The notes under the pieces: model-generated
Databases searched by the model: none
Seen by the model: only the letters and a program-made list of their open reading frames with translations
Told to the model about the DNA's origin: nothing
From: Paenibacillus sp. FSL H8-0537
Lineage (GTDB): Bacteria > Bacillota > Bacilli > Paenibacillales > Paenibacillaceae
Direction: 5' to 3'
DNA: 64,000 nucleotides
Assembly: GCF_038051995.1 (NCBI RefSeq)
Contig: NZ_CP150290.1
Location: forward strand, 483,501 to 547,500
Translations under genes and position numbers: made by a program
Part shown: positions 1 through 64,000 of the stretch, in pieces
How positions within the stretch are numbered: position 1 is the stretch's first letter
Layout: every line of letters begins with the position of its first letter

Positions 1-715
1 CAGCCAACTCAGCGACTTCTTCAGGAAATCCAGGGCGGCCAATTGGAATGCCCCCAAGCGAATCCATAAGCTGCTGGAGCGCACTTTCTCTGCTTCCTGT
101 TGCAGTTGCCATCCGATCAATCAACGCATCTGCTGCTTCAGTCTGAATAAAGCCAGGAGACAATGAATTAATGCGAATACCACGGGGAGAAAATTCATTA
201 GACAGCCCCTTGCTGTAATTAGCGAGAGCAGCTTTAGCTGCTGCATAAGCTAATGTAGTTTCATAAAGAGGCAATTTTCTTTGGATTGAGGTGAAGTGAA
301 GAATAACCCCTGATTTATTTTGCAACATGAGTGGAATTAAGCCGCGATCAAGCCTTACTGCGGCCAGAAGATTCCAATTTAATGCCTGCAGCCAATCTTC
401 ATCGCTAAGGGCAAGTGCGCCTCCTGGTGGAGTAGAGGATCCGCCAACACAATGGACAATAATATCAATACCACCAAGCTGTTCTTTCACTGCTGCAATC
501 AATTGCTCTACACCTTCAGGCGACGCCATATCGGCTTGAACAAATTTCACCGAAGCGGGCAAGTCAGCAGATACGGAACGGGCCGTTGTCAAGACAGTAG
601 CTCCGCTGCTTGCTAGCCTCTTCACAACAGCTTGCCCCATTCCTTTTGTACCACCAGTTACAAGCACTTTCTTGCCTTTAAATTCTGTTGCCGAGTACTC
701 AAATGTTCTGCCCAT
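1..715 (-). CDS. SDR family oxidoreductase, 3' end beyond the window
   Basis: Reading the minus strand from ATG at 715 gives a short-chain dehydrogenase/reductase. It has the TGGTKGMG nucleotide-binding loop near residue 20 (TGxxxGxG family motif), a central Ser in ILHFTS, and the catalytic YAAAK (YxxxK). This predicts an NAD(P)-dependent oxidoreductase of the FabG type with a Rossmann fold; the substrate cannot be told. The start at 715 is chosen because TAAGGAGGA lies 7 nt upstream; an in-frame ATG at 721 would overlap that site. The gene runs off the left edge, so the C-terminus is missing here. It is divergent from the LysR regulator at 821, the usual arrangement for a LysR regulator and its target. 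Confidence 0.9.
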   Translation of the reverse strand, partial: MGRTFEYSATEFKGKKVLVTGGTKGMGQAVVKRLASSGATVLTTARSVSADLPASVKFVQADMASPEGVEQLIAAVKEQLGGIDIIVHCVGGSSTPPGGALALSDEDWLQALNWNLLAAVRLDRGLIPLMLQNKSGVILHFTSIQRKLPLYETTLAYAAAKAALANYSKGLSNEFSPRGIRINSLSPGFIQTEAADALIDRMATATGSRESALQQLMDSLGGIPIGRPGFPEEVAELA

Positions 716-730
716 ATCCATTCCTCCTTA

Positions 731-804
731 TGATGAATAATAGTACACTTGATTCCTTTATAACGTCCAATCTATTATAATAATGAAAATGATGAATAAT
801 ATTA
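731..804. promoter_or_regulatory. Direct repeat in the SDR/LysR divergent promoter region
   Basis: The 15-mers at 731-745 and 790-804 are near-identical (TGATGAATAATAGTA and TGATGAATAATATTA, 14 of 15). They lie 59 bp apart in the only intergenic space between the divergent SDR and LysR genes. LysR regulators usually bind here, so these are candidate operator half-sites. That role is inference; the repeat itself is seen directly. Confidence 0.4.
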
Positions 805-820
805 ATATAAAGAAGGTCAT

Positions 821-1714
821 ATGATGGAGCTTACACAATTAGAGTATTTTATGACGGTTGCACGTTTAGAACACATGACGATGGCTTCAAAGACACTCGG
901 TATTACCCAGCCAGCGCTAAGTCATGCGATTGCCAAGCTTGAGAACGAAATCGGGGCTCCCTTGTTTGAGCGTAACGGGCGAAATTTGAAGCTTAACCGT
1001 AATGGCGCCATGTTTTCGAAATGGATCGGCAAAGCCTTGCATAACATTGAAAGCGGCGTAAAGGAAATCGAAGAATGGTCTAACCCGGATACGGGCGTTG
1101 TTACTCTGTCCTATCTCAATATCCTTGGTGTTGACTTAATCCCTCATTTAGTTAGACGCTATCAATTAGAATATCCCAAAATTCGCTTTGAATTGACACA
1201 AGGGAATCTTGGAGATATAGATGAACATTTAGAACAAGGATATTCGGATCTTATGATTACATCGAAGGAATCTACTTTAGACAATCATAAATGGTTGGTT
1301 ATTCAGAAGGTCCCATTGTATATTGTTGTATCCTCCCAGCATCATTTAGCGAATCGTTCAGCTTTGAGTTTGGCAGAGCTTTCGGGTGAACCATTCATTG
1401 GTTTGAAAAATAATTGCGGATTAAAAGCGACGATTATGTCGCGTTTCCAACATACTGGTTTTGTGCTTGATTCGGCGTATGAAGCCGAGGACTTAATCAC
1501 AGTTGCTGGCTTTGTTAAGTCCAATCTTGGTGTATCTGTCTTGCCTAAGACGATGGGATTTATGTTAAACGAACTTGTTTGGATTCCGATTACTGATGAT
1601 GGCTGGTATTGGGAAATAGGCTTAAAGTGGAGGGAGGATCGACATATTTCTCCGGCTGCCAAGCGGTTTATTGCATTTGTTGAAAATGGGCAGCGGCAGT
1701 CTGATTTGCTATAA
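821..1714 (+). CDS. LysR family transcriptional regulator
   Basis: 297 aa, the typical LysR length. The N-terminal winged helix-turn-helix (about residues 3-62) reads ELTQLEYFMTVARLEHMTMA then TLGITQPALSHAIAKLE, the classic LysR recognition helix region. The rest is a periplasmic-binding-protein-like effector domain (about 90-290). AGAAGG lies just upstream of the ATG; the second ATG at 824 is an equally possible start. It is divergent from the SDR gene, which is its likely target, with the effector being that enzyme's substrate or product. It converges on the AraC-type gene with only 28 nt between stops and no clear terminator. Confidence 0.93.
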   Translation: MMELTQLEYFMTVARLEHMTMASKTLGITQPALSHAIAKLENEIGAPLFERNGRNLKLNRNGAMFSKWIGKALHNIESGVKEIEEWSNPDTGVVTLSYLNILGVDLIPHLVRRYQLEYPKIRFELTQGNLGDIDEHLEQGYSDLMITSKESTLDNHKWLVIQKVPLYIVVSSQHHLANRSALSLAELSGEPFIGLKNNCGLKATIMSRFQHTGFVLDSAYEAEDLITVAGFVKSNLGVSVLPKTMGFMLNELVWIPITDDGWYWEIGLKWREDRHISPAAKRFIAFVENGQRQSDLL

Positions 1715-1742
1715 CTCAACACTTTTGCAGAAATTGGTTGGA

Positions 1743-2564
1743 TTACGCGTTTGATTTCCTATTGCTGCCGCTGGCGTATTGTTCGGGCGTGACGCCGATA
1801 ACGGCTTTAAAATCCTTAATAAAATGCGACTGGTCGTGGTAGCCAAGCTCAAGCGCCAGCTGCGTCCAATCGTGGCTGGGACTGCGGTCCAGCGTTTCAG
1901 CGGCATTTTGCAGCCGATACAGCTGAATGACCCATTTAGGCGAAACGCCGACATATTGGTCGAATAGACGCTGCAGCGTTCTTTTGTTGATATGAAAAGC
2001 CGCACATAGTTGGTCGACCTTCGTAACATCGCGCTGTGACATAATCCAATCGACCATTTGATTAATGAGCGTGACCGACTCATCCTGTACGGGCAGCTTC
2101 GGTTTAATGAAGCGCTCGGCGAGCTCGACCATTGCCGCTTCCCCTTCCTGTGACAGCAGCAGTTCCTCCATGGCTGGACCATCAACATCGAAAATTTCAC
2201 GAATGTCCAGCGGGCGATCAGCTAGTGAGGACACCGGCTGCTGCATAAAAGGATAGAAGCCGCCAGGGCGGAATTTTGCCCCGAAGACGCAGCCTTTGCC
2301 TTCTACAAGATAGCTATACTTCTGCTTGGCTGCACCGAAAATACCGCTTCTTCCCTGCTGAATAACGAGATTCACGCAAGGGTTAGGGACAACCTCCTGC
2401 AAATACTGCTTTTGCTCAGACAAGTCCCAGCTGACGATCCAGAAATGCTTGACGAAAAAAGCAATATCCTCGGAAGGCGCGTAACGCGTAAGCTGAAAAT
2501 TTTTCTCCCCCTCCTGCAAATGCAGAAGGCCCATGCTCGGTCGATGCATGCTTGCGCTCATCAT
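1743..2564 (-). CDS. AraC family transcriptional regulator with DUF6597-like N-terminus
   Basis: 273 aa from the ATG at 2564 (or 2561), chosen because GGAGGA lies 5-8 nt upstream; the open frame extends another 20 codons without a site. The C-terminal third is an AraC/XylS double helix-turn-helix: DQLCAAFHINKRTLQRLFDQ then LALELGYHDQSHFIKDFKAV and VTPEQY. The N-terminal 130 residues contain VVPNPCVNLVIQ and FGAKFRPGGF, typical of the DUF6597 module common in this AraC subgroup. The ligand is unknown. It is divergent from the SRPBCC gene at 2806, which is a plausible partner, as such regulators often sit beside AHSA1-type genes. Confidence 0.88.
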   Translation of the reverse strand: MMSASMHRPSMGLLHLQEGEKNFQLTRYAPSEDIAFFVKHFWIVSWDLSEQKQYLQEVVPNPCVNLVIQQGRSGIFGAAKQKYSYLVEGKGCVFGAKFRPGGFYPFMQQPVSSLADRPLDIREIFDVDGPAMEELLLSQEGEAAMVELAERFIKPKLPVQDESVTLINQMVDWIMSQRDVTKVDQLCAAFHINKRTLQRLFDQYVGVSPKWVIQLYRLQNAAETLDRSPSHDWTQLALELGYHDQSHFIKDFKAVIGVTPEQYASGSNRKSNA

Positions 2565-2664
2565 TAATTCCTCCGCTGTCCATAATCGTTGTCGCGTTTT
2601 TACAATACATGCTGCTGCTTGCACATTATAATAATTTTATCACAGCCAAGCATACTAGCAAGAT

Positions 2665-2764
2665 AAGGTGAAACGGCCGAAAGCCGTCCTCTGGCGGCGC
2701 GGCGCGTTTCATTCAGAGAAATATAGAGAAAGGATGGAAAATCATAACCTTCCCTATATTTTAA
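2665..2764 (+). repeat. Family I double-palindrome repeat, copy A
   Basis: A 100-bp element beginning AAGGTGAAACGGC. Its 5' half is a GC-rich inverted repeat bounded by GAAACG and CGTTTC. Its 3' half is an AT-rich inverted repeat (AATATAG ... CTATATT). Copies are at 16134-16222, 16513-16610 and 22687-22786. It ends 42 nt before the SRPBCC start and points towards it. No coding capacity is likely, although an open frame from 2668 runs through it into the SRPBCC gene. Confidence 0.85.
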
Positions 2765-2805
2765 GTAAAAGGCCAGTCCATTCACGATTGCGAAGGAGTG
2801 TAGGT

Positions 2806-3255
2806 ATGGATTTGAAATATGATTTTTATATGAATGCCGAGCCGGAGGAGGTATGGAATGCGTTCATGAAGCCGGAAAACACGCGCAAAATCTTTTTTGG
2901 CAGCACGCTGCATTCGACCTTTGAGCCAGGCGCCCGTTATGAATACATTGGCCCGAATGAGAAGGGCGAAGAGGTTGTGCATGTATACGGAACGGTGCTG
3001 GAATATAAGCAAAATGAGCTATTCAGCTGTACGGAGCACCCGGGACCCTCTTATCGTGAAAATCATGCGGAGCTGGAGACGCGGCTTACCCTGTCGCTTG
3101 AGAAGGTCGGCGGCTGCACGAAGCTGACGCTGGTGAATGATAAGTGGCCAGCAGACCACCCGTCGTATGAAAATACGAAGGCGAGCTGGTGGATGATTCT
3201 CAGCAATATTAAGACGCTGGCGGAGACGGGCAAGACGCTTGATTTTGGCTGGTAA
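2806..3255 (+). CDS. SRPBCC (AHSA1/START-like) domain protein
   Basis: 149 aa from ATG 2806, which has AAGGAG 7 nt upstream. A longer open frame from 2668 is rejected because its first 46 codons lie in a dispersed repeat. The sequence has the Aha1-C/polyketide-cyclase pattern: YDFYMNAEPEEVWNAFMKPE at the start, FEPGARYEY, then GTVLEYKQNELFSCTEHPG and TLSLEKVGGCTKLTLVND, with a C-terminal helix SWWMILSNIKTLAETGK. These proteins form a hydrophobic ligand-binding cavity; the ligand is unknown. A hairpin terminator follows. Confidence 0.87.
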   Translation: MDLKYDFYMNAEPEEVWNAFMKPENTRKIFFGSTLHSTFEPGARYEYIGPNEKGEEVVHVYGTVLEYKQNELFSCTEHPGPSYRENHAELETRLTLSLEKVGGCTKLTLVNDKWPADHPSYENTKASWWMILSNIKTLAETGKTLDFGW

Positions 3256-3267
3256 GCGCACAGACGT

Positions 3268-3302
3268 AAGAACCAGAGCCATAGGCGGCTTTGGTTCTTT
3301 GT
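3268..3302 (+). terminator. Terminator-like hairpin after the SRPBCC gene
   Basis: Inverted repeat AAGAACCAgAGCC / GGCtTTGGTTCTT followed by a weak T tract (TTTGTTG). It lies 12 nt after the stop. Confidence 0.6.
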
Positions 3303-3350
3303 TGCGATTTAAAGTAAGAATAACGAGTCAGCCTGGTTTGGCTAAACTTC

Positions 3351-3378
3351 TTTACAAACCCTAGGAACAAGCTAATAT
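3351..3378 (+). promoter_or_regulatory. Sigma-A-type promoter for the two-component/ABC operon
   Basis: TTTACA at 3351-3356 and TAATAT at 3373-3378 with a 16-bp spacer, 40 nt upstream of the response regulator ATG. Close to consensus; no operator is evident. Confidence 0.5.
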
Positions 3379-3417
3379 GGTTGTTATATACCTACAAGCG
3401 ATCAAGGGGATGGATTT

Positions 3418-4092
3418 ATGAGTGTAAAACTTTTATATATTGAGGATGACAAGGAAATTGGAGATTTCGTATGTGCCCATTTGAAGGAGCAGGGCTATGA
3501 GGTGTTGTGGCTGCTCAGCGGTGAACGGGCGCTGGAGGAGGCAGAGGGCTGTGGACTGGCGATTTTGGATGTGATGCTGCCGGGTCTGGATGGCTTTACG
3601 ATTGGGCAGAGGCTGAAAAAAAACGACCCGAGCCTGCCCATTTTAATGTTGTCCGCTCGGACGGCCATTGATGATAAGCTGCAGGGCCTGCAATTTGCTG
3701 ATGATTATTTGACCAAGCCTTTTCATCCTGATGAGCTGACGGCAAGGGTCGAGGTTCTTCTGCGCCGCTTTGCGAACGTTGCGGCTGAGCCGCTGGCGGT
3801 GAAGCATTGGCTCGTGTATGAGCAGGAGAATCGGATTGAAAATCGGGAGACCGGCGAAGAGCTGATTTTGACCGGCAAGCAGTTTCAAATTTTCTCCTAC
3901 CTTCTGCGGCATCTAGGGCAGATTATGACGAAGGAGCAAATTTATGAGGGTGTATGGGGCGAGGCTTACCTGGAAGGGGACAAGACGCTGATGGTACATA
4001 TCCGTTATTTGCGTGAGAAGCTGGAGAAGGACCCGGCCCATCCCGAAATCATTGAGACGGTGCGGGGTATCGGTTACCGGGTGAAGCCGTGA
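3418..4092 (+). CDS. OmpR/PhoB family response regulator
   Basis: 224 aa. The receiver domain (1-120) has the acidic pair EDD near residue 10, the phospho-acceptor Asp51 in LAILDVMLPG, and the KPF lysine motif in DDYLTKPF. The C-terminal winged helix (about 130-224) ends with VHIRYLREKLEKDP and VRGIGYRV, typical of OmpR-type DNA-binding domains. The usual GADDY is FADDY here, a minor change. AAGGGG lies upstream of ATG 3418. Its stop overlaps the GTG start of the kinase, so the pair is translationally coupled. It probably controls the ABC transporter operon downstream. Confidence 0.95.
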   Translation: MSVKLLYIEDDKEIGDFVCAHLKEQGYEVLWLLSGERALEEAEGCGLAILDVMLPGLDGFTIGQRLKKNDPSLPILMLSARTAIDDKLQGLQFADDYLTKPFHPDELTARVEVLLRRFANVAAEPLAVKHWLVYEQENRIENRETGEELILTGKQFQIFSYLLRHLGQIMTKEQIYEGVWGEAYLEGDKTLMVHIRYLREKLEKDPAHPEIIETVRGIGYRVKP

Positions 4093-5516
4093 AGCGGGAT
4101 AAGAAGGAGCAGCGGACACACAAAGGTGGCCGTTTTTTTCAATCGCTGCAATCCAAATATTTGCTCATTATATTATCGGCGTTTCTGTTCGTGCCGATCG
4201 TGTTTCCAGTCGCAACGATTTTGTATTATTTGCTGGGAGTTGCGGTTCAACAGCAGGACATGCAGGTGCTTAAATACGGCAACACCAGCCAGATTGAGCT
4301 AATGTTTCATCAGCAGGCGGCTGAGCTCTCCGGCGCATCCAACCTGCACATCAATGACACGCTGCATAAGCTGCGGGAGCGTTATCCGGATGCTTCCTTT
4401 TTTTGGGTCGATGGGAATGGAAAGACCAAGCTGGAGCTTGGCGGGCAGGTCGGACTGCCGGTAATTTGGTCGAATGAGGATAGCATCCAGTTTATGAAGG
4501 AATATACCGGCTCGGATACGTTTACGGTTGTTGCCTTTATTGGCGATAAGCCGCTTGGCCAAGGCTTTATGGCGATGCAATTGCCGCGTTCGCTTGTGCA
4601 AAGCAATACGCCGCTCATTTCCGGAGCCCCTTTTTATATTCTTTTTCTCATCCTGGTGTTCCTGTTCTTCGTGGCTTTATCGCTGTTGTTCTTCCGCCAT
4701 ATTCGCACGCGTCTGCTGCGTTTGCAGGCCGCTATGACGAGGCGGGGAGAAGAAGGGCTTCCGCTTCCGGTGGAGGTGAATAAGCACGATGAGATTGGAC
4801 AGCTCGAAATCGCTTTTAATGAAATGATTTTGCAGCTTAGAGCGGGCAGGCAGCGGGAACGCGAAGAGGAGGAACTGCGCAAGGAGCTGATTGCGAATTT
4901 ATCGCATGATCTTCGTACGCCGATGACGGTGATGGGCGGTCAGCTGTATACGCTGCACAAGGAGCCGCTGAGTCAATCAGGACGCGAAACGGTGAAGCAG
5001 CTGGAACATAAAATCGATACGGTCAGCAGCCTGATCGAAAATCTGCTCTCGTATACGCTGATGACCAGCGGACGCTATCCGCTGGAGCTGGCACCGCAGG
5101 ATGTGCTGCGGCTTGTCAGGGAAAGCGCAGCTTCCTGGTATCCGCTCTGGGAGCGCGAAGGACTGGCGGCGGATATTGAATTGCCCGAGCAGCCGCTTGT
5201 TTGGAGCGTGGACAAGGAAGGCTTCCGTCGCATTTTGGATAACCTGTTCCAAAATGCCGTGCGCCATGCCGCGGAAGGCGGCTACATTGGCGTTGCCGTG
5301 ATTCAGCATGGCGAGCATTCGGCACTCGTCATTTCGGATCGGGGGCCCGGCACCCAGTCGGCCTCGAAGGAAAAAGGAGCAGGCATCGGCCTTGCGATTG
5401 TTCATTATTTGGTCCGCGAGATGGGGCTGGCGTGGCATATCGACAGCTCGGCTGCTGGCACGCGTATTCTGATCTACCCGGAAGCGGCGGCGGGTTATTT
5501 TTTAAACAAAATTTAA
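4089..5516 (+). CDS. Membrane sensor histidine kinase
   Basis: 475 aa with a GTG start overlapping the regulator's stop by 4 nt. Two membrane segments (about 22-50 and 178-203) flank an extracellular sensor of about 125 residues; a HAMP linker follows. The dimerisation/phospho-acceptor box NLSHDLRTPM carries His273. The ATPase domain has the N-box LDNLFQNAVRHA, DRGPG and GAGIGLAIVHYL. The kinase should phosphorylate the OmpR-type regulator just upstream. The ABC transporter next to it suggests sensing of a peptide antibiotic or envelope stress; that is inferred from context. Confidence 0.94.
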   Translation: MKRDKKEQRTHKGGRFFQSLQSKYLLIILSAFLFVPIVFPVATILYYLLGVAVQQQDMQVLKYGNTSQIELMFHQQAAELSGASNLHINDTLHKLRERYPDASFFWVDGNGKTKLELGGQVGLPVIWSNEDSIQFMKEYTGSDTFTVVAFIGDKPLGQGFMAMQLPRSLVQSNTPLISGAPFYILFLILVFLFFVALSLLFFRHIRTRLLRLQAAMTRRGEEGLPLPVEVNKHDEIGQLEIAFNEMILQLRAGRQREREEEELRKELIANLSHDLRTPMTVMGGQLYTLHKEPLSQSGRETVKQLEHKIDTVSSLIENLLSYTLMTSGRYPLELAPQDVLRLVRESAASWYPLWEREGLAADIELPEQPLVWSVDKEGFRRILDNLFQNAVRHAAEGGYIGVAVIQHGEHSALVISDRGPGTQSASKEKGAGIGLAIVHYLVREMGLAWHIDSSAAGTRILIYPEAAAGYFLNKI

Positions 5517-5575
5517 ACAAAGCAGGTCTATGGTTTTAACCTTGATGCGTTATTCTAGCTTTCGAGGTGATAGAC

Positions 5576-6490
5576 ATGAACGAGTGGGTCATAGAAACGA
5601 AGGGACTTAGTAAAAAATATAAAGGGCGCTACGCCGTATCGGGTCTGAATTTGCGAATTGCCAAAGGCGACATTTATGGCTTCCTTGGGCCCAATGGCGC
5701 GGGAAAAACGACGACCATCCGCATGCTGCTTGGGCTGATTAAGCCGTCCAGCGGCAGTGTGCATATTTTCGGCAAAGCGCTGCAAAAGGAACGGCTGGCG
5801 ATACTTCGCAAAATTGGCTCGCTGGTGGAGTACCCGTCCTATTACGGGCATTTAACAGCAATCGATAATTTGGAGGCGATTCGCCGAATTATTGATGCTC
5901 CAAAGACGAGAATTTCCGAGGTGCTGGACATCGTTGGTTTAACGAAGGAAGCCCGGCGGCCCGTAAAGGGCTATTCGCTCGGCATGAAGCAGCGTCTTGG
6001 CATCGCCAGCGCATTGCTGGGCAATCCGGAGCTGCTAATATTGGATGAGCCAACGAATGGCCTCGACCCATCCGGCATTTTGGAAATTCGCGAGCTGATT
6101 AAGCGCATGCCGCAGCAGCATGGCATTACGGTGCTCATCTCCAGCCATTTGCTGAGCGAGGTTGAACAAATGGCTAGAACGGTGGGCATTGTCCGCCAAG
6201 GGGAGCTTGTTTTTCAGGATACGATTCAAAATTTGCAGCAGCAGGCACAAGGCTCGATTGTACTGCGGGTATCCGACCCGCAAGCGGCGCTGCTCACCTT
6301 GTATGAGCAGGGCTTGGACGCTGTCAGAGAGGGCTCGCTCATTACACTGGAAGGAGTTAGTGATGCTGCTGCGGCGCAGATGGTCAACCAATTAGTAGCG
6401 CGCAAGCATGAAGTGTACCGCATCGAGGAAAAGAGAAAGTCGCTGGAGGACCTTTTCCTGCAAATTGTTGGGGAAGGGGGACAGAGGTGA
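5576..6490 (+). CDS. ABC transporter ATP-binding protein, BcrA/LanF type
   Basis: 304 aa. The start ATG 5576 is chosen because GAGGTG lies 6 nt upstream; a GTG at 5567 is part of that site. The ATPase has Walker A GPNGAGKT (38-45), signature YSLGMKQRLGIASALLG and Walker B LLILDEPTNGLDPSG. The spacing and the C-terminal 80 residues fit the bacitracin/lantibiotic-protection group (BcrA, EpiF/MutF). With the two permeases downstream it forms a three-component exporter. The 3' end overlaps the first permease start, so the genes are coupled. Confidence 0.92.
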   Translation: MNEWVIETKGLSKKYKGRYAVSGLNLRIAKGDIYGFLGPNGAGKTTTIRMLLGLIKPSSGSVHIFGKALQKERLAILRKIGSLVEYPSYYGHLTAIDNLEAIRRIIDAPKTRISEVLDIVGLTKEARRPVKGYSLGMKQRLGIASALLGNPELLILDEPTNGLDPSGILEIRELIKRMPQQHGITVLISSHLLSEVEQMARTVGIVRQGELVFQDTIQNLQQQAQGSIVLRVSDPQAALLTLYEQGLDAVREGSLITLEGVSDAAAAQMVNQLVARKHEVYRIEEKRKSLEDLFLQIVGEGGQR

Positions 6491-7209
6491 TGGGCATGCT
6501 TTTCAGGGCACTATCTGCCGATTTATTGAAAATACGTCGTAAAGGGCTTTGGGCGCTCGTTATAATTGCTCCTTTTGGCGTTGTATTGCTGCAAGCTGTC
6601 AATTTTGGGCTTCGTTATGACTATTTGGTGAAGCAATATACCGAAGATTTATGGGGCGGCCTGCTGCATAACATCTTCATGTTTGTACCAATATCACTGT
6701 TTCTCGGCTGTGTGCTTGTCAGCTCGCTGCTGGCGAATGTGGAGCATGGCACAGGCTCATGGAAGCAGCTGCTGGCGCTGCCTATATCAAGGCTGACGGT
6801 GTTTTCTGCGAAATTTGCGCTGAGCGCGATTTTGCTGGCATGCTCCTGCCTGCTGCTTGCCGTGTTCTCTGTCGCTTTAGGTGTGCTGCTTGGCTTCGGC
6901 TGGCACTTTCCGCTGACAGAGGTGCTGCGGCTAAGCTTCTATCCTTATGCAGGTGCGCTGCCCATGCTTGCATGCATGTTATGGCTCTGCATGACCTTTC
7001 GCAATCAGGGCTTCTCCATTTCCGCCGGGATCGTTACTGCGATAGCTTCCTTGTATCTTCCGGCAAAATATACGTGGCTGCCGCTGAATTGGCCGCTGCT
7101 CGCCTTCAGAGGCGAGCAGGGAGAGCTTTATATCGGCGCAGGAATATTGACCGGGCTCGTTATTTTTTCACTGGGCTCTGTCCATTTTGGCCGAAGGGAT
7201 GTGGTCTAA
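6490..7209 (+). CDS. ABC-2 type permease, lantibiotic-immunity (LanE/LanG) type
   Basis: 239 aa with about six hydrophobic segments. ATG 6490 overlaps the ATPase stop (TGATG); AAGGGGG lies 9 nt upstream. GTG 6487 and ATG 6496 are alternatives. The cytoplasmic motif GSWKQLLALPISR is characteristic of MutE/EpiE-type permeases and is shared with the next gene (GGWKQLLALPISRK), showing that the two are paralogous. It would form the membrane channel with the next permease and the upstream ATPase. Expected role: removal of a peptide antibiotic from the membrane. Confidence 0.88.
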   Translation: MGMLFRALSADLLKIRRKGLWALVIIAPFGVVLLQAVNFGLRYDYLVKQYTEDLWGGLLHNIFMFVPISLFLGCVLVSSLLANVEHGTGSWKQLLALPISRLTVFSAKFALSAILLACSCLLLAVFSVALGVLLGFGWHFPLTEVLRLSFYPYAGALPMLACMLWLCMTFRNQGFSISAGIVTAIASLYLPAKYTWLPLNWPLLAFRGEQGELYIGAGILTGLVIFSLGSVHFGRRDVV

Positions 7210-7210
7210 A

Positions 7211-7948
7211 ATGGCTGCATTCATAAGGCTGCTGGCTTCCGAGCGGCTTAAGCTATCCCGTTCCTTCATCTGGCTGCTCGTTCCCATTAGTCCACTGCTG
7301 GCTCTTTTTCTAGGCGTTCTCTCTAATTCAATAGAGGGCACGCCTGCCGAGCAATATGAAGGCTTATATTCATCCATGGCGTTGTTTCATGCGGTGCTGC
7401 TTTTGCCGATTTTGACAGGCGTCTTTGCGGCTTTCGTTTGCCGCTACGAGCATGCAGGGGGAGGCTGGAAGCAGCTGCTGGCGCTGCCAATATCGCGTAA
7501 ATCGCTGTATTTCGCCAAGTTCTGGCTCGTTTCCGAGCTGCTCATCGGTGTGCAGCTGCTTTTCTTGGCAGCGGTGCTCATTACAGGTGCTGCCCGCGGA
7601 CTCCATGAAATCCCTTGGCATTTCATGCTGCTGGGCTTGCTGGGAGGTTGGCTCGCTTGCTTGCCATTAGCAGCGCTTCAGCTGTGGGCATCCACCAGCT
7701 GGAGCAGTTTTGCAGCGCCGCTAACGATTAACGTCATGTTGACGCTGCCGAATATATTAGTTATCAACTCAGCGGAGTATGGTCCCTTTTATCCTTGGGC
7801 GCAGCCGACGATTGCAATGCTGGCGCTGGGCTCCGAAAATTACGGTGCCTTCACTGTACCTACAATGAACTTGTTTATGACGATTATAGGCAGCTTGCTT
7901 TTATTTTTTATTGGGGGCCTGCTCTATTTTCGAGCTAAAGAAATATAA
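7211..7948 (+). CDS. ABC-2 type permease, paralogue of the preceding permease
   Basis: 245 aa from ATG 7211; an in-frame ATG at 7199 abuts GAAGGG and would overlap the previous gene. The N-terminus MAAFIRLLASERLKLSRS followed by a membrane segment matches the layout of the upstream paralogue, and the shared WKQLLALPISR motif is near residue 91. About six membrane segments are visible. It is the last gene of the regulator-kinase-ATPase-permease-permease operon and converges on the MFS gene. Confidence 0.88.
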   Translation: MAAFIRLLASERLKLSRSFIWLLVPISPLLALFLGVLSNSIEGTPAEQYEGLYSSMALFHAVLLLPILTGVFAAFVCRYEHAGGGWKQLLALPISRKSLYFAKFWLVSELLIGVQLLFLAAVLITGAARGLHEIPWHFMLLGLLGGWLACLPLAALQLWASTSWSSFAAPLTINVMLTLPNILVINSAEYGPFYPWAQPTIAMLALGSENYGAFTVPTMNLFMTIIGSLLLFFIGGLLYFRAKEI

Positions 7949-7977
7949 TAACAGACAACAGCCCATGCAGCTCGGCC

Positions 7978-9324
7978 TTACGGTTTGAGCTGCTGCTGCG
8001 TTTTCTGCTGCTTATGCAAGAGCGGCCTGACCACATACCAGAAATAGAGGGCGCTAATAAGCATAACGATAGCGGTAATGAGAAAAGGGAGCTGGACATT
8101 TTTGTGCTCCAGCATTAATCCTGTTGCATAGGCAGCCGCCGCGCCGCCGATACTGCGGAACAGAGAGCGCAATCCCGCAAAGCTGTTGCGGTCCTCGTCC
8201 GGGAGCGCCGACATCGTGTTGCTGTCGATCAGCGTATTAAGGAAGGCGAACAGCCCGCCTCGCAGCAGCAGAGCGCCAGCAAACAGGCTAACCGAGCTCG
8301 TTACGGACAGCACCGCTGCACTTATAATGATAAGCGCGAACAGCAGCATATACGTTTTCACCTCGCCGAGCCTGGACAAGATTGAAGGCACGAGCAAGGT
8401 GGCGATGAATAAGAAGAAATAATGGGCTGCGAGCAGCGATGATACGGCTTCGTTTTCCCAATCGAGCTGGTACTTTACGATGACGTTCAGGAAGGGCATG
8501 GTTAAAGCGCCAGCAATGCCGGATATGAAAATAAACCCGGACAGCAGCCAAACTTGCTTCGTCGGCAATAGTTGAGCGAGTGAACGAGTGAATTTACGCG
8601 AAGCGGATTTTTCCATAACTGCCGCCCGATTCACGCTACCTGCTCCCGTTTTCCTAGCATTCGCTGCCGCTGTTGATCGATCATCTCCCGGGTGGTGTGC
8701 CTCCTGCGTTTGCTGCTTCACTACAGCGTGGCGGTCAGAAGGCAGCTTCAAGCCGCGAATGATCGCAAGCAGCAGCATGAATATCGCCGCCAGCCACAGC
8801 TGCGGCTCATAGTTATCTTCAGGCGTGCCAAGCCAGCGGGGCAAATACCCGCCGAGCAGCGTACCGCCGATGTTGAAGAACATAAATACTGCAAGAAACA
8901 GGCTGTAAGCCTGCGTTTCCGATTCCCGTGACCGATTATATTGAAACAACAGCTGTGTTTCCGTTGCGACAATGAATACGATGCCGCAGGACAGCATAGC
9001 CTGAGCGCAATAATATAGAAGCAAGTGGTCGCTCACTGCAAACAGCGCAAAGCTGCCGGACATCAAGCTGATGCCGATGACCATAATGCGCTTTCGCCCC
9101 AGACGCCCTGCCAGCATGCTGGCGGGGATGCCGACTGCTCCTCCAATTAAGGTGCTGACCGATGTCAGGTGGCCGATTGCCTCCTCATTCACACCCTTGG
9201 ATAAAAAATATAAATTCAGCACAAGGCTCGACAGCCCCATGGTCATTCCAAAGCATATTTCGCTAAAAATCAGCCATTTTGCAGCGGGCGCAAGCTGTTT
9301 AATGGCCTTGCCGTATCCAAACAT
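7978..9324 (-). CDS. MFS transporter
   Basis: 448 aa, about 12 membrane segments. The start ATG 9324 has GGGGA 5 nt upstream; the open frame begins four codons earlier at a TTG. The MFS loop 2-3 motif appears as GIPASMLAGRLGRKRIMVIG. A hydrophilic loop of about 60 residues between segments 6 and 7 (near KQQTQEAHHPGDD) matches the usual central loop. The substrate is unknown; most relatives are annotated as drug or sugar efflux proteins. It is transcribed alone, convergent with the ABC operon. Confidence 0.88.
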   Translation of the reverse strand: MFGYGKAIKQLAPAAKWLIFSEICFGMTMGLSSLVLNLYFLSKGVNEEAIGHLTSVSTLIGGAVGIPASMLAGRLGRKRIMVIGISLMSGSFALFAVSDHLLLYYCAQAMLSCGIVFIVATETQLLFQYNRSRESETQAYSLFLAVFMFFNIGGTLLGGYLPRWLGTPEDNYEPQLWLAAIFMLLLAIIRGLKLPSDRHAVVKQQTQEAHHPGDDRSTAAANARKTGAGSVNRAAVMEKSASRKFTRSLAQLLPTKQVWLLSGFIFISGIAGALTMPFLNVIVKYQLDWENEAVSSLLAAHYFFLFIATLLVPSILSRLGEVKTYMLLFALIIISAAVLSVTSSVSLFAGALLLRGGLFAFLNTLIDSNTMSALPDEDRNSFAGLRSLFRSIGGAAAAYATGLMLEHKNVQLPFLITAIVMLISALYFWYVVRPLLHKQQKTQQQLKP

Positions 9325-9458
9325 AACGATCCCCAATCTGATGATGAACAGTGCTTTCGTTAAACGACTCTACTGCTTCCCATGTGGAATTTTAACTTTC
9401 ATGAAGTATAACATGAGCGGTTAGAAGCGTATAGAAGTCTAGGGGATGAACGATTATA

Positions 9459-9968
9459 ATGAATTCTATCCATTCTTTCAAAGAAAGCGGTGTAACCATG
9501 AACGGCTCTGTGTATATATTTATTATTTTGATCGCCGGACTGATTTTATGGAGGAGAACGCGCAGCTTTTATCGTCCGATTCGCGGCAGCGGCATACGGC
9601 TGCTGCTTCCCCTCCTTTTCATGCTGCCAGGCATGATGCTTTTCCTCAATCCCCGCATCCATGCGCCGCTGCTGGAGTGGATTGCAGCTATTGTTATCGG
9701 TTTAGCGCTGTCGATACCACTCATCTGGACGACCAATTATGAGGTGCGCGAGGATCAGCAAATTTATGCGAAAAAGAATATGGGCTTCATCGTCGCTTTT
9801 CTAGCGATTTTGGGTATTCGCTTGCTGCTGCGGAATTACGTGTCGATGCTCAATCCGGAAACGTTCGCCGCCTTGTTTATGGTAATCGCCTTTTCCTATG
9901 TGATTCCTTGGCGCGTCATGTCTTACCTGAAATTCAGAAAGCTCTTAAGAGGACGGCTTGTGGCGTAG
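9459..9968 (+). CDS. CcdC-family membrane protein (DUF1453)
   Basis: 169 aa (156 if ATG 9498 is used). Four or five hydrophobic segments. The central TTNYEVREDQQIYAKKN and the later IRLLLRNYVSMLNP and IPWRVMSYLKFRKL fit the CcdC/DUF1453 family, which in Bacillus lies near cytochrome c biogenesis genes although its function is not settled. The 9459 start has AGGGGAT 11 nt upstream; 9498 has only a weak site but begins right at the first membrane segment. A strong terminator follows, so it is a single gene. Confidence 0.8.
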   Translation: MNSIHSFKESGVTMNGSVYIFIILIAGLILWRRTRSFYRPIRGSGIRLLLPLLFMLPGMMLFLNPRIHAPLLEWIAAIVIGLALSIPLIWTTNYEVREDQQIYAKKNMGFIVAFLAILGIRLLLRNYVSMLNPETFAALFMVIAFSYVIPWRVMSYLKFRKLLRGRLVA

Positions 9969-9986
9969 TCTTCTAATGTATACAAG

Positions 9987-10026
9987 CAAGGCAATTGGAC
10001 CTGTAGGAGGTCCGATTGCCTTTTTT
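9987..10026 (+). terminator. Rho-independent terminator after the ccdC-like gene
   Basis: Stem AAGGCAATTGGACCT / AGGTCCGATTGCC with loop GTAGG, followed by a run of six Ts. Confidence 0.88.
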
Positions 10027-10095
10027 CAAATATAAGCATTGATAAGTTACAAGGCATACTCGAAAAGTAAATAATTACATTCATGAGAAAGCTCA

Positions 10096-10142
10096 TTGAC
10101 AGCCTATAGGCTTTTCTCTATTATTAGTGAGAATCATTATTA
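10096..10142 (+). promoter_or_regulatory. nik promoter with a Fur-type box at the transcription start
   Basis: TTGACA at 10096-10101 and TATTAT at 10119-10124 with an exact 17-bp spacer form a near-consensus sigma-A promoter. Immediately downstream at 10128-10142 is TGAGAATCATTATTA, a 7-1-7 inverted repeat matching the Fur box TGATAATNATTATCA at 12 of 14 defined positions. A repressor bound there would cover the start site. Which family member (Fur, Zur or PerR) acts is not determined by the sequence. Confidence 0.65.
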
Positions 10143-10169
10143 CTGAATCGAAACGGAGATAACGACAAC

Positions 10170-11810
10170 ATGATTAGAACGACCAAGAAAACGCTGCTAT
10201 CTATTGCAGCTACGATTTTCCTCGTATCAACCGTGCTTATGGCATGTACGAAGCAGGAAGCGGCTCCAAGTGCTAGCAATGGAACTGCTGAAAACGCAGC
10301 AGTCACAACAGAGAAGGCCATTACGCTATCTTGGCCGCGCGATATTGGAACGATGAATCCCCACACCTATAACCCTTCACAGCTATTTGCCCAATCGATG
10401 ATTTATGAGCCATTGGTTAGCTATAAAGCAGGAGGCAAGCTTGAGCCAATGCTGGCTGAATCATGGACAATTTCGGAGGATGGCAAGGAATATACCTTCA
10501 AGCTTCGTCAAAATGTGAAATTTTCCGACGGAACGTCTTTTAATGCAGCGATCGTGAAGAAAAATTTTGATGCGGTCATGAAAAACCCGAATCTGCACAG
10601 CTGGCTTGGCGTTATCAACGTTCTGGACAAGACGGAAGCTGTTGATGAATACACCTTTAAAATGACGCTGAAGCAGGCGTATTATCCAGCTATTCAGGAT
10701 CTGTCACTCGTTCGCCCCGTTCGTTTCTTGGGTGAAGCCGGTTTCCCGGATGACGGAGATACTTCTAAAGGAATTAAGAAGCCGGTTGGAACAGGACCGT
10801 GGTTGCTGGTTGAATACAAGAAGGACGAATATGCCGTATTCACGCGCAACCCGAATTACTGGGGCGAAAGTCCAAAAATTGATAAAATCACGGTCAAAAT
10901 CATTCCTGACCCAGAAACACGCGTATTGGCGTTTGAAAAAGGCGACCTTGATTTGATTTATGGAGAAGGTGTCATCAGCATGGATGCCTTCAAGCAATTG
11001 AAAGAATCCGGCAAGTATACCACGCAATTGTCCGAGCCGGTCGCAACAAGAAGCTTGCTGCTGAATACAACCAATGACAAGCTTTCCGATTTGCGGGTGC
11101 GTCTAGCGCTCCAATCTGGCTTTAACAAGCAGGCGATGGTTGAAGGGATTACGCTCGGCCTGGAGGAGAAGGCGGATACGATTTTGTCCAAAAACTTCCC
11201 GTACACGGATATCGACGTACAGCCTGTCGCATACAATACGGATCAAGCGACTGCTTACCTAGATGAAGCGGGCTGGAAACTGTCTGCCGGCAAAGCGGTT
11301 CGCGAGAAGGATGGACAGGCATTAGAGCTGGAATTGATCTTCGATAAGACCGATCCGATTCAGAAAGCTATGGCTGAGACGATGCAAGCCGAATGGAGCG
11401 CGATTGGCGTTAAGCTGAACATAACGGGACTTGAGCTCACGACGCAAATAGAGCGCCGGAAAGCGGGCAATTATGACCTTGATTTCTGGAGTAACTATGG
11501 AGCACCTTATGATCCGCATTCCTTCATTAACGTTGTAGCAGAGAAAGGCTGGGGCGTTGCGGAAGCCAATGCTGGCTTACCAATGAAGCAAGAGCTCGAT
11601 CAGCAAATTCATGAGGTGCTTTCCTCGACGGATGAGACGAAGCGCCAGCAGCTTTACAGCTCGATTTTGCTGACGCTGCAGGAGCAATCGGCGATTGTGC
11701 CAATTTCCTATATTAAGAAAACAGTAGTATTCCAAAACAAGGTGACGGACTTTGCGTTCCCTGCGAACCGAGACGAAAATCCTTTTGAAGGAATAAACAT
11801 TAGCCAGTAG
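10170..11810 (+). CDS. nikA: Nickel-type ABC transporter substrate-binding lipoprotein
   Basis: 546 aa, close to E. coli NikA. The signal peptide ends in the lipobox LMAC with Cys26 as lipid anchor. The mature protein matches the NikA pattern: SWPRDIGTMNPHTYNPSQLF, YEPLV, GTGPWLL, NPNYWGESP, IPDPETRVLAFEKGDLDLIYG. This is family 5 (oligopeptide-type) binding fold. NikA-type proteins bind Ni(II), often as a chelate with histidine or a metallophore, so the true ligand could be nickel, cobalt or a metal-metallophore complex. It is the first gene of a five-gene operon behind a promoter with a Fur-type box. Confidence 0.9.
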   Translation: MIRTTKKTLLSIAATIFLVSTVLMACTKQEAAPSASNGTAENAAVTTEKAITLSWPRDIGTMNPHTYNPSQLFAQSMIYEPLVSYKAGGKLEPMLAESWTISEDGKEYTFKLRQNVKFSDGTSFNAAIVKKNFDAVMKNPNLHSWLGVINVLDKTEAVDEYTFKMTLKQAYYPAIQDLSLVRPVRFLGEAGFPDDGDTSKGIKKPVGTGPWLLVEYKKDEYAVFTRNPNYWGESPKIDKITVKIIPDPETRVLAFEKGDLDLIYGEGVISMDAFKQLKESGKYTTQLSEPVATRSLLLNTTNDKLSDLRVRLALQSGFNKQAMVEGITLGLEEKADTILSKNFPYTDIDVQPVAYNTDQATAYLDEAGWKLSAGKAVREKDGQALELELIFDKTDPIQKAMAETMQAEWSAIGVKLNITGLELTTQIERRKAGNYDLDFWSNYGAPYDPHSFINVVAEKGWGVAEANAGLPMKQELDQQIHEVLSSTDETKRQQLYSSILLTLQEQSAIVPISYIKKTVVFQNKVTDFAFPANRDENPFEGINISQ

Positions 11811-11835
11811 CAAGCAGCCAGCAGGGAGGCAATCC

Positions 11836-12780
11836 ATGATTAGCTATATCGGGAAGCGATTGCTCGCAATCGTTCCCATCATTCTTTTTGCCATTCTTAT
11901 TACGTTCGTGCTGATTCATGTTTCGCCTGTAGATCCAGCGGAAGCCTATTTAACAGCTGCCCATATTCACCCGACGGAGGAACTGCTCGCTGAGAAGAGA
12001 CATGAATTTGGTCTGGATCAGCCTTTGCTTGTTCAATATTGGCATACGGTCGTCAAGATGGCGCAGCTTGATTTTGGACTATCGTTTATGACGAATGAGC
12101 CGGTGTGGGAGGATGTGGTGTCGAAAATGCCCGCGACGGTGCAGCTCGCCGTCAGCAGTATTTTGTTTGCGATGCTCGTCAGCATCCCGCTCGGCTTTTT
12201 ATCGGCCATTTATAAAAACAGCGTGATTGATTATTTCAGTAGAGGGCTCTCCTATTTCGGGGCGTCCATCCCGCAGTTTTGGCTCGGTTATTTATTGATG
12301 TTCTTTTTCGCCGTCAAGCTGGATCTGCTTCCCGTAGAAGGCAAAGGCACGTGGGAGCATCTCGTGCTCCCGACGCTAACGCTGTCACTCGCTCTTATCG
12401 CTATCTATACCCGGCTGCTGCGTGCGAGTGTGTTGGAGCAATTGCAGGAGTCGTATGTGATATATGCGAAGACGCGTGGAATCAAACAGCGAATTATTAT
12501 GGTCAAGCATGTGCTGAAAATAGCGATTTCACCCGTCATTACAGGACTTGGCATGAACTTTGGCAAATTGCTGACCGGGACGATTATCGTGGAGCAGGTA
12601 TTTTCCTGGCCGGGGTTCGGTCGTTATTTCGTCGATGCGATTTTCAATCGGGATATTCCGGTCATCCAGTGTTATGTGTTCCTTGCGGCTTGCTTGTTCA
12701 TTATCTGCAATTTAATCGTTGATTTGGTACAGCTTTATATGGATCCCCGAATTTCCCTGAAAGGAAGAACCGACCAGTGA
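11836..12780 (+). CDS. nikB: Nickel-type ABC transporter permease NikB
   Basis: 314 aa. DppB/OppB-type permease with six membrane segments; the N-terminal MISYIGKRLLAIVPIILFAI, then LIHVSPVDPAEAY and the conserved QFWLGYLLM and VFSWPGFGRYFVDAI. It forms the membrane pore with NikC. The start ATG 11836 has AGGGAGG upstream. The stop overlaps the GTG start of nikC by 4 nt. Confidence 0.92.
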   Translation: MISYIGKRLLAIVPIILFAILITFVLIHVSPVDPAEAYLTAAHIHPTEELLAEKRHEFGLDQPLLVQYWHTVVKMAQLDFGLSFMTNEPVWEDVVSKMPATVQLAVSSILFAMLVSIPLGFLSAIYKNSVIDYFSRGLSYFGASIPQFWLGYLLMFFFAVKLDLLPVEGKGTWEHLVLPTLTLSLALIAIYTRLLRASVLEQLQESYVIYAKTRGIKQRIIMVKHVLKIAISPVITGLGMNFGKLLTGTIIVEQVFSWPGFGRYFVDAIFNRDIPVIQCYVFLAACLFIICNLIVDLVQLYMDPRISLKGRTDQ

Positions 12781-13610
12781 TTGCGAGACTACGCACCGTC
12801 CTGAGGGGCCAGAAAGCGATTGCCATATGCACGGCCATTTTACTAGTTTTCGCAATAGTGACCCTTTTAGCTCCATGGATTTCGCCGCATGATCCCATTA
12901 AAGTCAATTTGGCGCTTAAGCTGCAGTCGCCCTCGGCAGACTATTGGCTCGGTACCGACCATTTAGGGCGTGACAATTTTTCGCGTCTGCTGCATGGCGC
13001 CCGTATTTCGCTTGGCCTAGCGTTCCTGATTTTCATTGCCTCCCTGGGGATTGGCTTAGTGATAGGAACCATCGCAGGGTACAGAGGGGGCTGGCTGGAT
13101 GCTTGCCTGATGCGCTTTTGCGAAGCGGTCATGACGATTCCGAATCTCGTGCTCGTACTGGGTATGGTCGGCATTTTTGGACCGGGACTGCTGCAGGTTG
13201 TGCTCGCATTGATGCTGGTACAGTGGGTTTATTACGCCCGCATGTTCCGCGGCATGGTTATCAGCTTAAAAGAACGCCAGTTTATTACCGCCGCTCGAAT
13301 CAGCGGCTCCTCTGAGTGGAAAATTATTAGACGGCATATTATTCCGAATGTGCTGCCGCCGATTTTGGTCATGGGAACGCTTGAAATGGGCTGGGCGATT
13401 ATGGATATTTCGGCTTTATCATTTCTAGGCCTCGGCATTCAGCCGCCGACCCCGGAGTGGGGAGCGATGATTCATGAAGGCAAAGCCTTTATTCGCAGCC
13501 ATCCGGAATTGATGTTATATCCGGGCTTAATGATTTTGCTTGTGGTCATTACATTCAACGTATTAGGCGAGGCGTTGTCGGAGCGGTTTGGGGTAAAACG
13601 ACGGATGTGA
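12777..13610 (+). CDS. nikC: Nickel-type ABC transporter permease NikC
   Basis: 277 aa, GTG start overlapping the nikB stop (GTGA). DppC/OppC-type permease: LAPWISPHDP, YWLGTDHLGRDNFSRLLHGAR, and the EAA-like loop AARISGSSEWKIIRRHIIPN that contacts the ATPases. About six membrane segments. It pairs with NikB. Confidence 0.92.
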   Translation: MIARLRTVLRGQKAIAICTAILLVFAIVTLLAPWISPHDPIKVNLALKLQSPSADYWLGTDHLGRDNFSRLLHGARISLGLAFLIFIASLGIGLVIGTIAGYRGGWLDACLMRFCEAVMTIPNLVLVLGMVGIFGPGLLQVVLALMLVQWVYYARMFRGMVISLKERQFITAARISGSSEWKIIRRHIIPNVLPPILVMGTLEMGWAIMDISALSFLGLGIQPPTPEWGAMIHEGKAFIRSHPELMLYPGLMILLVVITFNVLGEALSERFGVKRRM

Positions 13611-13625
13611 ATAGGAATGAGGCCC

Positions 13626-14459
13626 ATGGTGGAAAAATCTCGCAAGGTACTGCAGGTAAGCGGCTTGCGTGTGAAAGTAAAGTCGGAGCAAGGGATGCTT
13701 TCCCTAGTCGAGGATATTCATTTTGATATTGAGCGTGGCCAGGTGCTAGGCCTTGTAGGAGAGAGCGGCAGCGGCAAGTCGGTAACCTGCAATTCCCTGC
13801 TGCAGCTGCTGGACCCGAAGCATACGACCGTCGAAGGCAGCATTCTATTGAATGGCCGTGAGCTGAATGGTCTGAAGGCGGAGGACATGCGGCGAATACG
13901 CGGCAAAGAAATGTCTTTCATTATGCAAAATCCAATGAATGCTTTTACGCCGGTGTATACGATTGGCGTTCCTTTCATTGAAACGATTCGCACGCATACC
14001 GCCCTTACGAAAAAACAAGCTGCAGAGCTGGCAGTCACCGCGATGGAGGCGATGAATTTGCCTGATCCCGCCAAGCTGCTGAACTTGTATCCGTTCCAGC
14101 TCAGCGGCGGCATGCTGCAAAGGGTCATGATTGCGATATGCATGGTTCTGCGTCCAGCGGTCGTCATTGCAGATGAACCAACAACGGCGCTGGATGTCGT
14201 GAACCAATTGCAGGTGCTGAGAGAGCTGGATCGCCTTCGTGTGGAGCAAGGCACGTCGATCCTGCTCATTTCCCATGATTTAGGTGTCATTTCGGAACTG
14301 GCGGACGAGGTTGCTGTGATGCAGCAGGGGCGGATTGTAGAAAAGGCAGATGTGTTTCAATTGTTTGACCACCCGCAGCATCCATACACGCAGAAGCTGC
14401 TGAATGCCAGACCGAAGCTGCCGGACCATTTGAGCGGGTATTTTGAAAACAGGGGGTAA
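13626..14459 (+). CDS. nikD: Nickel-type ABC transporter ATP-binding protein NikD
   Basis: 277 aa from ATG 13626 (AGGA 9 nt upstream); an ATG at 13617 directly abuts that site and is less likely. Walker A GESGSGKS (45-52), Q-loop MQNPMNAF, signature LSGGMLQRVMIA, Walker B VVIADEPTTALD and switch His in LLISHDLG. The C-terminal HPQHPYTQKLL is typical of the oligopeptide/nickel ATPase family. Confidence 0.9.
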   Translation: MVEKSRKVLQVSGLRVKVKSEQGMLSLVEDIHFDIERGQVLGLVGESGSGKSVTCNSLLQLLDPKHTTVEGSILLNGRELNGLKAEDMRRIRGKEMSFIMQNPMNAFTPVYTIGVPFIETIRTHTALTKKQAAELAVTAMEAMNLPDPAKLLNLYPFQLSGGMLQRVMIAICMVLRPAVVIADEPTTALDVVNQLQVLRELDRLRVEQGTSILLISHDLGVISELADEVAVMQQGRIVEKADVFQLFDHPQHPYTQKLLNARPKLPDHLSGYFENRG

Positions 14460-14462
14460 CGT

Positions 14463-15284
14463 ATGCTGCTGCAGGTAAAGGAAGTCACCCATACCTATGG
14501 TGAGACGAGGCTGCTATGGCGTTCTTCCAAGCGTGCCCCTGTGCTCTCGAATGTTTCTCTTGCTCTGGAGGAAGGCGAATGCCTCGGTCTGCTCGGGACA
14601 AGCGGTGCGGGAAAAAGCACATTAGGCAAAGTGATTCTCGGCTTGGAACGGCCGCAAGCAGGTCAGGTTTTTTTTCAGGGACATGATCTTTATCAATCGA
14701 ATAAAGCGACCCGCAGAGCATTGCGCCGGGATTTGCAAGTGGTGTTTCAGGACTGTTACTCATCGGTCAATCCGCGTGCGACGGCGGAGCAGATTATTGG
14801 GGAGCCATTGGAAAATTATGAGCGTCTGTCCCTGCAGGAGCAAAAAAGAACGATTGGCGGGCTGCTTGAACGGGTCGGCCTGAAGCCGGATGATATGCGG
14901 AAATACCCGAACCAATTTAGCGGAGGCCAATTGCAGCGTATTAATATTGCGAGAGCGATTGCCTTAAAGCCAAAGCTGATTGTGCTGGACGAATCGGTCA
15001 GCAGTCTCGATATGGTGAATCAAACGCATATATTGAGCTTATTAAGCGAGCTGAGGGCGGATTTTGGGCTTTCGTATGTGTTTATTACGCATGATATCAA
15101 AGCGGCCTACTCCATATCGGATAAGCTTGCAGTAATGGAGCATGGGCAAATCGTTGAGATGTGCGACGATAAAGATCAAGTTTTTGCATCCCCTCACAGG
15201 GCCGTGAAAAAACTGCTTGCCGCGATGCTTCCTGAGCATCCTCGCTATCGTTCACGTTCGTTGGGCAGCCGCGCAGAGGCTTAA
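14463..15284 (+). CDS. nikE: Nickel-type ABC transporter ATP-binding protein NikE
   Basis: 273 aa; AGGGGG lies 6 nt before ATG 14463, and the gene starts 3 nt after the nikD stop. Walker A GTSGAGKS (45-52), Q-loop VFQDCYSSVNPR, signature FSGGQLQRINIARA, Walker B LIVLDESVSSLD (Ser in place of the common Pro after DE), switch FITHDIKAA. It forms a heterodimeric motor with NikD. A strong terminator closes the operon. Confidence 0.9.
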   Translation: MLLQVKEVTHTYGETRLLWRSSKRAPVLSNVSLALEEGECLGLLGTSGAGKSTLGKVILGLERPQAGQVFFQGHDLYQSNKATRRALRRDLQVVFQDCYSSVNPRATAEQIIGEPLENYERLSLQEQKRTIGGLLERVGLKPDDMRKYPNQFSGGQLQRINIARAIALKPKLIVLDESVSSLDMVNQTHILSLLSELRADFGLSYVFITHDIKAAYSISDKLAVMEHGQIVEMCDDKDQVFASPHRAVKKLLAAMLPEHPRYRSRSLGSRAEA

Positions 15285-15307
15285 TCGTAGACAAAGAAGA
15301 TCGCAAG

Positions 15308-15357
15308 AAAAGAAGACTCCAGCCCCACTAGTATAGTGGTTTTGGAGTCTTCTTTAT
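15308..15357 (+). terminator. Terminator of the nik operon
   Basis: Inverted repeat AAAGAAGACTCCA ... TGGAGTCTTCTTT with an inner stem around CCACTAGTATAGTGG, followed by a short T-rich stretch. Confidence 0.8.
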
Positions 15358-15434
15358 TTGCATTATTAATGACGGATTCCGCTAAGCACGAATGTGGCAA
15401 GTAGATTCACAGTGGCAGCGAGTACGCTGCCTTG

Positions 15435-16091
15435 TCACATCGCCTTGCTGCCGACGTATTGCTTCTTGCGCACATAGAAGCGGTTAGCTGCCATGCGAAC
15501 GAGCTGATACGTGACCTCAGCGACGAGAATGCCGCCAACAACATCAAGCAGGGAATGCTGCTTAATGAATACGGTAGAGGCGATGATAAGCCACATGAGG
15601 ACGCTCCAGGCGATACGGGAAACGTTACCCAGCTTCAGGTCTCGGTTGATCGTAATGAACAGCAAATAGCTGGTGAGGCAATGCACGCTTGGGAAGCAAT
15701 TAAGCGGAGCATCATTATTATAAATAAACTGTACCAGCGTCAGCGCCAAATTGCTTGGTTCAATGTCCGGGCGCGGCACATACGTAGCAAACAATAGAAA
15801 AATCACATTGCAGCCCATAACGGCAATATTGTAGACAGCTAGAACGCGCCAATAGATTTTGCGGTCAACAATGGCAAAGTAGATAAACGCCAAATACATG
15901 ACAGGCATCCAGCTCATATAAGGAAAGACAAACCAGGAGAGGAAAGGGATTTTTAAGTCAATCCAATAATAGTTGTAATGGACGGTTTCAATGGCACCTG
16001 CATTTCTCCCAATCCATAAGTAAATCAATCCTTGTATATAAATGGTTGATACACCTAATACATGCCACCATCGTAAAAAAAACGACTTCAT
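15435..16091 (-). CDS. PAP2-superfamily membrane phosphatase
   Basis: 218 aa from ATG 16091, with AAGGAGG 7 nt upstream. About six membrane segments. The PAP2 catalytic signatures are present: YVPRP (relic of motif 1), CFPSVHCLTSY (PSxH, motif 2) and KQHSLLDVVGG (HxxxD, motif 3). The layout matches inositolphosphotransferase/PAP2 proteins acting on lipid phosphates at the outer face of the membrane; the substrate is not known. A family I repeat lies just upstream in the same orientation. Transcribed alone. Confidence 0.85.
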   Translation of the reverse strand: MKSFFLRWWHVLGVSTIYIQGLIYLWIGRNAGAIETVHYNYYWIDLKIPFLSWFVFPYMSWMPVMYLAFIYFAIVDRKIYWRVLAVYNIAVMGCNVIFLLFATYVPRPDIEPSNLALTLVQFIYNNDAPLNCFPSVHCLTSYLLFITINRDLKLGNVSRIAWSVLMWLIIASTVFIKQHSLLDVVGGILVAEVTYQLVRMAANRFYVRKKQYVGSKAM

Positions 16092-16133
16092 CACAGCCTC
16101 CTTAAGCGACGCACTTAAAATTTTTAAAAATAT

Positions 16134-16222
16134 TAGCTTATATAAGTATCACACTTATAATGGGCTCATATTTCACCTCGAAACGTTAGCTTTGCCGCCA
16201 GAGGACGGCGACAGTCGTTTAC
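16134..16222 (-). repeat. Family I double-palindrome repeat, copy B (degenerate)
   Basis: On the minus strand: AAACGACTGTCGCCGTCC, then TGGCGGC, a diverged AACGTTTC, and a 3' palindrome TTATAAGTGTGATACTTATA. The element reads towards the PAP2 gene, ending about 43 nt before its start. Its 3' palindrome is like copy C's and unlike that of copies A and D. Confidence 0.75.
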
Positions 16223-16512
16223 GCTAGTCATTTCTCTGCCTTAACTATAGACAATTTAGCTTCCTATTTCAAATTGTATGCGATTTCCCTGATTTCTCCT
16301 GAAACACAATCGCGCTTTCGTGGGCAGGGCGTACAGGCTGTTTCAGCCAGGTTGGTACGTTATCGGGAGAATATGGCAGGATGTTTCTGGATGCCTCCCA
16401 TGAGCTTGTGAGATAGTGGCTAAGCGCATATTATCGGACCAGAGACGGTCTGACCGGATTTTATACATCCTGCAAAGTCCGCTATACTTAAAGAAACCCG
16501 ATCGCTGGGGAG
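16223..16512. other. Intergenic stretch between two family I repeats
   Basis: Nearly 300 bp with no convincing gene. Open frames entering from the right run through the repeat and have no ribosome binding site. It probably holds promoters for one or both flanking genes, but no strong consensus hexamers stand out. Confidence 0.4.
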
Positions 16513-16610
16513 AAGGTGAAACGGCTGTCGCCGTCCTTTGGCGGCGCGGTGCGTTTCAGTCCGAGAAATATAAGCGTAATTATAGTGTGAAACTTATAAC
16601 TCTTATATTT
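16513..16610 (+). repeat. Family I double-palindrome repeat, copy C
   Basis: AAGGTGAAACGGCTGTCGCC start, GC-rich inverted repeat bounded by GAAACG/CGTTTC, conserved AGTCCGAGAAATATAAG junction, then the AT-rich palindrome TTATAGTGTGAAACTTATAA. It ends 23 nt before the start of the small ORF at 16633 and points towards it. Confidence 0.85.
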
Positions 16611-16632
16611 GAACAAAATGGAGGTTACTCAC

Positions 16633-16806
16633 TTGACTTACAAGAAGATGTTGGGACGCCGAAACGAAATTCTGAAACGACACTTGAACTCATTCATTCT
16701 TAAAAATAATCGGGAAGGCTTGAGCGGGCAAGAACACAACTTTTACCAAAGCATGCTCAAGGAGTTGTACCAAGGCGAATCACAGCTGAATGCGATGAAA
16801 AGCTAA
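16633..16806 (+). CDS. Small conserved-looking hypothetical protein
   Basis: 57 aa, TTG start at 16633 supported by GGAGG 8 nt upstream; an in-frame ATG at 16618 overlaps that site and has none of its own. Starts (M)TYKKMLGRRNEILKRHLN, highly charged, likely helical, no membrane segment, no family recognised. A strong terminator follows, which supports a real transcript. It lies directly downstream of a family I repeat. Confidence 0.6.
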   Translation: MTYKKMLGRRNEILKRHLNSFILKNNREGLSGQEHNFYQSMLKELYQGESQLNAMKS

Positions 16807-16868
16807 GCTTATTGAAAACAAATGCGTATGCATCAAAGGATATGCAGGCAAATGGAATAGGGTTACTG

Positions 16869-16902
16869 AAGACTGCTGGGCAATGCCCAGCAGTCTTTTT
16901 TG
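16869..16902 (+). terminator. Terminator after the 57-aa ORF
   Basis: Perfect stem AGACTGCTGGGC / GCCCAGCAGTCT with a tiny loop and a T6 tract. Confidence 0.92.
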
Positions 16903-16916
16903 TCGTGTAGGAAATC

Positions 16917-16968
16917 CATAGCCGAACGCGAGCAGGTTAACAGGCGCTCGGCTATGGTTTGCTTTTTT
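16917..16968. terminator. Second hairpin between convergent genes
   Basis: Stem CCATAGCCGA / TCGGCTATGG with a 22-nt loop, followed on the + strand by TTTGCTTTTTT. It lies just beyond the stop of the minus-strand cyclase-family gene and may serve both directions. Confidence 0.6.
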
Positions 16969-16981
16969 GCGTGCTAAGTAC

Positions 16982-17659
16982 TCAATAGCGCTTCTCTGCG
17001 AAAACTGTAGCTAAGCTGCTGTCGACTCCTTCAATATACAGAGGCACCGCGTAGACGGCGCTCACATTGGACAAATTATGATTTAAGTTCATATCCTCGA
17101 TCAACAGGATAAATCGTCCATCCACCCGGTCTTTCCCAAGCATGGTTTGGTGGAACGCGATGCCTTCATCCATATGCAGCGGAGATGTAGAAGAAATAAA
17201 ATCCATGCCTACAGCCCGCAGGGAATCAAACACCATTAAGTAGTTTGCGGCGGATACGGAAAAACCGGGGTTGTTATTGCCGTAACGAACAGGATCAGAC
17301 TCACGAATTTCGCCGAAGCCCGTGCGAATGAGCAGCAAATCTGAACCGGCGATTTGGTTGGCGAAAGGTTCTAGATCTGCTTTAGTAATCAGCTCATTAT
17401 CAGTTTTTGGAATATCGAGTACAGTGACATGGTTAAAGACGAAATAATCAATGGGAATTTCGGTTAGTTTTTTGCCTTGGGGATTAAAATGCCAGGGGCC
17501 GTCAATGTGAGTCCCGCTATGATTAATGGTTTTTATAATAAATTCATTATACAGATCGCCATTCTGGATGCTGAACTTCTGCACGATCTCAACGGGAGGA
17601 TTATCTTTATAGACAGGGGTATGCACACTTAGCGGATAGGACAAAAGCAGTCGCTTCAT
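16982..17659 (-). CDS. Cyclase-family hydrolase (kynurenine formamidase-like)
   Basis: 225 aa. The metal-binding signature HxGTHxDxPxH appears near residues 47-57 as HSGTHIDGPWH, with Gly in place of one usual residue. A second conserved region, LLIRTGFGE, follows. This family (PF04199) includes KynB and other metal-dependent hydrolases of amides or lactones; the substrate here is not evident because no tryptophan-degradation genes are near. GGAGAG lies about 10 nt upstream of ATG 17659. Single-gene unit. Confidence 0.83.
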   Translation of the reverse strand: MKRLLLSYPLSVHTPVYKDNPPVEIVQKFSIQNGDLYNEFIIKTINHSGTHIDGPWHFNPQGKKLTEIPIDYFVFNHVTVLDIPKTDNELITKADLEPFANQIAGSDLLLIRTGFGEIRESDPVRYGNNNPGFSVSAANYLMVFDSLRAVGMDFISSTSPLHMDEGIAFHQTMLGKDRVDGRFILLIEDMNLNHNLSNVSAVYAVPLYIEGVDSSLATVFAEKRY

Positions 17660-17794
17660 TTCAAGTACTCTCCTTTATATTTATTTTGCAGTGCCTTTTC
17701 TACTGCTCTCGCGAGTCTGTAATTGAAGCAAGCCATTCTCGCCGACTAATACAGCATGGAACTATTTTATTGATGAAGCGGCTTATTCATGACC

Positions 17795-17846
17795 AAAAGA
17801 GCCAGGAAAACACGGCTAAACCCGCTGTTTCCGCTCTTTTTTTTAA
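17795..17846 (+). terminator. Orphan terminator-like hairpin
   Basis: AAAAGAGCcAGGAAAACA pairs with TGTTTCCGCTCTTTT and is followed by eight or more Ts. No + strand gene precedes it; the nearest upstream gene is on the minus strand and starts at 17659. It could end a small RNA or block read-through into the csp promoter. Confidence 0.65.
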
Positions 17847-17918
17847 TCGCTTACATTTACGCTGGTGTTTTCTAAACAGATGTGTTATGATAAGGGTAAT
17901 AAAAAATTAGACCTGAAT

Positions 17919-17973
17919 TCACATATGATAGAAGGTTATGGTTTTTGAGGTTATAGCCTGCTACCATATGTGA
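17919..17973 (+). promoter_or_regulatory. Stem-forming leader of the cold-shock gene
   Basis: TCACATATGATAG at 17919-17931 pairs with CTACCATATGTGA at 17961-17973 (12 of 13), enclosing about 29 nt with a direct repeat AGGTTAT. It sits 57 nt before the csp start. Long structured leaders are typical of temperature-controlled csp mRNAs; that this one acts so is inference. Confidence 0.5.
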
Positions 17974-18029
17974 TTTCTTATTTTTAACGAAATAAAGGGG
18001 TCATGTTTTATAAAGAAGGAGGTGCTCTT

Positions 18030-18230
18030 ATGCAAACAGGAACAGTTAAATGGTTTAACGCTGAAAAAGGCTTTGGTTTCATCGAAGTTGAAGGCGGAAA
18101 CGATGTATTCGTACATTTCAGTGCAATCACTGGCGACGGATTCAAAACTTTGGACGAAGGTCAACAAGTTGAATTCAACGTGGTTCAAGGTAACCGTGGA
18201 CCGCAAGCCGAGAACGTTGTAAAGCTGTAG
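18030..18230 (+). CDS. Cold-shock protein, CspA/CspB family
   Basis: 66 aa, exactly the family length. RNP1 is KGFGFI and RNP2 is VFVHF; the C-terminus reads [10 protein letters not shown]. It is a single OB-fold RNA chaperone that melts mRNA structure at low temperature. ATG 18030 has AAGGAGGTG 7 nt upstream, near-perfect; the open frame starts earlier at 18003 but has no site. A structured leader precedes it and a terminator follows, so it is monocistronic. Confidence 0.96.
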
Positions 18231-18263
18231 GCTTTAAAACGGACTAATTGCCCGCAAGGGATC

Positions 18264-18308
18264 AAAGACAGCTGTTCGGGATTTTTCCCGGCAGCTGTTT
18301 TTTTGTGT
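18264..18308 (+). terminator. Terminator of the csp gene
   Basis: Stem ACAGCTG...CGGG / CCCGGCAGCTGT followed by a T7 tract. Confidence 0.85.
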
Positions 18309-18399
18309 TTTAGAAATAATCAGCGCAAACGCCCCATTGTATGAGCGTTGACGAAAGGCTGGGCGAGCGCTACACTGAAAGGGAATCATGTTTAGGATG

Positions 18400-18414
18400 A
18401 CGAAAGCGCTTACC
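18400..18414 (+). promoter_or_regulatory. Possible cre (CcpA) site upstream of the oxidoreductase
   Basis: CGAAAGCGCTTACC matches the palindromic cre TGAAAGCGCTTTCA at 11 of 14 positions, about 36 nt before the start. It would suggest glucose repression of the Gfo/Idh/MocA gene. Confidence 0.4.
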
Positions 18415-18449
18415 AGAATAAGAGCTTCTTCCATTAGACTAACGGGTTG

Positions 18450-19625
18450 GTGAAGAAAGTGGAAAAAATAAAAGTAGGCGTAATTGGGGCAGGTTTTATC
18501 GGTCCAGCACATATAGAGGCCTGCCGAAGGCTAGGCTTTGTAGAAGTGGTAGCGGTTTCCGGTTCGGATCAAAGCTCCACTGACAAAAAGGCGAAGGAAC
18601 TGGGTGTGCCGCTCGCTTATGGCGATTACCGGGACATGCTGAAAAATCCCGATATTCAGGCGATTCATAACTGTACGCCGAACCATCTGCATTATCAAAT
18701 TACGAAGGAAGCCATTGAAGCGGGCAAGCATGTGCTTTCAGAAAAGCCGCTGGCGATTTCTAGTAGGGAATCGGCGGAGCTGCTGCGGCTTGCGAAGGAA
18801 AAAGGCATCGTCCACGGCATTAATTTCAATTATCGCCAGTTTCCGATTATTCAGCAGCTTGCCTCTATGGTAAGGGATGGCGATTTAGGCAAAGTCAATT
18901 TGGTTCACGGCAGCTATTTGCAGGACTGGCTGCTGTACGAAACGGATTATAACTGGCGGATGTCGTCGGATATCGGCGGCAGATCCAGAGCGATAGCGGA
19001 TATAGGCTCGCATTGGTGCGATTTGATTAAATATGTAACGGGCAAAAAGATTGACGCGGTATTCGCTGATTTCTCCACCGTGCATCCCGTACGGAAGAAG
19101 CCGAAGCAGGCTTCCGAAACGTATCAGAAGCGAGGAGATAACGTAGAATATGAAGATGTAGCAATTGATACGGAAGACTATGCAACCGTCTTGCTGCGTT
19201 TCACCGACGGAACGAAGGGCGCCTTCTCGGTTTCGCAAGTGAGCGCGGGGCGCAAAAACCGGCTCAGCTTCGAGCTGAATGGCACGGAGAAATCAACCTT
19301 CTGGAACCAGGAGGAAGCGGAAAAGCTGTGGATTGGCTACCGGGACAAGGCGAATGAGGTATTGATGGCTGATCCGGCGCTTTTTGCGGCAGACGCCCGT
19401 TCCTCCATTCATCATCCGGGTGGGCATAATGAAGGCTGGCCGGATGCCATCAAGAACATGATGCAGCATTTCTATGCGTATATTCGCGACGGCAAGCAGC
19501 TGAGCGGCGAGGAGCCGCCTTTCGCAACGTTTTTGGACGGGCATGTTTCGATGAGCACGACGGATGCTATATTGAAAAGCCAAGCGACGGAGAAGTGGGT
19601 TAAGGTTGAGGTTATGGAAGTATAG
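18450..19625 (+). CDS. Gfo/Idh/MocA family oxidoreductase
   Basis: 391 aa. The Rossmann motif VGVIGAGFIGPAH is at the N-terminus, followed by the family's NCTPNHLHYQ and the conserved EKP in GKHVLSEKPLAIS. The C-terminal alpha/beta domain contains DIGSHWCDLIKYVTG, placing the catalytic His region as in inositol and sugar dehydrogenases. It probably oxidises or epimerises a sugar using NAD(P). The start is uncertain: GTG 18450 and GTG 18459 are both possible and no strong site is seen. Monocistronic, with a terminator behind. Confidence 0.88.
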   Translation: MKKVEKIKVGVIGAGFIGPAHIEACRRLGFVEVVAVSGSDQSSTDKKAKELGVPLAYGDYRDMLKNPDIQAIHNCTPNHLHYQITKEAIEAGKHVLSEKPLAISSRESAELLRLAKEKGIVHGINFNYRQFPIIQQLASMVRDGDLGKVNLVHGSYLQDWLLYETDYNWRMSSDIGGRSRAIADIGSHWCDLIKYVTGKKIDAVFADFSTVHPVRKKPKQASETYQKRGDNVEYEDVAIDTEDYATVLLRFTDGTKGAFSVSQVSAGRKNRLSFELNGTEKSTFWNQEEAEKLWIGYRDKANEVLMADPALFAADARSSIHHPGGHNEGWPDAIKNMMQHFYAYIRDGKQLSGEEPPFATFLDGHVSMSTTDAILKSQATEKWVKVEVMEV

Positions 19626-19632
19626 CGGAAAT

Positions 19633-19673
19633 AGAGACATGGCTGCTTTATATGAAGCGCTATGTCTTTTTTT
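19633..19673 (+). terminator. Terminator after the Gfo/Idh/MocA gene
   Basis: AGACATgGCtGCTT pairs with AAGCgCTATGTCT, followed by TTTTTTT. Confidence 0.85.
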
Positions 19674-19812
19674 GTGGGACCTACCCTTTTTTCGAATCCG
19701 AAGCCTTTCTTAAAATAGTACCCTAGAATTATTATGAATTAACACTCCATAAAATTAACCTTGCTGTCGATATTATAGTATAACGCTTTTAATAAAGGGG
19801 AAATGGGAAATT

Positions 19813-20646
19813 ATGACTACCGTTCAAGCTCTGGTTGAAGCCATGCCTTTCATTCGACAAATGATTCGTGAGGATGTTTCACTATCCATCATTGATGAGA
19901 AATCCTTTGTTTATTATGATACAGAGGACCCGTTCAAGCTCGGATATAAATCCGGCGACCCTTTGCTGGAGGTTAATCAGAACTATAAGGATTTGAAGAA
20001 TGGCAACGAGAAGACGGTAGCCCATATTCCGAAGGAAATAGCGGGTGTGCCGCTGGATTGCTTATTTTTGCCTATAAAAAATGAACAGGGTGAAATGCAA
20101 GCCTGTCTGTGCGTCACCTACAAAATGGATAATCAAGAGCTGCTGAAACAGCTCATGGATAAGACGGAGCATTTTAATGGGAAATTGCTCGATGGTGTCC
20201 AGCATCTGGCTGCCCATTCGGAGCAGCTGAACTCGACATCCGAGGAAATTTTAATTAATACGAAGGAAGCGGTCGAAAAGTCACGCGATGTCAATAAAGT
20301 CGCAGGCTTTATCCGCGAAATCTCAGAGCAAACCAATCTGCTTGGGCTCAATGCGGCCATTGAAGCAGCACGTGTAGGTGAAGCGGGAGCAGGCTTTGGC
20401 GTGGTGGCGTCGGAAATTCGCAAGCTGTCCGTGGATACGAAAGGTGCGACCACGCAAATTGAGAAGTCGCTCAAGCTGGTGCAGGAGTCAATCAAGCTGA
20501 TGGAAACGGAAATTGCCGAAATAACGTCATCCTCTCAAGAGCAAGCGAAGCTGGTCAGCAATCTCATGGAGGTTATTGAGCAGATGAACGAAACGGGGCT
20601 GGAAATGCACGGCTTCATTAAAAAAGTCATCTCGTATCAGCAATAA
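19813..20646 (+). CDS. Soluble methyl-accepting chemotaxis-type protein (YfmS-like)
   Basis: 277 aa with no membrane segment. The first 110 residues form a small sensory-like domain ([15 protein letters not shown] near the start). From about 125 to the end it is a methyl-accepting coiled coil; the hairpin tip reads [20 protein letters not shown] then [13 protein letters not shown], the CheA/CheW-binding region. The signalling domain is short compared with membrane MCPs, as in YfmS-type cytosolic receptors. AAGGGGAAATGGG lies upstream of the start. The ligand is unknown. Confidence 0.88.
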
Positions 20647-20727
20647 ATCGATAGCAAAGGGCGATTTTACTCCATTTGCGGATGTATGCTATGATTCGAG
20701 CATACCCTACAACTGGAATGAAATCAG

Positions 20728-21681
20728 GTGAAAGTTATTAAAATCGGTTTTCGGACGATTAAAACGGCAGTTGGCGTCAGCCTGTCGATCTTAATCGCCC
20801 ATTATTTGCAGCTGGAAAACTTTACGGCAGCGGGTATTTTGACGCTGCTGTGCATTCAGCGGTCCCGCCGCCAGTCGAATCAAGCGGCCGTTAGCCGCTT
20901 TCTTGCTTGTATGACGGGCATGCTTTTCTCGATGCTCATGTTTCAATTGCTCGGCTACCATGCGTATGCCTTTTTGGTCGTTCTGCTGCTGTTCATTCCG
21001 TTTTGCGTGAAGCTGCGCATACATGAAGGCATAGCCAGCAGCGCGGTTATTATGATGCATGTGTTTGTCCATGGCAAGGTCGAGGTTTCTTTTCTGCTCA
21101 ATGAGCTGTTCGTCGTCGTGATTGGCCTTGGCGTTGCGCTGCTCGTAAACAGCTACATGCCGAGTATTGATAAGGAAATGACTCGCTACAAGCAGGAGAC
21201 GGAGCGTTATATTGCCGTCATTCTCAGGGAATATGCCTGTTATTTGAAGAAGGGGTATACGCTGTGGGACGGCAATGAGCTGCTGCAGCTGGAAACGGTG
21301 CTGCGGAAGGCGAGCCAGATCGCCCAACTGGATGCGGAAAATTACCGATCGCTCAAGAAAGGACCGAGCTATCGTCAATATTTTGAGCAGAAGCGCAAGC
21401 AATATGATTTGCTGGAGCGTCTGCTGCCGCTTGTTTCGCAAATTACTTCGCAGCTGGAGCAAGGCGAACGGATTGGCGAATGTATGGAGCAGCTCAGCGC
21501 CTACGTTGGCGAGGCAGAGTCTTCGCGAGAAGACCGTTACGATTATTTTTATGAAATGCTGCGCGGCGTGCGCGAATATCATAAGCTGCTGCCTTTGCCG
21601 CAGACGAGGGATGAATTTGAAAACCGTGCCAGCCTGTTTGCGGTGGCCAATGAGCTGGAGCGTTTCGTTAATACACTTTAG
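20728..21681 (+). CDS. Aromatic acid exporter family membrane protein (ArAE_1, YgaE/YqjA-like)
   Basis: 317 aa with a GTG start; GGAATG 7 nt upstream is a weak site. Four or five membrane segments occupy the first 145 residues (FRTIKTAVGVSLSILIAHYL, LLCIQRSRRQSNQAA). The C-terminal cytoplasmic half is helical, ending in FAVANELERFVNTL, matching the ArAE_1 plus C-terminal DUF939 layout. A transport role is inferred from the family name only. It starts 81 nt after the chemoreceptor and has its own terminator. Confidence 0.82.
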   Translation: MKVIKIGFRTIKTAVGVSLSILIAHYLQLENFTAAGILTLLCIQRSRRQSNQAAVSRFLACMTGMLFSMLMFQLLGYHAYAFLVVLLLFIPFCVKLRIHEGIASSAVIMMHVFVHGKVEVSFLLNELFVVVIGLGVALLVNSYMPSIDKEMTRYKQETERYIAVILREYACYLKKGYTLWDGNELLQLETVLRKASQIAQLDAENYRSLKKGPSYRQYFEQKRKQYDLLERLLPLVSQITSQLEQGERIGECMEQLSAYVGEAESSREDRYDYFYEMLRGVREYHKLLPLPQTRDEFENRASLFAVANELERFVNTL

Positions 21682-21708
21682 CCCTCTGAACCGGCAAGCA
21701 AAACAATA

Positions 21709-21762
21709 AAAGCCAAGCTATTCTCTTCCTGCACAATGGGAGAAGGTGGCTTGGCTTTTTTA
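21709..21762. terminator. Terminator between convergent genes
   Basis: AAAAGCCAAGC pairs with GCTTGGCTTTT, with a large inner loop and T tracts on the + strand; A tract on the left side gives it a bidirectional character. Confidence 0.75.
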
Positions 21763-21785
21763 TGGTTGGTCGGCAAGTGCCGCTT

Positions 21786-22397
21786 TCAGAAGAAGGAGAA
21801 GGGCAGGCGGAAGAGGTTTTTTTTCTTATGCGGCTTGCGCTCCATACCTACTGCTTCAGGCTGCATGGTTACGAGTGACGACAGCTGCTTATTACGCTCC
21901 TGCATGCTCGATAGGGAAGCCGCCAATTGATTAAGCGTTTGACGAATTTCCTCCAGCTCCTCGCGGTGATGTAGCAGCTGCACGCCAATAACCTCGTCAG
22001 CTTTGCGCGACAGCGTTCCTTCTATGCGCTCCAGACGTTCTGCCAGCTCTTCCTGCGGATTTTTGTAATCCCAAGCGGAATCGATTTTGCTCTTCGTATC
22101 TTCCGGTCTGAAAGCAGGGAAGGGAGCGGCAGCACCAGCGGCACTGGCAGCAACCTGCTGCAGCCCGGTGACATCGACCGTTTGAATGAGCTCAGGCAAG
22201 GTCATCTCATGAAGCAGCTCACCCGCCTCAAGCTTTGTCTTTACGCTTTGCAGCTTCTCTAAAGCAGGCTCATCAAAAATATAATGACCGAACATATCCT
22301 TGCTAAAGGAGGCAGGGAATAGGGCAACCCAGCGTCTGATCGTCGTTTCGCTCACAGCTAGCTGTCTGGCAGCATCTTTCGTTTTTAACAGATTCAT
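21786..22397 (-). CDS. RacA-like DNA-binding coiled-coil protein (MerR-type HTH)
   Basis: 203 aa from ATG 22397 (GAGGTG about 9 nt upstream); the open frame continues 107 codons upstream through non-coding sequence including a family I repeat. The N-terminal HTH, DAARQLAVSETTIRRWV, followed by GHYIFDEPALEKLQSVK, closely follows Bacillus RacA, which links the chromosome origin to the cell pole in sporulation. A coiled coil follows (KNPQEELAERLERIEGTL), then a basic tail (RKPHKKKNLFRLPF) that could reach the membrane. B. subtilis RacA is 184 aa. The alternative is a generic MerR-family regulator. Confidence 0.7.
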   Translation of the reverse strand: MNLLKTKDAARQLAVSETTIRRWVALFPASFSKDMFGHYIFDEPALEKLQSVKTKLEAGELLHEMTLPELIQTVDVTGLQQVAASAAGAAAPFPAFRPEDTKSKIDSAWDYKNPQEELAERLERIEGTLSRKADEVIGVQLLHHREELEEIRQTLNQLAASLSSMQERNKQLSSLVTMQPEAVGMERKPHKKKNLFRLPFSFF

Positions 22398-22686
22398 TAG
22401 CGAGCACCTCGTTTCATTCGTCTTTGCTGTTAAGTATTCGTGGTGAATGAGGTACTCCCTGCTAGGGTGACAAAGGTAGTGTCGAATCGCTAAAACTAGT
22501 GTGAAACTGCCGAAAAATGCCCCTGCCGCGCGAGCTGGCGCGCTTCCTCCCGTAATGGGGAAATCCCTATGTGAATAGGGCGTCCAAACGTATGAGGGTA
22601 GCTGTTTTTCGACAGCAAAAGCTGGGTTTGCGCTATTCTTTTTACCTAAAAATAGGTAGTATAGAGAAAAGGAAGTTTTTCCAGCT

Positions 22687-22786
22687 TTAAAATATAGGAA
22701 AGTATATGGTTTCGCCATCCTTTCTCTCTATTTCTCGGACTGAAACGCACCGCGCCGCCTGAGGACGTCGACAGCCGTTTCACCTT
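22687..22786 (-). repeat. Family I double-palindrome repeat, copy D
   Basis: 100 bp, same length as copy A. On the minus strand it begins AAGGTGAAACGGCTGTCGAC and ends CCTATATTTTAA. GC-rich GAAACG/CGTTTC inverted repeat followed by the AATATAG-type palindrome as in copy A. It is oriented towards the RacA-like gene, 290 nt away, and lies just after the stop of the zinc-ribbon gene. Confidence 0.85.
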
Positions 22787-22809
22787 GGGGCAGCGGTCAT
22801 GTTGCTGTT

Positions 22810-23736
22810 CTATTGAAACTGAGTGTCCCATTTGTACTTTTCATTATAGATTTCAAAAACTTCTGTGCCAAGCGCTCCCCAGTTATGCTGCGGGTTATTT
22901 CGAATGACATTGTAGAGCCGCAGGAAGCGGTCCTTCGGCAGCTTGCGCGCATAGCGCATAACCAGATGCGGGTATAAAATGACGTAGCGCTTCAAGCGGA
23001 CGGCTGCTCCAGCAATGCCGACGAGAATAGGCTCCCCGTCCTTCATGCGCAAAATTTGCGCTTCATGAATAAGGGCGTAGCGGAACGCTTTCTCCTTCAG
23101 CAAACCCCGTTTCAGCTTGGTGAGCTCGCCTATATACTCGACAAGATCCGGATTGAAATGGTCGAGCAGCAGCGGCTCCAGCATCAGGTCCATATCTTTG
23201 CGCAATACGAATGATTGCAGCAGCAAAATTTGCTCTACCTTAATTTGGTCCGTACGGACGAGCGTGCCGATCTCGCGCAGCATCTCATATGCTTGCTGCT
23301 TCTCGTCGTTATGAAATACCTCAATCGCGGCTTCGCGATCTAGCCGCAGCCCGTCCACCAGCTTAAACGATTCTCTCTGCAGCAGCTTCCCTAATTGGTA
23401 GCTTATCCGTTCGGCATGGGTATTACGACGCAGCATCCATAGAAGGATGAGAGACGTTACGCCGCCAGCAGCGCAAAGACTTGTCTGCAAAGTCGACTCT
23501 GAAAAGAATATTCCAGCGGCAACAAGGGCAAGGATGAGAATAGTTTCCTTAACGATGCTTCTTCGTTGCAGCGATAGCGCCTTTTTCTCCAGTTTAATGA
23601 GGGAAGATTTTCCGCAGGAGGGGCATATTCTATCACCGAGTATGGTGAAGCGGCCGCAACTGCGGCAAATTTTAAGCTTTTCATAAGCTTGTCGTGTTTT
23701 AATGTAGGGATTCAACTGCACAGCTATCTTTTTCAT
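22810..23736 (-). CDS. Zinc-ribbon membrane protein of unknown function
   Basis: 308 aa. A zinc ribbon near residues 25-42 reads CRSCG ... CPSCG. Two hydrophobic segments follow (about 63-98: ETILILALVAAGIFF, GGVTSLILLWML). The remaining 200 residues are soluble, helical and charged, with no recognised domain (YRNP-type motifs absent; contains VIRNNPQHNWGALGTEVFE near the end). ATG 23736 overlaps the stop of the 50-aa gene by one base, so the two are coupled. Divergent from the vWA gene at 24010, which suggests a functional link. No function is assigned. Confidence 0.75.
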   Translation of the reverse strand: MKKIAVQLNPYIKTRQAYEKLKICRSCGRFTILGDRICPSCGKSSLIKLEKKALSLQRRSIVKETILILALVAAGIFFSESTLQTSLCAAGGVTSLILLWMLRRNTHAERISYQLGKLLQRESFKLVDGLRLDREAAIEVFHNDEKQQAYEMLREIGTLVRTDQIKVEQILLLQSFVLRKDMDLMLEPLLLDHFNPDLVEYIGELTKLKRGLLKEKAFRYALIHEAQILRMKDGEPILVGIAGAAVRLKRYVILYPHLVMRYARKLPKDRFLRLYNVIRNNPQHNWGALGTEVFEIYNEKYKWDTQFQ

Positions 23737-23888
23737 CACGAGTTCCCCCGATCGCTGTTCTTAAAGATAGCTAAGGCGAGCTGATCAAGCTGCTCTGGCG
23801 TAGGTGCTTTTTTACGCTGGTTGTAGTAGTGGACACCCCGGAGCAAGACGAAAAGAAACAATATTCCCAGACATACGTATGTAACCAT
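23736..23888 (-). CDS. 50-aa single-pass membrane peptide
   Basis: Starts ATG 23888 with GAGGA 9 nt upstream; the TGA stop overlaps the next ATG (TGATG). The product begins MVTYVCLGILFLFVLLRG, a clear membrane segment, followed by a charged tail with APTPEQLDQLALAIF. The overlap, spacing and ribosome binding site together support a real gene. It is divergent from the vWA protein gene and may be an accessory subunit of it or of the zinc-ribbon protein. Confidence 0.65.
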   Translation of the reverse strand: MVTYVCLGILFLFVLLRGVHYYNQRKKAPTPEQLDQLALAIFKNSDRGNS

Positions 23889-24009
23889 AAGCGCGAGTCC
23901 TCTCTTATGCTTGAAGTGATTTAAGCCATTCTATCAGGTATACTGACAGTATATCATTATTGAGACAACAAGGACCAATATGCTTAATTTGTGGAGAAGG
24001 AGCCAAAAG

Positions 24010-25782
24010 ATGATTCAAATATATCGTTACCTCACCCTGTTATTTCTTATAACGCTGCTTCCATTAGCTGGATTTGCTCCTGCTCCTGCACATGCAGCCG
24101 CACAGAGCTCGCAAATCGACGCCGTTCTGGTACTGGATGTCAGCCAGTCAATGAGCACGAGTGATCCGGGCGGCATCGGCAATGAGGCGATGAAGATGTT
24201 TATCGACATGCTGTCCGAGAAGGGCGACCAGGTGGGCGTCGTATCTTATACCGATCAAATTCAGCGGGAGAAGGCGCTGCTCGAAATTAGCTCGGCTGCT
24301 GATAAGACGAACCTCAAGCAGTTCATTGACCAGCTCAAAAGAGGGGCCTATACCGACATCGCTGTCGGCGTGAAAGAGGCGGTGCAAATTTTGAATGACG
24401 GTGCCGACCCCGATCATGAGCCGCTGATCATCGTGCTGGCGGACGGAAACAATGATTTTAATTCGAAGTCGGGCCGCACGCAGGCCGATTCGGATGCTGA
24501 TATGGCTGAGGCGCTCAAGGAAGCGACCAGCAAGGGCTATCCCGTCTATACAATTGGACTGAATGCGAATGGCAAGCTGAATAAAGCGGCACTGGAAAGC
24601 GTGTCCCAACAAACGGGCGGTAAATCGTTTTCCACAAATACAGCGGCTGATCTGCCGCAAATTCTAAGTGAAATTTTCGCCAGCCACTCGCAGCTGAATG
24701 TAGTGCCTGTCGATTCTTTTACAGCAGATGGCAATTATCAGGATGTCAAAATCACGGTGCCAAACAGCAACGTGCTTGAAGCGAATATATCCATTACATC
24801 CTCCAAGCAGGTGGAGGCAAGGCTCATTGATCCTTCCGGCAACAAAATCGCTATTCCGAGTGATCAGGTGCTGCTCTCGACATCCAAGACCTACTCCCTG
24901 ATGAAGCTAATCAAGCCGGAGGAGGGCGATTGGACGCTTCAAGTGAAGGGCGCGGATCGCGACAAAATCGACATCAATCTTATTTTTAACTATGATCTGG
25001 CGCTGGAGATGGATAAACTGAAAAGCTCGTCATACAGCAAAGGCGATAGCATTCCGATTAATGCTTTTCTGGTAAGCGGCGGGAATAAGCTAAGCGATCA
25101 GGAGCAATACCGCAACATGAAGGCGGTTCTGTACGTCAATGATTTGGACACGGGCACCACAGAGGAAGTTCAGTTGAACAACGCGGGCGATCATTTTGAA
25201 GGCACCTATAAGGTGGCAGACAAACATGATTATGAGCTGAAGGTTCGTGCGGAGGAGGCAAGCTTCTACCGTGAAACAGCCGTCGTGAAAATTAGTGCTA
25301 AAGGCGGCGCCTCGGCGAGCACAGGCACGGGGACTGCGGCGGAAAGCGAAAAGCCATTCCCGCTCATTCCCGTCATTATCGGAGCGCTTGTGCTGATTGC
25401 GCTGCTGGTCGCTGCATATTTCATTATGCGTTACTTGAAACAAGCGCGGCGCGGCTTTGTCGGCCAAATGGTCATTGAGATTCGCGATGAAAATACGGGC
25501 GACAAAACGTTTCCTCAATATAAGAAGCTTAACGCCTTCCGAGGCAAATTCTCGCTGCATCAGCTGCTGCAGCTGGCACCGGAGCTGAAAGAGACGGAGA
25601 AGCTCATTTTCGTGCCGGGCAACAGCGACCGCCTTGTCCTTCGTAATGGTTCGCCGTGTACGGTGGAGAAATCCGGGCGTGCGGTTGATGCCAGCGGCGG
25701 CCTTGAGGTCAAGAGCGGGGAGCGATTGACGATTCCTTTGCAGCAGATCGATAAGACGATTTTTATCGAATATATTGTTTAG
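24010..25782 (+). CDS. Surface-anchored vWA-domain protein
   Basis: 590 aa from ATG 24010 (AAGGAG 7 nt upstream; the frame opens earlier at 23980). A signal peptide ends near PAHAA (about residue 30). The vWA domain (about 36-215) has the MIDAS motif DVSQS (DxSxS, Asp43) and a later LADGNND. A beta-rich middle region follows, then a membrane segment (about 450-473) and a 110-residue cytoplasmic tail containing LNAFRGKFSLHQLLQLAPEL. The vWA domain therefore faces outward and probably binds a metal-dependent partner. It precedes a repeat-filled gap before the tubulin-like operon; membership of that system is inferred. Confidence 0.85.
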   Translation: MIQIYRYLTLLFLITLLPLAGFAPAPAHAAAQSSQIDAVLVLDVSQSMSTSDPGGIGNEAMKMFIDMLSEKGDQVGVVSYTDQIQREKALLEISSAADKTNLKQFIDQLKRGAYTDIAVGVKEAVQILNDGADPDHEPLIIVLADGNNDFNSKSGRTQADSDADMAEALKEATSKGYPVYTIGLNANGKLNKAALESVSQQTGGKSFSTNTAADLPQILSEIFASHSQLNVVPVDSFTADGNYQDVKITVPNSNVLEANISITSSKQVEARLIDPSGNKIAIPSDQVLLSTSKTYSLMKLIKPEEGDWTLQVKGADRDKIDINLIFNYDLALEMDKLKSSSYSKGDSIPINAFLVSGGNKLSDQEQYRNMKAVLYVNDLDTGTTEEVQLNNAGDHFEGTYKVADKHDYELKVRAEEASFYRETAVVKISAKGGASASTGTGTAAESEKPFPLIPVIIGALVLIALLVAAYFIMRYLKQARRGFVGQMVIEIRDENTGDKTFPQYKKLNAFRGKFSLHQLLQLAPELKETEKLIFVPGNSDRLVLRNGSPCTVEKSGRAVDASGGLEVKSGERLTIPLQQIDKTIFIEYIV

Positions 25783-25814
25783 ATGGTTTTGGGGTTCGTA
25801 AAACGGACGGGGAT

Positions 25815-26014
25815 GGTGAAGAGTGGAGCTGCGCGGCGTGAAAGGTTTGGCTTACGATCGCCATTGCCCTTGGAATTGTTGAATAAACCGCTCAACGGCA
25901 CAATTCCAAGGGCAGGGGATTATGCTTACGAAGCTGCTTTCCTACGGAAAGCTTTAAGCGAACGCTCCGCTTCTCCAGCTCAAACCTTTCACTTCGCTGC
26001 GCTCCCCTTTCACC
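25815..26014 (+). mobile_element. Family II MITE-like element, left copy
   Basis: 200 bp with terminal inverted repeats of about 35 bp: left GGTGAAGAGTGGAGC...GTGAAAGGTTTG, right end reverse complement GGTGAAAGGGGAGC...GTGAAAGGTTTG. Inside is a perfect hairpin CCCTTGGAATTGT / ACAATTCCAAGGG and a palindrome GCTTTCCTACGGAAAGC. A second copy lies inverted at 26530-26727. No transposase is encoded. Confidence 0.75.
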
Positions 26015-26079
26015 GCAAGGGTTTTAAAGAACATTAAAACCATGGGGGTTCTAGCGGGGAAGAACACCCCGTGAACCTA

Positions 26080-26131
26080 AAAGATGAAAGATGAAAGATG
26101 CAAGATGAATGATGAAAGATGAAAGATGAAG
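26080..26131 (+). repeat. Heptamer tandem array (AAAGATG)n
   Basis: About seven units of AAAGATG, two of them varied (CAAGATG, AATGATG). Not in a gene. Simple slippage-type repeat. Confidence 0.85.
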
Positions 26132-26212
26132 TGCAAAGTGTAAGTAATCTGGAGTCGGCTTGCTGAGATTATAGCCTAGATCGAGTCGCTCAGGACACGT
26201 ACTCCTTTTTTG

Positions 26213-26392
26213 AAGGACTGAGATTCCGCTATTTTGGTTTTTAATGCAATTTCAGGGGGCAAGCGGACTGGAAAGCCGTTATCCTACCCATTATTCCGTC
26301 AAAACAGCCATTTGCAGCGCATTAGCGGCTCCTGAGTCCGCTGCTTATGCCAAACCCATAATTCATTTGAAATAGCGTCTGCTGTGTCCGCC
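26213..26392. repeat. Four degenerate GGACT-N-CCGCTAT units in inverted pairs
   Basis: Units at 26213-26235 and 26261-26284 (+) and at 26320-26342 and 26370-26392 (-) share the form GCGGACT, about six variable bases, then CCGCTAT. Two point right and two point left, so the stretch can fold back on itself. Confidence 0.6.
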
Positions 26393-26529
26393 AAGTCTTT
26401 CTTTGTGCAAGTAGCAGGCCTCTGTCATAAGGAGCATGGAGAAAAAATATTAGAGGATTTGCGAGGGGGAAAGGGCCTTGCGGTCGTCTATTGTAGATAG
26501 CTTTTGCGGCAATATAGGGTTAGAGGTAT

Positions 26530-26727
26530 GGTGAGAAAAGCGGAATGGAATGAAAAGATTGGACTGTAGAAGCGTAGCGTTCGTTTAAAGCTTTCCGTAG
26601 GAAAGCAGCTTCGTAAGCATATGCTTTTTACTCTTGAAATTCCCCGTATACGGGTTCATTAATAGAAATTCAAGGGTAATGGCGATCAGTTGCCAATCTA
26701 TTCATGCAATGCAGCTTCTTTCTCACC
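26530..26727 (-). mobile_element. Family II MITE-like element, right inverted copy
   Basis: 198 bp. Terminal inverted repeats begin GGTGAGAAA; the minus strand shares GATCGCCATT, CCCTTG and a 29-base core around GAAGCTGCTTTCCTACGG with the left copy. The central hairpin differs (CCCGTATACGGG), so the copies have diverged. It ends 53 bp before the tubulin-like gene start. Confidence 0.75.
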
Positions 26728-26779
26728 ATCCTTCTAACAAGTATACAGCAATGATTCATACCATTTGGAGGTAGAACAA

Positions 26780-29700
26780 ATGAAGCCGATTGTTAGAGAA
26801 CATATCCAGCAGCTAGATGTTTCATTAGGCGGAGGTATCGTCAGTGAGAAAATCCGCGTCGATACGATTGATAATCCTATTCTCATTATTGGCCTCGGCG
26901 GCACCGGCATCGATGCGCTGCTGCGCCTAAAATATCAAATCAACCGCCGCTTTAAGCTGCCGGAAGATCCTTTGTCCAAACGCAAGCTGGAAAAACCGAA
27001 TAACGTCGAGTTTCTAGCTTTTGAGACCAATGAACAGGACCGCAACAAAAAATATAAAGGCATCGGCCTCGACCCGATCAATGAGTTTGTACTGCTCTCT
27101 AATGCCGAAGTCGGCGGATTGCTGCAAAACCGCAGCATTTTGGAGCCTTATATTACCGACTGGCTGTCGCCAGAGCTGAGCATTACCGATGGCATGAACG
27201 GCGCGGCAGGCGTACGCCAAGCTGGGCGTCTGCTGCTCTTTACGAAGATCAATCAGGTTGTGCAAAGCATCGATAAAAAAATCAAGACGCTTTCCGTCGG
27301 CACGAGCAAAAAGCTGATGGTATTCCTGCTTACCGGTCTATCCGGCGGTACGGGCAGCGGCTGCTTCCTTGATATTTCGTATATTGTGCGCGGTATTATT
27401 GAGCGCGATCATGGCTCGGCGGGTGTTGACCGCGTCAACACGCTGGGGTACCTTTTTACGCCGGACATTAATCTCGCGAACAAAAGCTTAAGCGAGCATA
27501 CTAGAGAGTATATTAAGAAAAATGGCTACGCTGCACTCAAAGAGCTTGACTACTGGATGAATGTTGACGCCCGCGGCGAGCGCTTCAAGCAGCAATACGG
27601 CAGCATTCTTAGCGTCAATTCGCCGCTTCCGCCGTTTAACCTTTGCCATCTGATTTCGGCGACGAATACCGAGGGCAAGCTGCTGGAGAATGCTTATGAC
27701 TACTGCATGAACGTGACAGCGGAAAATATTACGAACTTTATGGCGAGCGAGGATAAGCAATCCGGCGAGGAATTCGCCATTCATGACTATATCAGCAACA
27801 TCCGCACGAATATTGCACAAATGAACAAGCAGTATCCGGCTAACTACGATTACAACATTATTGGTGCGTCCTCGGCAGTACTGCCGATTGAGGAAATGAC
27901 GACCTTTTTGGCGTATCGCCTGTTTAGCAAAATGGATAAAATGTTCCACAAAGCGCCGACACAGGACGATGTGGAGAAATTTGCCCGCAAGCTCGGCATT
28001 GATCTCGATACGATGATTAAGACGTTTGAGTCACGTGTGCCGGAGCCGCTTCCGGGCTTTGAGAACAGCGAGCGCCTGAACTACAGCAATGTGGTGAAAA
28101 TGCAGGTGGTCAACATGGATACGGAGCTGGAGCAGACGTTCCTGACGCGTGCCCGCGAGGAATATGTGAAGGCGAAGAAGCAGCTGCCAGGGGAAATCGT
28201 CGGCCAGTTCACCGATCAAATCCGTCGTACCTTCCTGCATCCGGAGCAGGGACCGTTTTACGTATCCCGCCTGCTGCACACCGAGAAAGGCTTCTGCCTG
28301 CTGAAAATGCTGCTTTCCTACATTGAGGTGCTGCGCGAAACGCTGCTGCGCCTGCCGCGCGACATTGAGTCGGCAAGCATTCAAGCGGAAGAGCGGATGG
28401 GCGATGCGAAGAGCGCCTTCGTATCCAAGGACAAGAAGAAAAACAGCTATATCGAAGCTAAAATCAATGAATATTGGCTGCGCGCCGATGTAGAGCGTAC
28501 CGAGCAAATGATTGAGTTCTACGAGGATCTGTATCAGCTGCTGAACAACGAGAATAATCGCTTCTACAGCGTATTTACCGAAGTGCTGAACGTGCTGAAC
28601 GGCATTTTTGCGAAAAATGGCGATATTCTGATCAATGGCGACGAGCAAGCCGATCACAAGGGCAACAAAACCTACTATTGGAATTTGGTCGGCGTGCCAG
28701 ACATTTCCGATGTGATCGCTCGCATCATGGAGAAGAAGGATGTCGATGAGCTCATTCGCGACTTCTCGCAGGGGCTGCTTGACCATTCCGACCAGTGGGT
28801 GAAGGAGAAGGACATTGACATCGTCAATTCCATTTCCGACTTCCTGACCGATAAATTCGGCGATTTGATTACGAGATCGATGGAAGATTTCCTCGTGATG
28901 AAATATGGCAATGACGAGTCGATTGAGAAGTTCGTCGAACGCTTTATTGCTACTAAGCTCGATGAAGAGGCCGTTGCCGTATTCAATCTAAGCAACAGCT
29001 CAGGCAATTTGCATTTCCCATCATGGGGCTTCGTATCGGTGCCGCAGCATGCGCCGAGCATACTCAAGGGCATTCGCAACTACCAGAGCAATGCGGTAGG
29101 GAAATCGCATTTCACCATTAAAGAGAGTGAAGTGAAAAACCGGATATTCTGGCTGAATACGAAAAATGGTGTACCGCTGTTCGTCTACACGCCGCTTAAG
29201 GTATATGAGGAAAGCTATGAACGGACGATTCTCGATAAGGAAGGCGTCGGCCGCCATCTCGTGATGACGGAGAAGGTCAACTGGACGAATCTTCCTTCGC
29301 CAATTCCTGAGAAATCATGGGGCGATACTTATAGCAATGCGAGGGTGAAAGGCTATAATGCCCGCGTTCGCGCCGAATTCCAGCGTGCGCTTGGCTACCG
29401 GATTATTAGCGAGAAGGGTGTAGACAACAGCATGAGCAGTCGTTATGCGGTGCAGTTCACCCAGCCATTCCAGCTGCAAGCGCTGCTGAGCTCCTACAAT
29501 ATGGAGGCAGCTGCTGCTAAGCCGAATCTCGGAGAAGTGAAGCGTGCAGTCATTGAGCTTCGCCGACTGCTCGCTGAAGGCTTGGCACCAGATGGAGTGA
29601 AGGATATTTTCGGCAGCCTGAATGAAGATTTGGCGCAGGAAAACCTTATTCGTTCTCCAGAGCTGCTGGCGCGTGTGCGCGAGGAGCTGGCGAAATACGA

Positions 29701-30169
29701 CTCGATTAGTGACAAGGTCGCTGAACTTGAGAAGCTGCTAAGCCTGCATCAGGATGAGGAGAAGTGGCTGGATCAATTTATTGAGGCGCTTTATACGGAT
29801 ACGATTGTGAAGAAGGGCGCGCTTTACGTCTATGACCGCGACCCAGAGGAAGAGGCGTGGACGCCATTCGCCAATCTGATGAAGAGCAGCAGCTTCGTGG
29901 AGCATGAAGTGTTCGAAAGCTTCCGGGCGCTGGACGAGAAAAACCGTGCCGCTTTGCTTCGCAAGGCATCGCGCCGGGTGACGGATTTGACGGCAACGGA
30001 GGATACGAAGCTGCTCGTTCATAAGCTGGATGAGCTGTTTAATGCATTCCTCGATGCCCGCGACCGCCTGGAGTACGAGCGGATCGAGCTGGCGAACGGA
30101 GAAGATTTGTACCAGTTCTACAAGCAAATGACGAGCAAACTAAACGACATACGCAGAAAGTTGAAGTAG
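26780..30169 (+). CDS. Tubulin/FtsZ-like GTP-binding protein (Tubulin_2 type)
   Basis: 1129 aa from ATG 26780 (GGAGG 8 nt upstream; the frame opens at a TTG 15 nt earlier). The N-terminal domain has a first glycine loop ILIIGLGGTGIDALL (38-43), AAGVRQAGRLLLF near 142-154, and the tubulin signature LTGLSGGTGSGCF (186-194), all matching the prokaryotic tubulin-like (PF13809-type) family. Several hundred residues follow that are helical and unassigned. It should bind GTP and may polymerise; that is inferred. It heads a tight run of six genes and is next to a probable degenerate paralogue. Confidence 0.85.
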   Translation: MKPIVREHIQQLDVSLGGGIVSEKIRVDTIDNPILIIGLGGTGIDALLRLKYQINRRFKLPEDPLSKRKLEKPNNVEFLAFETNEQDRNKKYKGIGLDPINEFVLLSNAEVGGLLQNRSILEPYITDWLSPELSITDGMNGAAGVRQAGRLLLFTKINQVVQSIDKKIKTLSVGTSKKLMVFLLTGLSGGTGSGCFLDISYIVRGIIERDHGSAGVDRVNTLGYLFTPDINLANKSLSEHTREYIKKNGYAALKELDYWMNVDARGERFKQQYGSILSVNSPLPPFNLCHLISATNTEGKLLENAYDYCMNVTAENITNFMASEDKQSGEEFAIHDYISNIRTNIAQMNKQYPANYDYNIIGASSAVLPIEEMTTFLAYRLFSKMDKMFHKAPTQDDVEKFARKLGIDLDTMIKTFESRVPEPLPGFENSERLNYSNVVKMQVVNMDTELEQTFLTRAREEYVKAKKQLPGEIVGQFTDQIRRTFLHPEQGPFYVSRLLHTEKGFCLLKMLLSYIEVLRETLLRLPRDIESASIQAEERMGDAKSAFVSKDKKKNSYIEAKINEYWLRADVERTEQMIEFYEDLYQLLNNENNRFYSVFTEVLNVLNGIFAKNGDILINGDEQADHKGNKTYYWNLVGVPDISDVIARIMEKKDVDELIRDFSQGLLDHSDQWVKEKDIDIVNSISDFLTDKFGDLITRSMEDFLVMKYGNDESIEKFVERFIATKLDEEAVAVFNLSNSSGNLHFPSWGFVSVPQHAPSILKGIRNYQSNAVGKSHFTIKESEVKNRIFWLNTKNGVPLFVYTPLKVYEESYERTILDKEGVGRHLVMTEKVNWTNLPSPIPEKSWGDTYSNARVKGYNARVRAEFQRALGYRIISEKGVDNSMSSRYAVQFTQPFQLQALLSSYNMEAAAAKPNLGEVKRAVIELRRLLAEGLAPDGVKDIFGSLNEDLAQENLIRSPELLARVREELAKYDSISDKVAELEKLLSLHQDEEKWLDQFIEALYTDTIVKKGALYVYDRDPEEEAWTPFANLMKSSSFVEHEVFESFRALDEKNRAALLRKASRRVTDLTATEDTKLLVHKLDELFNAFLDARDRLEYERIELANGEDLYQFYKQMTSKLNDIRRKLK

Positions 30170-30173
30170 GCCT

Positions 30174-32561
30174 ATGAGAGAGCTTCTGGAGCGGTATGCA
30201 GCTGATTATGCGGCTGCCGAGCAAATGCTCAGCGGTCATGGGGACGACCAGAGCATCATTCATTATCCGACCGTATTTTTGTATATTGGCGACGAGGCGG
30301 GCCAAGCGATTGAGCCCATGATTCAGATGAATGCGGCGAAATGGGAAAATAGCGCTGGCGTGATTTATTTTCACGCCGCGTCCGCCAGCGGGAAAGGTCG
30401 GCAGGCGGCGAGCGCCGCCCATGCCGCCAAGGTGACAGAGGTCGTGCTGGACGGCTTGTCGCCGCTCAGCAGCGACCATAAGGCGGGGCGCAAGGAGCTA
30501 TGGGAAGCATTCCGCGGCAATGCCGGCTATTTGGCTGACCTGAACCGCGCGCTCCGCGGTGTCAGCGATACGATTGCCGATTATGGCAGGCTGTATGCCT
30601 CCTTTGATCGGCTGCATTTGGCGGTTATCACGCGTGCGGATGACCCAATGAACGCGCTGGTGCCGGATATTTCCTTGCTGGCACAGGCGATTTTTCAGCA
30701 ATCGTTCAAATCCGTGCAGATGGATCTTTATACGCTAATCAGCGAGCGTGAGCAAATGGATACCTTCGCTCACGCCAGCGCTATTGGCGTGAGCTTTCTG
30801 CGCGAGCTGGAAGGGATGCAGCGGCCAGATTATACGTTCTCGGCGCTGCTTGAGGTGACTGGCGACGGGCTGGCGATTCCGGTCGTTCATCCGCCGTCTC
30901 CGCTGTTCGATCTCGTCTACGTGCTGTCGGACCGCAATGAGAAGGGCATGACAGCCGTCAACGGCATTCGAGACAATTACGATATTATTTGCCACATTCA
31001 GCTGCTCAAAAACCGCAAGCGCAAGGACGCGCAGGCGGACGCTGCCTATGGCGGCTACAATAACTCGACGTTCAAGAACAGCCTGCGTACGGAATCAGGC
31101 AGGCAGGGCTTCGTCTCTGCGGGGCTGTCGAAGGTGAAGCGCCCGAATTATTCGATTGCGCTGACCGTGCTGTATCATCTTCATATGCAGCTATCTGAGC
31201 TGCTGGCGAAGGAGCCTGAGCTCAGCATGCGGGAGAAGCTTGCCTGCTTCGGCCTCGATCCGGCCTCGGTCGATGCGATGCTGACACAGCTGCTGCCGAG
31301 CGACGAGCAGCTTGCCGACATGACGGGACTGCTGACCTCCGGCGTTCGTTATGAGCAGCTTAAGCCGTTATCGCTGCGTGACGCCGAGGAGGCGCTGTTT
31401 GGGGACGGGGCCTCTGTCTTTTTCCATAATCATTTCGCCCGCACGGCGCAGCAGCGGCTGTCCGAATTTGGCGCGGCGGCGGAAATGCGCCGTGCTGTTG
31501 CCAAGTTCGAGCGGGAGCGTACGGACATTAGCTTTTACCAGCTATGTGCTTGGACGGAGCCAAGCGGCGACGATGGCAGTGTGCTTGCAGGCGTCCGCAG
31601 CCGCATTAAAGAGCTGGCGATTGCGGTGGAGCAGGCGCGCGAGGAGCTGGAGCGCACGCAGTCGGGACGCGCGGAGGATGTCCGCATTCAGCGGCTGCCT
31701 TTTATGGATAAGCAAAACTTGCGTTCGTTTATCCGTGCTTTTTTTGGGCTGGTATATGGCCAGAAATGGGAGCTGCTCCGACTGGAGCTGGAGCTGTCTC
31801 TGTATCGCCGATTGGCGGATGAGCTTGAGCAGCTTCATGAGCTGTATCGGCTGCGCGTCAAGCAGATGGCGGATATGGCAGACGTCATGAAGCTGACGGC
31901 GCTGCAAAGCATCAAGACCGCTGATGATTACATCGGGCAAAATATTTTTGAATATTATGCTCGGGTAACGGGTGATATCGTGCTGGATGTACAGGATAAA
32001 CGGGGTGCGGGTATCTGGTTTGATGAGCGTTATCTCGGTTCGGCGGCGGAGCTGCTGGAGCAGGGCAACGAGGCTTACGTGAATAAGCTCGCCCAGCTAG
32101 GCTTGAAGCATGTGCTGGCGGCGGAGCCATTCGCCCAGACGTTTGAGGAGGAGCTGCTTCGCAGGGCGAATGTGACGATTGACTACACCAACCGCCAAGC
32201 GCTGGCGAAAGAGGATTTGTTCAAGCGCCTCTACCGGACGTTGGAGGAAAATGCGTCAATCAACGTTCGGCTGCTGGACTACACGCATGAGCATCGCTAC
32301 GAGGAAAAATATATGTTCGGCGATGCGGACAGCGAATTTGTGCAGTATGCGCTTGGAGTCGACGAAACGTCGCGGATCTACAAGCTCGGCTGCATTCACG
32401 AGAAGCGCAGCAGCGGCGTGGAGAAGCTGAATCTGATGGGCGGCTTCCACCTTGAAGACCTGCTGTATTATCGCAATGGCAAGGTGTATTACGAGACTTA
32501 TAGAGAGAACGGCTATGCGTTCCACGGTGTGGATCCGGCAGGCTTGCCGGAGCTGCGTTAG
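30174..32561 (+). CDS. Probable degenerate tubulin-like paralogue
   Basis: 795 aa, starting 4 nt after the previous stop. No family name came to mind, but its first 300 residues align by eye with the preceding tubulin-like protein: YPTVFLYIGDEAG (31-43) over NPILIIGLGGTG, LAVITRADDPMNALVPDIS over VFLLTGLSGGTGSGCFLDIS, IGVSFLRELEGM over GYAALKELDYWM, and PLFDLVYVLSDRNEKG over PPFNLCHLISATNTEG. Both glycine-rich GTP loops are lost, so it probably does not hydrolyse GTP and may serve as a partner subunit. The C-terminal 450 residues are helical and charged with no recognised domain. The ribosome binding site is weak, suggesting translational coupling. Confidence 0.7.
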   Translation: MRELLERYAADYAAAEQMLSGHGDDQSIIHYPTVFLYIGDEAGQAIEPMIQMNAAKWENSAGVIYFHAASASGKGRQAASAAHAAKVTEVVLDGLSPLSSDHKAGRKELWEAFRGNAGYLADLNRALRGVSDTIADYGRLYASFDRLHLAVITRADDPMNALVPDISLLAQAIFQQSFKSVQMDLYTLISEREQMDTFAHASAIGVSFLRELEGMQRPDYTFSALLEVTGDGLAIPVVHPPSPLFDLVYVLSDRNEKGMTAVNGIRDNYDIICHIQLLKNRKRKDAQADAAYGGYNNSTFKNSLRTESGRQGFVSAGLSKVKRPNYSIALTVLYHLHMQLSELLAKEPELSMREKLACFGLDPASVDAMLTQLLPSDEQLADMTGLLTSGVRYEQLKPLSLRDAEEALFGDGASVFFHNHFARTAQQRLSEFGAAAEMRRAVAKFERERTDISFYQLCAWTEPSGDDGSVLAGVRSRIKELAIAVEQAREELERTQSGRAEDVRIQRLPFMDKQNLRSFIRAFFGLVYGQKWELLRLELELSLYRRLADELEQLHELYRLRVKQMADMADVMKLTALQSIKTADDYIGQNIFEYYARVTGDIVLDVQDKRGAGIWFDERYLGSAAELLEQGNEAYVNKLAQLGLKHVLAAEPFAQTFEEELLRRANVTIDYTNRQALAKEDLFKRLYRTLEENASINVRLLDYTHEHRYEEKYMFGDADSEFVQYALGVDETSRIYKLGCIHEKRSSGVEKLNLMGGFHLEDLLYYRNGKVYYETYRENGYAFHGVDPAGLPELR

Positions 32562-32608
32562 AGGCACAGTGAAAAAGCCGAATGCGCGTAAGAGAGGATG
32601 CTATACAC

Positions 32609-33895
32609 ATGCAGCGAAAAATAAACCTGCTACTATTGTTGTTTAGCTTAATAGGGGGATTCATCGGCTACGCCATCGGAGAACTGATGCTGGCGCAGTG
32701 GACGGGCGATATGCCGCGTTCGGTTCTTATGGGCTTGTATTTTGGCGTACTCGCATTTTTTATCGGGCTCGGCTGCTTTGTTGCAGAGCTGGTCAATCCG
32801 CATTTGAACGGCTCATCCTGGCGCCAGCGCTACACGGGGCTTTCGTGGAAGCTATTCGTGCCGGCGACGCTTGTGCTGCTATTCGTAGCGGGCTGGGGAC
32901 TGCAATTTTTTTACGGCCTCAATATTGGCGGCTTAAAGCAGGTGAAGGACATAGTCCTCGTCATCGACAACTCCGGCAGCATGGCGGAGACGGACCCGGA
33001 CAATCAGCGTTATGTGGCGGCGAAGCAGCTCATTGATCAGATGGACAATGACAAACGCGTCGCGATTGTGGGCTTCAGCGATTTGGCGGAGCAGGTGCTG
33101 CCGTTTACGAGCGTAGACTCGGCTGCCAACAAGGCAGCGATCAACGCGGCGATTGATTCGTTTGTCCCGACGGATGGCGGAACGAATTTCAGCGTCGCGC
33201 TGGAGGAATCATTAAAGACGATTGAGGCGAAGGCGGAGAGCAAGCGTGGAACGATGGTGATTTTGCTATCGGATGGCTTCAGTGAATCCGATGTGGCTCC
33301 GCAGCTGGCGCTCTACAAGGAGCAGCAGATTGCGATTAATTCCGTCGGCCTCAGCCTCGTGGATGCGAGAGGGGCGGACCTGCTGCGCAACATCGCCGAG
33401 TCGACAGGCGGCGCTTATTACGATGTGCAGAAGGCGACCGAGGTATCTACAGCCTTCCAGACGATCTACGATACGATCGATGATCGCATGCTCGTCACCG
33501 AGCGCACGGGACCGATGGCCGATGCAACGTTTTACAAAATCGTTCGCGTCATCTCGATGCTGCTGATCGGCGGTGTGCTGGGCGTGGCGATCGGACTGTT
33601 CTTCGACAATCGCTATTTGGCGCGCAGCTTTGGCATTGGCGGCGCAGTTGGCGGCTTGCTGGCGGGTCTTGTGCTGGAAGCATGGCTGTCAGGCCATGTT
33701 CTCAGTGATCCGTTCACTCGCTTTATGGCGATTGCGCTGCTTGCGATTATGATCTCTTTATTCACCTTGATCGTGCCGATCAGGGAGAATAGCCGTCCGG
33801 TGAACGACAGGCGCCGCGGGGCTCCAGTCCCGCGGGAGCGCGGAACACCTGGCGGCGACGGAAGATCGAAGGATAGCCGCAACCATGGATTTTAG
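32609..33895 (+). CDS. Polytopic membrane protein with a vWA domain
   Basis: 428 aa from ATG 32609 (AGAGGA about 10 nt upstream). Three membrane segments (about 6-28, 39-60, 82-101), then a vWA domain (about 112-290) with MIDAS DNSGSM (Asp120, Ser122, Ser124), the Thr in DGGTN and the Asp in LLSDGFSE, then three more segments (about 308-385) and a basic tail. Charges (QRK at the start, RRR and RER at the end) place both ends inside, so the vWA domain should face outward. It is the second vWA protein in this locus and unlike the first in layout. Confidence 0.83.
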   Translation: MQRKINLLLLLFSLIGGFIGYAIGELMLAQWTGDMPRSVLMGLYFGVLAFFIGLGCFVAELVNPHLNGSSWRQRYTGLSWKLFVPATLVLLFVAGWGLQFFYGLNIGGLKQVKDIVLVIDNSGSMAETDPDNQRYVAAKQLIDQMDNDKRVAIVGFSDLAEQVLPFTSVDSAANKAAINAAIDSFVPTDGGTNFSVALEESLKTIEAKAESKRGTMVILLSDGFSESDVAPQLALYKEQQIAINSVGLSLVDARGADLLRNIAESTGGAYYDVQKATEVSTAFQTIYDTIDDRMLVTERTGPMADATFYKIVRVISMLLIGGVLGVAIGLFFDNRYLARSFGIGGAVGGLLAGLVLEAWLSGHVLSDPFTRFMAIALLAIMISLFTLIVPIRENSRPVNDRRRGAPVPRERGTPGGDGRSKDSRNHGF

Positions 33896-33931
33896 AAGTC
33901 ATTTAGAAGTCAGCTAGGGGGCGATTGACAG

Positions 33932-34573
33932 ATGCGATTTGTGGAAGCAGAGGGCGATTCGCCGCGAATCAAAGGCTTGACTCATACGCTGAGTGGCGAC
34001 CGCTGCACGCTGCAATGGCTATGGCCGAGCGGCGTCGAGGCGGTTTATATCGGCAAGGCGGAGGCTGAGCAGGCGGCATTCAGAGGAGCGCCGGACCCTG
34101 CATCATTAAAGCTCTATACAAGGGCTGAATACAAGTCAAACAACGGCTATCATGTACGGCTGGAGGGCATCGGGCGCTACCGCTTTACCGTCTACATTTA
34201 TGAAGAGGGAGCGGAGGATGGCAAGGTCATCTGGCTGCAGAGCGATGGCCTGAGCGAGCTGGATGTGAGCGCCGGCAGAGCGAAGATCCGCTATTCCGTC
34301 AAGCAGAAGACCGGATTTCTTCAGCGCTATAAGACGGTTTCTATTCAGGTGACGGCGGAGGTGCCGATTGCCAAGGATGTATTGTGTTATGTGAAAAAGG
34401 CAGGGGGCTATCCAGCGAGCAAGGATGATGGCATGATGTATCCATTTGCCGCTGCTTTCGCCTCCGGGCGGAATGTGCTGCCGCCAATCGAGGTCGGCAA
34501 GCAGGACTTCGTCCGTGTATTTTTCACCGATGGCCCGCGTTTCGCACAGCTGTACGAACTGGTGCCGGAATGA
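33932..34573 (+). CDS. Beta-rich hypothetical protein of the GTPase locus
   Basis: 213 aa, no signal peptide or membrane segment. The spacing of aromatic residues (TLQWLWPSGVEAVYI, YHVRLEGIGRYRFTVYIYEE) suggests one or two Ig/FN3-like beta sandwiches; that is inference. AGGGGG lies about 10 nt upstream of ATG 33932. It sits between the vWA gene and the GTPase gene in the same operon, so a scaffold or adaptor role is plausible. Confidence 0.65.
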   Translation: MRFVEAEGDSPRIKGLTHTLSGDRCTLQWLWPSGVEAVYIGKAEAEQAAFRGAPDPASLKLYTRAEYKSNNGYHVRLEGIGRYRFTVYIYEEGAEDGKVIWLQSDGLSELDVSAGRAKIRYSVKQKTGFLQRYKTVSIQVTAEVPIAKDVLCYVKKAGGYPASKDDGMMYPFAAAFASGRNVLPPIEVGKQDFVRVFFTDGPRFAQLYELVPE

Positions 34574-34595
34574 CAGCAGGAAGGGGAGATAAGGC

Positions 34596-35855
34596 ATGGG
34601 CTTTTTTGATTTTTTGAAAAGAAAACCGCAAGCAGAGCCGCTTCAAGGCTCTTATGATATTGTATGCCCATTTTGCTTCAGCAAGTTTTCGCCGGAAGAT
34701 GTCGTATTTCGTGCCACGCACAGCCGCGAGGACGATGAGGATTATGCGCTGGGCGAGGATGAGCAGCTGAATCGGTACAGAGAGCGTTTCGGTCTCGATT
34801 CGGTACATGATATTGAGGCGGTTATTCATCCCGAGGATGTGCCGGAGGAGAAGCATCTGTATGCCGGCGAGGTGCTGATTGGCTTGAACGACCGATACGG
34901 CGAGCTGACGCGCAGAAGGCTGTGTCCGAAATGCCATAACGAGCTGCCGGTGACATCGGGCAAGGTGCCGAGCAATATTATTTCGATTATTGGCGCTTCC
35001 CAGGTCGGCAAATCGGTGTATATGACAGCGCTCATACATACGCTGCAAAATACGACCGCCGATCATTTCAATGCGGCGTGCATGCCGCTTACGGCGGAGA
35101 TCAGCCGCAAGTTCCGCACGAACTATGAGGAGCCGCTGTTTGGGCGCGGCGATCTGCTGGCTTCCACGCAGAAGGAAAAAATGCAGGAGCCGTTTATTTT
35201 TCAATTCGTCTTCCGTGACGAGTCCAAGCCGCCGCTGACGCTTGTATTTTTCGATGTGGCGGGCGAGGGCATGGTCGAGGAGGATTATTTGGGGCTGCAT
35301 GGGCAGCACATTAAAAACTCCTCTGGCATTTTGTTCATGGTCGATCCGCTGCAAATCCGCTCTATCCGTGAGAAGCTGCGCATTAACCACGGCGACAAGC
35401 CGGGCGAGTGGACTCCGCAATATGATGAGCCTAGGGATGTCGTACTGACGATGTTCAAGGATTTTATCGCCTACCAGGACAACAGCAAGACGGATATTCC
35501 AACCGCTGTCGTCTTGACGAAGAGCGATATGCTGCATGCGCTTAAGGACGATGAAGGCGAATATATTAAGTCGAACAGCAACATTTTTCACAATATGGTG
35601 CATCGCAATTATTTCAATTTAACCGAATTTGAGAATATAGATGGCGAAATGCGGCGCTTTATTGAGAAGGTCGACCGCCCGTTTAAAGGGACGATGGACG
35701 TTTACTTTAAGGATACGGCCTATTATGCGGTATCGGCGCTCGGCAGCAATCCAGTCAATCAGAAGATGGAGACGGTCGTCAGCCCGATCCGTGTTGATGA
35801 GCCCTTTATATGGCTGCTGTATAAGCTGGGTTATATAGAGGGGAGAAGAGAATAG
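34596..35855 (+). CDS. Zinc-ribbon TRAFAC-type GTPase
   Basis: 419 aa, AAGGGGAG 7 nt upstream. The first 120 residues carry a split zinc ribbon, CPFC (24-27) and CPKC (110-113). The GTPase motifs are Walker A GASQVGKS (133-140), G3 DVAGEG (220-225), G4 TKSD (308-311) and a G5-like SALG. This pattern fits the TRAFAC-clade double-GTPase families found beside GAP1-type proteins. No membrane segment. It overlaps the next gene (the G of its TAG is the first base of that GTG), so the two are made together. Confidence 0.83.
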   Translation: MGFFDFLKRKPQAEPLQGSYDIVCPFCFSKFSPEDVVFRATHSREDDEDYALGEDEQLNRYRERFGLDSVHDIEAVIHPEDVPEEKHLYAGEVLIGLNDRYGELTRRRLCPKCHNELPVTSGKVPSNIISIIGASQVGKSVYMTALIHTLQNTTADHFNAACMPLTAEISRKFRTNYEEPLFGRGDLLASTQKEKMQEPFIFQFVFRDESKPPLTLVFFDVAGEGMVEEDYLGLHGQHIKNSSGILFMVDPLQIRSIREKLRINHGDKPGEWTPQYDEPRDVVLTMFKDFIAYQDNSKTDIPTAVVLTKSDMLHALKDDEGEYIKSNSNIFHNMVHRNYFNLTEFENIDGEMRRFIEKVDRPFKGTMDVYFKDTAYYAVSALGSNPVNQKMETVVSPIRVDEPFIWLLYKLGYIEGRRE

Positions 35856-38800
35856 TGAAGCATTCTACCTCTATGATTGGCCAGCAGCTGTATACGCGGG
35901 AGCGGCGCGGCATTTTTCGCTCGACGGAAGGTTATGACACGGTGGCCAAGTCCGAAGGGCTGGATCAGCAGTTTGTGAAAAAGCAGCTGCATCCGCTTTG
36001 CGTCTATGATGCTCCAGCTGAGCTGGCCGCAAGCGGCGAGAAGGATGGTGCCGCTTATCCGGAAACAGCGTATGTGCTGAGGCTGGAGGGCGGCGAGGCG
36101 GTTGTTGGCCGCAGCGTCTATCAAGCCGTTGACTTTACTGGGCTTCGAAGCGCCTTCTTCACGCACAACTATGTCATTCCTGCCGCGATTGCAGATGCTG
36201 ACCCGGAAAGCTATAAAGCTTTCCTCGGCGCTGCCTTCGTAGACAGCTACGATATTGAGGAAGGCATGGAGCTGCCCGATTTAGCGGCGCTGCCGCAAGC
36301 GGCGGGCGGCGCATGGACGGCCCGCGAGGCTGGAGCCGCAAGCTCTGCGGCTGGCGGTGCAGGGCTTGCGGGCTTAGGCGGTGGACAGCGGGCGGCGCTC
36401 GCTGCGCTGAACATAAGCGAGCAGCGCTTTAAGCAGCTGCTGCTTGCCGTAATGGCATCGGTTGGCGGACGCAAGAAGGTATATGTGGCGCTGGATGTGC
36501 CTATCGGGCGGCTGCCGGAACAAGCAAAAGCGCTGCTGGCGGTGCTTTATGCGAGCTTGCCTTATGCATTCCGCAAGCAGCTTGGCTTCATGACGTTTGC
36601 CAAGGAGCCGCAAAGCCGCAAAGGGATTCATCTCACCTTCGTCGAGAAGGGCAGCCTGCGGGCGGGCGACCGCAATGTGGATAAGGACTACACCTTTGAT
36701 TTTGTTAACGATCGATTCCTGAATGTGGATTTGGATAAGGGAGAGCATCCTTATTTGGATTTTGCTTGGAGTGTCTTGGACGAGCCGGACCGCGCCGAGC
36801 GTTTTTATCAGTTTGCTGAGGAAATGCTCAGCGGCATGGGGCAGGAGCGGCTAATGTCGCCCCACTCTTACCATGAGCTAAGCGTCCTGTTCCAAGTCGA
36901 GGAAGGCAGCGATGAGCTGTATGAAACGCATAAAAGCGCCGTGCTGCGCGGAATGCTGGAGTATTTGCAGCCGGCAGGAGCGCTTGCGCAGCGCATACGG
37001 ATGAATGATTTGTTTTTGTCCCGCTTCGATTATGAGTTTGATGCTGTTCGTGACGGGCGTGTGCCCGAGCCGTTCATTGCGGAGAGCTTTAAGGATTATT
37101 ACCACATCGACAGCAAATATAATGGTGGCAAAATCGTCGATTTCTTCATCCGTTCCTTGCTTGCTGCACAGCAGCAGGGGCAAGCGGAAGCGATGGCTGC
37201 CTACTATGGAACCTTGGAATCCGATCCGCTGCTGCTGAAGGACTTTGTCAGCAAAATGCTCGCGAACGGCCCCTTGCTGGAACGGCTGCTGCTCCCGTTT
37301 TTGGACGGCAAGCTGCGGGATGCAAGATCGGCGAAGGATATTATTATTTTTATGGGCAAATGGGGCAAGGAATTTCCAGCCATTCTCGATAATGATGTCG
37401 TGCACAAGCTCGTCAGGCAGCAGCTTAAGGATAAGCTGATGGATGAGGAGCAGCCTGTGCAGGTGTTCCAGCAAGTGCATGAGCAGTTGGACAAGCTGAG
37501 CGCTACCGCTTTCGACAGCGACGAGGGCCGCGTGAAGACGAACCATTTGACGGCAGGAATTGGCGTCCGGCTGTTTGAGCTGGAGCTCGTCGCTTACCGG
37601 ACGCTGCTGACGGAGCTTGATTTGGACCGGCTGTCGCAGCGCGAGCTGCTCAAAGGCAGCTTTCTGGAGAAGGCGGATCGGCTGGAGCAGTGGAATGCTC
37701 AATTGACTGATCCTCGGCAAAGGTCGACGGCGCTTATTATTAAAGCGGCCTACGACTGGTTCTTCAAACCGCTGCCGAAGGCAAGCCTGTTCGCAAAGCT
37801 GTCTCCGGTCGAAATCGACCGCGTCCAGCAGCTTGGACGGCGCTGGATGCTGACGGTCGATTCGGAAATGAAAGCCGAGCGGTTCGAGCAACTTGTGCTT
37901 GCCTTCTATCGCAGCTCAGACATGGAGACGATTGATTATGCAGGGCTGCTGGATACGCTGCGCAAGAGCGCAGGGGAAAAAGAGCTCATTTATCAATTTT
38001 TTGCATGGTCGGAGCGCCATGAGGATTTTATGCGGCCGCGAGGCTTCGTGCCTGCGTATGCAACCGCCATTACGAATTATTTCAGGCAGCATGACCGCGA
38101 TGCCTTCAAGAGCCGTGCGAATCGGAATGAATATTTCTCCAAAGCAGGCCCAAGGCTGCAGGCTGTCTACAAGCAGGTAAGAGGGGAGCTGTCTTCGCCT
38201 CTGGCGAAGATGTTTCGGCAAAATCGCAAACCGTTCCTCTTCTCCATAATTATAGCTTTCGCCATACTAATGGTAGGCATAGGTGGCTTGCTTGCGCTTG
38301 GTGGCGGAGACGAGCCTGAGGAAGGGGTCAATCTTCCTGGCGCTACGGGTAGCCCTGGCCTGACTACTCCTGGAGCAGCGATTCCCGATACACTCGTATA
38401 TGCGGCGAAGCAGGAAGGTGTTGACGGCAAACAAACGACAACACTCGTATTCCGGTTCACGGATGCTGCCATATGCAGCGCCTTCTCCCCAGAGACGGTG
38501 GCTGTTGTCGCAGCAGATAGAGAAACAAAGGAATATAGCGGCCTAACGTTTATTCCTAGCTGTTCGGCAGCCCCTGCGGAAACCCCTGCTGGGTCAGGAA
38601 CGGATGAAAGCGGAGCTTCTGCCAGCCCGGGCGATAGTGCATCGCCTACTCCTACAGCAACTAGCGATGCAGCGGCAGGCCATACAGGCAATGTAGAAAA
38701 TGCAGCCGCTGGTACCGCAGATGACGGATCAGCAAGTCCCGGCATTGCCTCCCCATCGCCGGATGCAGGAGCGGACGACGATGCAGCCTCCAGCGGCGGA

Positions 38801-39058
38801 AGCAGTGCAAACCCAGGTGGAACAGGCACCAGCGAGCCAGGTTCTGCTGGCAGCATAGCACAGCCGAATCCGAGCGATTATCCGAACCGCGTCGTTGTCG
38901 ATTTAGGCGAGGATGTGGAGCTGCTTCCAGCGAGCAAATTAAAGGTAGGAAGCGTTGAATATACGCTGTCCGAGCCTTTTGAGGGTGCAGGCCTGACCGA
39001 TACAGATGCTGCCATTAGCACTAGCGAACCGACACCATCAACCAACACAACGAATTAA
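35855..39058 (+). CDS. GAP1-like (GTPase-associated) membrane protein
   Basis: 1067 aa with GTG start overlapping the GTPase stop. The N-terminus, QQLYTRERRGIFRSTEGYDT then LHPLCVYDAP, and the following EAVVGRSVYQ and SAFFTHNYVIP are as I recall the GAP1-N2 family; GAP1-M-like helical sequence follows. One membrane segment (about 794-816, FLFSIIIAFAILMVGIGGLL) separates a 790-residue cytoplasmic part from a 250-residue outer part rich in Ser, Thr, Pro, Gly and Ala. So it could tie the cytoplasmic GTPase to the cell surface. The family call rests on memory of the pattern and was not searched. Confidence 0.75.
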   Translation: MKHSTSMIGQQLYTRERRGIFRSTEGYDTVAKSEGLDQQFVKKQLHPLCVYDAPAELAASGEKDGAAYPETAYVLRLEGGEAVVGRSVYQAVDFTGLRSAFFTHNYVIPAAIADADPESYKAFLGAAFVDSYDIEEGMELPDLAALPQAAGGAWTAREAGAASSAAGGAGLAGLGGGQRAALAALNISEQRFKQLLLAVMASVGGRKKVYVALDVPIGRLPEQAKALLAVLYASLPYAFRKQLGFMTFAKEPQSRKGIHLTFVEKGSLRAGDRNVDKDYTFDFVNDRFLNVDLDKGEHPYLDFAWSVLDEPDRAERFYQFAEEMLSGMGQERLMSPHSYHELSVLFQVEEGSDELYETHKSAVLRGMLEYLQPAGALAQRIRMNDLFLSRFDYEFDAVRDGRVPEPFIAESFKDYYHIDSKYNGGKIVDFFIRSLLAAQQQGQAEAMAAYYGTLESDPLLLKDFVSKMLANGPLLERLLLPFLDGKLRDARSAKDIIIFMGKWGKEFPAILDNDVVHKLVRQQLKDKLMDEEQPVQVFQQVHEQLDKLSATAFDSDEGRVKTNHLTAGIGVRLFELELVAYRTLLTELDLDRLSQRELLKGSFLEKADRLEQWNAQLTDPRQRSTALIIKAAYDWFFKPLPKASLFAKLSPVEIDRVQQLGRRWMLTVDSEMKAERFEQLVLAFYRSSDMETIDYAGLLDTLRKSAGEKELIYQFFAWSERHEDFMRPRGFVPAYATAITNYFRQHDRDAFKSRANRNEYFSKAGPRLQAVYKQVRGELSSPLAKMFRQNRKPFLFSIIIAFAILMVGIGGLLALGGGDEPEEGVNLPGATGSPGLTTPGAAIPDTLVYAAKQEGVDGKQTTTLVFRFTDAAICSAFSPETVAVVAADRETKEYSGLTFIPSCSAAPAETPAGSGTDESGASASPGDSASPTPTATSDAAAGHTGNVENAAAGTADDGSASPGIASPSPDAGADDDAASSGGSSANPGGTGTSEPGSAGSIAQPNPSDYPNRVVVDLGEDVELLPASKLKVGSVEYTLSEPFEGAGLTDTDAAISTSEPTPSTNTTN

Positions 39059-39068
39059 GCATGCAGGA

Positions 39069-39111
39069 AGCAGCCCTCTGTCGGTTTTATTGGCAGGGGG
39101 CTGCTTTCTAT
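39069..39111 (+). terminator. Terminator-like hairpin after the GAP1-like gene
   Basis: GAAGCAGCCCtCTG pairs with CAGgGGGCTGCTTTC around a TCGGTTTTATTGG loop; the T tract is short (TTTCTAT), so termination may be partial. Confidence 0.6.
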
Positions 39112-39233
39112 GCAACTGAAAGCCATGTTTTTTCCTAAAGTTCACGCTAGATCATGCCAAGCGGAGCATTCTGAATTATAATAAAGGACAGAATAATTTT
39201 ACATAAAAGCAAAAGATTTAAAACGATAAATTA

Positions 39234-39394
39234 GGGCGTGTCTGAGAACGCTGAGGACAGCAAATATTGCCGAATTTTCGTTCCATGCAAGGCGCGCTTG
39301 TGAAGGCGTACCGGGGGTACGTCAAGCAAACGGAACGAAGCAGGGGGCGAAAAGGCGGTGAAAGGGGCCACTGAACGGGTTTTCAGACACGCCC
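39234..39394. mobile_element. Family III MITE-like element with TA-flanked TIRs
   Basis: 161 bp bounded by GGGCGTGTCTGAGAAC and its inverse GTTTTCAGACACGCCC (15 of 16), flanked on both sides by TA (39232-39233, 39395-39396), as in TA-targeting transposons. Inside are smaller inverted repeats (GGGGGTAC region, CGAAAA/TTTTCG). No coding sequence. Confidence 0.8.
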
Positions 39395-39467
39395 TAGACA
39401 GAAATATCGCCGGCTGCCGTTGCTCGCATAGTCATTCATTCGGCAAGCCTTGAGAGGGGAAAAACAA

Positions 39468-41225
39468 TTGAAGATCAAGCTCAAGCATGTCATGGCTGTT
39501 CTGACGGCGCTTGCTTTGCTGTGTCTATATCGGGGGACGTTTTCACAGGCTGAATTTTATTTCCAAGATCATGTGATGCAGCGGGAAAGCCCGGTTGATA
39601 CACAAATCGTCATCGTCGCAGTCGATGATCAAAGCTTGGAGGATCTCGGCACCTGGCCATGGAGCCGCAGCGCACATGCGCAGCTGGTGGATACGCTGAG
39701 TGAGGGCAAGCCAGAGGTCATTGCCTTTGATGTCACCTTTGCGACGAGCTCGGATGAGGAGGCGGACAGCGAATTTGTCGATGCGGTTGCGAGAGCAGGC
39801 AATGTCGTGCTGCCTGTCTACGGGACCTTCGCCGAGTCGGCGCGTTTAGGCGCGATTGAGGCGGAGAAGCTTTCTGAGCCGTTCGAGGGCCTTAAGGAAG
39901 CGGCCGCAGCGACTGGCCACATCAACACGATTACCGATTCAGATCGGGTCGTGCGCAAGGCGCTGTATTCTTTTAATAAAGAGGGCGTGCAGATCGACAG
40001 CTTTACATGGGAGATTTACAAGCTGTATATGCAGCGTTTAGGCAAGCAGGCCGAAACGTCCAAGCTGCCGCTCGATGGCTTTCAGCGTTTCCCGATCGCC
40101 TATACGAGCAGTCCGAATCAGTATGAGGCGATTTCTTATTCGGCCGTGCTGAGCGGCGACGTTCCGGCGGACTATTTTACCAATAAAATCGTCTTGATCG
40201 GTCCATATGCTGTCGGCTTTAACGATCATTATTTGACGCCAATGAACGATAAGCAAGCGATGAACGGCGTGGAAATTCATGCGAATATTCTTCAGCAGCT
40301 TATGGAGCAGGATTTTAAGCGGGAGCTGGATTGGAAATGGAACGCGCTCGTGCTGCTCGCGGCTGTGGTGCTGGCCTATTATTTGTTCCGCAAGCTGAAT
40401 ATGCTGCTGTCCTTTCTGTCGGTTGCGGTGCTTATCGCCGTATTTATCGCAGGTGGACGTTATTTATATGGGCAGGGCATTTTGCTGTCGCTGGGTTATG
40501 TGGTGCCGCTGCTGGCAGCCAGCTGTCTAGCGGTCGTCATTTTCAACTATGTAAGCGAGCTGGCGGAGCGGCGGCGGGTGACCGATATTTTTGGCCGGTA
40601 TGTGGCACCGCAGGTCGTCAACCAGATATTGAAAAATGGCGAGGATGGCTTGAAGCTGGGCGGAAGCAGGCGCGTTCTGACGGTGCTGTTCGTCGATATT
40701 CGCGGGTTTACGCCGCTGTCGGAGAAGGCTGAGCCGGAAGAGATCGTCGAAATTTTGAATGAGTATTTGGATTTGACCGCCAGCTGCATCTTTGAGCAGG
40801 AGGGGACGCTCGACAAATTTATTGGCGATGCGACGATGGCAATCTTCAACGCGCCGCTGCTGCTGGACGATCATCCGATGAAAGCGGTGCGCGCCGCATG
40901 GGCGATGAAGCAGGGCTCAGTGGAGCTGGAGAAGAAGCTCATCAAGCGCTTCGGCTTTGGGGTGAAATTCGGCATCGGCATCCATACGGGGCCTGCGGTT
41001 TTCGGCAACATCGGCTCCAAAACGCGGATGGACTATACGGCAATTGGCGATACGGTCAATACGGCTGCCAGACTGGAAAGCCATACAAAGCCGGGACAAA
41101 TTGTGCTGAGCGAGTCGACGTATGAGGCGGTCAAGGATCGCATTTTGGCGGAATCGCTTGGAGAAATAAAGGTCAAGGGCAAGGAGCAGCGCATTCATAT
41201 TTATGAATTGGAGGGATTAAAATGA
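39468..41225 (+). CDS. CHASE2-domain adenylate cyclase (class III)
   Basis: 585 aa from TTG 39468 (GAGGGG 8 nt upstream; an earlier TTG at 39450 overlaps nothing useful). One N-terminal membrane segment, an extracellular CHASE2 sensor (about 35-285: VAVDDQSLEDLGTWPW, VIAFDVTF), three further segments (about 290-360), then the class III catalytic domain (400-565). Metal-binding Asp residues are in VDIRGF and FIGDATMA. The base-specifying pair is Lys in DKFIGD and Thr in DYTAIGDTVN, which predicts ATP, not GTP, as substrate. It would turn an external signal into cAMP. Its ATGA overlap with the FecR gene shows coupling. Confidence 0.9.
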   Translation: MKIKLKHVMAVLTALALLCLYRGTFSQAEFYFQDHVMQRESPVDTQIVIVAVDDQSLEDLGTWPWSRSAHAQLVDTLSEGKPEVIAFDVTFATSSDEEADSEFVDAVARAGNVVLPVYGTFAESARLGAIEAEKLSEPFEGLKEAAAATGHINTITDSDRVVRKALYSFNKEGVQIDSFTWEIYKLYMQRLGKQAETSKLPLDGFQRFPIAYTSSPNQYEAISYSAVLSGDVPADYFTNKIVLIGPYAVGFNDHYLTPMNDKQAMNGVEIHANILQQLMEQDFKRELDWKWNALVLLAAVVLAYYLFRKLNMLLSFLSVAVLIAVFIAGGRYLYGQGILLSLGYVVPLLAASCLAVVIFNYVSELAERRRVTDIFGRYVAPQVVNQILKNGEDGLKLGGSRRVLTVLFVDIRGFTPLSEKAEPEEIVEILNEYLDLTASCIFEQEGTLDKFIGDATMAIFNAPLLLDDHPMKAVRAAWAMKQGSVELEKKLIKRFGFGVKFGIGIHTGPAVFGNIGSKTRMDYTAIGDTVNTAARLESHTKPGQIVLSESTYEAVKDRILAESLGEIKVKGKEQRIHIYELEGLK

Positions 41226-43567
41226 GAAGCTTCAAATGGCTGCTTGTATGGATGGTTGTGTGTTATGCAGCACTGCCTGCAGCGGCATGGGCGAAGGATA
41301 CCGATAAAGTCGGCAAGCTGACGGCTGTTTCGGGCAAAGCCGAGGTGAAGAAGGGCGGCGGCACAAAAAGCTTCAATGCGTTTAAGGGCATGGCTATTAC
41401 GCAGGGGGATACGATCAAGACGGGAAGCAATGGCAAAGTCAGCATGGACCTCGACAGCGACAAGGAAGTGACGATTGGAGCGAACACGACGCTGCTCATC
41501 AGTGAGCTGGTCAAAAGCGCCAGCGCGCTTGGCGGCAAGACGAAGCTGACGCTCCAGAATGGTTCAGTCATTATTCAGGTGAAGAAGAAGCTCACCGGCG
41601 ATTCCCGCTTTGAAATCGAGACGCCGACAGCGACAATGGGCGTTATGGGCACTAAATTCGCTGTTTCGTATGAGCAGGACAACAGCTATGTCGGCGTGCT
41701 CGAAGGTGTCGTAAACGTCACCGGAGAGGATGGCGAGCGAATCGCGGCGCTTTTGGCGAATGAGCAGATCGAGCTGAATCAAGCAGGCGAAGGCGCGAAA
41801 GGGCCGCTTGTGCTGGGCGATCTGCCGCTCGTTGCGCTGGAGAAGCTGCTGGAGGAGCTGGAGCAGGCTGCTGATACGGAAGCCAATGCGGCGCTCAAGC
41901 AGCAAATAAGCGAGCTCGTGAAGCAAAAACAGGCGGATCTGGAGAAGGCGGAAGAAGCGGCAGGGCAGCCTTACAGCAAACCGACTATTGTATATGGTCA
42001 GCCCGCTTCTAGTGTGCCCGCGAGCAGTGGAGGAAACAGTGGTTCTGGTTCGGGCGGAAGCACGCCAACGCCGACACCTGCCGTGACACCAACACCAGAA
42101 GCCACACCAACGCCTACTGCTACGGCAACACCAGATGTGACGCCAACACCAGTGCCGACGGAAACCCCGACACCGACACCAGTCGTGTATGAAGGGGCGC
42201 CAGAGGCAGATACGTCTGCTTTTTACAGCAATCTATATCATTATTTTATAAATAGCACGACGATCGTTATTCCTTTCACGACGCCGCTTGCCTTCAATGA
42301 GCAGGAGGATGATCCGAATCGGACGCTTTTGGACGGCGTAATATTTGCAATCAATGATCCGGAGTTTTTCTGGGAAGCCCGAAGTGCAACGATAGACGGC
42401 AAAAATTTGGTTATCCAATTATCCAATGAGCTTCCGCTCAATTCCAGACTGTATATATCTGTACGTGGCGATTATTTGAAAAATGCTCAAACAGGTGAAG
42501 TGCAGGCGGACTTTACCGAGCTTGGTCGGGATGGCAATGATATTGATTTTAAGCCAGCGCTTAACCAAACAGACCTTCGTTATGTACAAAACTTGACCGA
42601 AACGACTGACTTGGATGATATATTCGTCTATCATCTCGGCTATAGCAATGCCACTATGACAATGACTTTGGCAAGTGCAGAAGGCCCAGTGGCTTTTGAT
42701 TCCGAGGTGGCGTATTACACTCAAATGAGCGGGGAAAATCATTTCACCTTCACCATTAATAATCAATGGCTCGAAACTTTGGATGCAGCAGCAGCGCCTT
42801 ATACGTTGTCGGTTAAGCTGGATTTGGAAGGCGAAGAGATTGCAGATTTGAACATGAACATTATGGTGGAGGATTCTCGCGACCTGCCTTATTTTGACGA
42901 GGAGGCCTTCGATAGCGATAGAGATCTTTATATTAAAAATGACCATACGTTTGTGCTGCCTTTCACGACAGCGATTATTTACAATGAGCAGGCCTTTCCT
43001 AATCAGGGACTCGTACAGCAAGTAGAGTTCAGGCTCTATGACGAGCAAGGAGATCGAAGCAGGAGGCTGCCGATCGAATATGTCGAAATATCAGGCAAGG
43101 AGCTGTCGATCTATTTGGCTGAAGCTGTCCCTAGAGGCACGAGGATTTTAGTAACGATTGCCGGAAACAGCTTGAAAAACCCGGAAAAGGACAAAGTTCA
43201 GCCGAATATGCTGAAAACGACTGAGCGCACTTTCTTTAACGTATCGTGGAGTCCGGGATATGTAAAGCATATCAAAGATAGCAGCATGCCGAATCCCCCT
43301 GTTACTCGAATCAATACGATGGGTGATGACTTAGGGGAGGTGCGAATTTACGGTGGATCGGAGATCGGATCGAGAATCGTGGATGCAGCGGATTATACGA
43401 TTGAACAGGAGCCGGGCAGAGGTCCGACGATTACGCTAACAGAAGCCTTTTATAATCGCTTGGATGTGGGAAGCCATTTCGTTGAAGTCCTTATTATGCA
43501 AAATGGGAAAGAAGTCAGCTCAGCACTCATTGAAATTTTGATTTTGCCGGCACGAATATTGGGCTAA
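41222..43567 (+). CDS. Secreted FecR-domain protein with repeat domains
   Basis: 781 aa; ATG 41222 overlaps the cyclase stop (ATGA) and has GGAGGG upstream. A signal peptide ends near AAAWA (about residue 22). The FecR domain (about 28-180) contains GDTIKTGSNGKVSMDLDSDK and PTATMGVMGTKFAVSY. After a helical stretch and a Pro-Thr linker (about 270-325, repeated PTPT) come two similar domains, about 340-430 and 570-662, sharing IPFTTPLAFNEQ/LPFTTAIIYNEQ and GDYLKN/GNSLKN. The layout suggests a cell-surface protein; FecR here is probably a structural module, as no sigma factor is near. Confidence 0.82.
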   Translation: MRSFKWLLVWMVVCYAALPAAAWAKDTDKVGKLTAVSGKAEVKKGGGTKSFNAFKGMAITQGDTIKTGSNGKVSMDLDSDKEVTIGANTTLLISELVKSASALGGKTKLTLQNGSVIIQVKKKLTGDSRFEIETPTATMGVMGTKFAVSYEQDNSYVGVLEGVVNVTGEDGERIAALLANEQIELNQAGEGAKGPLVLGDLPLVALEKLLEELEQAADTEANAALKQQISELVKQKQADLEKAEEAAGQPYSKPTIVYGQPASSVPASSGGNSGSGSGGSTPTPTPAVTPTPEATPTPTATATPDVTPTPVPTETPTPTPVVYEGAPEADTSAFYSNLYHYFINSTTIVIPFTTPLAFNEQEDDPNRTLLDGVIFAINDPEFFWEARSATIDGKNLVIQLSNELPLNSRLYISVRGDYLKNAQTGEVQADFTELGRDGNDIDFKPALNQTDLRYVQNLTETTDLDDIFVYHLGYSNATMTMTLASAEGPVAFDSEVAYYTQMSGENHFTFTINNQWLETLDAAAAPYTLSVKLDLEGEEIADLNMNIMVEDSRDLPYFDEEAFDSDRDLYIKNDHTFVLPFTTAIIYNEQAFPNQGLVQQVEFRLYDEQGDRSRRLPIEYVEISGKELSIYLAEAVPRGTRILVTIAGNSLKNPEKDKVQPNMLKTTERTFFNVSWSPGYVKHIKDSSMPNPPVTRINTMGDDLGEVRIYGGSEIGSRIVDAADYTIEQEPGRGPTITLTEAFYNRLDVGSHFVEVLIMQNGKEVSSALIEILILPARILG

Positions 43568-43583
43568 AGGGAGTGGAAATCCA

Positions 43584-45089
43584 ATGAACAAAAAAGGAAT
43601 GCTGCTAGCATTCGGTGCGCTGCTGGTCACATCGCTGCTGCCGCAAGGAGGCATAGCCACGGCCGCTGGGGCAGCCCCGGGCGCAACAGCCAGAGCTGGA
43701 ACAGCTATGGAATGGTCAGTCGCGGAGGCGACAGCTGCCGCTGTAACCTATGAGCTGCAAGGCTTGAGGCAGCCATGGGGCTTGACGGCAGCAGCGAGCG
43801 GGGAGGAGCTGCTTGTCGTGAGTTCGGGCAGCCATAACATCGGCCGCTGGAACGGTGCTGCGGGTAAAATCAGTGCTGCCGCAGGCAGCGGAGCAGCAGG
43901 GTATGTGGATGGGGAAGCGGCGGCAGCTGCATTCCGCACGCCTTCTTTTGCTGCTACGGATGCGAAGGGCAATGTGTACATTAGCGATACAGACAACCAT
44001 GCTATTCGCAAATTTGCGGGTGGCAAGCTGACGACGCTGGCAGGAAACGGAGAAGCTGGCTACATGGATGGCGAGCAGAGCAAGGCGCGTTTTAACTCGC
44101 CAACGGGTATTGCGGTTGATACTGAGGGCAGCGTTTATGTGGCCGATACGCTTAATCATGTTATTCGCCGGATTACGCCGGAAGGTGTCGTATCGACATT
44201 TGCTGGACAGGCGCCTTCAGGAGAAACAGGTGATTATGTAGATGGGACGGCAGCGCAGGCGCGGTTTAATGAGCCTACAGGGCTTGCTTTTGACGAAGCG
44301 GGGCGCCTTTTTGTTGCAGATAGTGGAAATCATGTCATTAGGGTAATAGATAAAGGAGAGGTCGCGACGCTTGCGGGGCAAAAGACAGCAGTCGATCCTT
44401 TGACCGGCTATCGGATGGGAGGCTATCAAAACGGAGCTGCTGCTGATGCACGCTTCAATCGCCCGCGTGGGCTTGCTTATGCAGATGGCGTCCTGTTCGT
44501 GGCGGACAGTCTCAATCACCGGGTTCGCGCTGTGACGGCGAACGGCCGAGTGGTAACACTGGCTGGAAACAATGCGGCTGGCGACCAGATCGGCACAGCT
44601 GAGCAGACGCAGTTCAATCAGCCTTCGGGGCTGTTTTACCGCTCAGGAAAGCTGTATATTTCCGATCCGCCGAATGGCAATGTGAAGGCGCTAGCGGTTA
44701 ATCCGGCTCAATTGCAGCCTGTGCGAAATGCGGAGGATCTATTGTCTGGCATTGATTTGTTGCCTGCGGGCGCAGCTGTACAGCTGTGGCTGGACGGCAA
44801 GCAGCTGACGAGCGGTCCTGCACCTTACACGCGCGAGAATAAGGTGTATCTCCCGGTGCGAAGCGTATTTTCAGCATGGGGCGCTGAGCTGAATTGGCAT
44901 GCCGCATCGAAAACCGCCAAGCTGCATAAAGGCGATTGGTCACTGAGCCTTAAGCCGGATTCCAAGGGCAAAGTTGTCATAACGAGAGGCGCGCTTTATA
45001 TCGAGGCCAGCCACTTGGAGAGCTTAACTTCATTCCTTGCCGTCTATGACACCGAATATCGCGCTGCTGTCCTAGACAGCGGGCAATAA
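43584..45089 (+). CDS. Secreted NHL-repeat protein with C-terminal stalk domain
   Basis: 501 aa. A signal peptide ends near IATAAG (about residue 28). Residues 55-375 are five or six NHL-type beta-propeller blades, each with NVYISDTDNHAIRKF or VYVADTLNHVIRRI and ARFNSPTGIAVD-like turns. The last 100 residues match the copper-amine-oxidase-N/stalk domain common in Paenibacillus surface proteins (KVYLPVRSVFSAWGAELNWH). GGGAG upstream, 16 nt after the FecR gene, so probably the third gene of that operon. A ligand-binding propeller on a stalk is inferred. Confidence 0.85.
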   Translation: MNKKGMLLAFGALLVTSLLPQGGIATAAGAAPGATARAGTAMEWSVAEATAAAVTYELQGLRQPWGLTAAASGEELLVVSSGSHNIGRWNGAAGKISAAAGSGAAGYVDGEAAAAAFRTPSFAATDAKGNVYISDTDNHAIRKFAGGKLTTLAGNGEAGYMDGEQSKARFNSPTGIAVDTEGSVYVADTLNHVIRRITPEGVVSTFAGQAPSGETGDYVDGTAAQARFNEPTGLAFDEAGRLFVADSGNHVIRVIDKGEVATLAGQKTAVDPLTGYRMGGYQNGAAADARFNRPRGLAYADGVLFVADSLNHRVRAVTANGRVVTLAGNNAAGDQIGTAEQTQFNQPSGLFYRSGKLYISDPPNGNVKALAVNPAQLQPVRNAEDLLSGIDLLPAGAAVQLWLDGKQLTSGPAPYTRENKVYLPVRSVFSAWGAELNWHAASKTAKLHKGDWSLSLKPDSKGKVVITRGALYIEASHLESLTSFLAVYDTEYRAAVLDSGQ

Positions 45090-45170
45090 TAGGACGTTTT
45101 TTATTTGGGAAGTTAAGCGTCGTATGATATGATTATAAGAAATGTGAAGCTACTTTTGGAGGGAACACTC

Positions 45171-45977
45171 ATTACTAACGTCGTCCTTAATGATGCTATG
45201 ACCATGCTGCAGCAAACAAGCCGGACTTTTTATATTCCTATCAGTCGTCTCGAGCCCGGCTTGAAGGAAGCTGTAGCAGCTGCATATCTGTGTATGCGGG
45301 CTATTGATGAAATAGAGGATCATAACGACATCTCAGACCAATTGAAAGTCAAGCTGCTCGTCGGAATGGAAGAAGCTTTCCAGTCTCCTGACGTGACAGC
45401 CGCCACACAGAAGCTATTGTCCCCTTATGACGATGTATTGCCAGCTGTATCGATGCGGGTAAATGAATGGGCGGAGCTGTGTCCGTCGACTGTTGCCCAC
45501 ACCATCTATCGCTATATCGCGATGATGTCGAAGCAAATGGCAGAATGGGTGGAGAAAGGCTGGCATATCCATACGGAGGAGGATCTCGACCGTTATACAT
45601 ACAGCGTAGCTGGAATGGTAGGCGAGATGCTGTCGGAAATCTGGTTATGGTTTGATGGAACGAAGTCGGATACGGTGAAGGCGGTCGCTTTTGGCCGTGG
45701 GCTGCAAGCCGTCAATATTCTTCGCAACCGCGATGAGGATTTGGAACGGGGCGTGGACTTTTACCCGGATGGCTGGGGGCCTAAGGAAATGCTGGCGTAT
45801 ACGCGCCGCAATCTGAAGGTAGCGGATGCTTATATCGCGGATCTGAAGAAGGGTCCTGCGCTTAGCTTCTGTAAAATCCCGCTCACGCTGGCTCATGCTA
45901 CCGTGAACCTCATTGCTGCTGGGGGCAACAAGCTCACGCGCGATGCGGTGCTTAAGCTGGTTAACCGATTGAACTAG
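45171..45977 (+). CDS. Squalene/phytoene synthase family protein, probable ATT start
   Basis: 268 aa if translation begins at ATT 45171, which has GGAGGG 7 nt upstream and yields (M)TNVVLNDAMTMLQQTSRTF, where homologues usually begin. No ATG fits: the ATG at 45129 lacks a site and the next in-frame ATG at 45219 would cut into the domain. The two Asp-rich motifs are DEIED (46-50) and NRDEDLERGVDFYP, which bind the Mg-diphosphate of the isoprenoid substrate. Such enzymes join two prenyl diphosphates head to head. No carotenoid or hopanoid genes are near, so the product is unknown. Confidence 0.83.
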   Translation: MTNVVLNDAMTMLQQTSRTFYIPISRLEPGLKEAVAAAYLCMRAIDEIEDHNDISDQLKVKLLVGMEEAFQSPDVTAATQKLLSPYDDVLPAVSMRVNEWAELCPSTVAHTIYRYIAMMSKQMAEWVEKGWHIHTEEDLDRYTYSVAGMVGEMLSEIWLWFDGTKSDTVKAVAFGRGLQAVNILRNRDEDLERGVDFYPDGWGPKEMLAYTRRNLKVADAYIADLKKGPALSFCKIPLTLAHATVNLIAAGGNKLTRDAVLKLVNRLN

Positions 45978-46002
45978 CTGCCGATTGGACAGGAGGGCGC
46001 TC

Positions 46003-46060
46003 ATAACCCGCAGGGATAACGACTTTGCTCGTAAAGCCGCTATCCCTGCGGGTTATTTGT
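46003..46060. terminator. Terminator between convergent genes
   Basis: A 16-bp stem, ATAACCCGCAGGGATA / TATCCCTGCGGGTTAT, with T-rich flank (TTGTTATG) on the + side. Confidence 0.8.
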
Positions 46061-46117
46061 TATGTTTGCATACATTCTGTATGCGTTGTATACCGTTTAC
46101 CTTATCCTTTATTGCGC

Positions 46118-46531
46118 TTAAAGCGTCTGATTAATCACAATCGACAGCTTGTAATTGGCATGCTCGTTCAGGTCAGTGAGAAACTGGTCGAGCGCGGCAT
46201 TGGATGGAAAGCGGCATTCCATCATGTAGCAGGTTTCCCCGCTCGTTTTGTAATGATGGAGGATGACCGTCTGCTGCTGTACAAATGCCAAATAAGGCCC
46301 ATGATACAGCCCGCGTATGTAAACGTGGATGAAAGCATGGACAGCAAGTCCAGCCTTCTCCTGATTGAAACGAATCGTATATCCCTCGATAAATCCCTCC
46401 TCCTCCAGCCGGCTGACACGATTTGCAGCGGCCTGACCGGTCAAATGAACGAGCTGGCCAAGCTCCTTCATCGAGATACGGCCATTTTTCGACAGCTCTT
46501 CAATAATGCGTTTATCCGTATGATCCAGCAT
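46118..46531 (-). CDS. Lrp/AsnC family transcriptional regulator
   Basis: 137 aa from ATG 46531 (GAGG 9 nt upstream; a TTG three codons earlier is less likely). The N-terminal HTH reads LDHTDKRIIEELSKNGRISM then LGQLVHLTGQAAANRVSRLE, typical of Lrp/AsnC, and GFIEGYTIRFNQEKAGL links to the ligand-binding RAM domain. It is divergent from the MBL-fold gene and may control it. The ligand is probably an amino acid or small metabolite, unknown here. Confidence 0.93.
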   Translation of the reverse strand: MLDHTDKRIIEELSKNGRISMKELGQLVHLTGQAAANRVSRLEEEGFIEGYTIRFNQEKAGLAVHAFIHVYIRGLYHGPYLAFVQQQTVILHHYKTSGETCYMMECRFPSNAALDQFLTDLNEHANYKLSIVINQTL

Positions 46532-46649
46532 AAGCGACAACCTCTTTCAAAAATCAAGTATTTGGTGCAATTTAAATGATTGCTGCTATGTTCATGCCAT
46601 TTCTTTGATAGTAACCTATTAAAGAGCAACAATAAAGGAGGAGCAGCAT

Positions 46650-47408
46650 ATGCAAATTACCCAAGTCCGCAATGCAACTTTGAAAATAAACTACGGTGGC
46701 CTGAGCTTTTTGATCGATCCTTTTTTGGCGCCAAAGGGCACTTATCCGCCGATCCCCAATACAGCTAACCAGGAGCAGTCTAATCCGACAGTCGAGCTGC
46801 CCTTTCCAGCAGAGCAGCTGCTCCCTGTAGATGCGGTCATTGTCACGCATTTGCATATTGATCATTTTGATCAGGCGGCGATTGAGCTGCTGCCGAAGGA
46901 TATACTGATTTTTGCCCAAAATGAGCAGGATGCGGAAGCCATTCGTGAAAAAGGCTTTGAGCAGGTACAGCTGTTTACGCCATCGGCGCAGCTTGGGGAA
47001 GTGAGCCTCAGCCGAACCTATGGACGGCACGGAACAGGGGAAATCGGCGAGCAAATGGGCGAGGTGTCGGGGATTGTTTTTCAGCATACGCAGGAACAGA
47101 CGCTTTATGTGGCTGGCGATACGATTTGGTGCGAGGAGACGGGGGCGGCAATCGATAGCTATGAGCCGTCGGTCATCGTCGTAAATGGAGGCGCGGCCCG
47201 CTTTTTGCAAGGCGATCCAATCCTTATGACGAAGGAAGATATTTATGCCACGCATCTTGCGGCGCCGCAGGCGGTCATCCTCTCCTCCCATATGGAGGCG
47301 GTCAATCATTGCATGCTGTCTAGAGCTGATTTGCGCGAATATGCAGCCAGCAAAGGGCTCAGCGGCGTAATCCTTGCGCCAGAGGACGGCGAGACGATTA
47401 CGAGATAA
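46650..47408 (+). CDS. MBL-fold metallo-hydrolase (UlaG-like)
   Basis: 252 aa; AAAGGAGGAG upstream of ATG 46650. The metallo-beta-lactamase signature HLHIDH is at residues 67-72, with LIDPFL near 21 and further ligands in YGRHGTGE and VAGDTIW. This belongs to the UlaG/YycJ-like branch; substrates in this group are varied and unknown here. Divergent from the Lrp/AsnC regulator and ended by a strong terminator. Confidence 0.88.
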   Translation: MQITQVRNATLKINYGGLSFLIDPFLAPKGTYPPIPNTANQEQSNPTVELPFPAEQLLPVDAVIVTHLHIDHFDQAAIELLPKDILIFAQNEQDAEAIREKGFEQVQLFTPSAQLGEVSLSRTYGRHGTGEIGEQMGEVSGIVFQHTQEQTLYVAGDTIWCEETGAAIDSYEPSVIVVNGGAARFLQGDPILMTKEDIYATHLAAPQAVILSSHMEAVNHCMLSRADLREYAASKGLSGVILAPEDGETITR

Positions 47409-47427
47409 TCATATGGTTCATGAAGTC

Positions 47428-47478
47428 GAAAAAATCTCCAGCCTCGCTTTAACAGCGGCCGGCTGGAGATTTTTTAGT
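47428..47478 (+). terminator. Terminator after the MBL-fold gene
   Basis: AAAAAATCTCCAGCC pairs with GGCTGGAGATTTTTT; T6 on the + strand and A6 on the left make it bidirectional. Confidence 0.92.
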
Positions 47479-47528
47479 TGTTCTTATTGATTGCTAGCTG
47501 TTTAGTACGGCTGTGCAGTCTGCACGCT

Positions 47529-47888
47529 CTACGTAAACAGTACAAGCAGCAGCGTAATTAGCGCAGGCAGACCCTGCATAACCAAGATGGAGCGCTTGGT
47601 AGTGAGGCCGCCGTACAAAGCAGCAACGAGCACGCAAATGAGGAAAAACAGCTGAATTTGATAGCCGAAATCGGCATTCGGATGCACAAGGCCCCAGACA
47701 AGGCCAGCGGCCAGAAAACCGTTGTATAATCCTTGATTGGCGGCGAGCGACTTGGTTTGCTGGGCAAACTCTGGCGTAGTGTTGAATGTTTTGCGCGTCC
47801 GAGGTTTCGTCCACAGGAACATTTCCATAACCAATATGTACAAATGCTCGGCAGCCACAAGGCCGACGAATATTGCAGCTAACATCAT
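47529..47888 (-). CDS. DUF1304 membrane protein
   Basis: 119 aa with four hydrophobic segments. The conserved N-terminus AAEHLYILVMEMFLWT and the central NQGLYNGFLAAGLVWG are the DUF1304 pattern. AGGAGG lies 4 nt before ATG 47888 and 7 nt before ATG 47885, so either could be used. Function unknown in the family. Confidence 0.9.
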   Translation of the reverse strand: MMLAAIFVGLVAAEHLYILVMEMFLWTKPRTRKTFNTTPEFAQQTKSLAANQGLYNGFLAAGLVWGLVHPNADFGYQIQLFFLICVLVAALYGGLTTKRSILVMQGLPALITLLLVLFT

Positions 47889-48081
47889 ATACCCTCCTGA
47901 ATAAATTCAAATATTGGAAAAAAACTTCCCTACTCATCTTACTCCTAACCTCTCCTATAATCAAGCGCAGACTATGATTTTACGCTATCTTCGCATGACT
48001 GGATTTGACAGTCCTGTGAGCAGGTGATACGTTGGGTAGACGATAGCATAAGGTCAGATGGACGAGGTAGGTAGGACACAG

Positions 48082-50598
48082 ATGGATCATACTTATGAAA
48101 TCATTCAGACGGATCATGAGCTTCCGCTGCATATATTTTTTCATAACGTCAGATATGTTCCAAATCATTGGCATGATAGCATGGAGCTTCTGTTTGTGCT
48201 GAAGGGAAAGGCGATTATTGCTGTACAGGGCAAGCCATTCGTGCTTAATGAAGAGGATATTATCCTTATTAATAGCAATGATATTCACACGATTCAATCG
48301 GAGCAGGAAAATCTGCTGCTTGCGCTGCAAATTCCCGATTCCTTTCTGCGCGAGCAGGGGGTAGACACGGAGCAGACCGCCTTTGAGTGCAATTCCTGCT
48401 TGCATGATCAAGGCGATCAGCAGAAGTTCATTGAAGTTCGCACGCTGCTGTCCACCATTATGTGGAATTTTAATAAAGCTGGATATGGCTATGAAATTAA
48501 AGTCCGCTCCCTGCTGCTGGAGCTGATTTATTTGCTGCTGCGCAAATTCAGAAGTACGCAGGAAACGCGGGAATATCCCTTTAATCGCCGCACGATGGCA
48601 AGGCTTCTTCATTTGAATGAATATATTCAGGAGCATTACAATCGTCCGCTGACTCTTAATGAGCTTGCTGAGCGCGAAAATTTTTCAGTCTCCTATTTAT
48701 CCAGCTTTTTTCAGAAAAGCATGGGTGTGACCTTCCGTACCTATATTACGCGTATTCGGCTGGAGCATGCGGTCAAAGCGATGCTGACGACACAGGAGCC
48801 GATCATCAAAATCGCGCTGGATAGCGGTTTTCCCAATTTGAAAGCTTTTCACAAGGCGTTCAAAGCGGTTTACCAGATGACGCCCACGGAATATCGCGGC
48901 CATCGCGGGCAGCCTTCCCCGGAGGCGGAATTGTCCGAGCCTTCCAGCGACAATTACTTGGCTTTTGACCGGGAAAATGCCTACACCAGCTTGTTTAAAT
49001 ATTTGCCAACAGAAGCGAATGCTGGAACGATCGTCGCTGCTGATCAAGGCTCCATCTGCCGGTCCATACAAATCCGCGCCTCTGGCAGCGGCCGGACGCT
49101 CAAGCACACTTGGCGCAACCTATGTACAATCGGCAAGGCAAAGGAAGCGTTGTTTGCTCCCGTTCAACAGCATTTGCGGATGGTGCAGCATGCCATTGGC
49201 TTTCAATACATTCGCTTCCATGGCATCTTCGATGACGAAATGATGGTGGCGCGGCTGGGGCCAGACGGCAAGCCTGTATTCAGCTTTGGCTATGTGGATC
49301 AGGTGGTTGATTTTTTCAGGAGCATCGGGCTTCGCCCCTTCTTCGAGCTTGGTTTTATGCCGGGCGATTTTGCAGACCAGTCAAAGTTTTTCTTCCATAA
49401 AAAAAGCTATATGAGCATGCCTAAGGAGATGGGGCATTGGACCGCGCTGCTGGAAGCCTTCATGCAGCATCTCTTAAATCGTTATGGCAGCGCAGAGGTG
49501 AGCAGCTGGCGTTTTGAGTTTTGGAATGAGCCGGATGGCGGATTGTTCTGGCCGGGCTCATTCAACCAATTTCTGGAGCTGTATGAAGCGAGCTTTAAGG
49601 CGATTAAACAGGTGTTTCCGCAGGCGCAAATCGGTGGTCCCTGCGTGCAGGGCGATACGCTCGTATATCGGGGCCGCTGGATGGAACGGTATTTGGCCTA
49701 TTGTACCGAGAGCGAATGCCTGCCAGATTTTCTGACGATCCATATGTATCCGTTCGAATATAGGATTGAAGAAACCGAGGATAATGATGAAGTCCAGATG
49801 AGCGATTTCAGCTACGCGGGCGAAGATTATGTTGCCGAGATGCTCGGCAAGGTGAAGCGCAAGCTGCTGGAGCTTGGCTGGTCAGGCTCCGAGCTGCATG
49901 TGACGGAATGGAATGCCACACCCCATCATCGGGAACTGACGAATGATACTTGCTTCAAAGCAGCATACATTGCCAAAAACATAGTGGAAACGTTCGACGA
50001 GATAAGCAGTCTAGGCTATTGGACGGTAACGGATTTACTGGAGGAGCTGCCGCTGCCGCAGGAGACCTTCCATGGCGGACTCGGGATGATTACAAATAAT
50101 GGACTCAAAAAAGCGGCCTTCTATGCCTACGAGCTGCTTGCCAAGCTGGGCAGCAAGCTGCTGGACCGCGGCGACGGCTATTGCCTGACGATGTCGAAGG
50201 ATGGCACGTATCAGCTGCTGCTGTTTCATTACGCCCATTTTGACCAGATGTATCTTAAAAATGATATTTCAGGCATTCAGCCGCATAATCGATATGCGGT
50301 ATTTAATCATAACGACCAGTTGGAGCTGACCATACAGCTCGTGGGGTTGGAGCCGGGGGCTTACCGCATTCACCAGCATACCATTAACCGGGAATCGGGC
50401 AGCTCTTATGATGAATGGCTGCGGATGGGTGCGCCCGCAGGGCTGATGCAACCCGATATTGACTATTTGAACCAGTGCAGTGTGCCGAAGCAGTATATGT
50501 GTACCGAGATGGCAGGGGATGCTTTGACGCTGAAATTTCTTCTTGCACCTCATGAGGTGAGGCTGCTTGAGCTCAAGCGAGAATGGAAGCCAGCCTAA
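48082..50598 (+). CDS. AraC-type regulator fused to a GH39 glycosidase domain
   Basis: 838 aa from ATG 48082 (AGGTAGG upstream; ATG 48058 lacks spacing). Residues 1-165 are a cupin-type sensor (HWHDSMELLFVLKGKA); 175-290 are the AraC double HTH (LNELAERENFSVSYLSSFFQ, ALDSGFPNLKAFHKAFKAVY, MTPTEY). From about 310 to the end is a GH39 beta-xylosidase-like module with the acid/base Glu483 in FWNEPD and the nucleophile Glu609 in HVTEWN, both kept. No signal peptide, so it is cytoplasmic. It may sense xylo-oligosaccharides through its glycosidase domain, or be both enzyme and regulator. Its targets are probably the xylan genes that follow. Confidence 0.88.
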   Translation: MDHTYEIIQTDHELPLHIFFHNVRYVPNHWHDSMELLFVLKGKAIIAVQGKPFVLNEEDIILINSNDIHTIQSEQENLLLALQIPDSFLREQGVDTEQTAFECNSCLHDQGDQQKFIEVRTLLSTIMWNFNKAGYGYEIKVRSLLLELIYLLLRKFRSTQETREYPFNRRTMARLLHLNEYIQEHYNRPLTLNELAERENFSVSYLSSFFQKSMGVTFRTYITRIRLEHAVKAMLTTQEPIIKIALDSGFPNLKAFHKAFKAVYQMTPTEYRGHRGQPSPEAELSEPSSDNYLAFDRENAYTSLFKYLPTEANAGTIVAADQGSICRSIQIRASGSGRTLKHTWRNLCTIGKAKEALFAPVQQHLRMVQHAIGFQYIRFHGIFDDEMMVARLGPDGKPVFSFGYVDQVVDFFRSIGLRPFFELGFMPGDFADQSKFFFHKKSYMSMPKEMGHWTALLEAFMQHLLNRYGSAEVSSWRFEFWNEPDGGLFWPGSFNQFLELYEASFKAIKQVFPQAQIGGPCVQGDTLVYRGRWMERYLAYCTESECLPDFLTIHMYPFEYRIEETEDNDEVQMSDFSYAGEDYVAEMLGKVKRKLLELGWSGSELHVTEWNATPHHRELTNDTCFKAAYIAKNIVETFDEISSLGYWTVTDLLEELPLPQETFHGGLGMITNNGLKKAAFYAYELLAKLGSKLLDRGDGYCLTMSKDGTYQLLLFHYAHFDQMYLKNDISGIQPHNRYAVFNHNDQLELTIQLVGLEPGAYRIHQHTINRESGSSYDEWLRMGAPAGLMQPDIDYLNQCSVPKQYMCTEMAGDALTLKFLLAPHEVRLLELKREWKPA

Positions 50599-50606
50599 GG
50601 ATACGA

Positions 50607-50647
50607 TAAGAAGGGACAGCTGGGAACAGAGCTGTCCCTTCTTTTAT
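50607..50647 (+). terminator. Terminator of the AraC-GH39 gene
   Basis: AAGAAGGGACAGCT pairs with AGCTGTCCCTTCTT, followed by TTATTC. Confidence 0.88.
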
Positions 50648-50930
50648 TCAAATGCCTCGCTACCGATTGCAAAATTGGGGGTGGGGCATTTTTTTTATGA
50701 AGCAGATCGATACTTTCTTTCGAAAAATTTTCTACATGTTTACATTTTATTATTTTAATTACCAATTTGTTATATGGAAGTATCACCCAAATGATCTATA
50801 ATGCAAGTGTTCGGTTATGAAGCGTATATGTTAGCCGGGCTATGCTGAATCGAGAAGGGCACATCGGGAGGCCCCCCAGATCGCTAGGCACTTCTCGTTA
50901 TCGTTCCCTCTCGTTCAGTCATTCGAGTAT

Positions 50931-50944
50931 TGTATGCGCTTTCT
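50931..50944 (+). promoter_or_regulatory. cre-like (CcpA) site before the xylanase gene
   Basis: TGTATGCGCTTTCT fits the cre consensus TGWAARCGYTWNCW at 13 of 14 positions, 40 nt before the xylanase ATG and within the likely transcribed leader. Glucose repression of the xylanase would follow. Confidence 0.55.
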
Positions 50945-50983
50945 TTTGGAATTAAACAATCGAAATGAGGAGGAGATCGTTTC

Positions 50984-53947
50984 ATGTTGTACACAGGAAG
51001 GTACACCAGAAAACTCGCAGCTATCGTACTTGTATTTTCATTACTCGTCGCAACAGCGTTTGCTGGGCCGGTAGTCACTTATGCAGAGGAAGAGCCTACA
51101 ATTATTTTCACTTCAGATTTTGAGGATGCTACTTTGCAGGGGTGGAAGCCCCGGATCGGCGGGGAGCTGCTGACGGTTTCAAACCAAACGGCAAATGATA
51201 GCACTTATAGTATGCTAGTTGAGCAGCGGGAGCGTTCCTATTATGGACCGATGCTTGAGCTCGTTAACGTGCTTGAACGCAATGAGGAATATGAATTTAA
51301 AGCATATGTCCGCTTGAAGGAGGAGCCGACAGAGAACAAGACGCTGCAAATGACCGCTTATAAAAAAGAGGGTGCGGAGAGCTGGAATGCACTCGATTCG
51401 GTAGTTATTGAGAGAGCAGATTGGCAGCAGTGGCATGAACTAAAGGGTCAGTTCCAATACAGCGATAATCCGACAGAGCTGAACCTGTTTATTGAGACTC
51501 CGTATATATCGGAGGAAACGGTTGATACACTTTCTTTTTATGTCGATAATTTTACGATTAAGAGAGCTTCGCCGCTTGTCATAGAAGAGCAAATTCCTGC
51601 GCTGAAGGAGCATTTCACAGATGATTTTCCAATCGGCGCAGCAGTCTATACTTGGCAGATGGAGGGCGTCTATGGTGAACTGCTCAAAAAGCATTTCAGC
51701 AGCTTGACGGCAACCTATGAAATGAAGCCGAAATTTATTGCGCCAGCTGAAGGCCAATATGTGTTTGATGCAGCGGATCGCTACGTCCAGTTCGCAGAGG
51801 ATAATAATATGCAGATACGGGGGCATGCGCTGCTCTGGCATATTGACGCTGCAGAATGGATGCTGAAGGATAGTGCGGGGCAGCCAGCGAGTAGGGAGCT
51901 GCTGCTTAGTCGCATACAAAGCTATATTGAAACCGTAATGACACGTTATAAGGGTAAGGTTGATGCCTGGGACGTTGTTAACGAAGCGATAGCCGACAAC
52001 GGCGGCGATGAGAACGGCATGCGGATCAGTCCTTTTTACACACTAATTGGACCTGATTACGTCGAGAAGGCGTTTGAGTTTGCACGTGCGGCTGATCCCG
52101 ATGCCAAGCTGTACTATAACGAATATTATACAGAGGTTCCAGAAAAACGAGCGTATATGTACCAGCTTGTAAAAGGGTTGAAGGAGAAAGGGCTGATCGA
52201 CGGTGTAGGCCTGCAATCTCACTATGGTCTATACTCGCCGCCAATCGATGAAATTGAGAAAACGCTCAATATGTTTATTGACCTGGGACTAGATATTCAA
52301 ATTACTGAGCTTGATGTTGATAGCGTCATTCCATTTGGTCAGACGATGCCCTATGATATAGCGGTCAAGCAGGCACATCGCTATAAGGAGCTGTTTGAGC
52401 TTTATAAAGAGTACAAGGCGCACATTTCTTCCGTGACGCTTTGGGGCCTTCAGGATGAGAAGTCCTATAACAATCAAGCGATGCTGTTTGATGCCAAGCT
52501 GCAAGCGAAGCAAGCCTATTGGGGGCTGATTGATCCGTCGCTACTGCCTGTGGAGACGAATCGTGTTGTTTCACTCGCAGGAACACCGGTAGCTGGTGCT
52601 GTGCTGGCTAAAGAGTGGAGTCATGCGGTTGTGAGTAAGCTGAAAGGGAGCCATTCGCTGTCTAGCACGTTCCGTACGTTCTGGGATGAAGACTACCTGC
52701 ATGTTTTGGTGGACGTAAACGACATGACTTTTAATACAAATGATAAAGTTGAGCTGTTTATTGATGAAAATAACGCTAAATCAAGCGAATATGAGCAAGA
52801 TGACCGCCATATTACGCTCAAACGATCCGGGCAAGCGCCCAATGGAATCACCTCCATGACGAGAGAAATTCCCGGAGGCTACACTATGGAAGCATCTATT
52901 CCATGGGAAAGTGTCCAAGGATCATTGGGTGCTGATGTTGGATTTGATATTAAGATAACGGATAAAGATTCAGCTAATGGGGAGCAAATGATTTATTGGA
53001 ATGACAGTACGCTTAGCCAGCAGAGTGATCCGAGCAAGTTCGGTATCATTCAACTGGACGGCATGCCGAAAATCGCAGAGTCGGTTAAGGGTGAAGCGCA
53101 AATTGACGGAATTAGGGAGACAGCTTGGAGCCAAGCAGCACCGTTCCAACTGGACATTTTGAATCAACCTGGAGGGGCGACTGGAACTGCACGCTCAATG
53201 TGGTCGAATGACAGCCTATATTTGTTTGTCGAGGTGGAAGACCCTATTGTATTGACTACCGGACTCAACCCTTGGGATCAAGACTCGGTAGAAATTTTTA
53301 TAGATGAAAACCATCAGCGGACGCCTTTTTATCAATATGATGATGTGCAGTTCCGTGTGAATGCCGATAATGTAGCAACGTTTGGCGGAGGGGCTGCGCC
53401 ATCGCGGCTGGAAAGCGCGGTAACCCGCACGGATAATGGCTATAACGTTGAGTTGAAGATCAAATTAAACAGCCTTCAGCCCATTCCTGGATCCGTAATG
53501 GGCCTTGATTTGCAAGTGAATGACGATAAAGGAACTGGACAAAACAGCAATGCAAAATGGAATGATCCGACGAATGAAACGTGGAGAAATACCTCGAAAT
53601 TTGGCATTTTAACGTTTGTATTGCCTGAAACAGGAGGCGGTCCCGGCCCTGGACATGGTCCTGGCCCTGGACACGGCCCTGGACACGGTCCCGGCCCTGG
53701 ACACGGTCCCGGCCCTGGACACGGTCCCGGCCCTGGACACGGTCCCGGCCCTGGACACGGTCCCGGCCCTGGACACGGTCCCGGCCCTGGACACGGTCCC
53801 GGCCCTGGGCACGGTCCCGGCTCTGGACACGGTCCTGGCTCTGGACACGGTCATGGACCTGGGCACGGTCCTGGCTCTGGACACGGTCCTGGCCCTGGAC
53901 ACGGTCATGGCCCTGGGCACGGTCCTGGGCACGGAAACGGTCATTGA
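50984..53947 (+). CDS. Secreted GH10 xylanase with CBM22, CBM9-like domains and Gly-Pro-His tail
   Basis: 987 aa; GAGGAGGAG upstream. Signal peptide about 1-35. CBM22 (about 40-190: FTSDFEDATLQGWKPR, YEFKAYVRLKE). GH10 catalytic domain (about 205-525) with acid/base Glu334 in WDVVNEA and nucleophile Glu442 in ITELDVD; HALLWH is the conserved substrate loop. Two CBM9-like modules follow (about 540-700 and 705-885; both with VELFIDENNAK/VEIFIDENHQR). The last 100 residues are repeats of Gly-Pro-Gly-Pro-Gly-His, in place of the SLH domains usual in Paenibacillus xylanases. It should cut xylan outside the cell. Confidence 0.93.
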   Translation: MLYTGRYTRKLAAIVLVFSLLVATAFAGPVVTYAEEEPTIIFTSDFEDATLQGWKPRIGGELLTVSNQTANDSTYSMLVEQRERSYYGPMLELVNVLERNEEYEFKAYVRLKEEPTENKTLQMTAYKKEGAESWNALDSVVIERADWQQWHELKGQFQYSDNPTELNLFIETPYISEETVDTLSFYVDNFTIKRASPLVIEEQIPALKEHFTDDFPIGAAVYTWQMEGVYGELLKKHFSSLTATYEMKPKFIAPAEGQYVFDAADRYVQFAEDNNMQIRGHALLWHIDAAEWMLKDSAGQPASRELLLSRIQSYIETVMTRYKGKVDAWDVVNEAIADNGGDENGMRISPFYTLIGPDYVEKAFEFARAADPDAKLYYNEYYTEVPEKRAYMYQLVKGLKEKGLIDGVGLQSHYGLYSPPIDEIEKTLNMFIDLGLDIQITELDVDSVIPFGQTMPYDIAVKQAHRYKELFELYKEYKAHISSVTLWGLQDEKSYNNQAMLFDAKLQAKQAYWGLIDPSLLPVETNRVVSLAGTPVAGAVLAKEWSHAVVSKLKGSHSLSSTFRTFWDEDYLHVLVDVNDMTFNTNDKVELFIDENNAKSSEYEQDDRHITLKRSGQAPNGITSMTREIPGGYTMEASIPWESVQGSLGADVGFDIKITDKDSANGEQMIYWNDSTLSQQSDPSKFGIIQLDGMPKIAESVKGEAQIDGIRETAWSQAAPFQLDILNQPGGATGTARSMWSNDSLYLFVEVEDPIVLTTGLNPWDQDSVEIFIDENHQRTPFYQYDDVQFRVNADNVATFGGGAAPSRLESAVTRTDNGYNVELKIKLNSLQPIPGSVMGLDLQVNDDKGTGQNSNAKWNDPTNETWRNTSKFGILTFVLPETGGGPGPGHGPGPGHGPGHGPGPGHGPGPGHGPGPGHGPGPGHGPGPGHGPGPGHGPGPGHGPGSGHGPGSGHGHGPGHGPGSGHGPGPGHGHGPGHGPGHGNGH
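53640..53944 (+). repeat. 18-bp in-frame tandem repeat encoding GPGPGH
   Basis: Units of GGACACGGTCCCGGCCCT repeat about ten times almost perfectly from 53660, then drift (Ser and Gly variants) to the stop. The repeat keeps the frame, so copy-number change would only alter tail length. Confidence 0.92.
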
Positions 53948-54080
53948 ATGGAATATTAATAATTTGTTATAAGAGCCACTCTTTTATTATATAGGCGCAA
54001 ACCTTTTGTCTTTATACTGAGTACAGACGTTAATTTACATCGTTTGTAGTACGGAATATGAACAGAAGGGGAGCGCAATT

Positions 54081-55043
54081 ATGAAGCATTCAAGTACCCA
54101 GGCAGTGGAAAAAACAGCAAGCGTACCATCGCTTCCAGGTTCAGGAAAGAGTGGGAAGTGGAGAAGGACAATTGTGCTGGATTTGCTGCTGCTGCCGGCG
54201 GTCATTTTAACATTAGTTTTTGCTTATATTCCGATGAGCGGTCTTGTTATTGCTTTTCAGGACTTTAAGCCATGGCTGGGCTTCGCCAAATCATCGTGGA
54301 TTGGTCTTGAGCATTTCGAATACCTGTTTAGCACAAAAGAGAATATGCAGGTTATCTGGAATACGCTCATTATTGCCGGAATGAAGGTTGTTGGCGGGCT
54401 GATTGCCCCGCTCGTATTTGCTCTTCTATTAAATGAAGTTAGAAAAGCGGCATTTAAACGGACCGTGCAAACCTTCGTCTACTTGCCGCATTTTCTCTCA
54501 TGGGTTATTTTGGGCGGCATTCTGATCGACATGCTTTCGACTAAGGGGCTAATCAATCAGTTTTTAGTAGCAGTGTTTCACATCGAGCCGATTTTCTTTC
54601 TTGGTGAAGGCAATTGGTTCCGCTTCGTCGTTGTTGTCAGTGATATTTGGAAGGAATTCGGCTTTGGCGCCATTATTTTTCTAGCCTCGCTTGCCGGTAT
54701 TAATCCTTCGCTGTATGAAGCGGCGGAAGTAGATGGCGCGAATAGATGGCAGCAAACATGGTCGATTACACTGCCATCACTTATTCCGATTATGATCGTA
54801 GTAGGAACGCTGTCACTAGGCAATATTTTGAACGCGGGCTTCGATCAAATTTTCAATCTGTATAATGCATTGGTATTTGATAAAGGTGATATTATTGATA
54901 CTTTCGTGTATCGCGTCGGAATTGTGGATGGCAAGTTCGGATTCTCCGCTGCGGTTGGACTGTTTAAATCAGTCGTTGGCTTCGTACTGATCGTCGCAGC
55001 TTATCGCGCTGCATACAAATTCGCCAATTACCGCATTTTTTAG
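54081..55043 (+). CDS. Carbohydrate ABC transporter permease, LplB type
   Basis: 320 aa, AGGGGAG upstream of ATG 54081. After a hydrophilic N-terminal 28 residues come six membrane segments. FVYLPHFLSWVILGGI and the EAA loop YEAAEVDGANRWQQTWSITL are the LplB signatures for contact with an ATPase, which is not encoded here (a shared MsmK-type ATPase is usual). It pairs with the next permease and probably imports xylo-oligosaccharides or aldouronates. Confidence 0.92.
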   Translation: MKHSSTQAVEKTASVPSLPGSGKSGKWRRTIVLDLLLLPAVILTLVFAYIPMSGLVIAFQDFKPWLGFAKSSWIGLEHFEYLFSTKENMQVIWNTLIIAGMKVVGGLIAPLVFALLLNEVRKAAFKRTVQTFVYLPHFLSWVILGGILIDMLSTKGLINQFLVAVFHIEPIFFLGEGNWFRFVVVVSDIWKEFGFGAIIFLASLAGINPSLYEAAEVDGANRWQQTWSITLPSLIPIMIVVGTLSLGNILNAGFDQIFNLYNALVFDKGDIIDTFVYRVGIVDGKFGFSAAVGLFKSVVGFVLIVAAYRAAYKFANYRIF

Positions 55044-55061
55044 AGAGGAGGAGCTGAACCT

Positions 55062-55940
55062 ATGTACCACAAAACCAAGTCTTATAAAGTATTTTCAATT
55101 TTTAATTATACGCTTCTTGCTGTACTGTCGCTGGTCTGTCTGATTCCGCTCATCCATATTCTCGCCGTTTCGTTTAGTGGCAAAGCCCCGGCAAATGCCA
55201 ATCTCGTTGGGCTGCTGCCGGTGCAATTTACAATTGATGCTTACTCCCAAACGCTGGCCAATGAAAATTTTCTACGGTCGCTGTGGGTTTCATTTGTCAG
55301 AACGGGGCTCGGAACGCTGATCAGCATGATCGTCGTGATCTGTGCGGCTTATCCATTGTCCAAGGAAAATAGTAATTTCAAACGCAAAAAAGTGTATACA
55401 TGGTTTTTTGTGTTCACGATGCTTTTCAACGGTGGACTCATTCCTTTCTATATTCTGATTCAGAAGCTGAATATGATGAATACGCTGTGGGTACTTATCC
55501 TGCCAGGAGCGGTGTCGGTATGGAATATGATTTTGCTGCTTAACTTCTTCAAGAACGTGCCGAAGGAGCTGGAGGAGGCTGCATTTATCGATGGGGCGGG
55601 CTATTTAAGAACGCTGGTCAGCGTATATCTTCCGGTCTCCATGCCAGCAATTGCTACCATTTCGTTGTTTGCGATGGTCGGTCACTGGAATTCATGGTTC
55701 GACGGACTGATCTTTATGACCGATCATAAAAACTATCCACTGGCAACCTTCCTGCAAACGATCATCGTCCAGCAGGATTTCAGCAAAGTGTCGGTACGCC
55801 CCGAGGATTTGGAAAGTATTTCACAAAGAACGGTGAAGGCAGCACAAATCTTCATCGGGATGGCACCTATATTGTTCGTATATCCGTTCCTGCAGCGCTT
55901 TTTCGTAAAGGGCATCGTCATTGGGGCGGTCAAGGAATAG
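55062..55940 (+). CDS. Carbohydrate ABC transporter permease, YtcP type
   Basis: 292 aa, 18 nt after the LplB-type gene, AGGAGG upstream. Six membrane segments, LIPLIHILAVSFSGKAPANA early and the EAA loop LEEAAFIDGAGYLRTLVSVY. The end, LQRFFVKGIVIGAVKE, is the standard C-terminus of this subfamily. Partner of the previous permease. Confidence 0.92.
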   Translation: MYHKTKSYKVFSIFNYTLLAVLSLVCLIPLIHILAVSFSGKAPANANLVGLLPVQFTIDAYSQTLANENFLRSLWVSFVRTGLGTLISMIVVICAAYPLSKENSNFKRKKVYTWFFVFTMLFNGGLIPFYILIQKLNMMNTLWVLILPGAVSVWNMILLLNFFKNVPKELEEAAFIDGAGYLRTLVSVYLPVSMPAIATISLFAMVGHWNSWFDGLIFMTDHKNYPLATFLQTIIVQQDFSKVSVRPEDLESISQRTVKAAQIFIGMAPILFVYPFLQRFFVKGIVIGAVKE

Positions 55941-56001
55941 CAAGATGAGGAAGTAGAAGCAATTACAGCTTTCAAAAGATATTAAATTGGGGGAAACAAC
56001 A

Positions 56002-57690
56002 ATGTTGAACAAGCTTAAAAAGCCTTTTACCGTACTGATGTCTGCTACGATGCTTGCTGGCGTACTTGCAGCTTGCGGCAATAACACAGAGGCAGGCACA
56101 ACAAATAGCAGCAGCGACAGCTTTTATTCCGCAGGCTTTGAGAATGGGAAGTATACCGAGCCCGTTTCCATTACTACTGTATTTCCAATCGGCAGCAATG
56201 TGAAGTTTAAAAATGGCGAAAACATCGACAACAATGTTCATACGAAATGGGCAAAAGAGACACTCGGCATTGACATTAAATATTTATGGACCGTCAGCGA
56301 GCAAAATAATGCTTATCAAACGAAACTCCGTTTAATGCTTACATCAGGCCAGGAGATGCCGGATATTGTTGCCTTCCGCGGCGAGCCGACACTTATCAGC
56401 GATTTAATTGAATCCGGACAATTTACGGATGCGGGAGAATTATTCGACAAATACGCATCCGAAACGTATAAGCAGGCGATGGCAGAAGATCCATCAGTAT
56501 GGAACCCTTATATTCGCGATGGCAAACGGATGGGTATTCCAATATTGGAGAACGCCTACAATAACGACCCAGTTATGTACATTCGTGAGGACTGGCTGAA
56601 GGCGGTCAACCTTAAAGCGCCAACTACGCTGGATGAGCTGGAGAAGGTTATGGACGCATTCGTCAACCAGGACCCAGATAAAAATGGCGAGAAAGATACG
56701 ACGGCCCTTTCTGTAGGCTTCAAAGTCAACCTGAATACATGGATGTCTGATTCAGGCTGGATTTTTGGCATGTTTGGCGCTATGCCGAATCAATGGAACT
56801 TGGGAGCGGACGGAACGCTGCTGTATGGCTCTATCCAACCGGAAATGAAGCCAGCGCTGGCCAAAATGCAGGAATGGATGGCAAAGGGCTACATTGACAA
56901 AGAAGCGGGCCTCTATGATGAGGTTAAGGCGACAGAAGCATTCACGGCAGGTAAATCCGGTATTATCGTCGGTCCTTACTGGATGACAGGCTGGCCGATC
57001 CCTGATCTGCTGAAAAACGTTAAAGGCGCGGACTACAAAGCTTATCCACTGCCAGCAGGCCCGGACGGCAAGATTGGACGTCATGGCACCTCAACGAGTA
57101 CAGGCGCGGTTCTGATTAATAAAGATATGAAAAATAAAGATGCCTTTTTCGTTTACCAGAATTATTTGTTCGACAATTGGGCGAATCCGAAAGAAGGCGG
57201 AGAGTTTGAAAATGGCTTCGCTGAAAACTATGATTTTGCGCTCGATCCGAATGGAAAACCTTATCCTGCTACGGAAACCGATAAAGTTCCTGGCGGCTGG
57301 GTCGATCCGATTCGTTACACATTGACGTTCGACGGTGCTATTATTCCATCCCTGCGTCTCAACACGCTAGCTAAGCTGGCAGGTGGAGCAGAGCCAACGA
57401 CACGGTTCGAGAAAAACATGTCGTTGTCGCTTCCAAAGCAGCTTGAGGCAGCTAAAATCGTCATAGATCAGAAGGCTGCCACGATGCCACAGATGTTTAC
57501 AGGCGTTCCTACGAAAACACAGCTGTCGAAAAACGATATGCTGACTAAGCTGGAGAAGGAAGTTTTGAATAAAATCATTTACGGCAAAGTATCGGTGGAC
57601 GAGTTTGACAGCTTTGTGGAGCAGTATCTCGCCTCTGGCGGCAAGAAAGTGACTGAGGAAGTCAATGAATGGTATGCTACGGTTAAGTAA
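56002..57690 (+). CDS. Extracellular sugar-binding lipoprotein of the ABC importer
   Basis: 562 aa from ATG 56002 (GGGGGA 8 nt upstream; the frame opens at a TTG 15 nt earlier). Lipobox LAAC with Cys25. Family 1 solute-binding fold of the large LplA/YtcQ type (GQEMPDIVAFRG, PDKNGEKDTTALSVG, TGKSGIIVGPYWMTG-like region). It delivers oligosaccharides to the two permeases upstream; the xylanase next door points to xylo-oligosaccharides. A terminator follows. Confidence 0.92.
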   Translation: MLNKLKKPFTVLMSATMLAGVLAACGNNTEAGTTNSSSDSFYSAGFENGKYTEPVSITTVFPIGSNVKFKNGENIDNNVHTKWAKETLGIDIKYLWTVSEQNNAYQTKLRLMLTSGQEMPDIVAFRGEPTLISDLIESGQFTDAGELFDKYASETYKQAMAEDPSVWNPYIRDGKRMGIPILENAYNNDPVMYIREDWLKAVNLKAPTTLDELEKVMDAFVNQDPDKNGEKDTTALSVGFKVNLNTWMSDSGWIFGMFGAMPNQWNLGADGTLLYGSIQPEMKPALAKMQEWMAKGYIDKEAGLYDEVKATEAFTAGKSGIIVGPYWMTGWPIPDLLKNVKGADYKAYPLPAGPDGKIGRHGTSTSTGAVLINKDMKNKDAFFVYQNYLFDNWANPKEGGEFENGFAENYDFALDPNGKPYPATETDKVPGGWVDPIRYTLTFDGAIIPSLRLNTLAKLAGGAEPTTRFEKNMSLSLPKQLEAAKIVIDQKAATMPQMFTGVPTKTQLSKNDMLTKLEKEVLNKIIYGKVSVDEFDSFVEQYLASGGKKVTEEVNEWYATVK

Positions 57691-57756
57691 GCTCCGAACT
57701 TTAGCATTAGAATGAGCTTGAAATCAGGGTATGAATAGGTGAATAGGGAAAGTAGA

Positions 57757-57791
57757 AAGGGCGGCTCCTGCTTAGGAGCCGCCCTATTCCC
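57757..57791. terminator. Terminator between the importer operon and the yesN-type gene
   Basis: Perfect 12-bp stem AGGGCGGCTCCT / AGGAGCCGCCCT with loop GCTT, between convergent genes. Confidence 0.85.
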
Positions 57792-57810
57792 CATGCTTTT
57801 TTAACGCAGC

Positions 57811-59421
57811 TTATGCCAGTTCCCGGTATTCCTGCGGTGTCATGTCGAATTTATCACGGAAAACTTTAATGAAATATTGCGAATTGGAATAGCCGAGCTT
57901 ATCGGAAATTTCATAAATTTTATCGCTGGAATGGCGGAGCAAATAGATGGCAAGATCCATTTTAACTCCGAGAATGTACTCACTTAGGCTAATGCCCTTT
58001 AGCTGCTTGAACAGCTTGGATACATAGACCGGATGCAGCCCAACATGATCGGCTATCGACTGAAGGCTGAGCGTAGGCAAATGAGTGGAAACAAACACCT
58101 GAATGGCTTGTATAACGGTATTTTGCTCATTGAGGGATTGCTCCTCCAGCCTTGTGCGCAGTGTATGGCAAAGCTCCTCAGCCCATTCGATTAGTTGGGT
58201 TACCGATCGGAACATCCGGCTATACACGAGCTCCTGCCCCACCAGATCGGATAATAGCGAGTGATTTTTATGCGCGATATAATGAAAGGCGGACATTAGC
58301 AGACTTCTGATCTCTTCTAGATGCTCCTCCGTTTGCTCGGATAAGGAAGAATAGGCAGCTTCGATTTGCCGCAAGCGCTCCTCAAAGGCCTCCCATTGTC
58401 CCAGCTCTAGCAAATGATTGAGCGCTGGAGGCTCATAAAGCACATGCAGCGAGCGAATGAACACCGCCTGTGGCTGCTCCGAAAGCGATAGAAAATACCC
58501 GCTTCCCTTGCCAACCTGCTTCTTTAATGCCGAGGTAGCATGCTCATACATGTCGCGAATGTCCTGCTGAAGCTTGCCTGGAGAGGCAAGAATGACCGAA
58601 ATGCCGCCCTTCAAATATTCGTTGACATTGTGATGGAGTTGAAGCGATCGGTGTTTGAGCAGCTTATTCAGAAAATCGGTTGTAGGCAGTACTTCCTCCT
58701 GCTTCGGTCGCAGCAGAAAAACAAGATAGTCGTAGCTGTCCCGACAATGCCAGATATCAAAGCTGTCCTCAAACAGCTCACAGGCAATATTGGTTACTGC
58801 ATATTCGAAGAGCTGCAGGCTGTTCAAGCTGTAGCGTGTGAATTGCTCCTCCAGACGAACGAGTACCAAAAATATATGATCCCCATCGCGAAAAGCGAGC
58901 TGGCAGCCTGACAGCCTATCATTTAATGTTTCTGTGCTAAAACGAGTTCCCTGAATCAGCTGATTCAGCAGCTTGTCTTTTAATGAAGGCAGATGCTCGC
59001 GAAACGTAATCATTGCTTGCTCATAGGAGGCTGCTTTCTCAAGCTGAAGCTCGATTAGACGTATCGTTTTTGTCAGACAGACGGCAAGCTTTTCCTGATC
59101 TAGAGGCTTAATTAAATATTCAACAACCCCTTGCTCAATTGCTTCTCTCGCATATTCAAATTCCGCAAAGCCGGTCAGCAAAATGCAGGGGATGCTTCTC
59201 CCGCGGTCTCTAACTTGTTTGATTAGCTCCAATCCATTCATGCCAGGCATGGCAATGTCAGTAATGACAATGTCAATGGACTGGCTGTCAATGATTTGAA
59301 GCGCGGCCATACCTGAATAGGCTTTATGAATTTTATCTATCCCATAGTCGCTCCATGGAAAAGCGATTTCCAAATCATCAATTACATAAGATTCATCATC
59401 AACTAACAATATTTGCAGCAT
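57811..59421 (-). CDS. YesN-type AraC response regulator
   Basis: 536 aa; AGGAGG upstream of ATG 59421. Receiver domain with DDE near 8-10 and phospho-acceptor Asp55 in VITDIAMPG; long middle region (about 130-425); C-terminal AraC double HTH (LQSIADHVGLHPVYVSKLFK, ISDKLGYSNSQYFIKVFRDK, MTPQEYREL). It should activate the sugar importer and xylan genes when phosphorylated by the kinase that overlaps it upstream. Confidence 0.94.
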   Translation of the reverse strand: MLQILLVDDESYVIDDLEIAFPWSDYGIDKIHKAYSGMAALQIIDSQSIDIVITDIAMPGMNGLELIKQVRDRGRSIPCILLTGFAEFEYAREAIEQGVVEYLIKPLDQEKLAVCLTKTIRLIELQLEKAASYEQAMITFREHLPSLKDKLLNQLIQGTRFSTETLNDRLSGCQLAFRDGDHIFLVLVRLEEQFTRYSLNSLQLFEYAVTNIACELFEDSFDIWHCRDSYDYLVFLLRPKQEEVLPTTDFLNKLLKHRSLQLHHNVNEYLKGGISVILASPGKLQQDIRDMYEHATSALKKQVGKGSGYFLSLSEQPQAVFIRSLHVLYEPPALNHLLELGQWEAFEERLRQIEAAYSSLSEQTEEHLEEIRSLLMSAFHYIAHKNHSLLSDLVGQELVYSRMFRSVTQLIEWAEELCHTLRTRLEEQSLNEQNTVIQAIQVFVSTHLPTLSLQSIADHVGLHPVYVSKLFKQLKGISLSEYILGVKMDLAIYLLRHSSDKIYEISDKLGYSNSQYFIKVFRDKFDMTPQEYRELA

Positions 59422-61132
59422 GTTCTTCCTCCTGTTTTTGAATGGTAATGATATAGCAGGTGCCGCCTGACGGAGGAAGCTGTAACGCTAGCCCTGAGCT
59501 TTTGCCAAAATAAAGCCGCAGCCGTTGGTTGACGTTGCGAATGCCAGTCCCAATGGCATCCTCCGCATGATGCATAAACTCCTCCATATGCTTACCAATG
59601 ACAGTCAGCCGCTCCTCGCTTATACCTACCCCGTTATCCCTGATATAAATGCGAATTTCCTGATCGTCTTCCTCGGCTTGGATTTCTATAAGCCCGGGAT
59701 GCAAGGAAGGCTCAATTCCGTGCTTAATGCAGTTTTCAACCAGCGGCTGAAGAATCATTCTGGGTATGCGAATGAATGATAGGCTTGCGTCAACTTCAAT
59801 CGTGAAGTTGATCGATTTTTTTCGCATATGCATGATGGAAAGATAATGTTTAACAAAATTCAACTCCTCTTGAAGCGTAGAGTCGATTTCTTCGATTTTG
59901 TTAATGTAACGGCAGTAAGAAGCGAGCTCCAGCGTCATTGCTGTCACCGCAGCGTGATCTTTAATGCTGGCCTTGCTCTGGATGTAGTTTAGACAGTTAT
60001 ACAGAAAATGAGGATTAATTTGCGCTTGGTATTGCTTAAGCCTCGCCTCCTGAATGGATAAGTCGCCTAGCAGCACCTGCTCAATGAGAAACTGGGTATG
60101 CTCGGCCATTCGGTTGAAGGAATTCCCCAGCATGCCAAATTCTTTCGTATGCAAGGACCCGACCCGGCTGGAATAATCGCCGCGATCAAAGCGGTCTATC
60201 GCTTTTCTCAGGCCTATAATGGGCGTACGTACTTGATTGTGAAGAATGAGGCTGTATATAAGCGATATAAGCAGCAGCGCGACAAGGGCGATAACGAACA
60301 GTGTATTATTTCGTGAAATCGGCTTAATGAGCTGGGTAATCGGATGATAGTCAATAAAATAAAGCTCCACCATATCTAGCTTCATATAGCTGAGCAAATA
60401 TTCCGTTTGATTTTCCTCCAAGGTGATGAATCCACTGTGTCCTTTGATGAGTGGAAGAGTCCGGCTGTCAGCATTCGCCAAGGCGTTTGACTTGTCATTG
60501 CGGATTGCCACCGATTGATGAGCGTCGTAAAGCAGCGGCGTTCCCGAGAGGTATTGATTCATCATTTTCCGCAAATTGTCGAGTGAAATTCTGGTCTCAA
60601 TATACAGCGGTCCGAGATGGCCTTTGGTTAAATGGGAATAGTAACCCTCTCCATTCGCTTCCATATGGATCGTCCACTGATTAAGTGGTTCATCCGGCAA
60701 CTCAAATTTTTGAAATGAGAAGCTGGGATCAGAGGATACGGTTTCCCTCTGGTCGGGATAATATAAAATAACGGTATTGTTCCAGGAGGTAGAAGCGCTG
60801 TTTAAGGCCAACTTGTCAATAATGGCAAGCTTCATCTCATATTTTGCATAATCATCGCCCCGCTCCAAAATATACGGGTAGCTGCGAACCGTCTGGTCCT
60901 CCGACAAAACGATCGCATTCATTAAAATTTGTTCAAACTGGCTGGATAGCTGTGAGGTCATGAATTTCACCTCGCCCAGTTTGTTTTTGCGCAGCTCGGT
61001 TTGAATATCCTTTACATTAAGCTGATAAATCCACCAGAAGATAATGACGATAGACAAAAACATCAGCATTAAGCCGAGCGCCAGCTTTTGAAAAATTGAA
61101 AAACCGCCCTTTGCGGCCTGTCCTCTTAACAT
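59399..61132 (-). CDS. YesM-type sensor histidine kinase
   Basis: 577 aa from ATG 61132 (GGGGAG 7 nt upstream; a longer frame from 61177 lacks a site). Membrane segments near 15-38 and 275-300 enclose a large extracellular sensor, then HAMP (about 300-352). The His_kinase region has NPHFLYNCLNYIQSKA with the phospho-acceptor His, and the ATPase domain has PLVENCIKHG, DNGVGI and GIGNVNQRL-like RNVNQRLRLYFG. It overlaps the YesN-type gene by 23 nt. It probably senses sugar or the loaded binding protein. Confidence 0.94.
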   Translation of the reverse strand: MLRGQAAKGGFSIFQKLALGLMLMFLSIVIIFWWIYQLNVKDIQTELRKNKLGEVKFMTSQLSSQFEQILMNAIVLSEDQTVRSYPYILERGDDYAKYEMKLAIIDKLALNSASTSWNNTVILYYPDQRETVSSDPSFSFQKFELPDEPLNQWTIHMEANGEGYYSHLTKGHLGPLYIETRISLDNLRKMMNQYLSGTPLLYDAHQSVAIRNDKSNALANADSRTLPLIKGHSGFITLEENQTEYLLSYMKLDMVELYFIDYHPITQLIKPISRNNTLFVIALVALLLISLIYSLILHNQVRTPIIGLRKAIDRFDRGDYSSRVGSLHTKEFGMLGNSFNRMAEHTQFLIEQVLLGDLSIQEARLKQYQAQINPHFLYNCLNYIQSKASIKDHAAVTAMTLELASYCRYINKIEEIDSTLQEELNFVKHYLSIMHMRKKSINFTIEVDASLSFIRIPRMILQPLVENCIKHGIEPSLHPGLIEIQAEEDDQEIRIYIRDNGVGISEERLTVIGKHMEEFMHHAEDAIGTGIRNVNQRLRLYFGKSSGLALQLPPSGGTCYIITIQKQEEEHAANIVS

Positions 61133-61443
61133 GCTATTTCTCCCCTGCGTCTGAATGATCTTTCTTCCATTATACATATAAAATGCAGACGAATAGGCGG
61201 CAGCTATATAGCCTTTTTTATTTTCTTTTTGAAAGAGTGAGAATGACGCGCAAGGATAATCATAAAAAGTGACATTGTTTTCAATGAAACGAGGGAAGGA
61301 AAGTGCTAAACAAACGCAATATACTTAAATTAGTTGATTAGGAAATGGGGATTGGAGCAACTTAAGCTTCTAAGTCATCCATTTTTTTCTGTGGGACAGA
61401 ACAGGGACTCATCATCACCTATATCGAATTGGAGGTTTTTACA
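61133..61443. other. Divergent intergenic region between yesM-type and GH3 genes
   Basis: About 310 bp. AT-rich, must hold both divergent promoters. I see no strong hexamers, no clear operator and no small gene. Confidence 0.5.
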
Positions 61444-63720
61444 TTGACGAGAAACATTCAGGATATCGTAGCTCAAATGACGCTGGAGGAAAAGGCAGGG
61501 CTTTGCTCGGGTCTGGACTTCTGGCATTTGAAAGGTGTCGAGCGTCTAGGCGTACCTTCCATTATGGTAACGGATGGACCACACGGCTTGCGTAAGCAGC
61601 AAACGGGTGCGGATCATCTAGGGATTTTCGACAGCGTACCGGCAACCTGCTTCCCTTCCGCTGCAGGACTTGCCTGCTCATGGGATGAAGAGCTGATTGG
61701 CAAAGTCGGCGTCGCGCTTGGTGAAGAATGCCAGGCCGAAGATGTTGCCGTCCTGCTTGGGCCAGGCGTGAACATTAAGCGTTCCCCACTATGTGGACGC
61801 AATTTCGAATATTTTTCTGAAGATCCGTTTTTGTCCTCCGAGATGGCGGCAGGTCATATCAACGGTGTACAAAGCCAAGGCGTCGGAACGTCGCTCAAGC
61901 ATTTTGCGGTAAACAATCAGGAGCATCGCCGGATGTCGACCGATGCGGTCGTCGATGAGCGCACGCTTCGTGAAATTTATTTGGCAAGCTTCGAGGGCGC
62001 AGTGAAGAAAGCGCAGCCTTGGACGGTTATGTGCTCGTACAATCAAGTGAATGGCGCCTTTGCTTCCGAGAATGTAAAGCTGCTTACGGATATTTTGAAG
62101 GATGAATGGGGCCATGAAGGTTTTGTCGTTTCCGATTGGGGCGCAGTTAATGAGCGTGACCTGTCGCTTGCAGCAGGCATGGAGCTGGAAATGCCCGCAA
62201 GCAACGGCGTAGGCGAGAAAAAAGTACTTGATGCGATCGGCAATGGCACTTTGACTGAGGAAGCACTGGACCGTGCCGTAACTCGTCTGCTTCGCATTAT
62301 TTTCAAATCGGTGGATGAGAAAGTCAAGGATGCTACGTATGACAAAGACGCGCATCACCAGTTGGCTAGAACGGTTGCTAGCGAGAGCATGGTATTGCTG
62401 AAAAATAAAGGCGGCTTGCTTCCGCTTGCGAAAAACAGCCGTGTAGCGGTTATCGGCGCTTTCGCCGAGAAACCAAGATTCCAAGGCGGCGGCAGCTCCC
62501 ATATCGTACCGACAAAGCTGGATAACCCAGTCGAAGAAATTAAAACGCTCGTTAGCGATGCATCGGCTGTTGTTTATGCGCAAGGCTATCACGCAGGTGA
62601 TGATGCGCTTGATGAAGCGCTGATCGAAGAAGCGAAGCTTGCTGCAAGCGAGGCGGAGGTTGCTGTTATTTTTGCCGGCCTGCCTGATCGTTATGAATCA
62701 GAAGGATATGATCGCGAACATCTCAACCTGCCTGAAAATCAAAATAAGCTGATTGAAGCTGTTGCCAGCGTTCAAAGCCGCGTCGTAGTTGTATTACTCA
62801 ATGGATCGGCAGTGCTGCTGCCATGGCTGGATCAAGTAGATGCAGTGCTTGAAGGTTATCTTGGCGGTCAAGCTGTTGGCGGAGCCGTAGCAGATTTGCT
62901 GTTTGGAGAAGTGAATCCATCCGGCAAGCTGGCAGAGACATTCCCGCTGAAGCTGAGCGACAACCCTTCATTCCTGAATTTCCCAGGTGAAGGCGACCGC
63001 GTTGAATACAAAGAAGGTATTTTCGTAGGCTACCGTTATTATGACAAAAAGGAACTAGATGTTCTGTTCCCATTTGGATTTGGTCTGAGCTACACGACGT
63101 TTGCTTACAGCGATTTGTTGCTAAGCGCGGCCAGCATCAAGGATACAGACGAGGTTGAAATAACGGTTAATGTAACCAATACAGGCAGCGTAGCAGGCAA
63201 AGAGGTTGTACAGCTTTATGTGAAGGATGTTGCAAGCACGGTCAATCGCCCAGAGAAAGAGCTGAAAGGCTTTAAGAAGGTTGCACTCGCACCTGGCGAG
63301 ACAAAGACGGTAAGCTTTGTGCTGAATAAGCGCTCCTTTGCCTACTACAATGTAGACATTAAGGATTGGCATGTGGAAAGCGGTGAATTCGCGATTTTGG
63401 TGGGACATTCCTCGCAGGAAATCGTTCTTGAAGCGACACTTGCAGTTGAATCTACTGTTAAATTGAAAAAGCATTATTCGCAAAATACGACGCTTGGCGA
63501 TCTGTATAACAACGAAGAAGCAACGGCTATTCTGCAGCCATATATGAAAAAGTTCCAAGAAAACAGCCCGCTCGCCAGCGTAGATGAAGATGATGCCCAT
63601 GCGGAAATGATGGTTAAAATGATGCAATACATGCCGCTTCGCAACCTGATGGCATTCGGTGGCGATGCCTTCACCAAAGACATGCTGGACCAATTAATTG
63701 TAGAGTTGAACAGCTTATAA
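61444..63720 (+). CDS. GH3 beta-glycosidase (beta-xylosidase/beta-glucosidase)
   Basis: 758 aa from TTG 61444 (GGAGG 8 nt upstream), no signal peptide, so intracellular. The N-terminal barrel has [11 protein letters not shown] near 45 and the nucleophile Asp231 in [21 protein letters not shown] is the conserved substrate-binding KH region. The second domain (about 320-540) has [14 protein letters not shown], and an FN3-like domain (about 580-655) follows with [15 protein letters not shown]. It should release sugar from imported oligosaccharides. The exact sugar cannot be told; the setting suggests xylose. The next gene is a symporter 37 nt on. Confidence 0.92.
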
Positions 63721-63757
63721 ATTAGCGTTAAAGCCAGGTACATGAGGAGAATATGCG

Positions 63758-64000
63758 ATGAGTGCGAATCAGACAGCAAGTGGCGTTCAAGACGACGCAT
63801 ACCACAAAGTAAGATGGTCGGAACGAATTGGTTATGGTTTTGGTGATGCAGCCAGCAACCTTATCTTCACAGGAGCAGCAACGTTTCTAACGTATTATTA
63901 TACGGACGTCATGGGACTTGCCGCAGGCGCAATTGGAACGATGATGCTGATAGCCCGTATATTGGATGCCTTCCTTGACGTCGGTGTAGGGGCATTGGTA
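63758..64000 (+). CDS. GPH-family sugar symporter, 5' part only
   Basis: 81 residues visible, running off the right edge. GAGGAG lies about 8 nt before ATG 63758. After 20 hydrophilic residues, SERIGYGFGDAASNLIFTGA and TYYYTDVMGLAAGAIGTMML are the first segments of the glycoside-pentoside-hexuronide:cation symporters (MelB, XynB/XylP type); LDAFLDVGVGAL is the conserved loop. It probably imports xylosides alongside the GH3 enzyme, in one operon. Confidence 0.88.
   Translation, partial: MSANQTASGVQDDAYHKVRWSERIGYGFGDAASNLIFTGAATFLTYYYTDVMGLAAGAIGTMMLIARILDAFLDVGVGALV

What the first reader, a model, noticed from the sequence alone, without database searches (positions are those of the whole stretch)
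22810..45089. Tubulin-like / GTPase / twin-vWA / cAMP locus that may be one envelope-spanning system
Twelve genes in about 22 kb: a 50-aa membrane peptide and a zinc-ribbon membrane protein (divergent), an outward vWA protein, then tubulin-like, degenerate tubulin-like, membrane vWA, beta-rich protein, zinc-ribbon GTPase and GAP1-like membrane protein in one tight run, then CHASE2-adenylate cyclase, FecR-domain and NHL/stalk proteins. Seen directly: the motifs, overlaps and order. Known: GAP1-type proteins and TRAFAC double GTPases occur together in predicted GTPase-centred (possibly conflict or signalling) systems, and Tubulin_2 proteins occur near vWA genes. Inference: a cytoplasmic GTP-driven assembly is tied to the surface by GAP1-like and vWA proteins, with cAMP as a second output. 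I know of no experimental function.
Basis: partly seen in the sequence, partly recalled or inferred. Interest (0 to 1): 0.88.

Follow-up and report, generated by a model that had tools for sequence, protein, structure and literature searches.

The report
Nine-gene bacterial tubulin-GTPase envelope module
A soil bacterium carries a compact set of nine genes, kept together in its relatives, that probably builds a tubulin-like scaffold under the cell membrane and links it to proteins on the cell surface; the type was predicted before but has no known function, and the neighbouring cyclic-AMP genes are not part of it.

Summary
The genes exist as described, but the proposed twelve-gene unit is two things. 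Nine genes (22810-39058) form one module: 50-aa membrane peptide and zinc-ribbon membrane protein (divergent), vWA1, tubulin, pseudo-tubulin, vWA2, beta protein, DO-GTPase, GAP1-N2. Order and strands are the same in 41 of 41 loci examined. In 299 Bacilli genomes full-length Tubulin_2, GAP1-N2 and the zinc-ribbon protein hit the same 42. The cyclase-FecR-NHL block is a separate three-gene unit: next to GAP1 in 3 of 21 loci, all sister species, and elsewhere in 12 of 12 other genomes fetched, three of them without the module. The other seven genes match a published predicted system (Kaur 2020; Makarova and Koonin 2010); I did not see the divergent pair named in the parts read. New here: that pair as constant parts, a nearly gap-free tubulin beside a pseudo-tubulin without the GTP loop, likely transfer between families, purifying selection. 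Most likely a GTP-regulated tubulin-like scaffold under the membrane tied to outward vWA domains. I found no experiment.

The parts
23736..23888 (-). TMp50: 50-aa single-TM peptide with short conserved cytoplasmic tail; overlaps the ZnR gene
   Evidence: Found at the same place in 41 of 41 loci examined: 18 of 21 by BLASTP, the other 3 by profile at E 6.3e-13 or better, 20 of 20 in the second set, some at E only 1e-3 to 5e-3 but always just upstream of ZnR. One TM segment in 37 of 38 scored.
22810..23739 (-). ZnR: zinc ribbon (CxxC at 25 and 39), TM hairpin, helical-repeat domain predicted cytoplasmic; constant component of the module
   Evidence: No Pfam family over cut-off. Profile hits exactly the 42 of 299 Bacilli genomes that have GAP1-N2 and full-length Tubulin_2. 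Best 80 of 117 relatives in GTDB genomes: 80 have divergent vWA1, 79 also Tub1, the exception ending at a contig end. Four cysteines invariant in the 73 sequences aligned (the short G240 copy, without the CxxC pairs, was left out). AlphaFold pLDDT 92.7, pTM 0.82. Hydropathy: one or two segments in 38 of 41, none in 3.
23889..23979 (.). Shared divergent intergenic region with back-to-back -10-like TATACT (23939-23944, + strand) and AGTATA (23948-23953, TATACT on the - strand)
   Evidence: 18 loci aligned (G048, G031, G002 not included): TATACT in 17 and AGTATA in 16; G041 does not align. The consensus scan did not report these as promoters and found no excess (6 sites, 4.6 expected). Function not tested.
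23980..25782 (+). vWA1: signal-peptide-like N-terminus, extracellular vWA (MIDAS DVSQS), beta domain, TM 465-483, 117-aa cytoplasmic tail
   Evidence: VWA Pfam E 9e-16; DxSxS in 41 of 41; tail conserved, 117 aa in 3 of 3 loci measured; two hydrophobic segments in 37 of 41, one in 4.
26780..30169 (+). Tub1: Tubulin_2/FtsZl1-family protein, 1129 aa, GTP loops intact (GLGGTG near residue 38; SGGTGSG at 188-194)
   Evidence: Pfam Tubulin_2 E 9e-75. 21 orthologues align over 1129 columns with no gap. GGTGSG in 41 of 41, GLGGTG in 39 of 41.
30174..32561 (+). Tub2: pseudo-tubulin; glycine-rich GTP loop absent, an R-x-DD-P type motif in most copies
   Evidence: 15 of 21 orthologues match Tubulin_2; no glycine-rich loop in 41 of 41, RxDD[PA]-type motif matched in 36 of 41; fold comparison.
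32582..33895 (+). vWA2: multi-TM protein, vWA (MIDAS DNSGS) between N- and C-terminal TM clusters, predicted outside
   Evidence: VWA E 1e-20; DxSxS in 41 of 41; 5 or 6 hydrophobic segments in 40 of 41.
33932..34573 (+). Beta-rich protein without TM, in the place of the FNIII component of Kaur et al. 2020
   Evidence: Orthologue in 41 of 41 loci; no fn3 match at E 0.1 in 21 members, three stray single matches at E 0.07-0.09; no solved relative by sequence.
34596..35855 (+). DO-GTPase with two CxxC pairs in its N-terminal part; P-loop GASQVGKS, DVAGE, TKSD
   Evidence: DO-GTPase2 and DO-GTPase1 Pfam over cut-off; P-loop, D[VTI][AS]GE and two CxxC in 41 of 41.
35855..39058 (+). GAP1: GAP1-N2 and GAP1-M domains, one TM at 795-813, polar C-terminal extension of 254 aa predicted outside
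   Evidence: Pfam; one TM in 39 of 41, two in 2. Extension 64-254 aa in the 6 loci measured.
39450..45089 (+). NOT part of the module: independent CHASE2-cyclase / FecR / NHL three-gene block
   Evidence: Adjacent to GAP1 in 3 of 21 loci; same three genes together in 12 of 12 other loci without GTPase or GAP1.
25783..26777 (.). NOT part of the module: dispersed-repeat insertion between vWA1 and Tub1 in this species group
   Evidence: Of the 21 loci only G000, G032 and G013 have about 1 kb here, the others 84 bases or less; 47 genome matches.

Best explanation
A nine-protein envelope-associated scaffold under GTP control. Shown: nine genes together in every locus examined, domain content, intact GTP loops in Tub1 and the DO-GTPase, no GTP loop in Tub2, intact MIDAS motifs in both vWA proteins, predicted membrane segments in five of nine proteins. 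Inferred: Tub1 (GTP-binding) and Tub2 (pseudo-subunit) co-assemble on the inner face of the membrane; the DO-GTPase is the switch that permits assembly or disassembly and acts through GAP1; GAP1, ZnR and TMp50 tie the assembly to the membrane; the outward vWA1 and vWA2 bind a wall or surface ligand in a metal-dependent way, and the conserved 117-aa cytoplasmic tail of vWA1 passes that state to the assembly. Net effect: a regulated surface-to-scaffold connection that organises or senses the envelope. The cyclase block is a separate signalling unit.
For: Nine genes, same order and strands, 41 of 41 loci; the same 42 of 299 genomes for three marker components; ZnR linked to vWA1 in 80 of 80 and to Tub1 in 79 of 80. 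Tub1 is 1129 aa with zero gaps in 21 orthologues at 62% or more identity to the window copy; over 41 loci 8 internal gapped columns, in 4 loci; rpoB, at 88-99% identity in the same 21 genomes, has 3 gapped columns in its inner part: tight geometry, as in an assembling subunit. Tub1 and the GTPase have the lowest dN/dS (0.012-0.033 and 0.007-0.023). Motifs. Membrane segments. Tub2. ZnR: TM hairpin and helical repeats, pLDDT 92.7. Published predictions: membrane remodelling (PMC2875224) and membrane-proximal cytoskeleton-like assemblies (PMC7159879).
Against: No polymerisation, localisation or phenotype data found. [quoted passage not shown] Tub2's tubulin fold is tied with unrelated Rossmann folds, Foldseek gave no significant match and hhalign probability is only 19%. 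Tub1 was not modelled. A gap-free alignment can have other causes. No ligand for the vWA domains is known. 18 of 37 genomes of the genus show no module (one of them, G018, is 63% complete), so it is dispensable.
Confidence: 0.45

Rival explanations
1. Conflict (immunity or regulated cell death) system, as Kaur et al. 2020 propose for GAP1-N2 systems: the tubulin assembly is an effector triggered by an invader.
For: The DO-GTPase/GAP1-N2 core belongs to their class, and that class is over-represented in multicellular-habit organisms (601 of 904, their Table 1). Transfer into the G002/G031 lineage is likely and the locus has different chromosomal neighbours in different groups.
Against: Composition is constant (41 of 41), no variable effector gene; whole-gene dN/dS is 0.007-0.23 for all nine genes in 7 pairs (whole-gene averages, some pairs saturated at silent sites, so single fast sites are not excluded); apart from G002/G031 the tubulin tree keeps the rpoB groups; no PADLOC match at E 0.01 for the eight module proteins scanned. 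Of 131 flank ORFs listed 120 from 19 loci were scanned: 11 PADLOC families at E 1e-10, each in at most 4 (mad3 4, mad8 3, capH, AriA, HTH_VI and control proteins 1-2, WYL 1); the 25 commonest of 118 Pfam families are mainly regulators, transporters and enzymes, with AAA_21 in 4. Complete defence systems were not searched for.
Confidence: 0.2
2. Membrane-remodelling, vesicle or developmental machine (Makarova and Koonin 2010), for example acting in sporulation or colony morphogenesis, without a surface-sensing role.
For: FtsZl1 with vWA and a GTPase is their predicted machinery; named hosts are Paenibacillus, Bacillus and Neobacillus (that these form spores is recalled).
Against: None of the Pfam matches is a remodelling domain such as ESCRT or dynamin; no module seen in 18 of 37 genus members. 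Sporulation-type promoters were not sought.
Confidence: 0.25
3. The reader's twelve-gene unit with cAMP as second output.
For: Adjacent and co-oriented in G000, G032 and G013; cyclase orthologue commoner with the module (12 of 19 versus 3 of 18; confounded by kinship); G019 has the block 29 kb away.
Against: Adjacent in 3 of 21 loci; independent block in 12 of 12 other genomes fetched, 3 without the module. A 391-bp gap follows GAP1; its promoter-like site is no more than chance gives.
Confidence: 0.04
4. Chance neighbourhood of unrelated genes.
For: None found.
Against: Order conserved in 41 of 41 with different flanks in different groups.
Confidence: 0.01

Closest known systems
[quoted passage not shown] passages and the whole of section 29 read)
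   Same: Two tubulin-domain genes, two vWA genes (one multi-TM with the vWA outside), DO-GTPase with zinc-binding N-terminus, GAP1-N2/M with TM and polar C-terminal extension; the beta protein sits where they place an FNIII component.
   Different: The divergent ZnR protein and TMp50 are constant here but not named in the text I read (figure images and source data not seen). Tub2 lacks the GTP loop, which section 29 does not say. YtkA and FNIII domains not recovered here by Pfam. Whole-gene selection does not show an arms race.
FtsZl1 family and vWA/GTPase operons (Makarova and Koonin, Biol Direct 2010, PMC2875224; parts 1 and 2 of 5 read)
   Same: Tubulin_2 protein of about 1000 aa, vWA and diverged GTPase in one operon; Brevibacillus brevis is among their species.
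   Different: In the parts read they do not name GAP1, the pseudo-tubulin or the ZnR/TMp50 pair; their additional files (families A1-A2, B1-B9) were not seen and may hold some of these.
Integrin or focal-adhesion type linkage (recalled analogy, no call)
   Same: Outward metal-dependent A domain, one TM, cytoplasmic tail, cytoskeleton-like protein and GTPase inside.
   Different: Analogy of layout only; no homology beyond the vWA domain, no function shown.
Pycsar cyclase (PADLOC PycC)
   Same: Class III cyclase domain similarity (E 1.8e-29).
   Different: Here a CHASE2 receptor cyclase in a FecR/NHL operon; outside the module.

Membership tests
GAP1-N2 GTPase-centric system (Kaur 2020) | DO-GTPase of the TRAFAC clade | tested here: met
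   PF19993 30.8 bits and PF19975 27.4 bits, cut-offs 27
GAP1-N2 GTPase-centric system (Kaur 2020) | Conserved glutamate in Walker B of the GTPase | tested here: met
   D[VTI][AS]GE in 41 of 41; that this E is the one meant is my reading
GAP1-N2 GTPase-centric system (Kaur 2020) | Two N-terminal zinc ribbons on the GTPase | tested here: inconclusive
   Two CxxC in 41 of 41: enough for one four-cysteine site by sequence
GAP1-N2 GTPase-centric system (Kaur 2020) | GAP1-N2 and GAP1-M domains in a gene downstream of the GTPase | tested here: met
   E 3e-44 and 5e-28 in the window protein; orthologue downstream of the GTPase in 41 of 41
GAP1-N2 GTPase-centric system (Kaur 2020) | GAP1-C domain | tested here: inconclusive
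   No third Pfam domain at E 1
GAP1-N2 GTPase-centric system (Kaur 2020) | FNIII component | tested here: inconclusive
   Beta protein gives no fn3 match in 21 members at E 0.1; fold not predicted
Firmicutes tubulin theme of that system | Two tubulin-domain genes | tested here: met
   Tub1 E 9e-75; Tub2 15 of 21 orthologues, window copy itself without a match
Firmicutes tubulin theme of that system | vWA protein with several TM helices, vWA outside | tested here: met
   5 or 6 segments in 40 of 41; outside is inferred from three N-terminal segments
Firmicutes tubulin theme of that system | Other vWA fused to YtkA | tested here: inconclusive
   No YtkA match in 21 members at E 0.01
Firmicutes tubulin theme of that system | Polar C-terminal extension on GAP1 | tested here: met
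   254 aa in the window, 75% S/T/P/G/A/D/E
FtsZl1 / Tubulin_2 family | Glycine-rich GTP loop | tested here: met
   Tub1 SGGTGSG in 41 of 41
FtsZl1 / Tubulin_2 family | Central coiled coil and helical C-terminal domain | not tested
   Tub1 was not modelled; Tub2 model shows long helices 470-610
FtsZl1 / Tubulin_2 family | Filament formation (expected, not shown by its authors) | not testable with these tools
   Needs protein biochemistry
   3 of 21 loci; independent in 12 of 12 other loci
Known anti-phage defence system (PADLOC) | Module protein matches a defence model | tested here: not met
   0 matches at E 0.01 for the eight module proteins scanned (TMp50 not scanned; library of 2023)

The most novel reading that the evidence does not exclude
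A bacterial surface-to-cytoskeleton machine, transferable as a set and laid out like an adhesion complex: outward MIDAS vWA receptors with a conserved cytoplasmic tail are coupled through GAP1 and a dedicated membrane zinc-ribbon/solenoid scaffold (ZnR with TMp50) to a GTP-binding tubulin and pseudo-tubulin pair whose lattice geometry tolerates almost no insertion or deletion, with a TRAFAC GTPase as switch.
Probability: 0.2. Interest if true: 0.85.

Novelty: new member of a known kind. Interest (0 to 1): 0.5.

Why it matters
The module contains a poorly understood branch of the tubulin superfamily on which I found no experiment (searches, open-access library only). Defining its nine-gene boundary, with two extra constant membrane parts and an active/pseudo tubulin pair, makes it testable in culturable Paenibacillus (P. 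polymyxa carries ZnR, vWA1 and Tub1). If it is a surface-linked tubulin scaffold it would be a new kind of bacterial cytoskeleton-to-envelope connection.

Tried and rejected

The ~1-kb insertion between vWA1 and Tub1 is nested dispersed repeats, not a tenth gene. Literature searches for experimental work; none found in the held open-access library, which lacks most subscription papers and all bioRxiv preprints.
Full report
OBSERVATION. The window lies in a 7.0-Mb one-contig genome. The closest named relative of the zinc-ribbon protein is in Paenibacillus algorifonticola at 95% identity, so the host is most likely a Paenibacillus. All twelve ORFs of the finding are real at the stated places and the domain calls are right. 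The likely start of the first tubulin is ATG 26780: a GGAGGT lies just upstream and that start gives the 1129 aa seen in most relatives.

BOUNDARIES. I fetched the module region from 20 of the 21 other module-bearing relatives (G056 left out) and from 20 of the 41 other Bacilli positives. With the window this is 41 loci. In 41 of 41 the nine genes TMp50, ZnR (both divergent), vWA1, Tub1, Tub2, vWA2, beta, GTPase, GAP1 are present in the same order and orientation (three TMp50 copies by profile). Genes next to the window's module recur in full at the same place only in G032 and G013 of the 20 other loci; a few other loci have partial, differently placed matches. G032 and G013 are sister species (rpoB 99% identical). 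Flanking DNA is shared mainly within close groups (G000/G013/G032; G033/G009; G029/G015; partly G016/G010 and G022/G026), with a few shorter matches between others. Some copies look damaged: vWA2 is 292 aa in G011, and in G240, a genome with 8% contamination, ZnR and vWA2 are short.

CO-OCCURRENCE. Among 299 Bacilli genomes, full-length Tubulin_2 (E below 1e-70), GAP1-N2 and the ZnR profile hit the same 42 and no other; six further genomes have only weak Tubulin_2 matches (E 1.3e-7 to 3.1e-4) in frames of 284-625 aa. In 60 relatives ZnR is in the 22 genomes with full-length Tubulin_2 and in none of the other 38. In GTDB species genomes 117 stretches encode a ZnR relative; of the best 80, all 80 have a divergent vWA1 and 79 also Tub1; the exception is cut at a contig end; TMp50 was recognised in 79. 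In a draw of 398 Bacillota GAP1-N2 is in 10: seven of the window's family and three others, one of these below the cut-off; whether those three have the rest of the module was not checked.

THE CYCLASE BLOCK. Cyclase, FecR and NHL genes follow GAP1 in 3 of 21 loci; one of the other 18 (G031) has too little sequence after GAP1 to tell. Twelve other genomes with a cyclase orthologue of 64-71% identity were fetched: in 12 of 12 the three genes stand together, and in none are GTPase or GAP1 within the roughly 19 kb fetched. Three of the twelve (G012, G020, G034) have no full-length Tubulin_2. Results the other way: orthologues are commoner in module-bearing genus members (12 of 19 versus 3 of 18), which kinship could explain, and G019 has the block 29 kb from Tub1 on the same strand. 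I read this as an independent operon placed next to the module in one species group.

EVOLUTION. Whole-gene dN/dS in seven pairs is 0.007-0.23 for all nine genes; Tub1 0.012-0.033 and the GTPase 0.007-0.023 are slowest, GAP1 0.11-0.19 among the fastest (silent sites are near saturation in some pairs). In the valid rpoB tree the 19 genus members form one group (100/99), and a group of G002, G031, G041 and G048 is rejected (p-AU 0.0013). The Tub1 tree joins exactly those four and rejects the 19 as one group (p-AU 5.6e-7; G002 and G041 are long branches); ZnR gives the same four together, with long branches. So Tub1 and ZnR, and by their unbroken linkage probably the whole set, moved between families at least once; old duplication with loss is the alternative. 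Otherwise the main rpoB groups (the other 17 genus members, g18, g19, g20, f32) are kept in the Tub1 tree.

MECHANISM. Constant composition, a slow GTPase-tubulin core and mostly faster membrane and surface parts fit one envelope-bound assembly: Tub1 with Tub2 as scaffold, the DO-GTPase as switch acting on GAP1, GAP1, ZnR and TMp50 as membrane ties, and outward vWA domains as metal-dependent binders of wall or surface. Presence, linkage and motifs are shown; assembly, switch and ligand are inferred. The conflict reading of Kaur et al. remains possible but gains nothing from selection, composition or neighbours.

KNOWN OR NEW. Kaur et al. 2020 describe the Firmicutes GAP1-N2 tubulin theme with two tubulins, two vWA proteins and an extended GAP1 (passages, and section 29 read whole). 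Makarova and Koonin 2010 predicted an FtsZl1-vWA-GTPase membrane-remodelling machine (parts 1-2 of 5 read). A 2023 FtsZ/tubulin phylogeny treats Tubulin_2 proteins as divergent and sets them aside (passages). A 2024 paper on phage-shock systems mentions the DO-GTPase family once (one passage). I saw no naming of the ZnR or TMp50 families in the parts read, but figures and supplements were not seen. Experimental work was sought and not found. The locus is therefore a member of a known predicted kind, with its boundary set at nine genes.

Noticed in passing
window 25783-26777: A ~1-kb nested inverted-repeat insertion separates vWA1 from Tub1 in G000, G032 and G013 (the 18 other loci have 84 bases or less; some of the loci have gaps of up to 2.4 kb, not examined). 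An inner ~200-bp repeat has more than 30 diverged copies in the genome; the outer arms recur a few times (40 of 126 candidates scored). As RNA it folds at z -11.4 against 20 shuffles.
   Followed up: partly
window 48058-50598: One ORF joins an AraC-type regulator (ligand domain and HTH) to a glycoside hydrolase family 39 domain, near GH10 (50984-53947) and GH3 (61429-63720) genes.
   Followed up: no
L023 (G020:C22:61086-61370) and weak hits: Weak Tubulin_2 matches (E 1e-4 to 1e-7), several in frames of about 390-460 aa, suggest one or more shorter tubulin-like families apart from this module.
   Followed up: no
window 39450-45089 and L126-L137: CHASE2-cyclase, FecR-domain and NHL genes form a conserved three-gene block of their own in this genus; in most of the 12 loci the FecR protein aligns over only about a third of its length.
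   Followed up: partly
L043 (G011), L157 (G240): Possible decay: vWA2 ORF of 292 aa in G011; ZnR and vWA2 short in G240, a genome with 8% contamination.
   Followed up: no
window 21786-22718: A protein with weak matches to MerR-type HTH models lies just downstream of ZnR on the same strand; found only in G032 and G013 of the 20 other loci.
   Followed up: no
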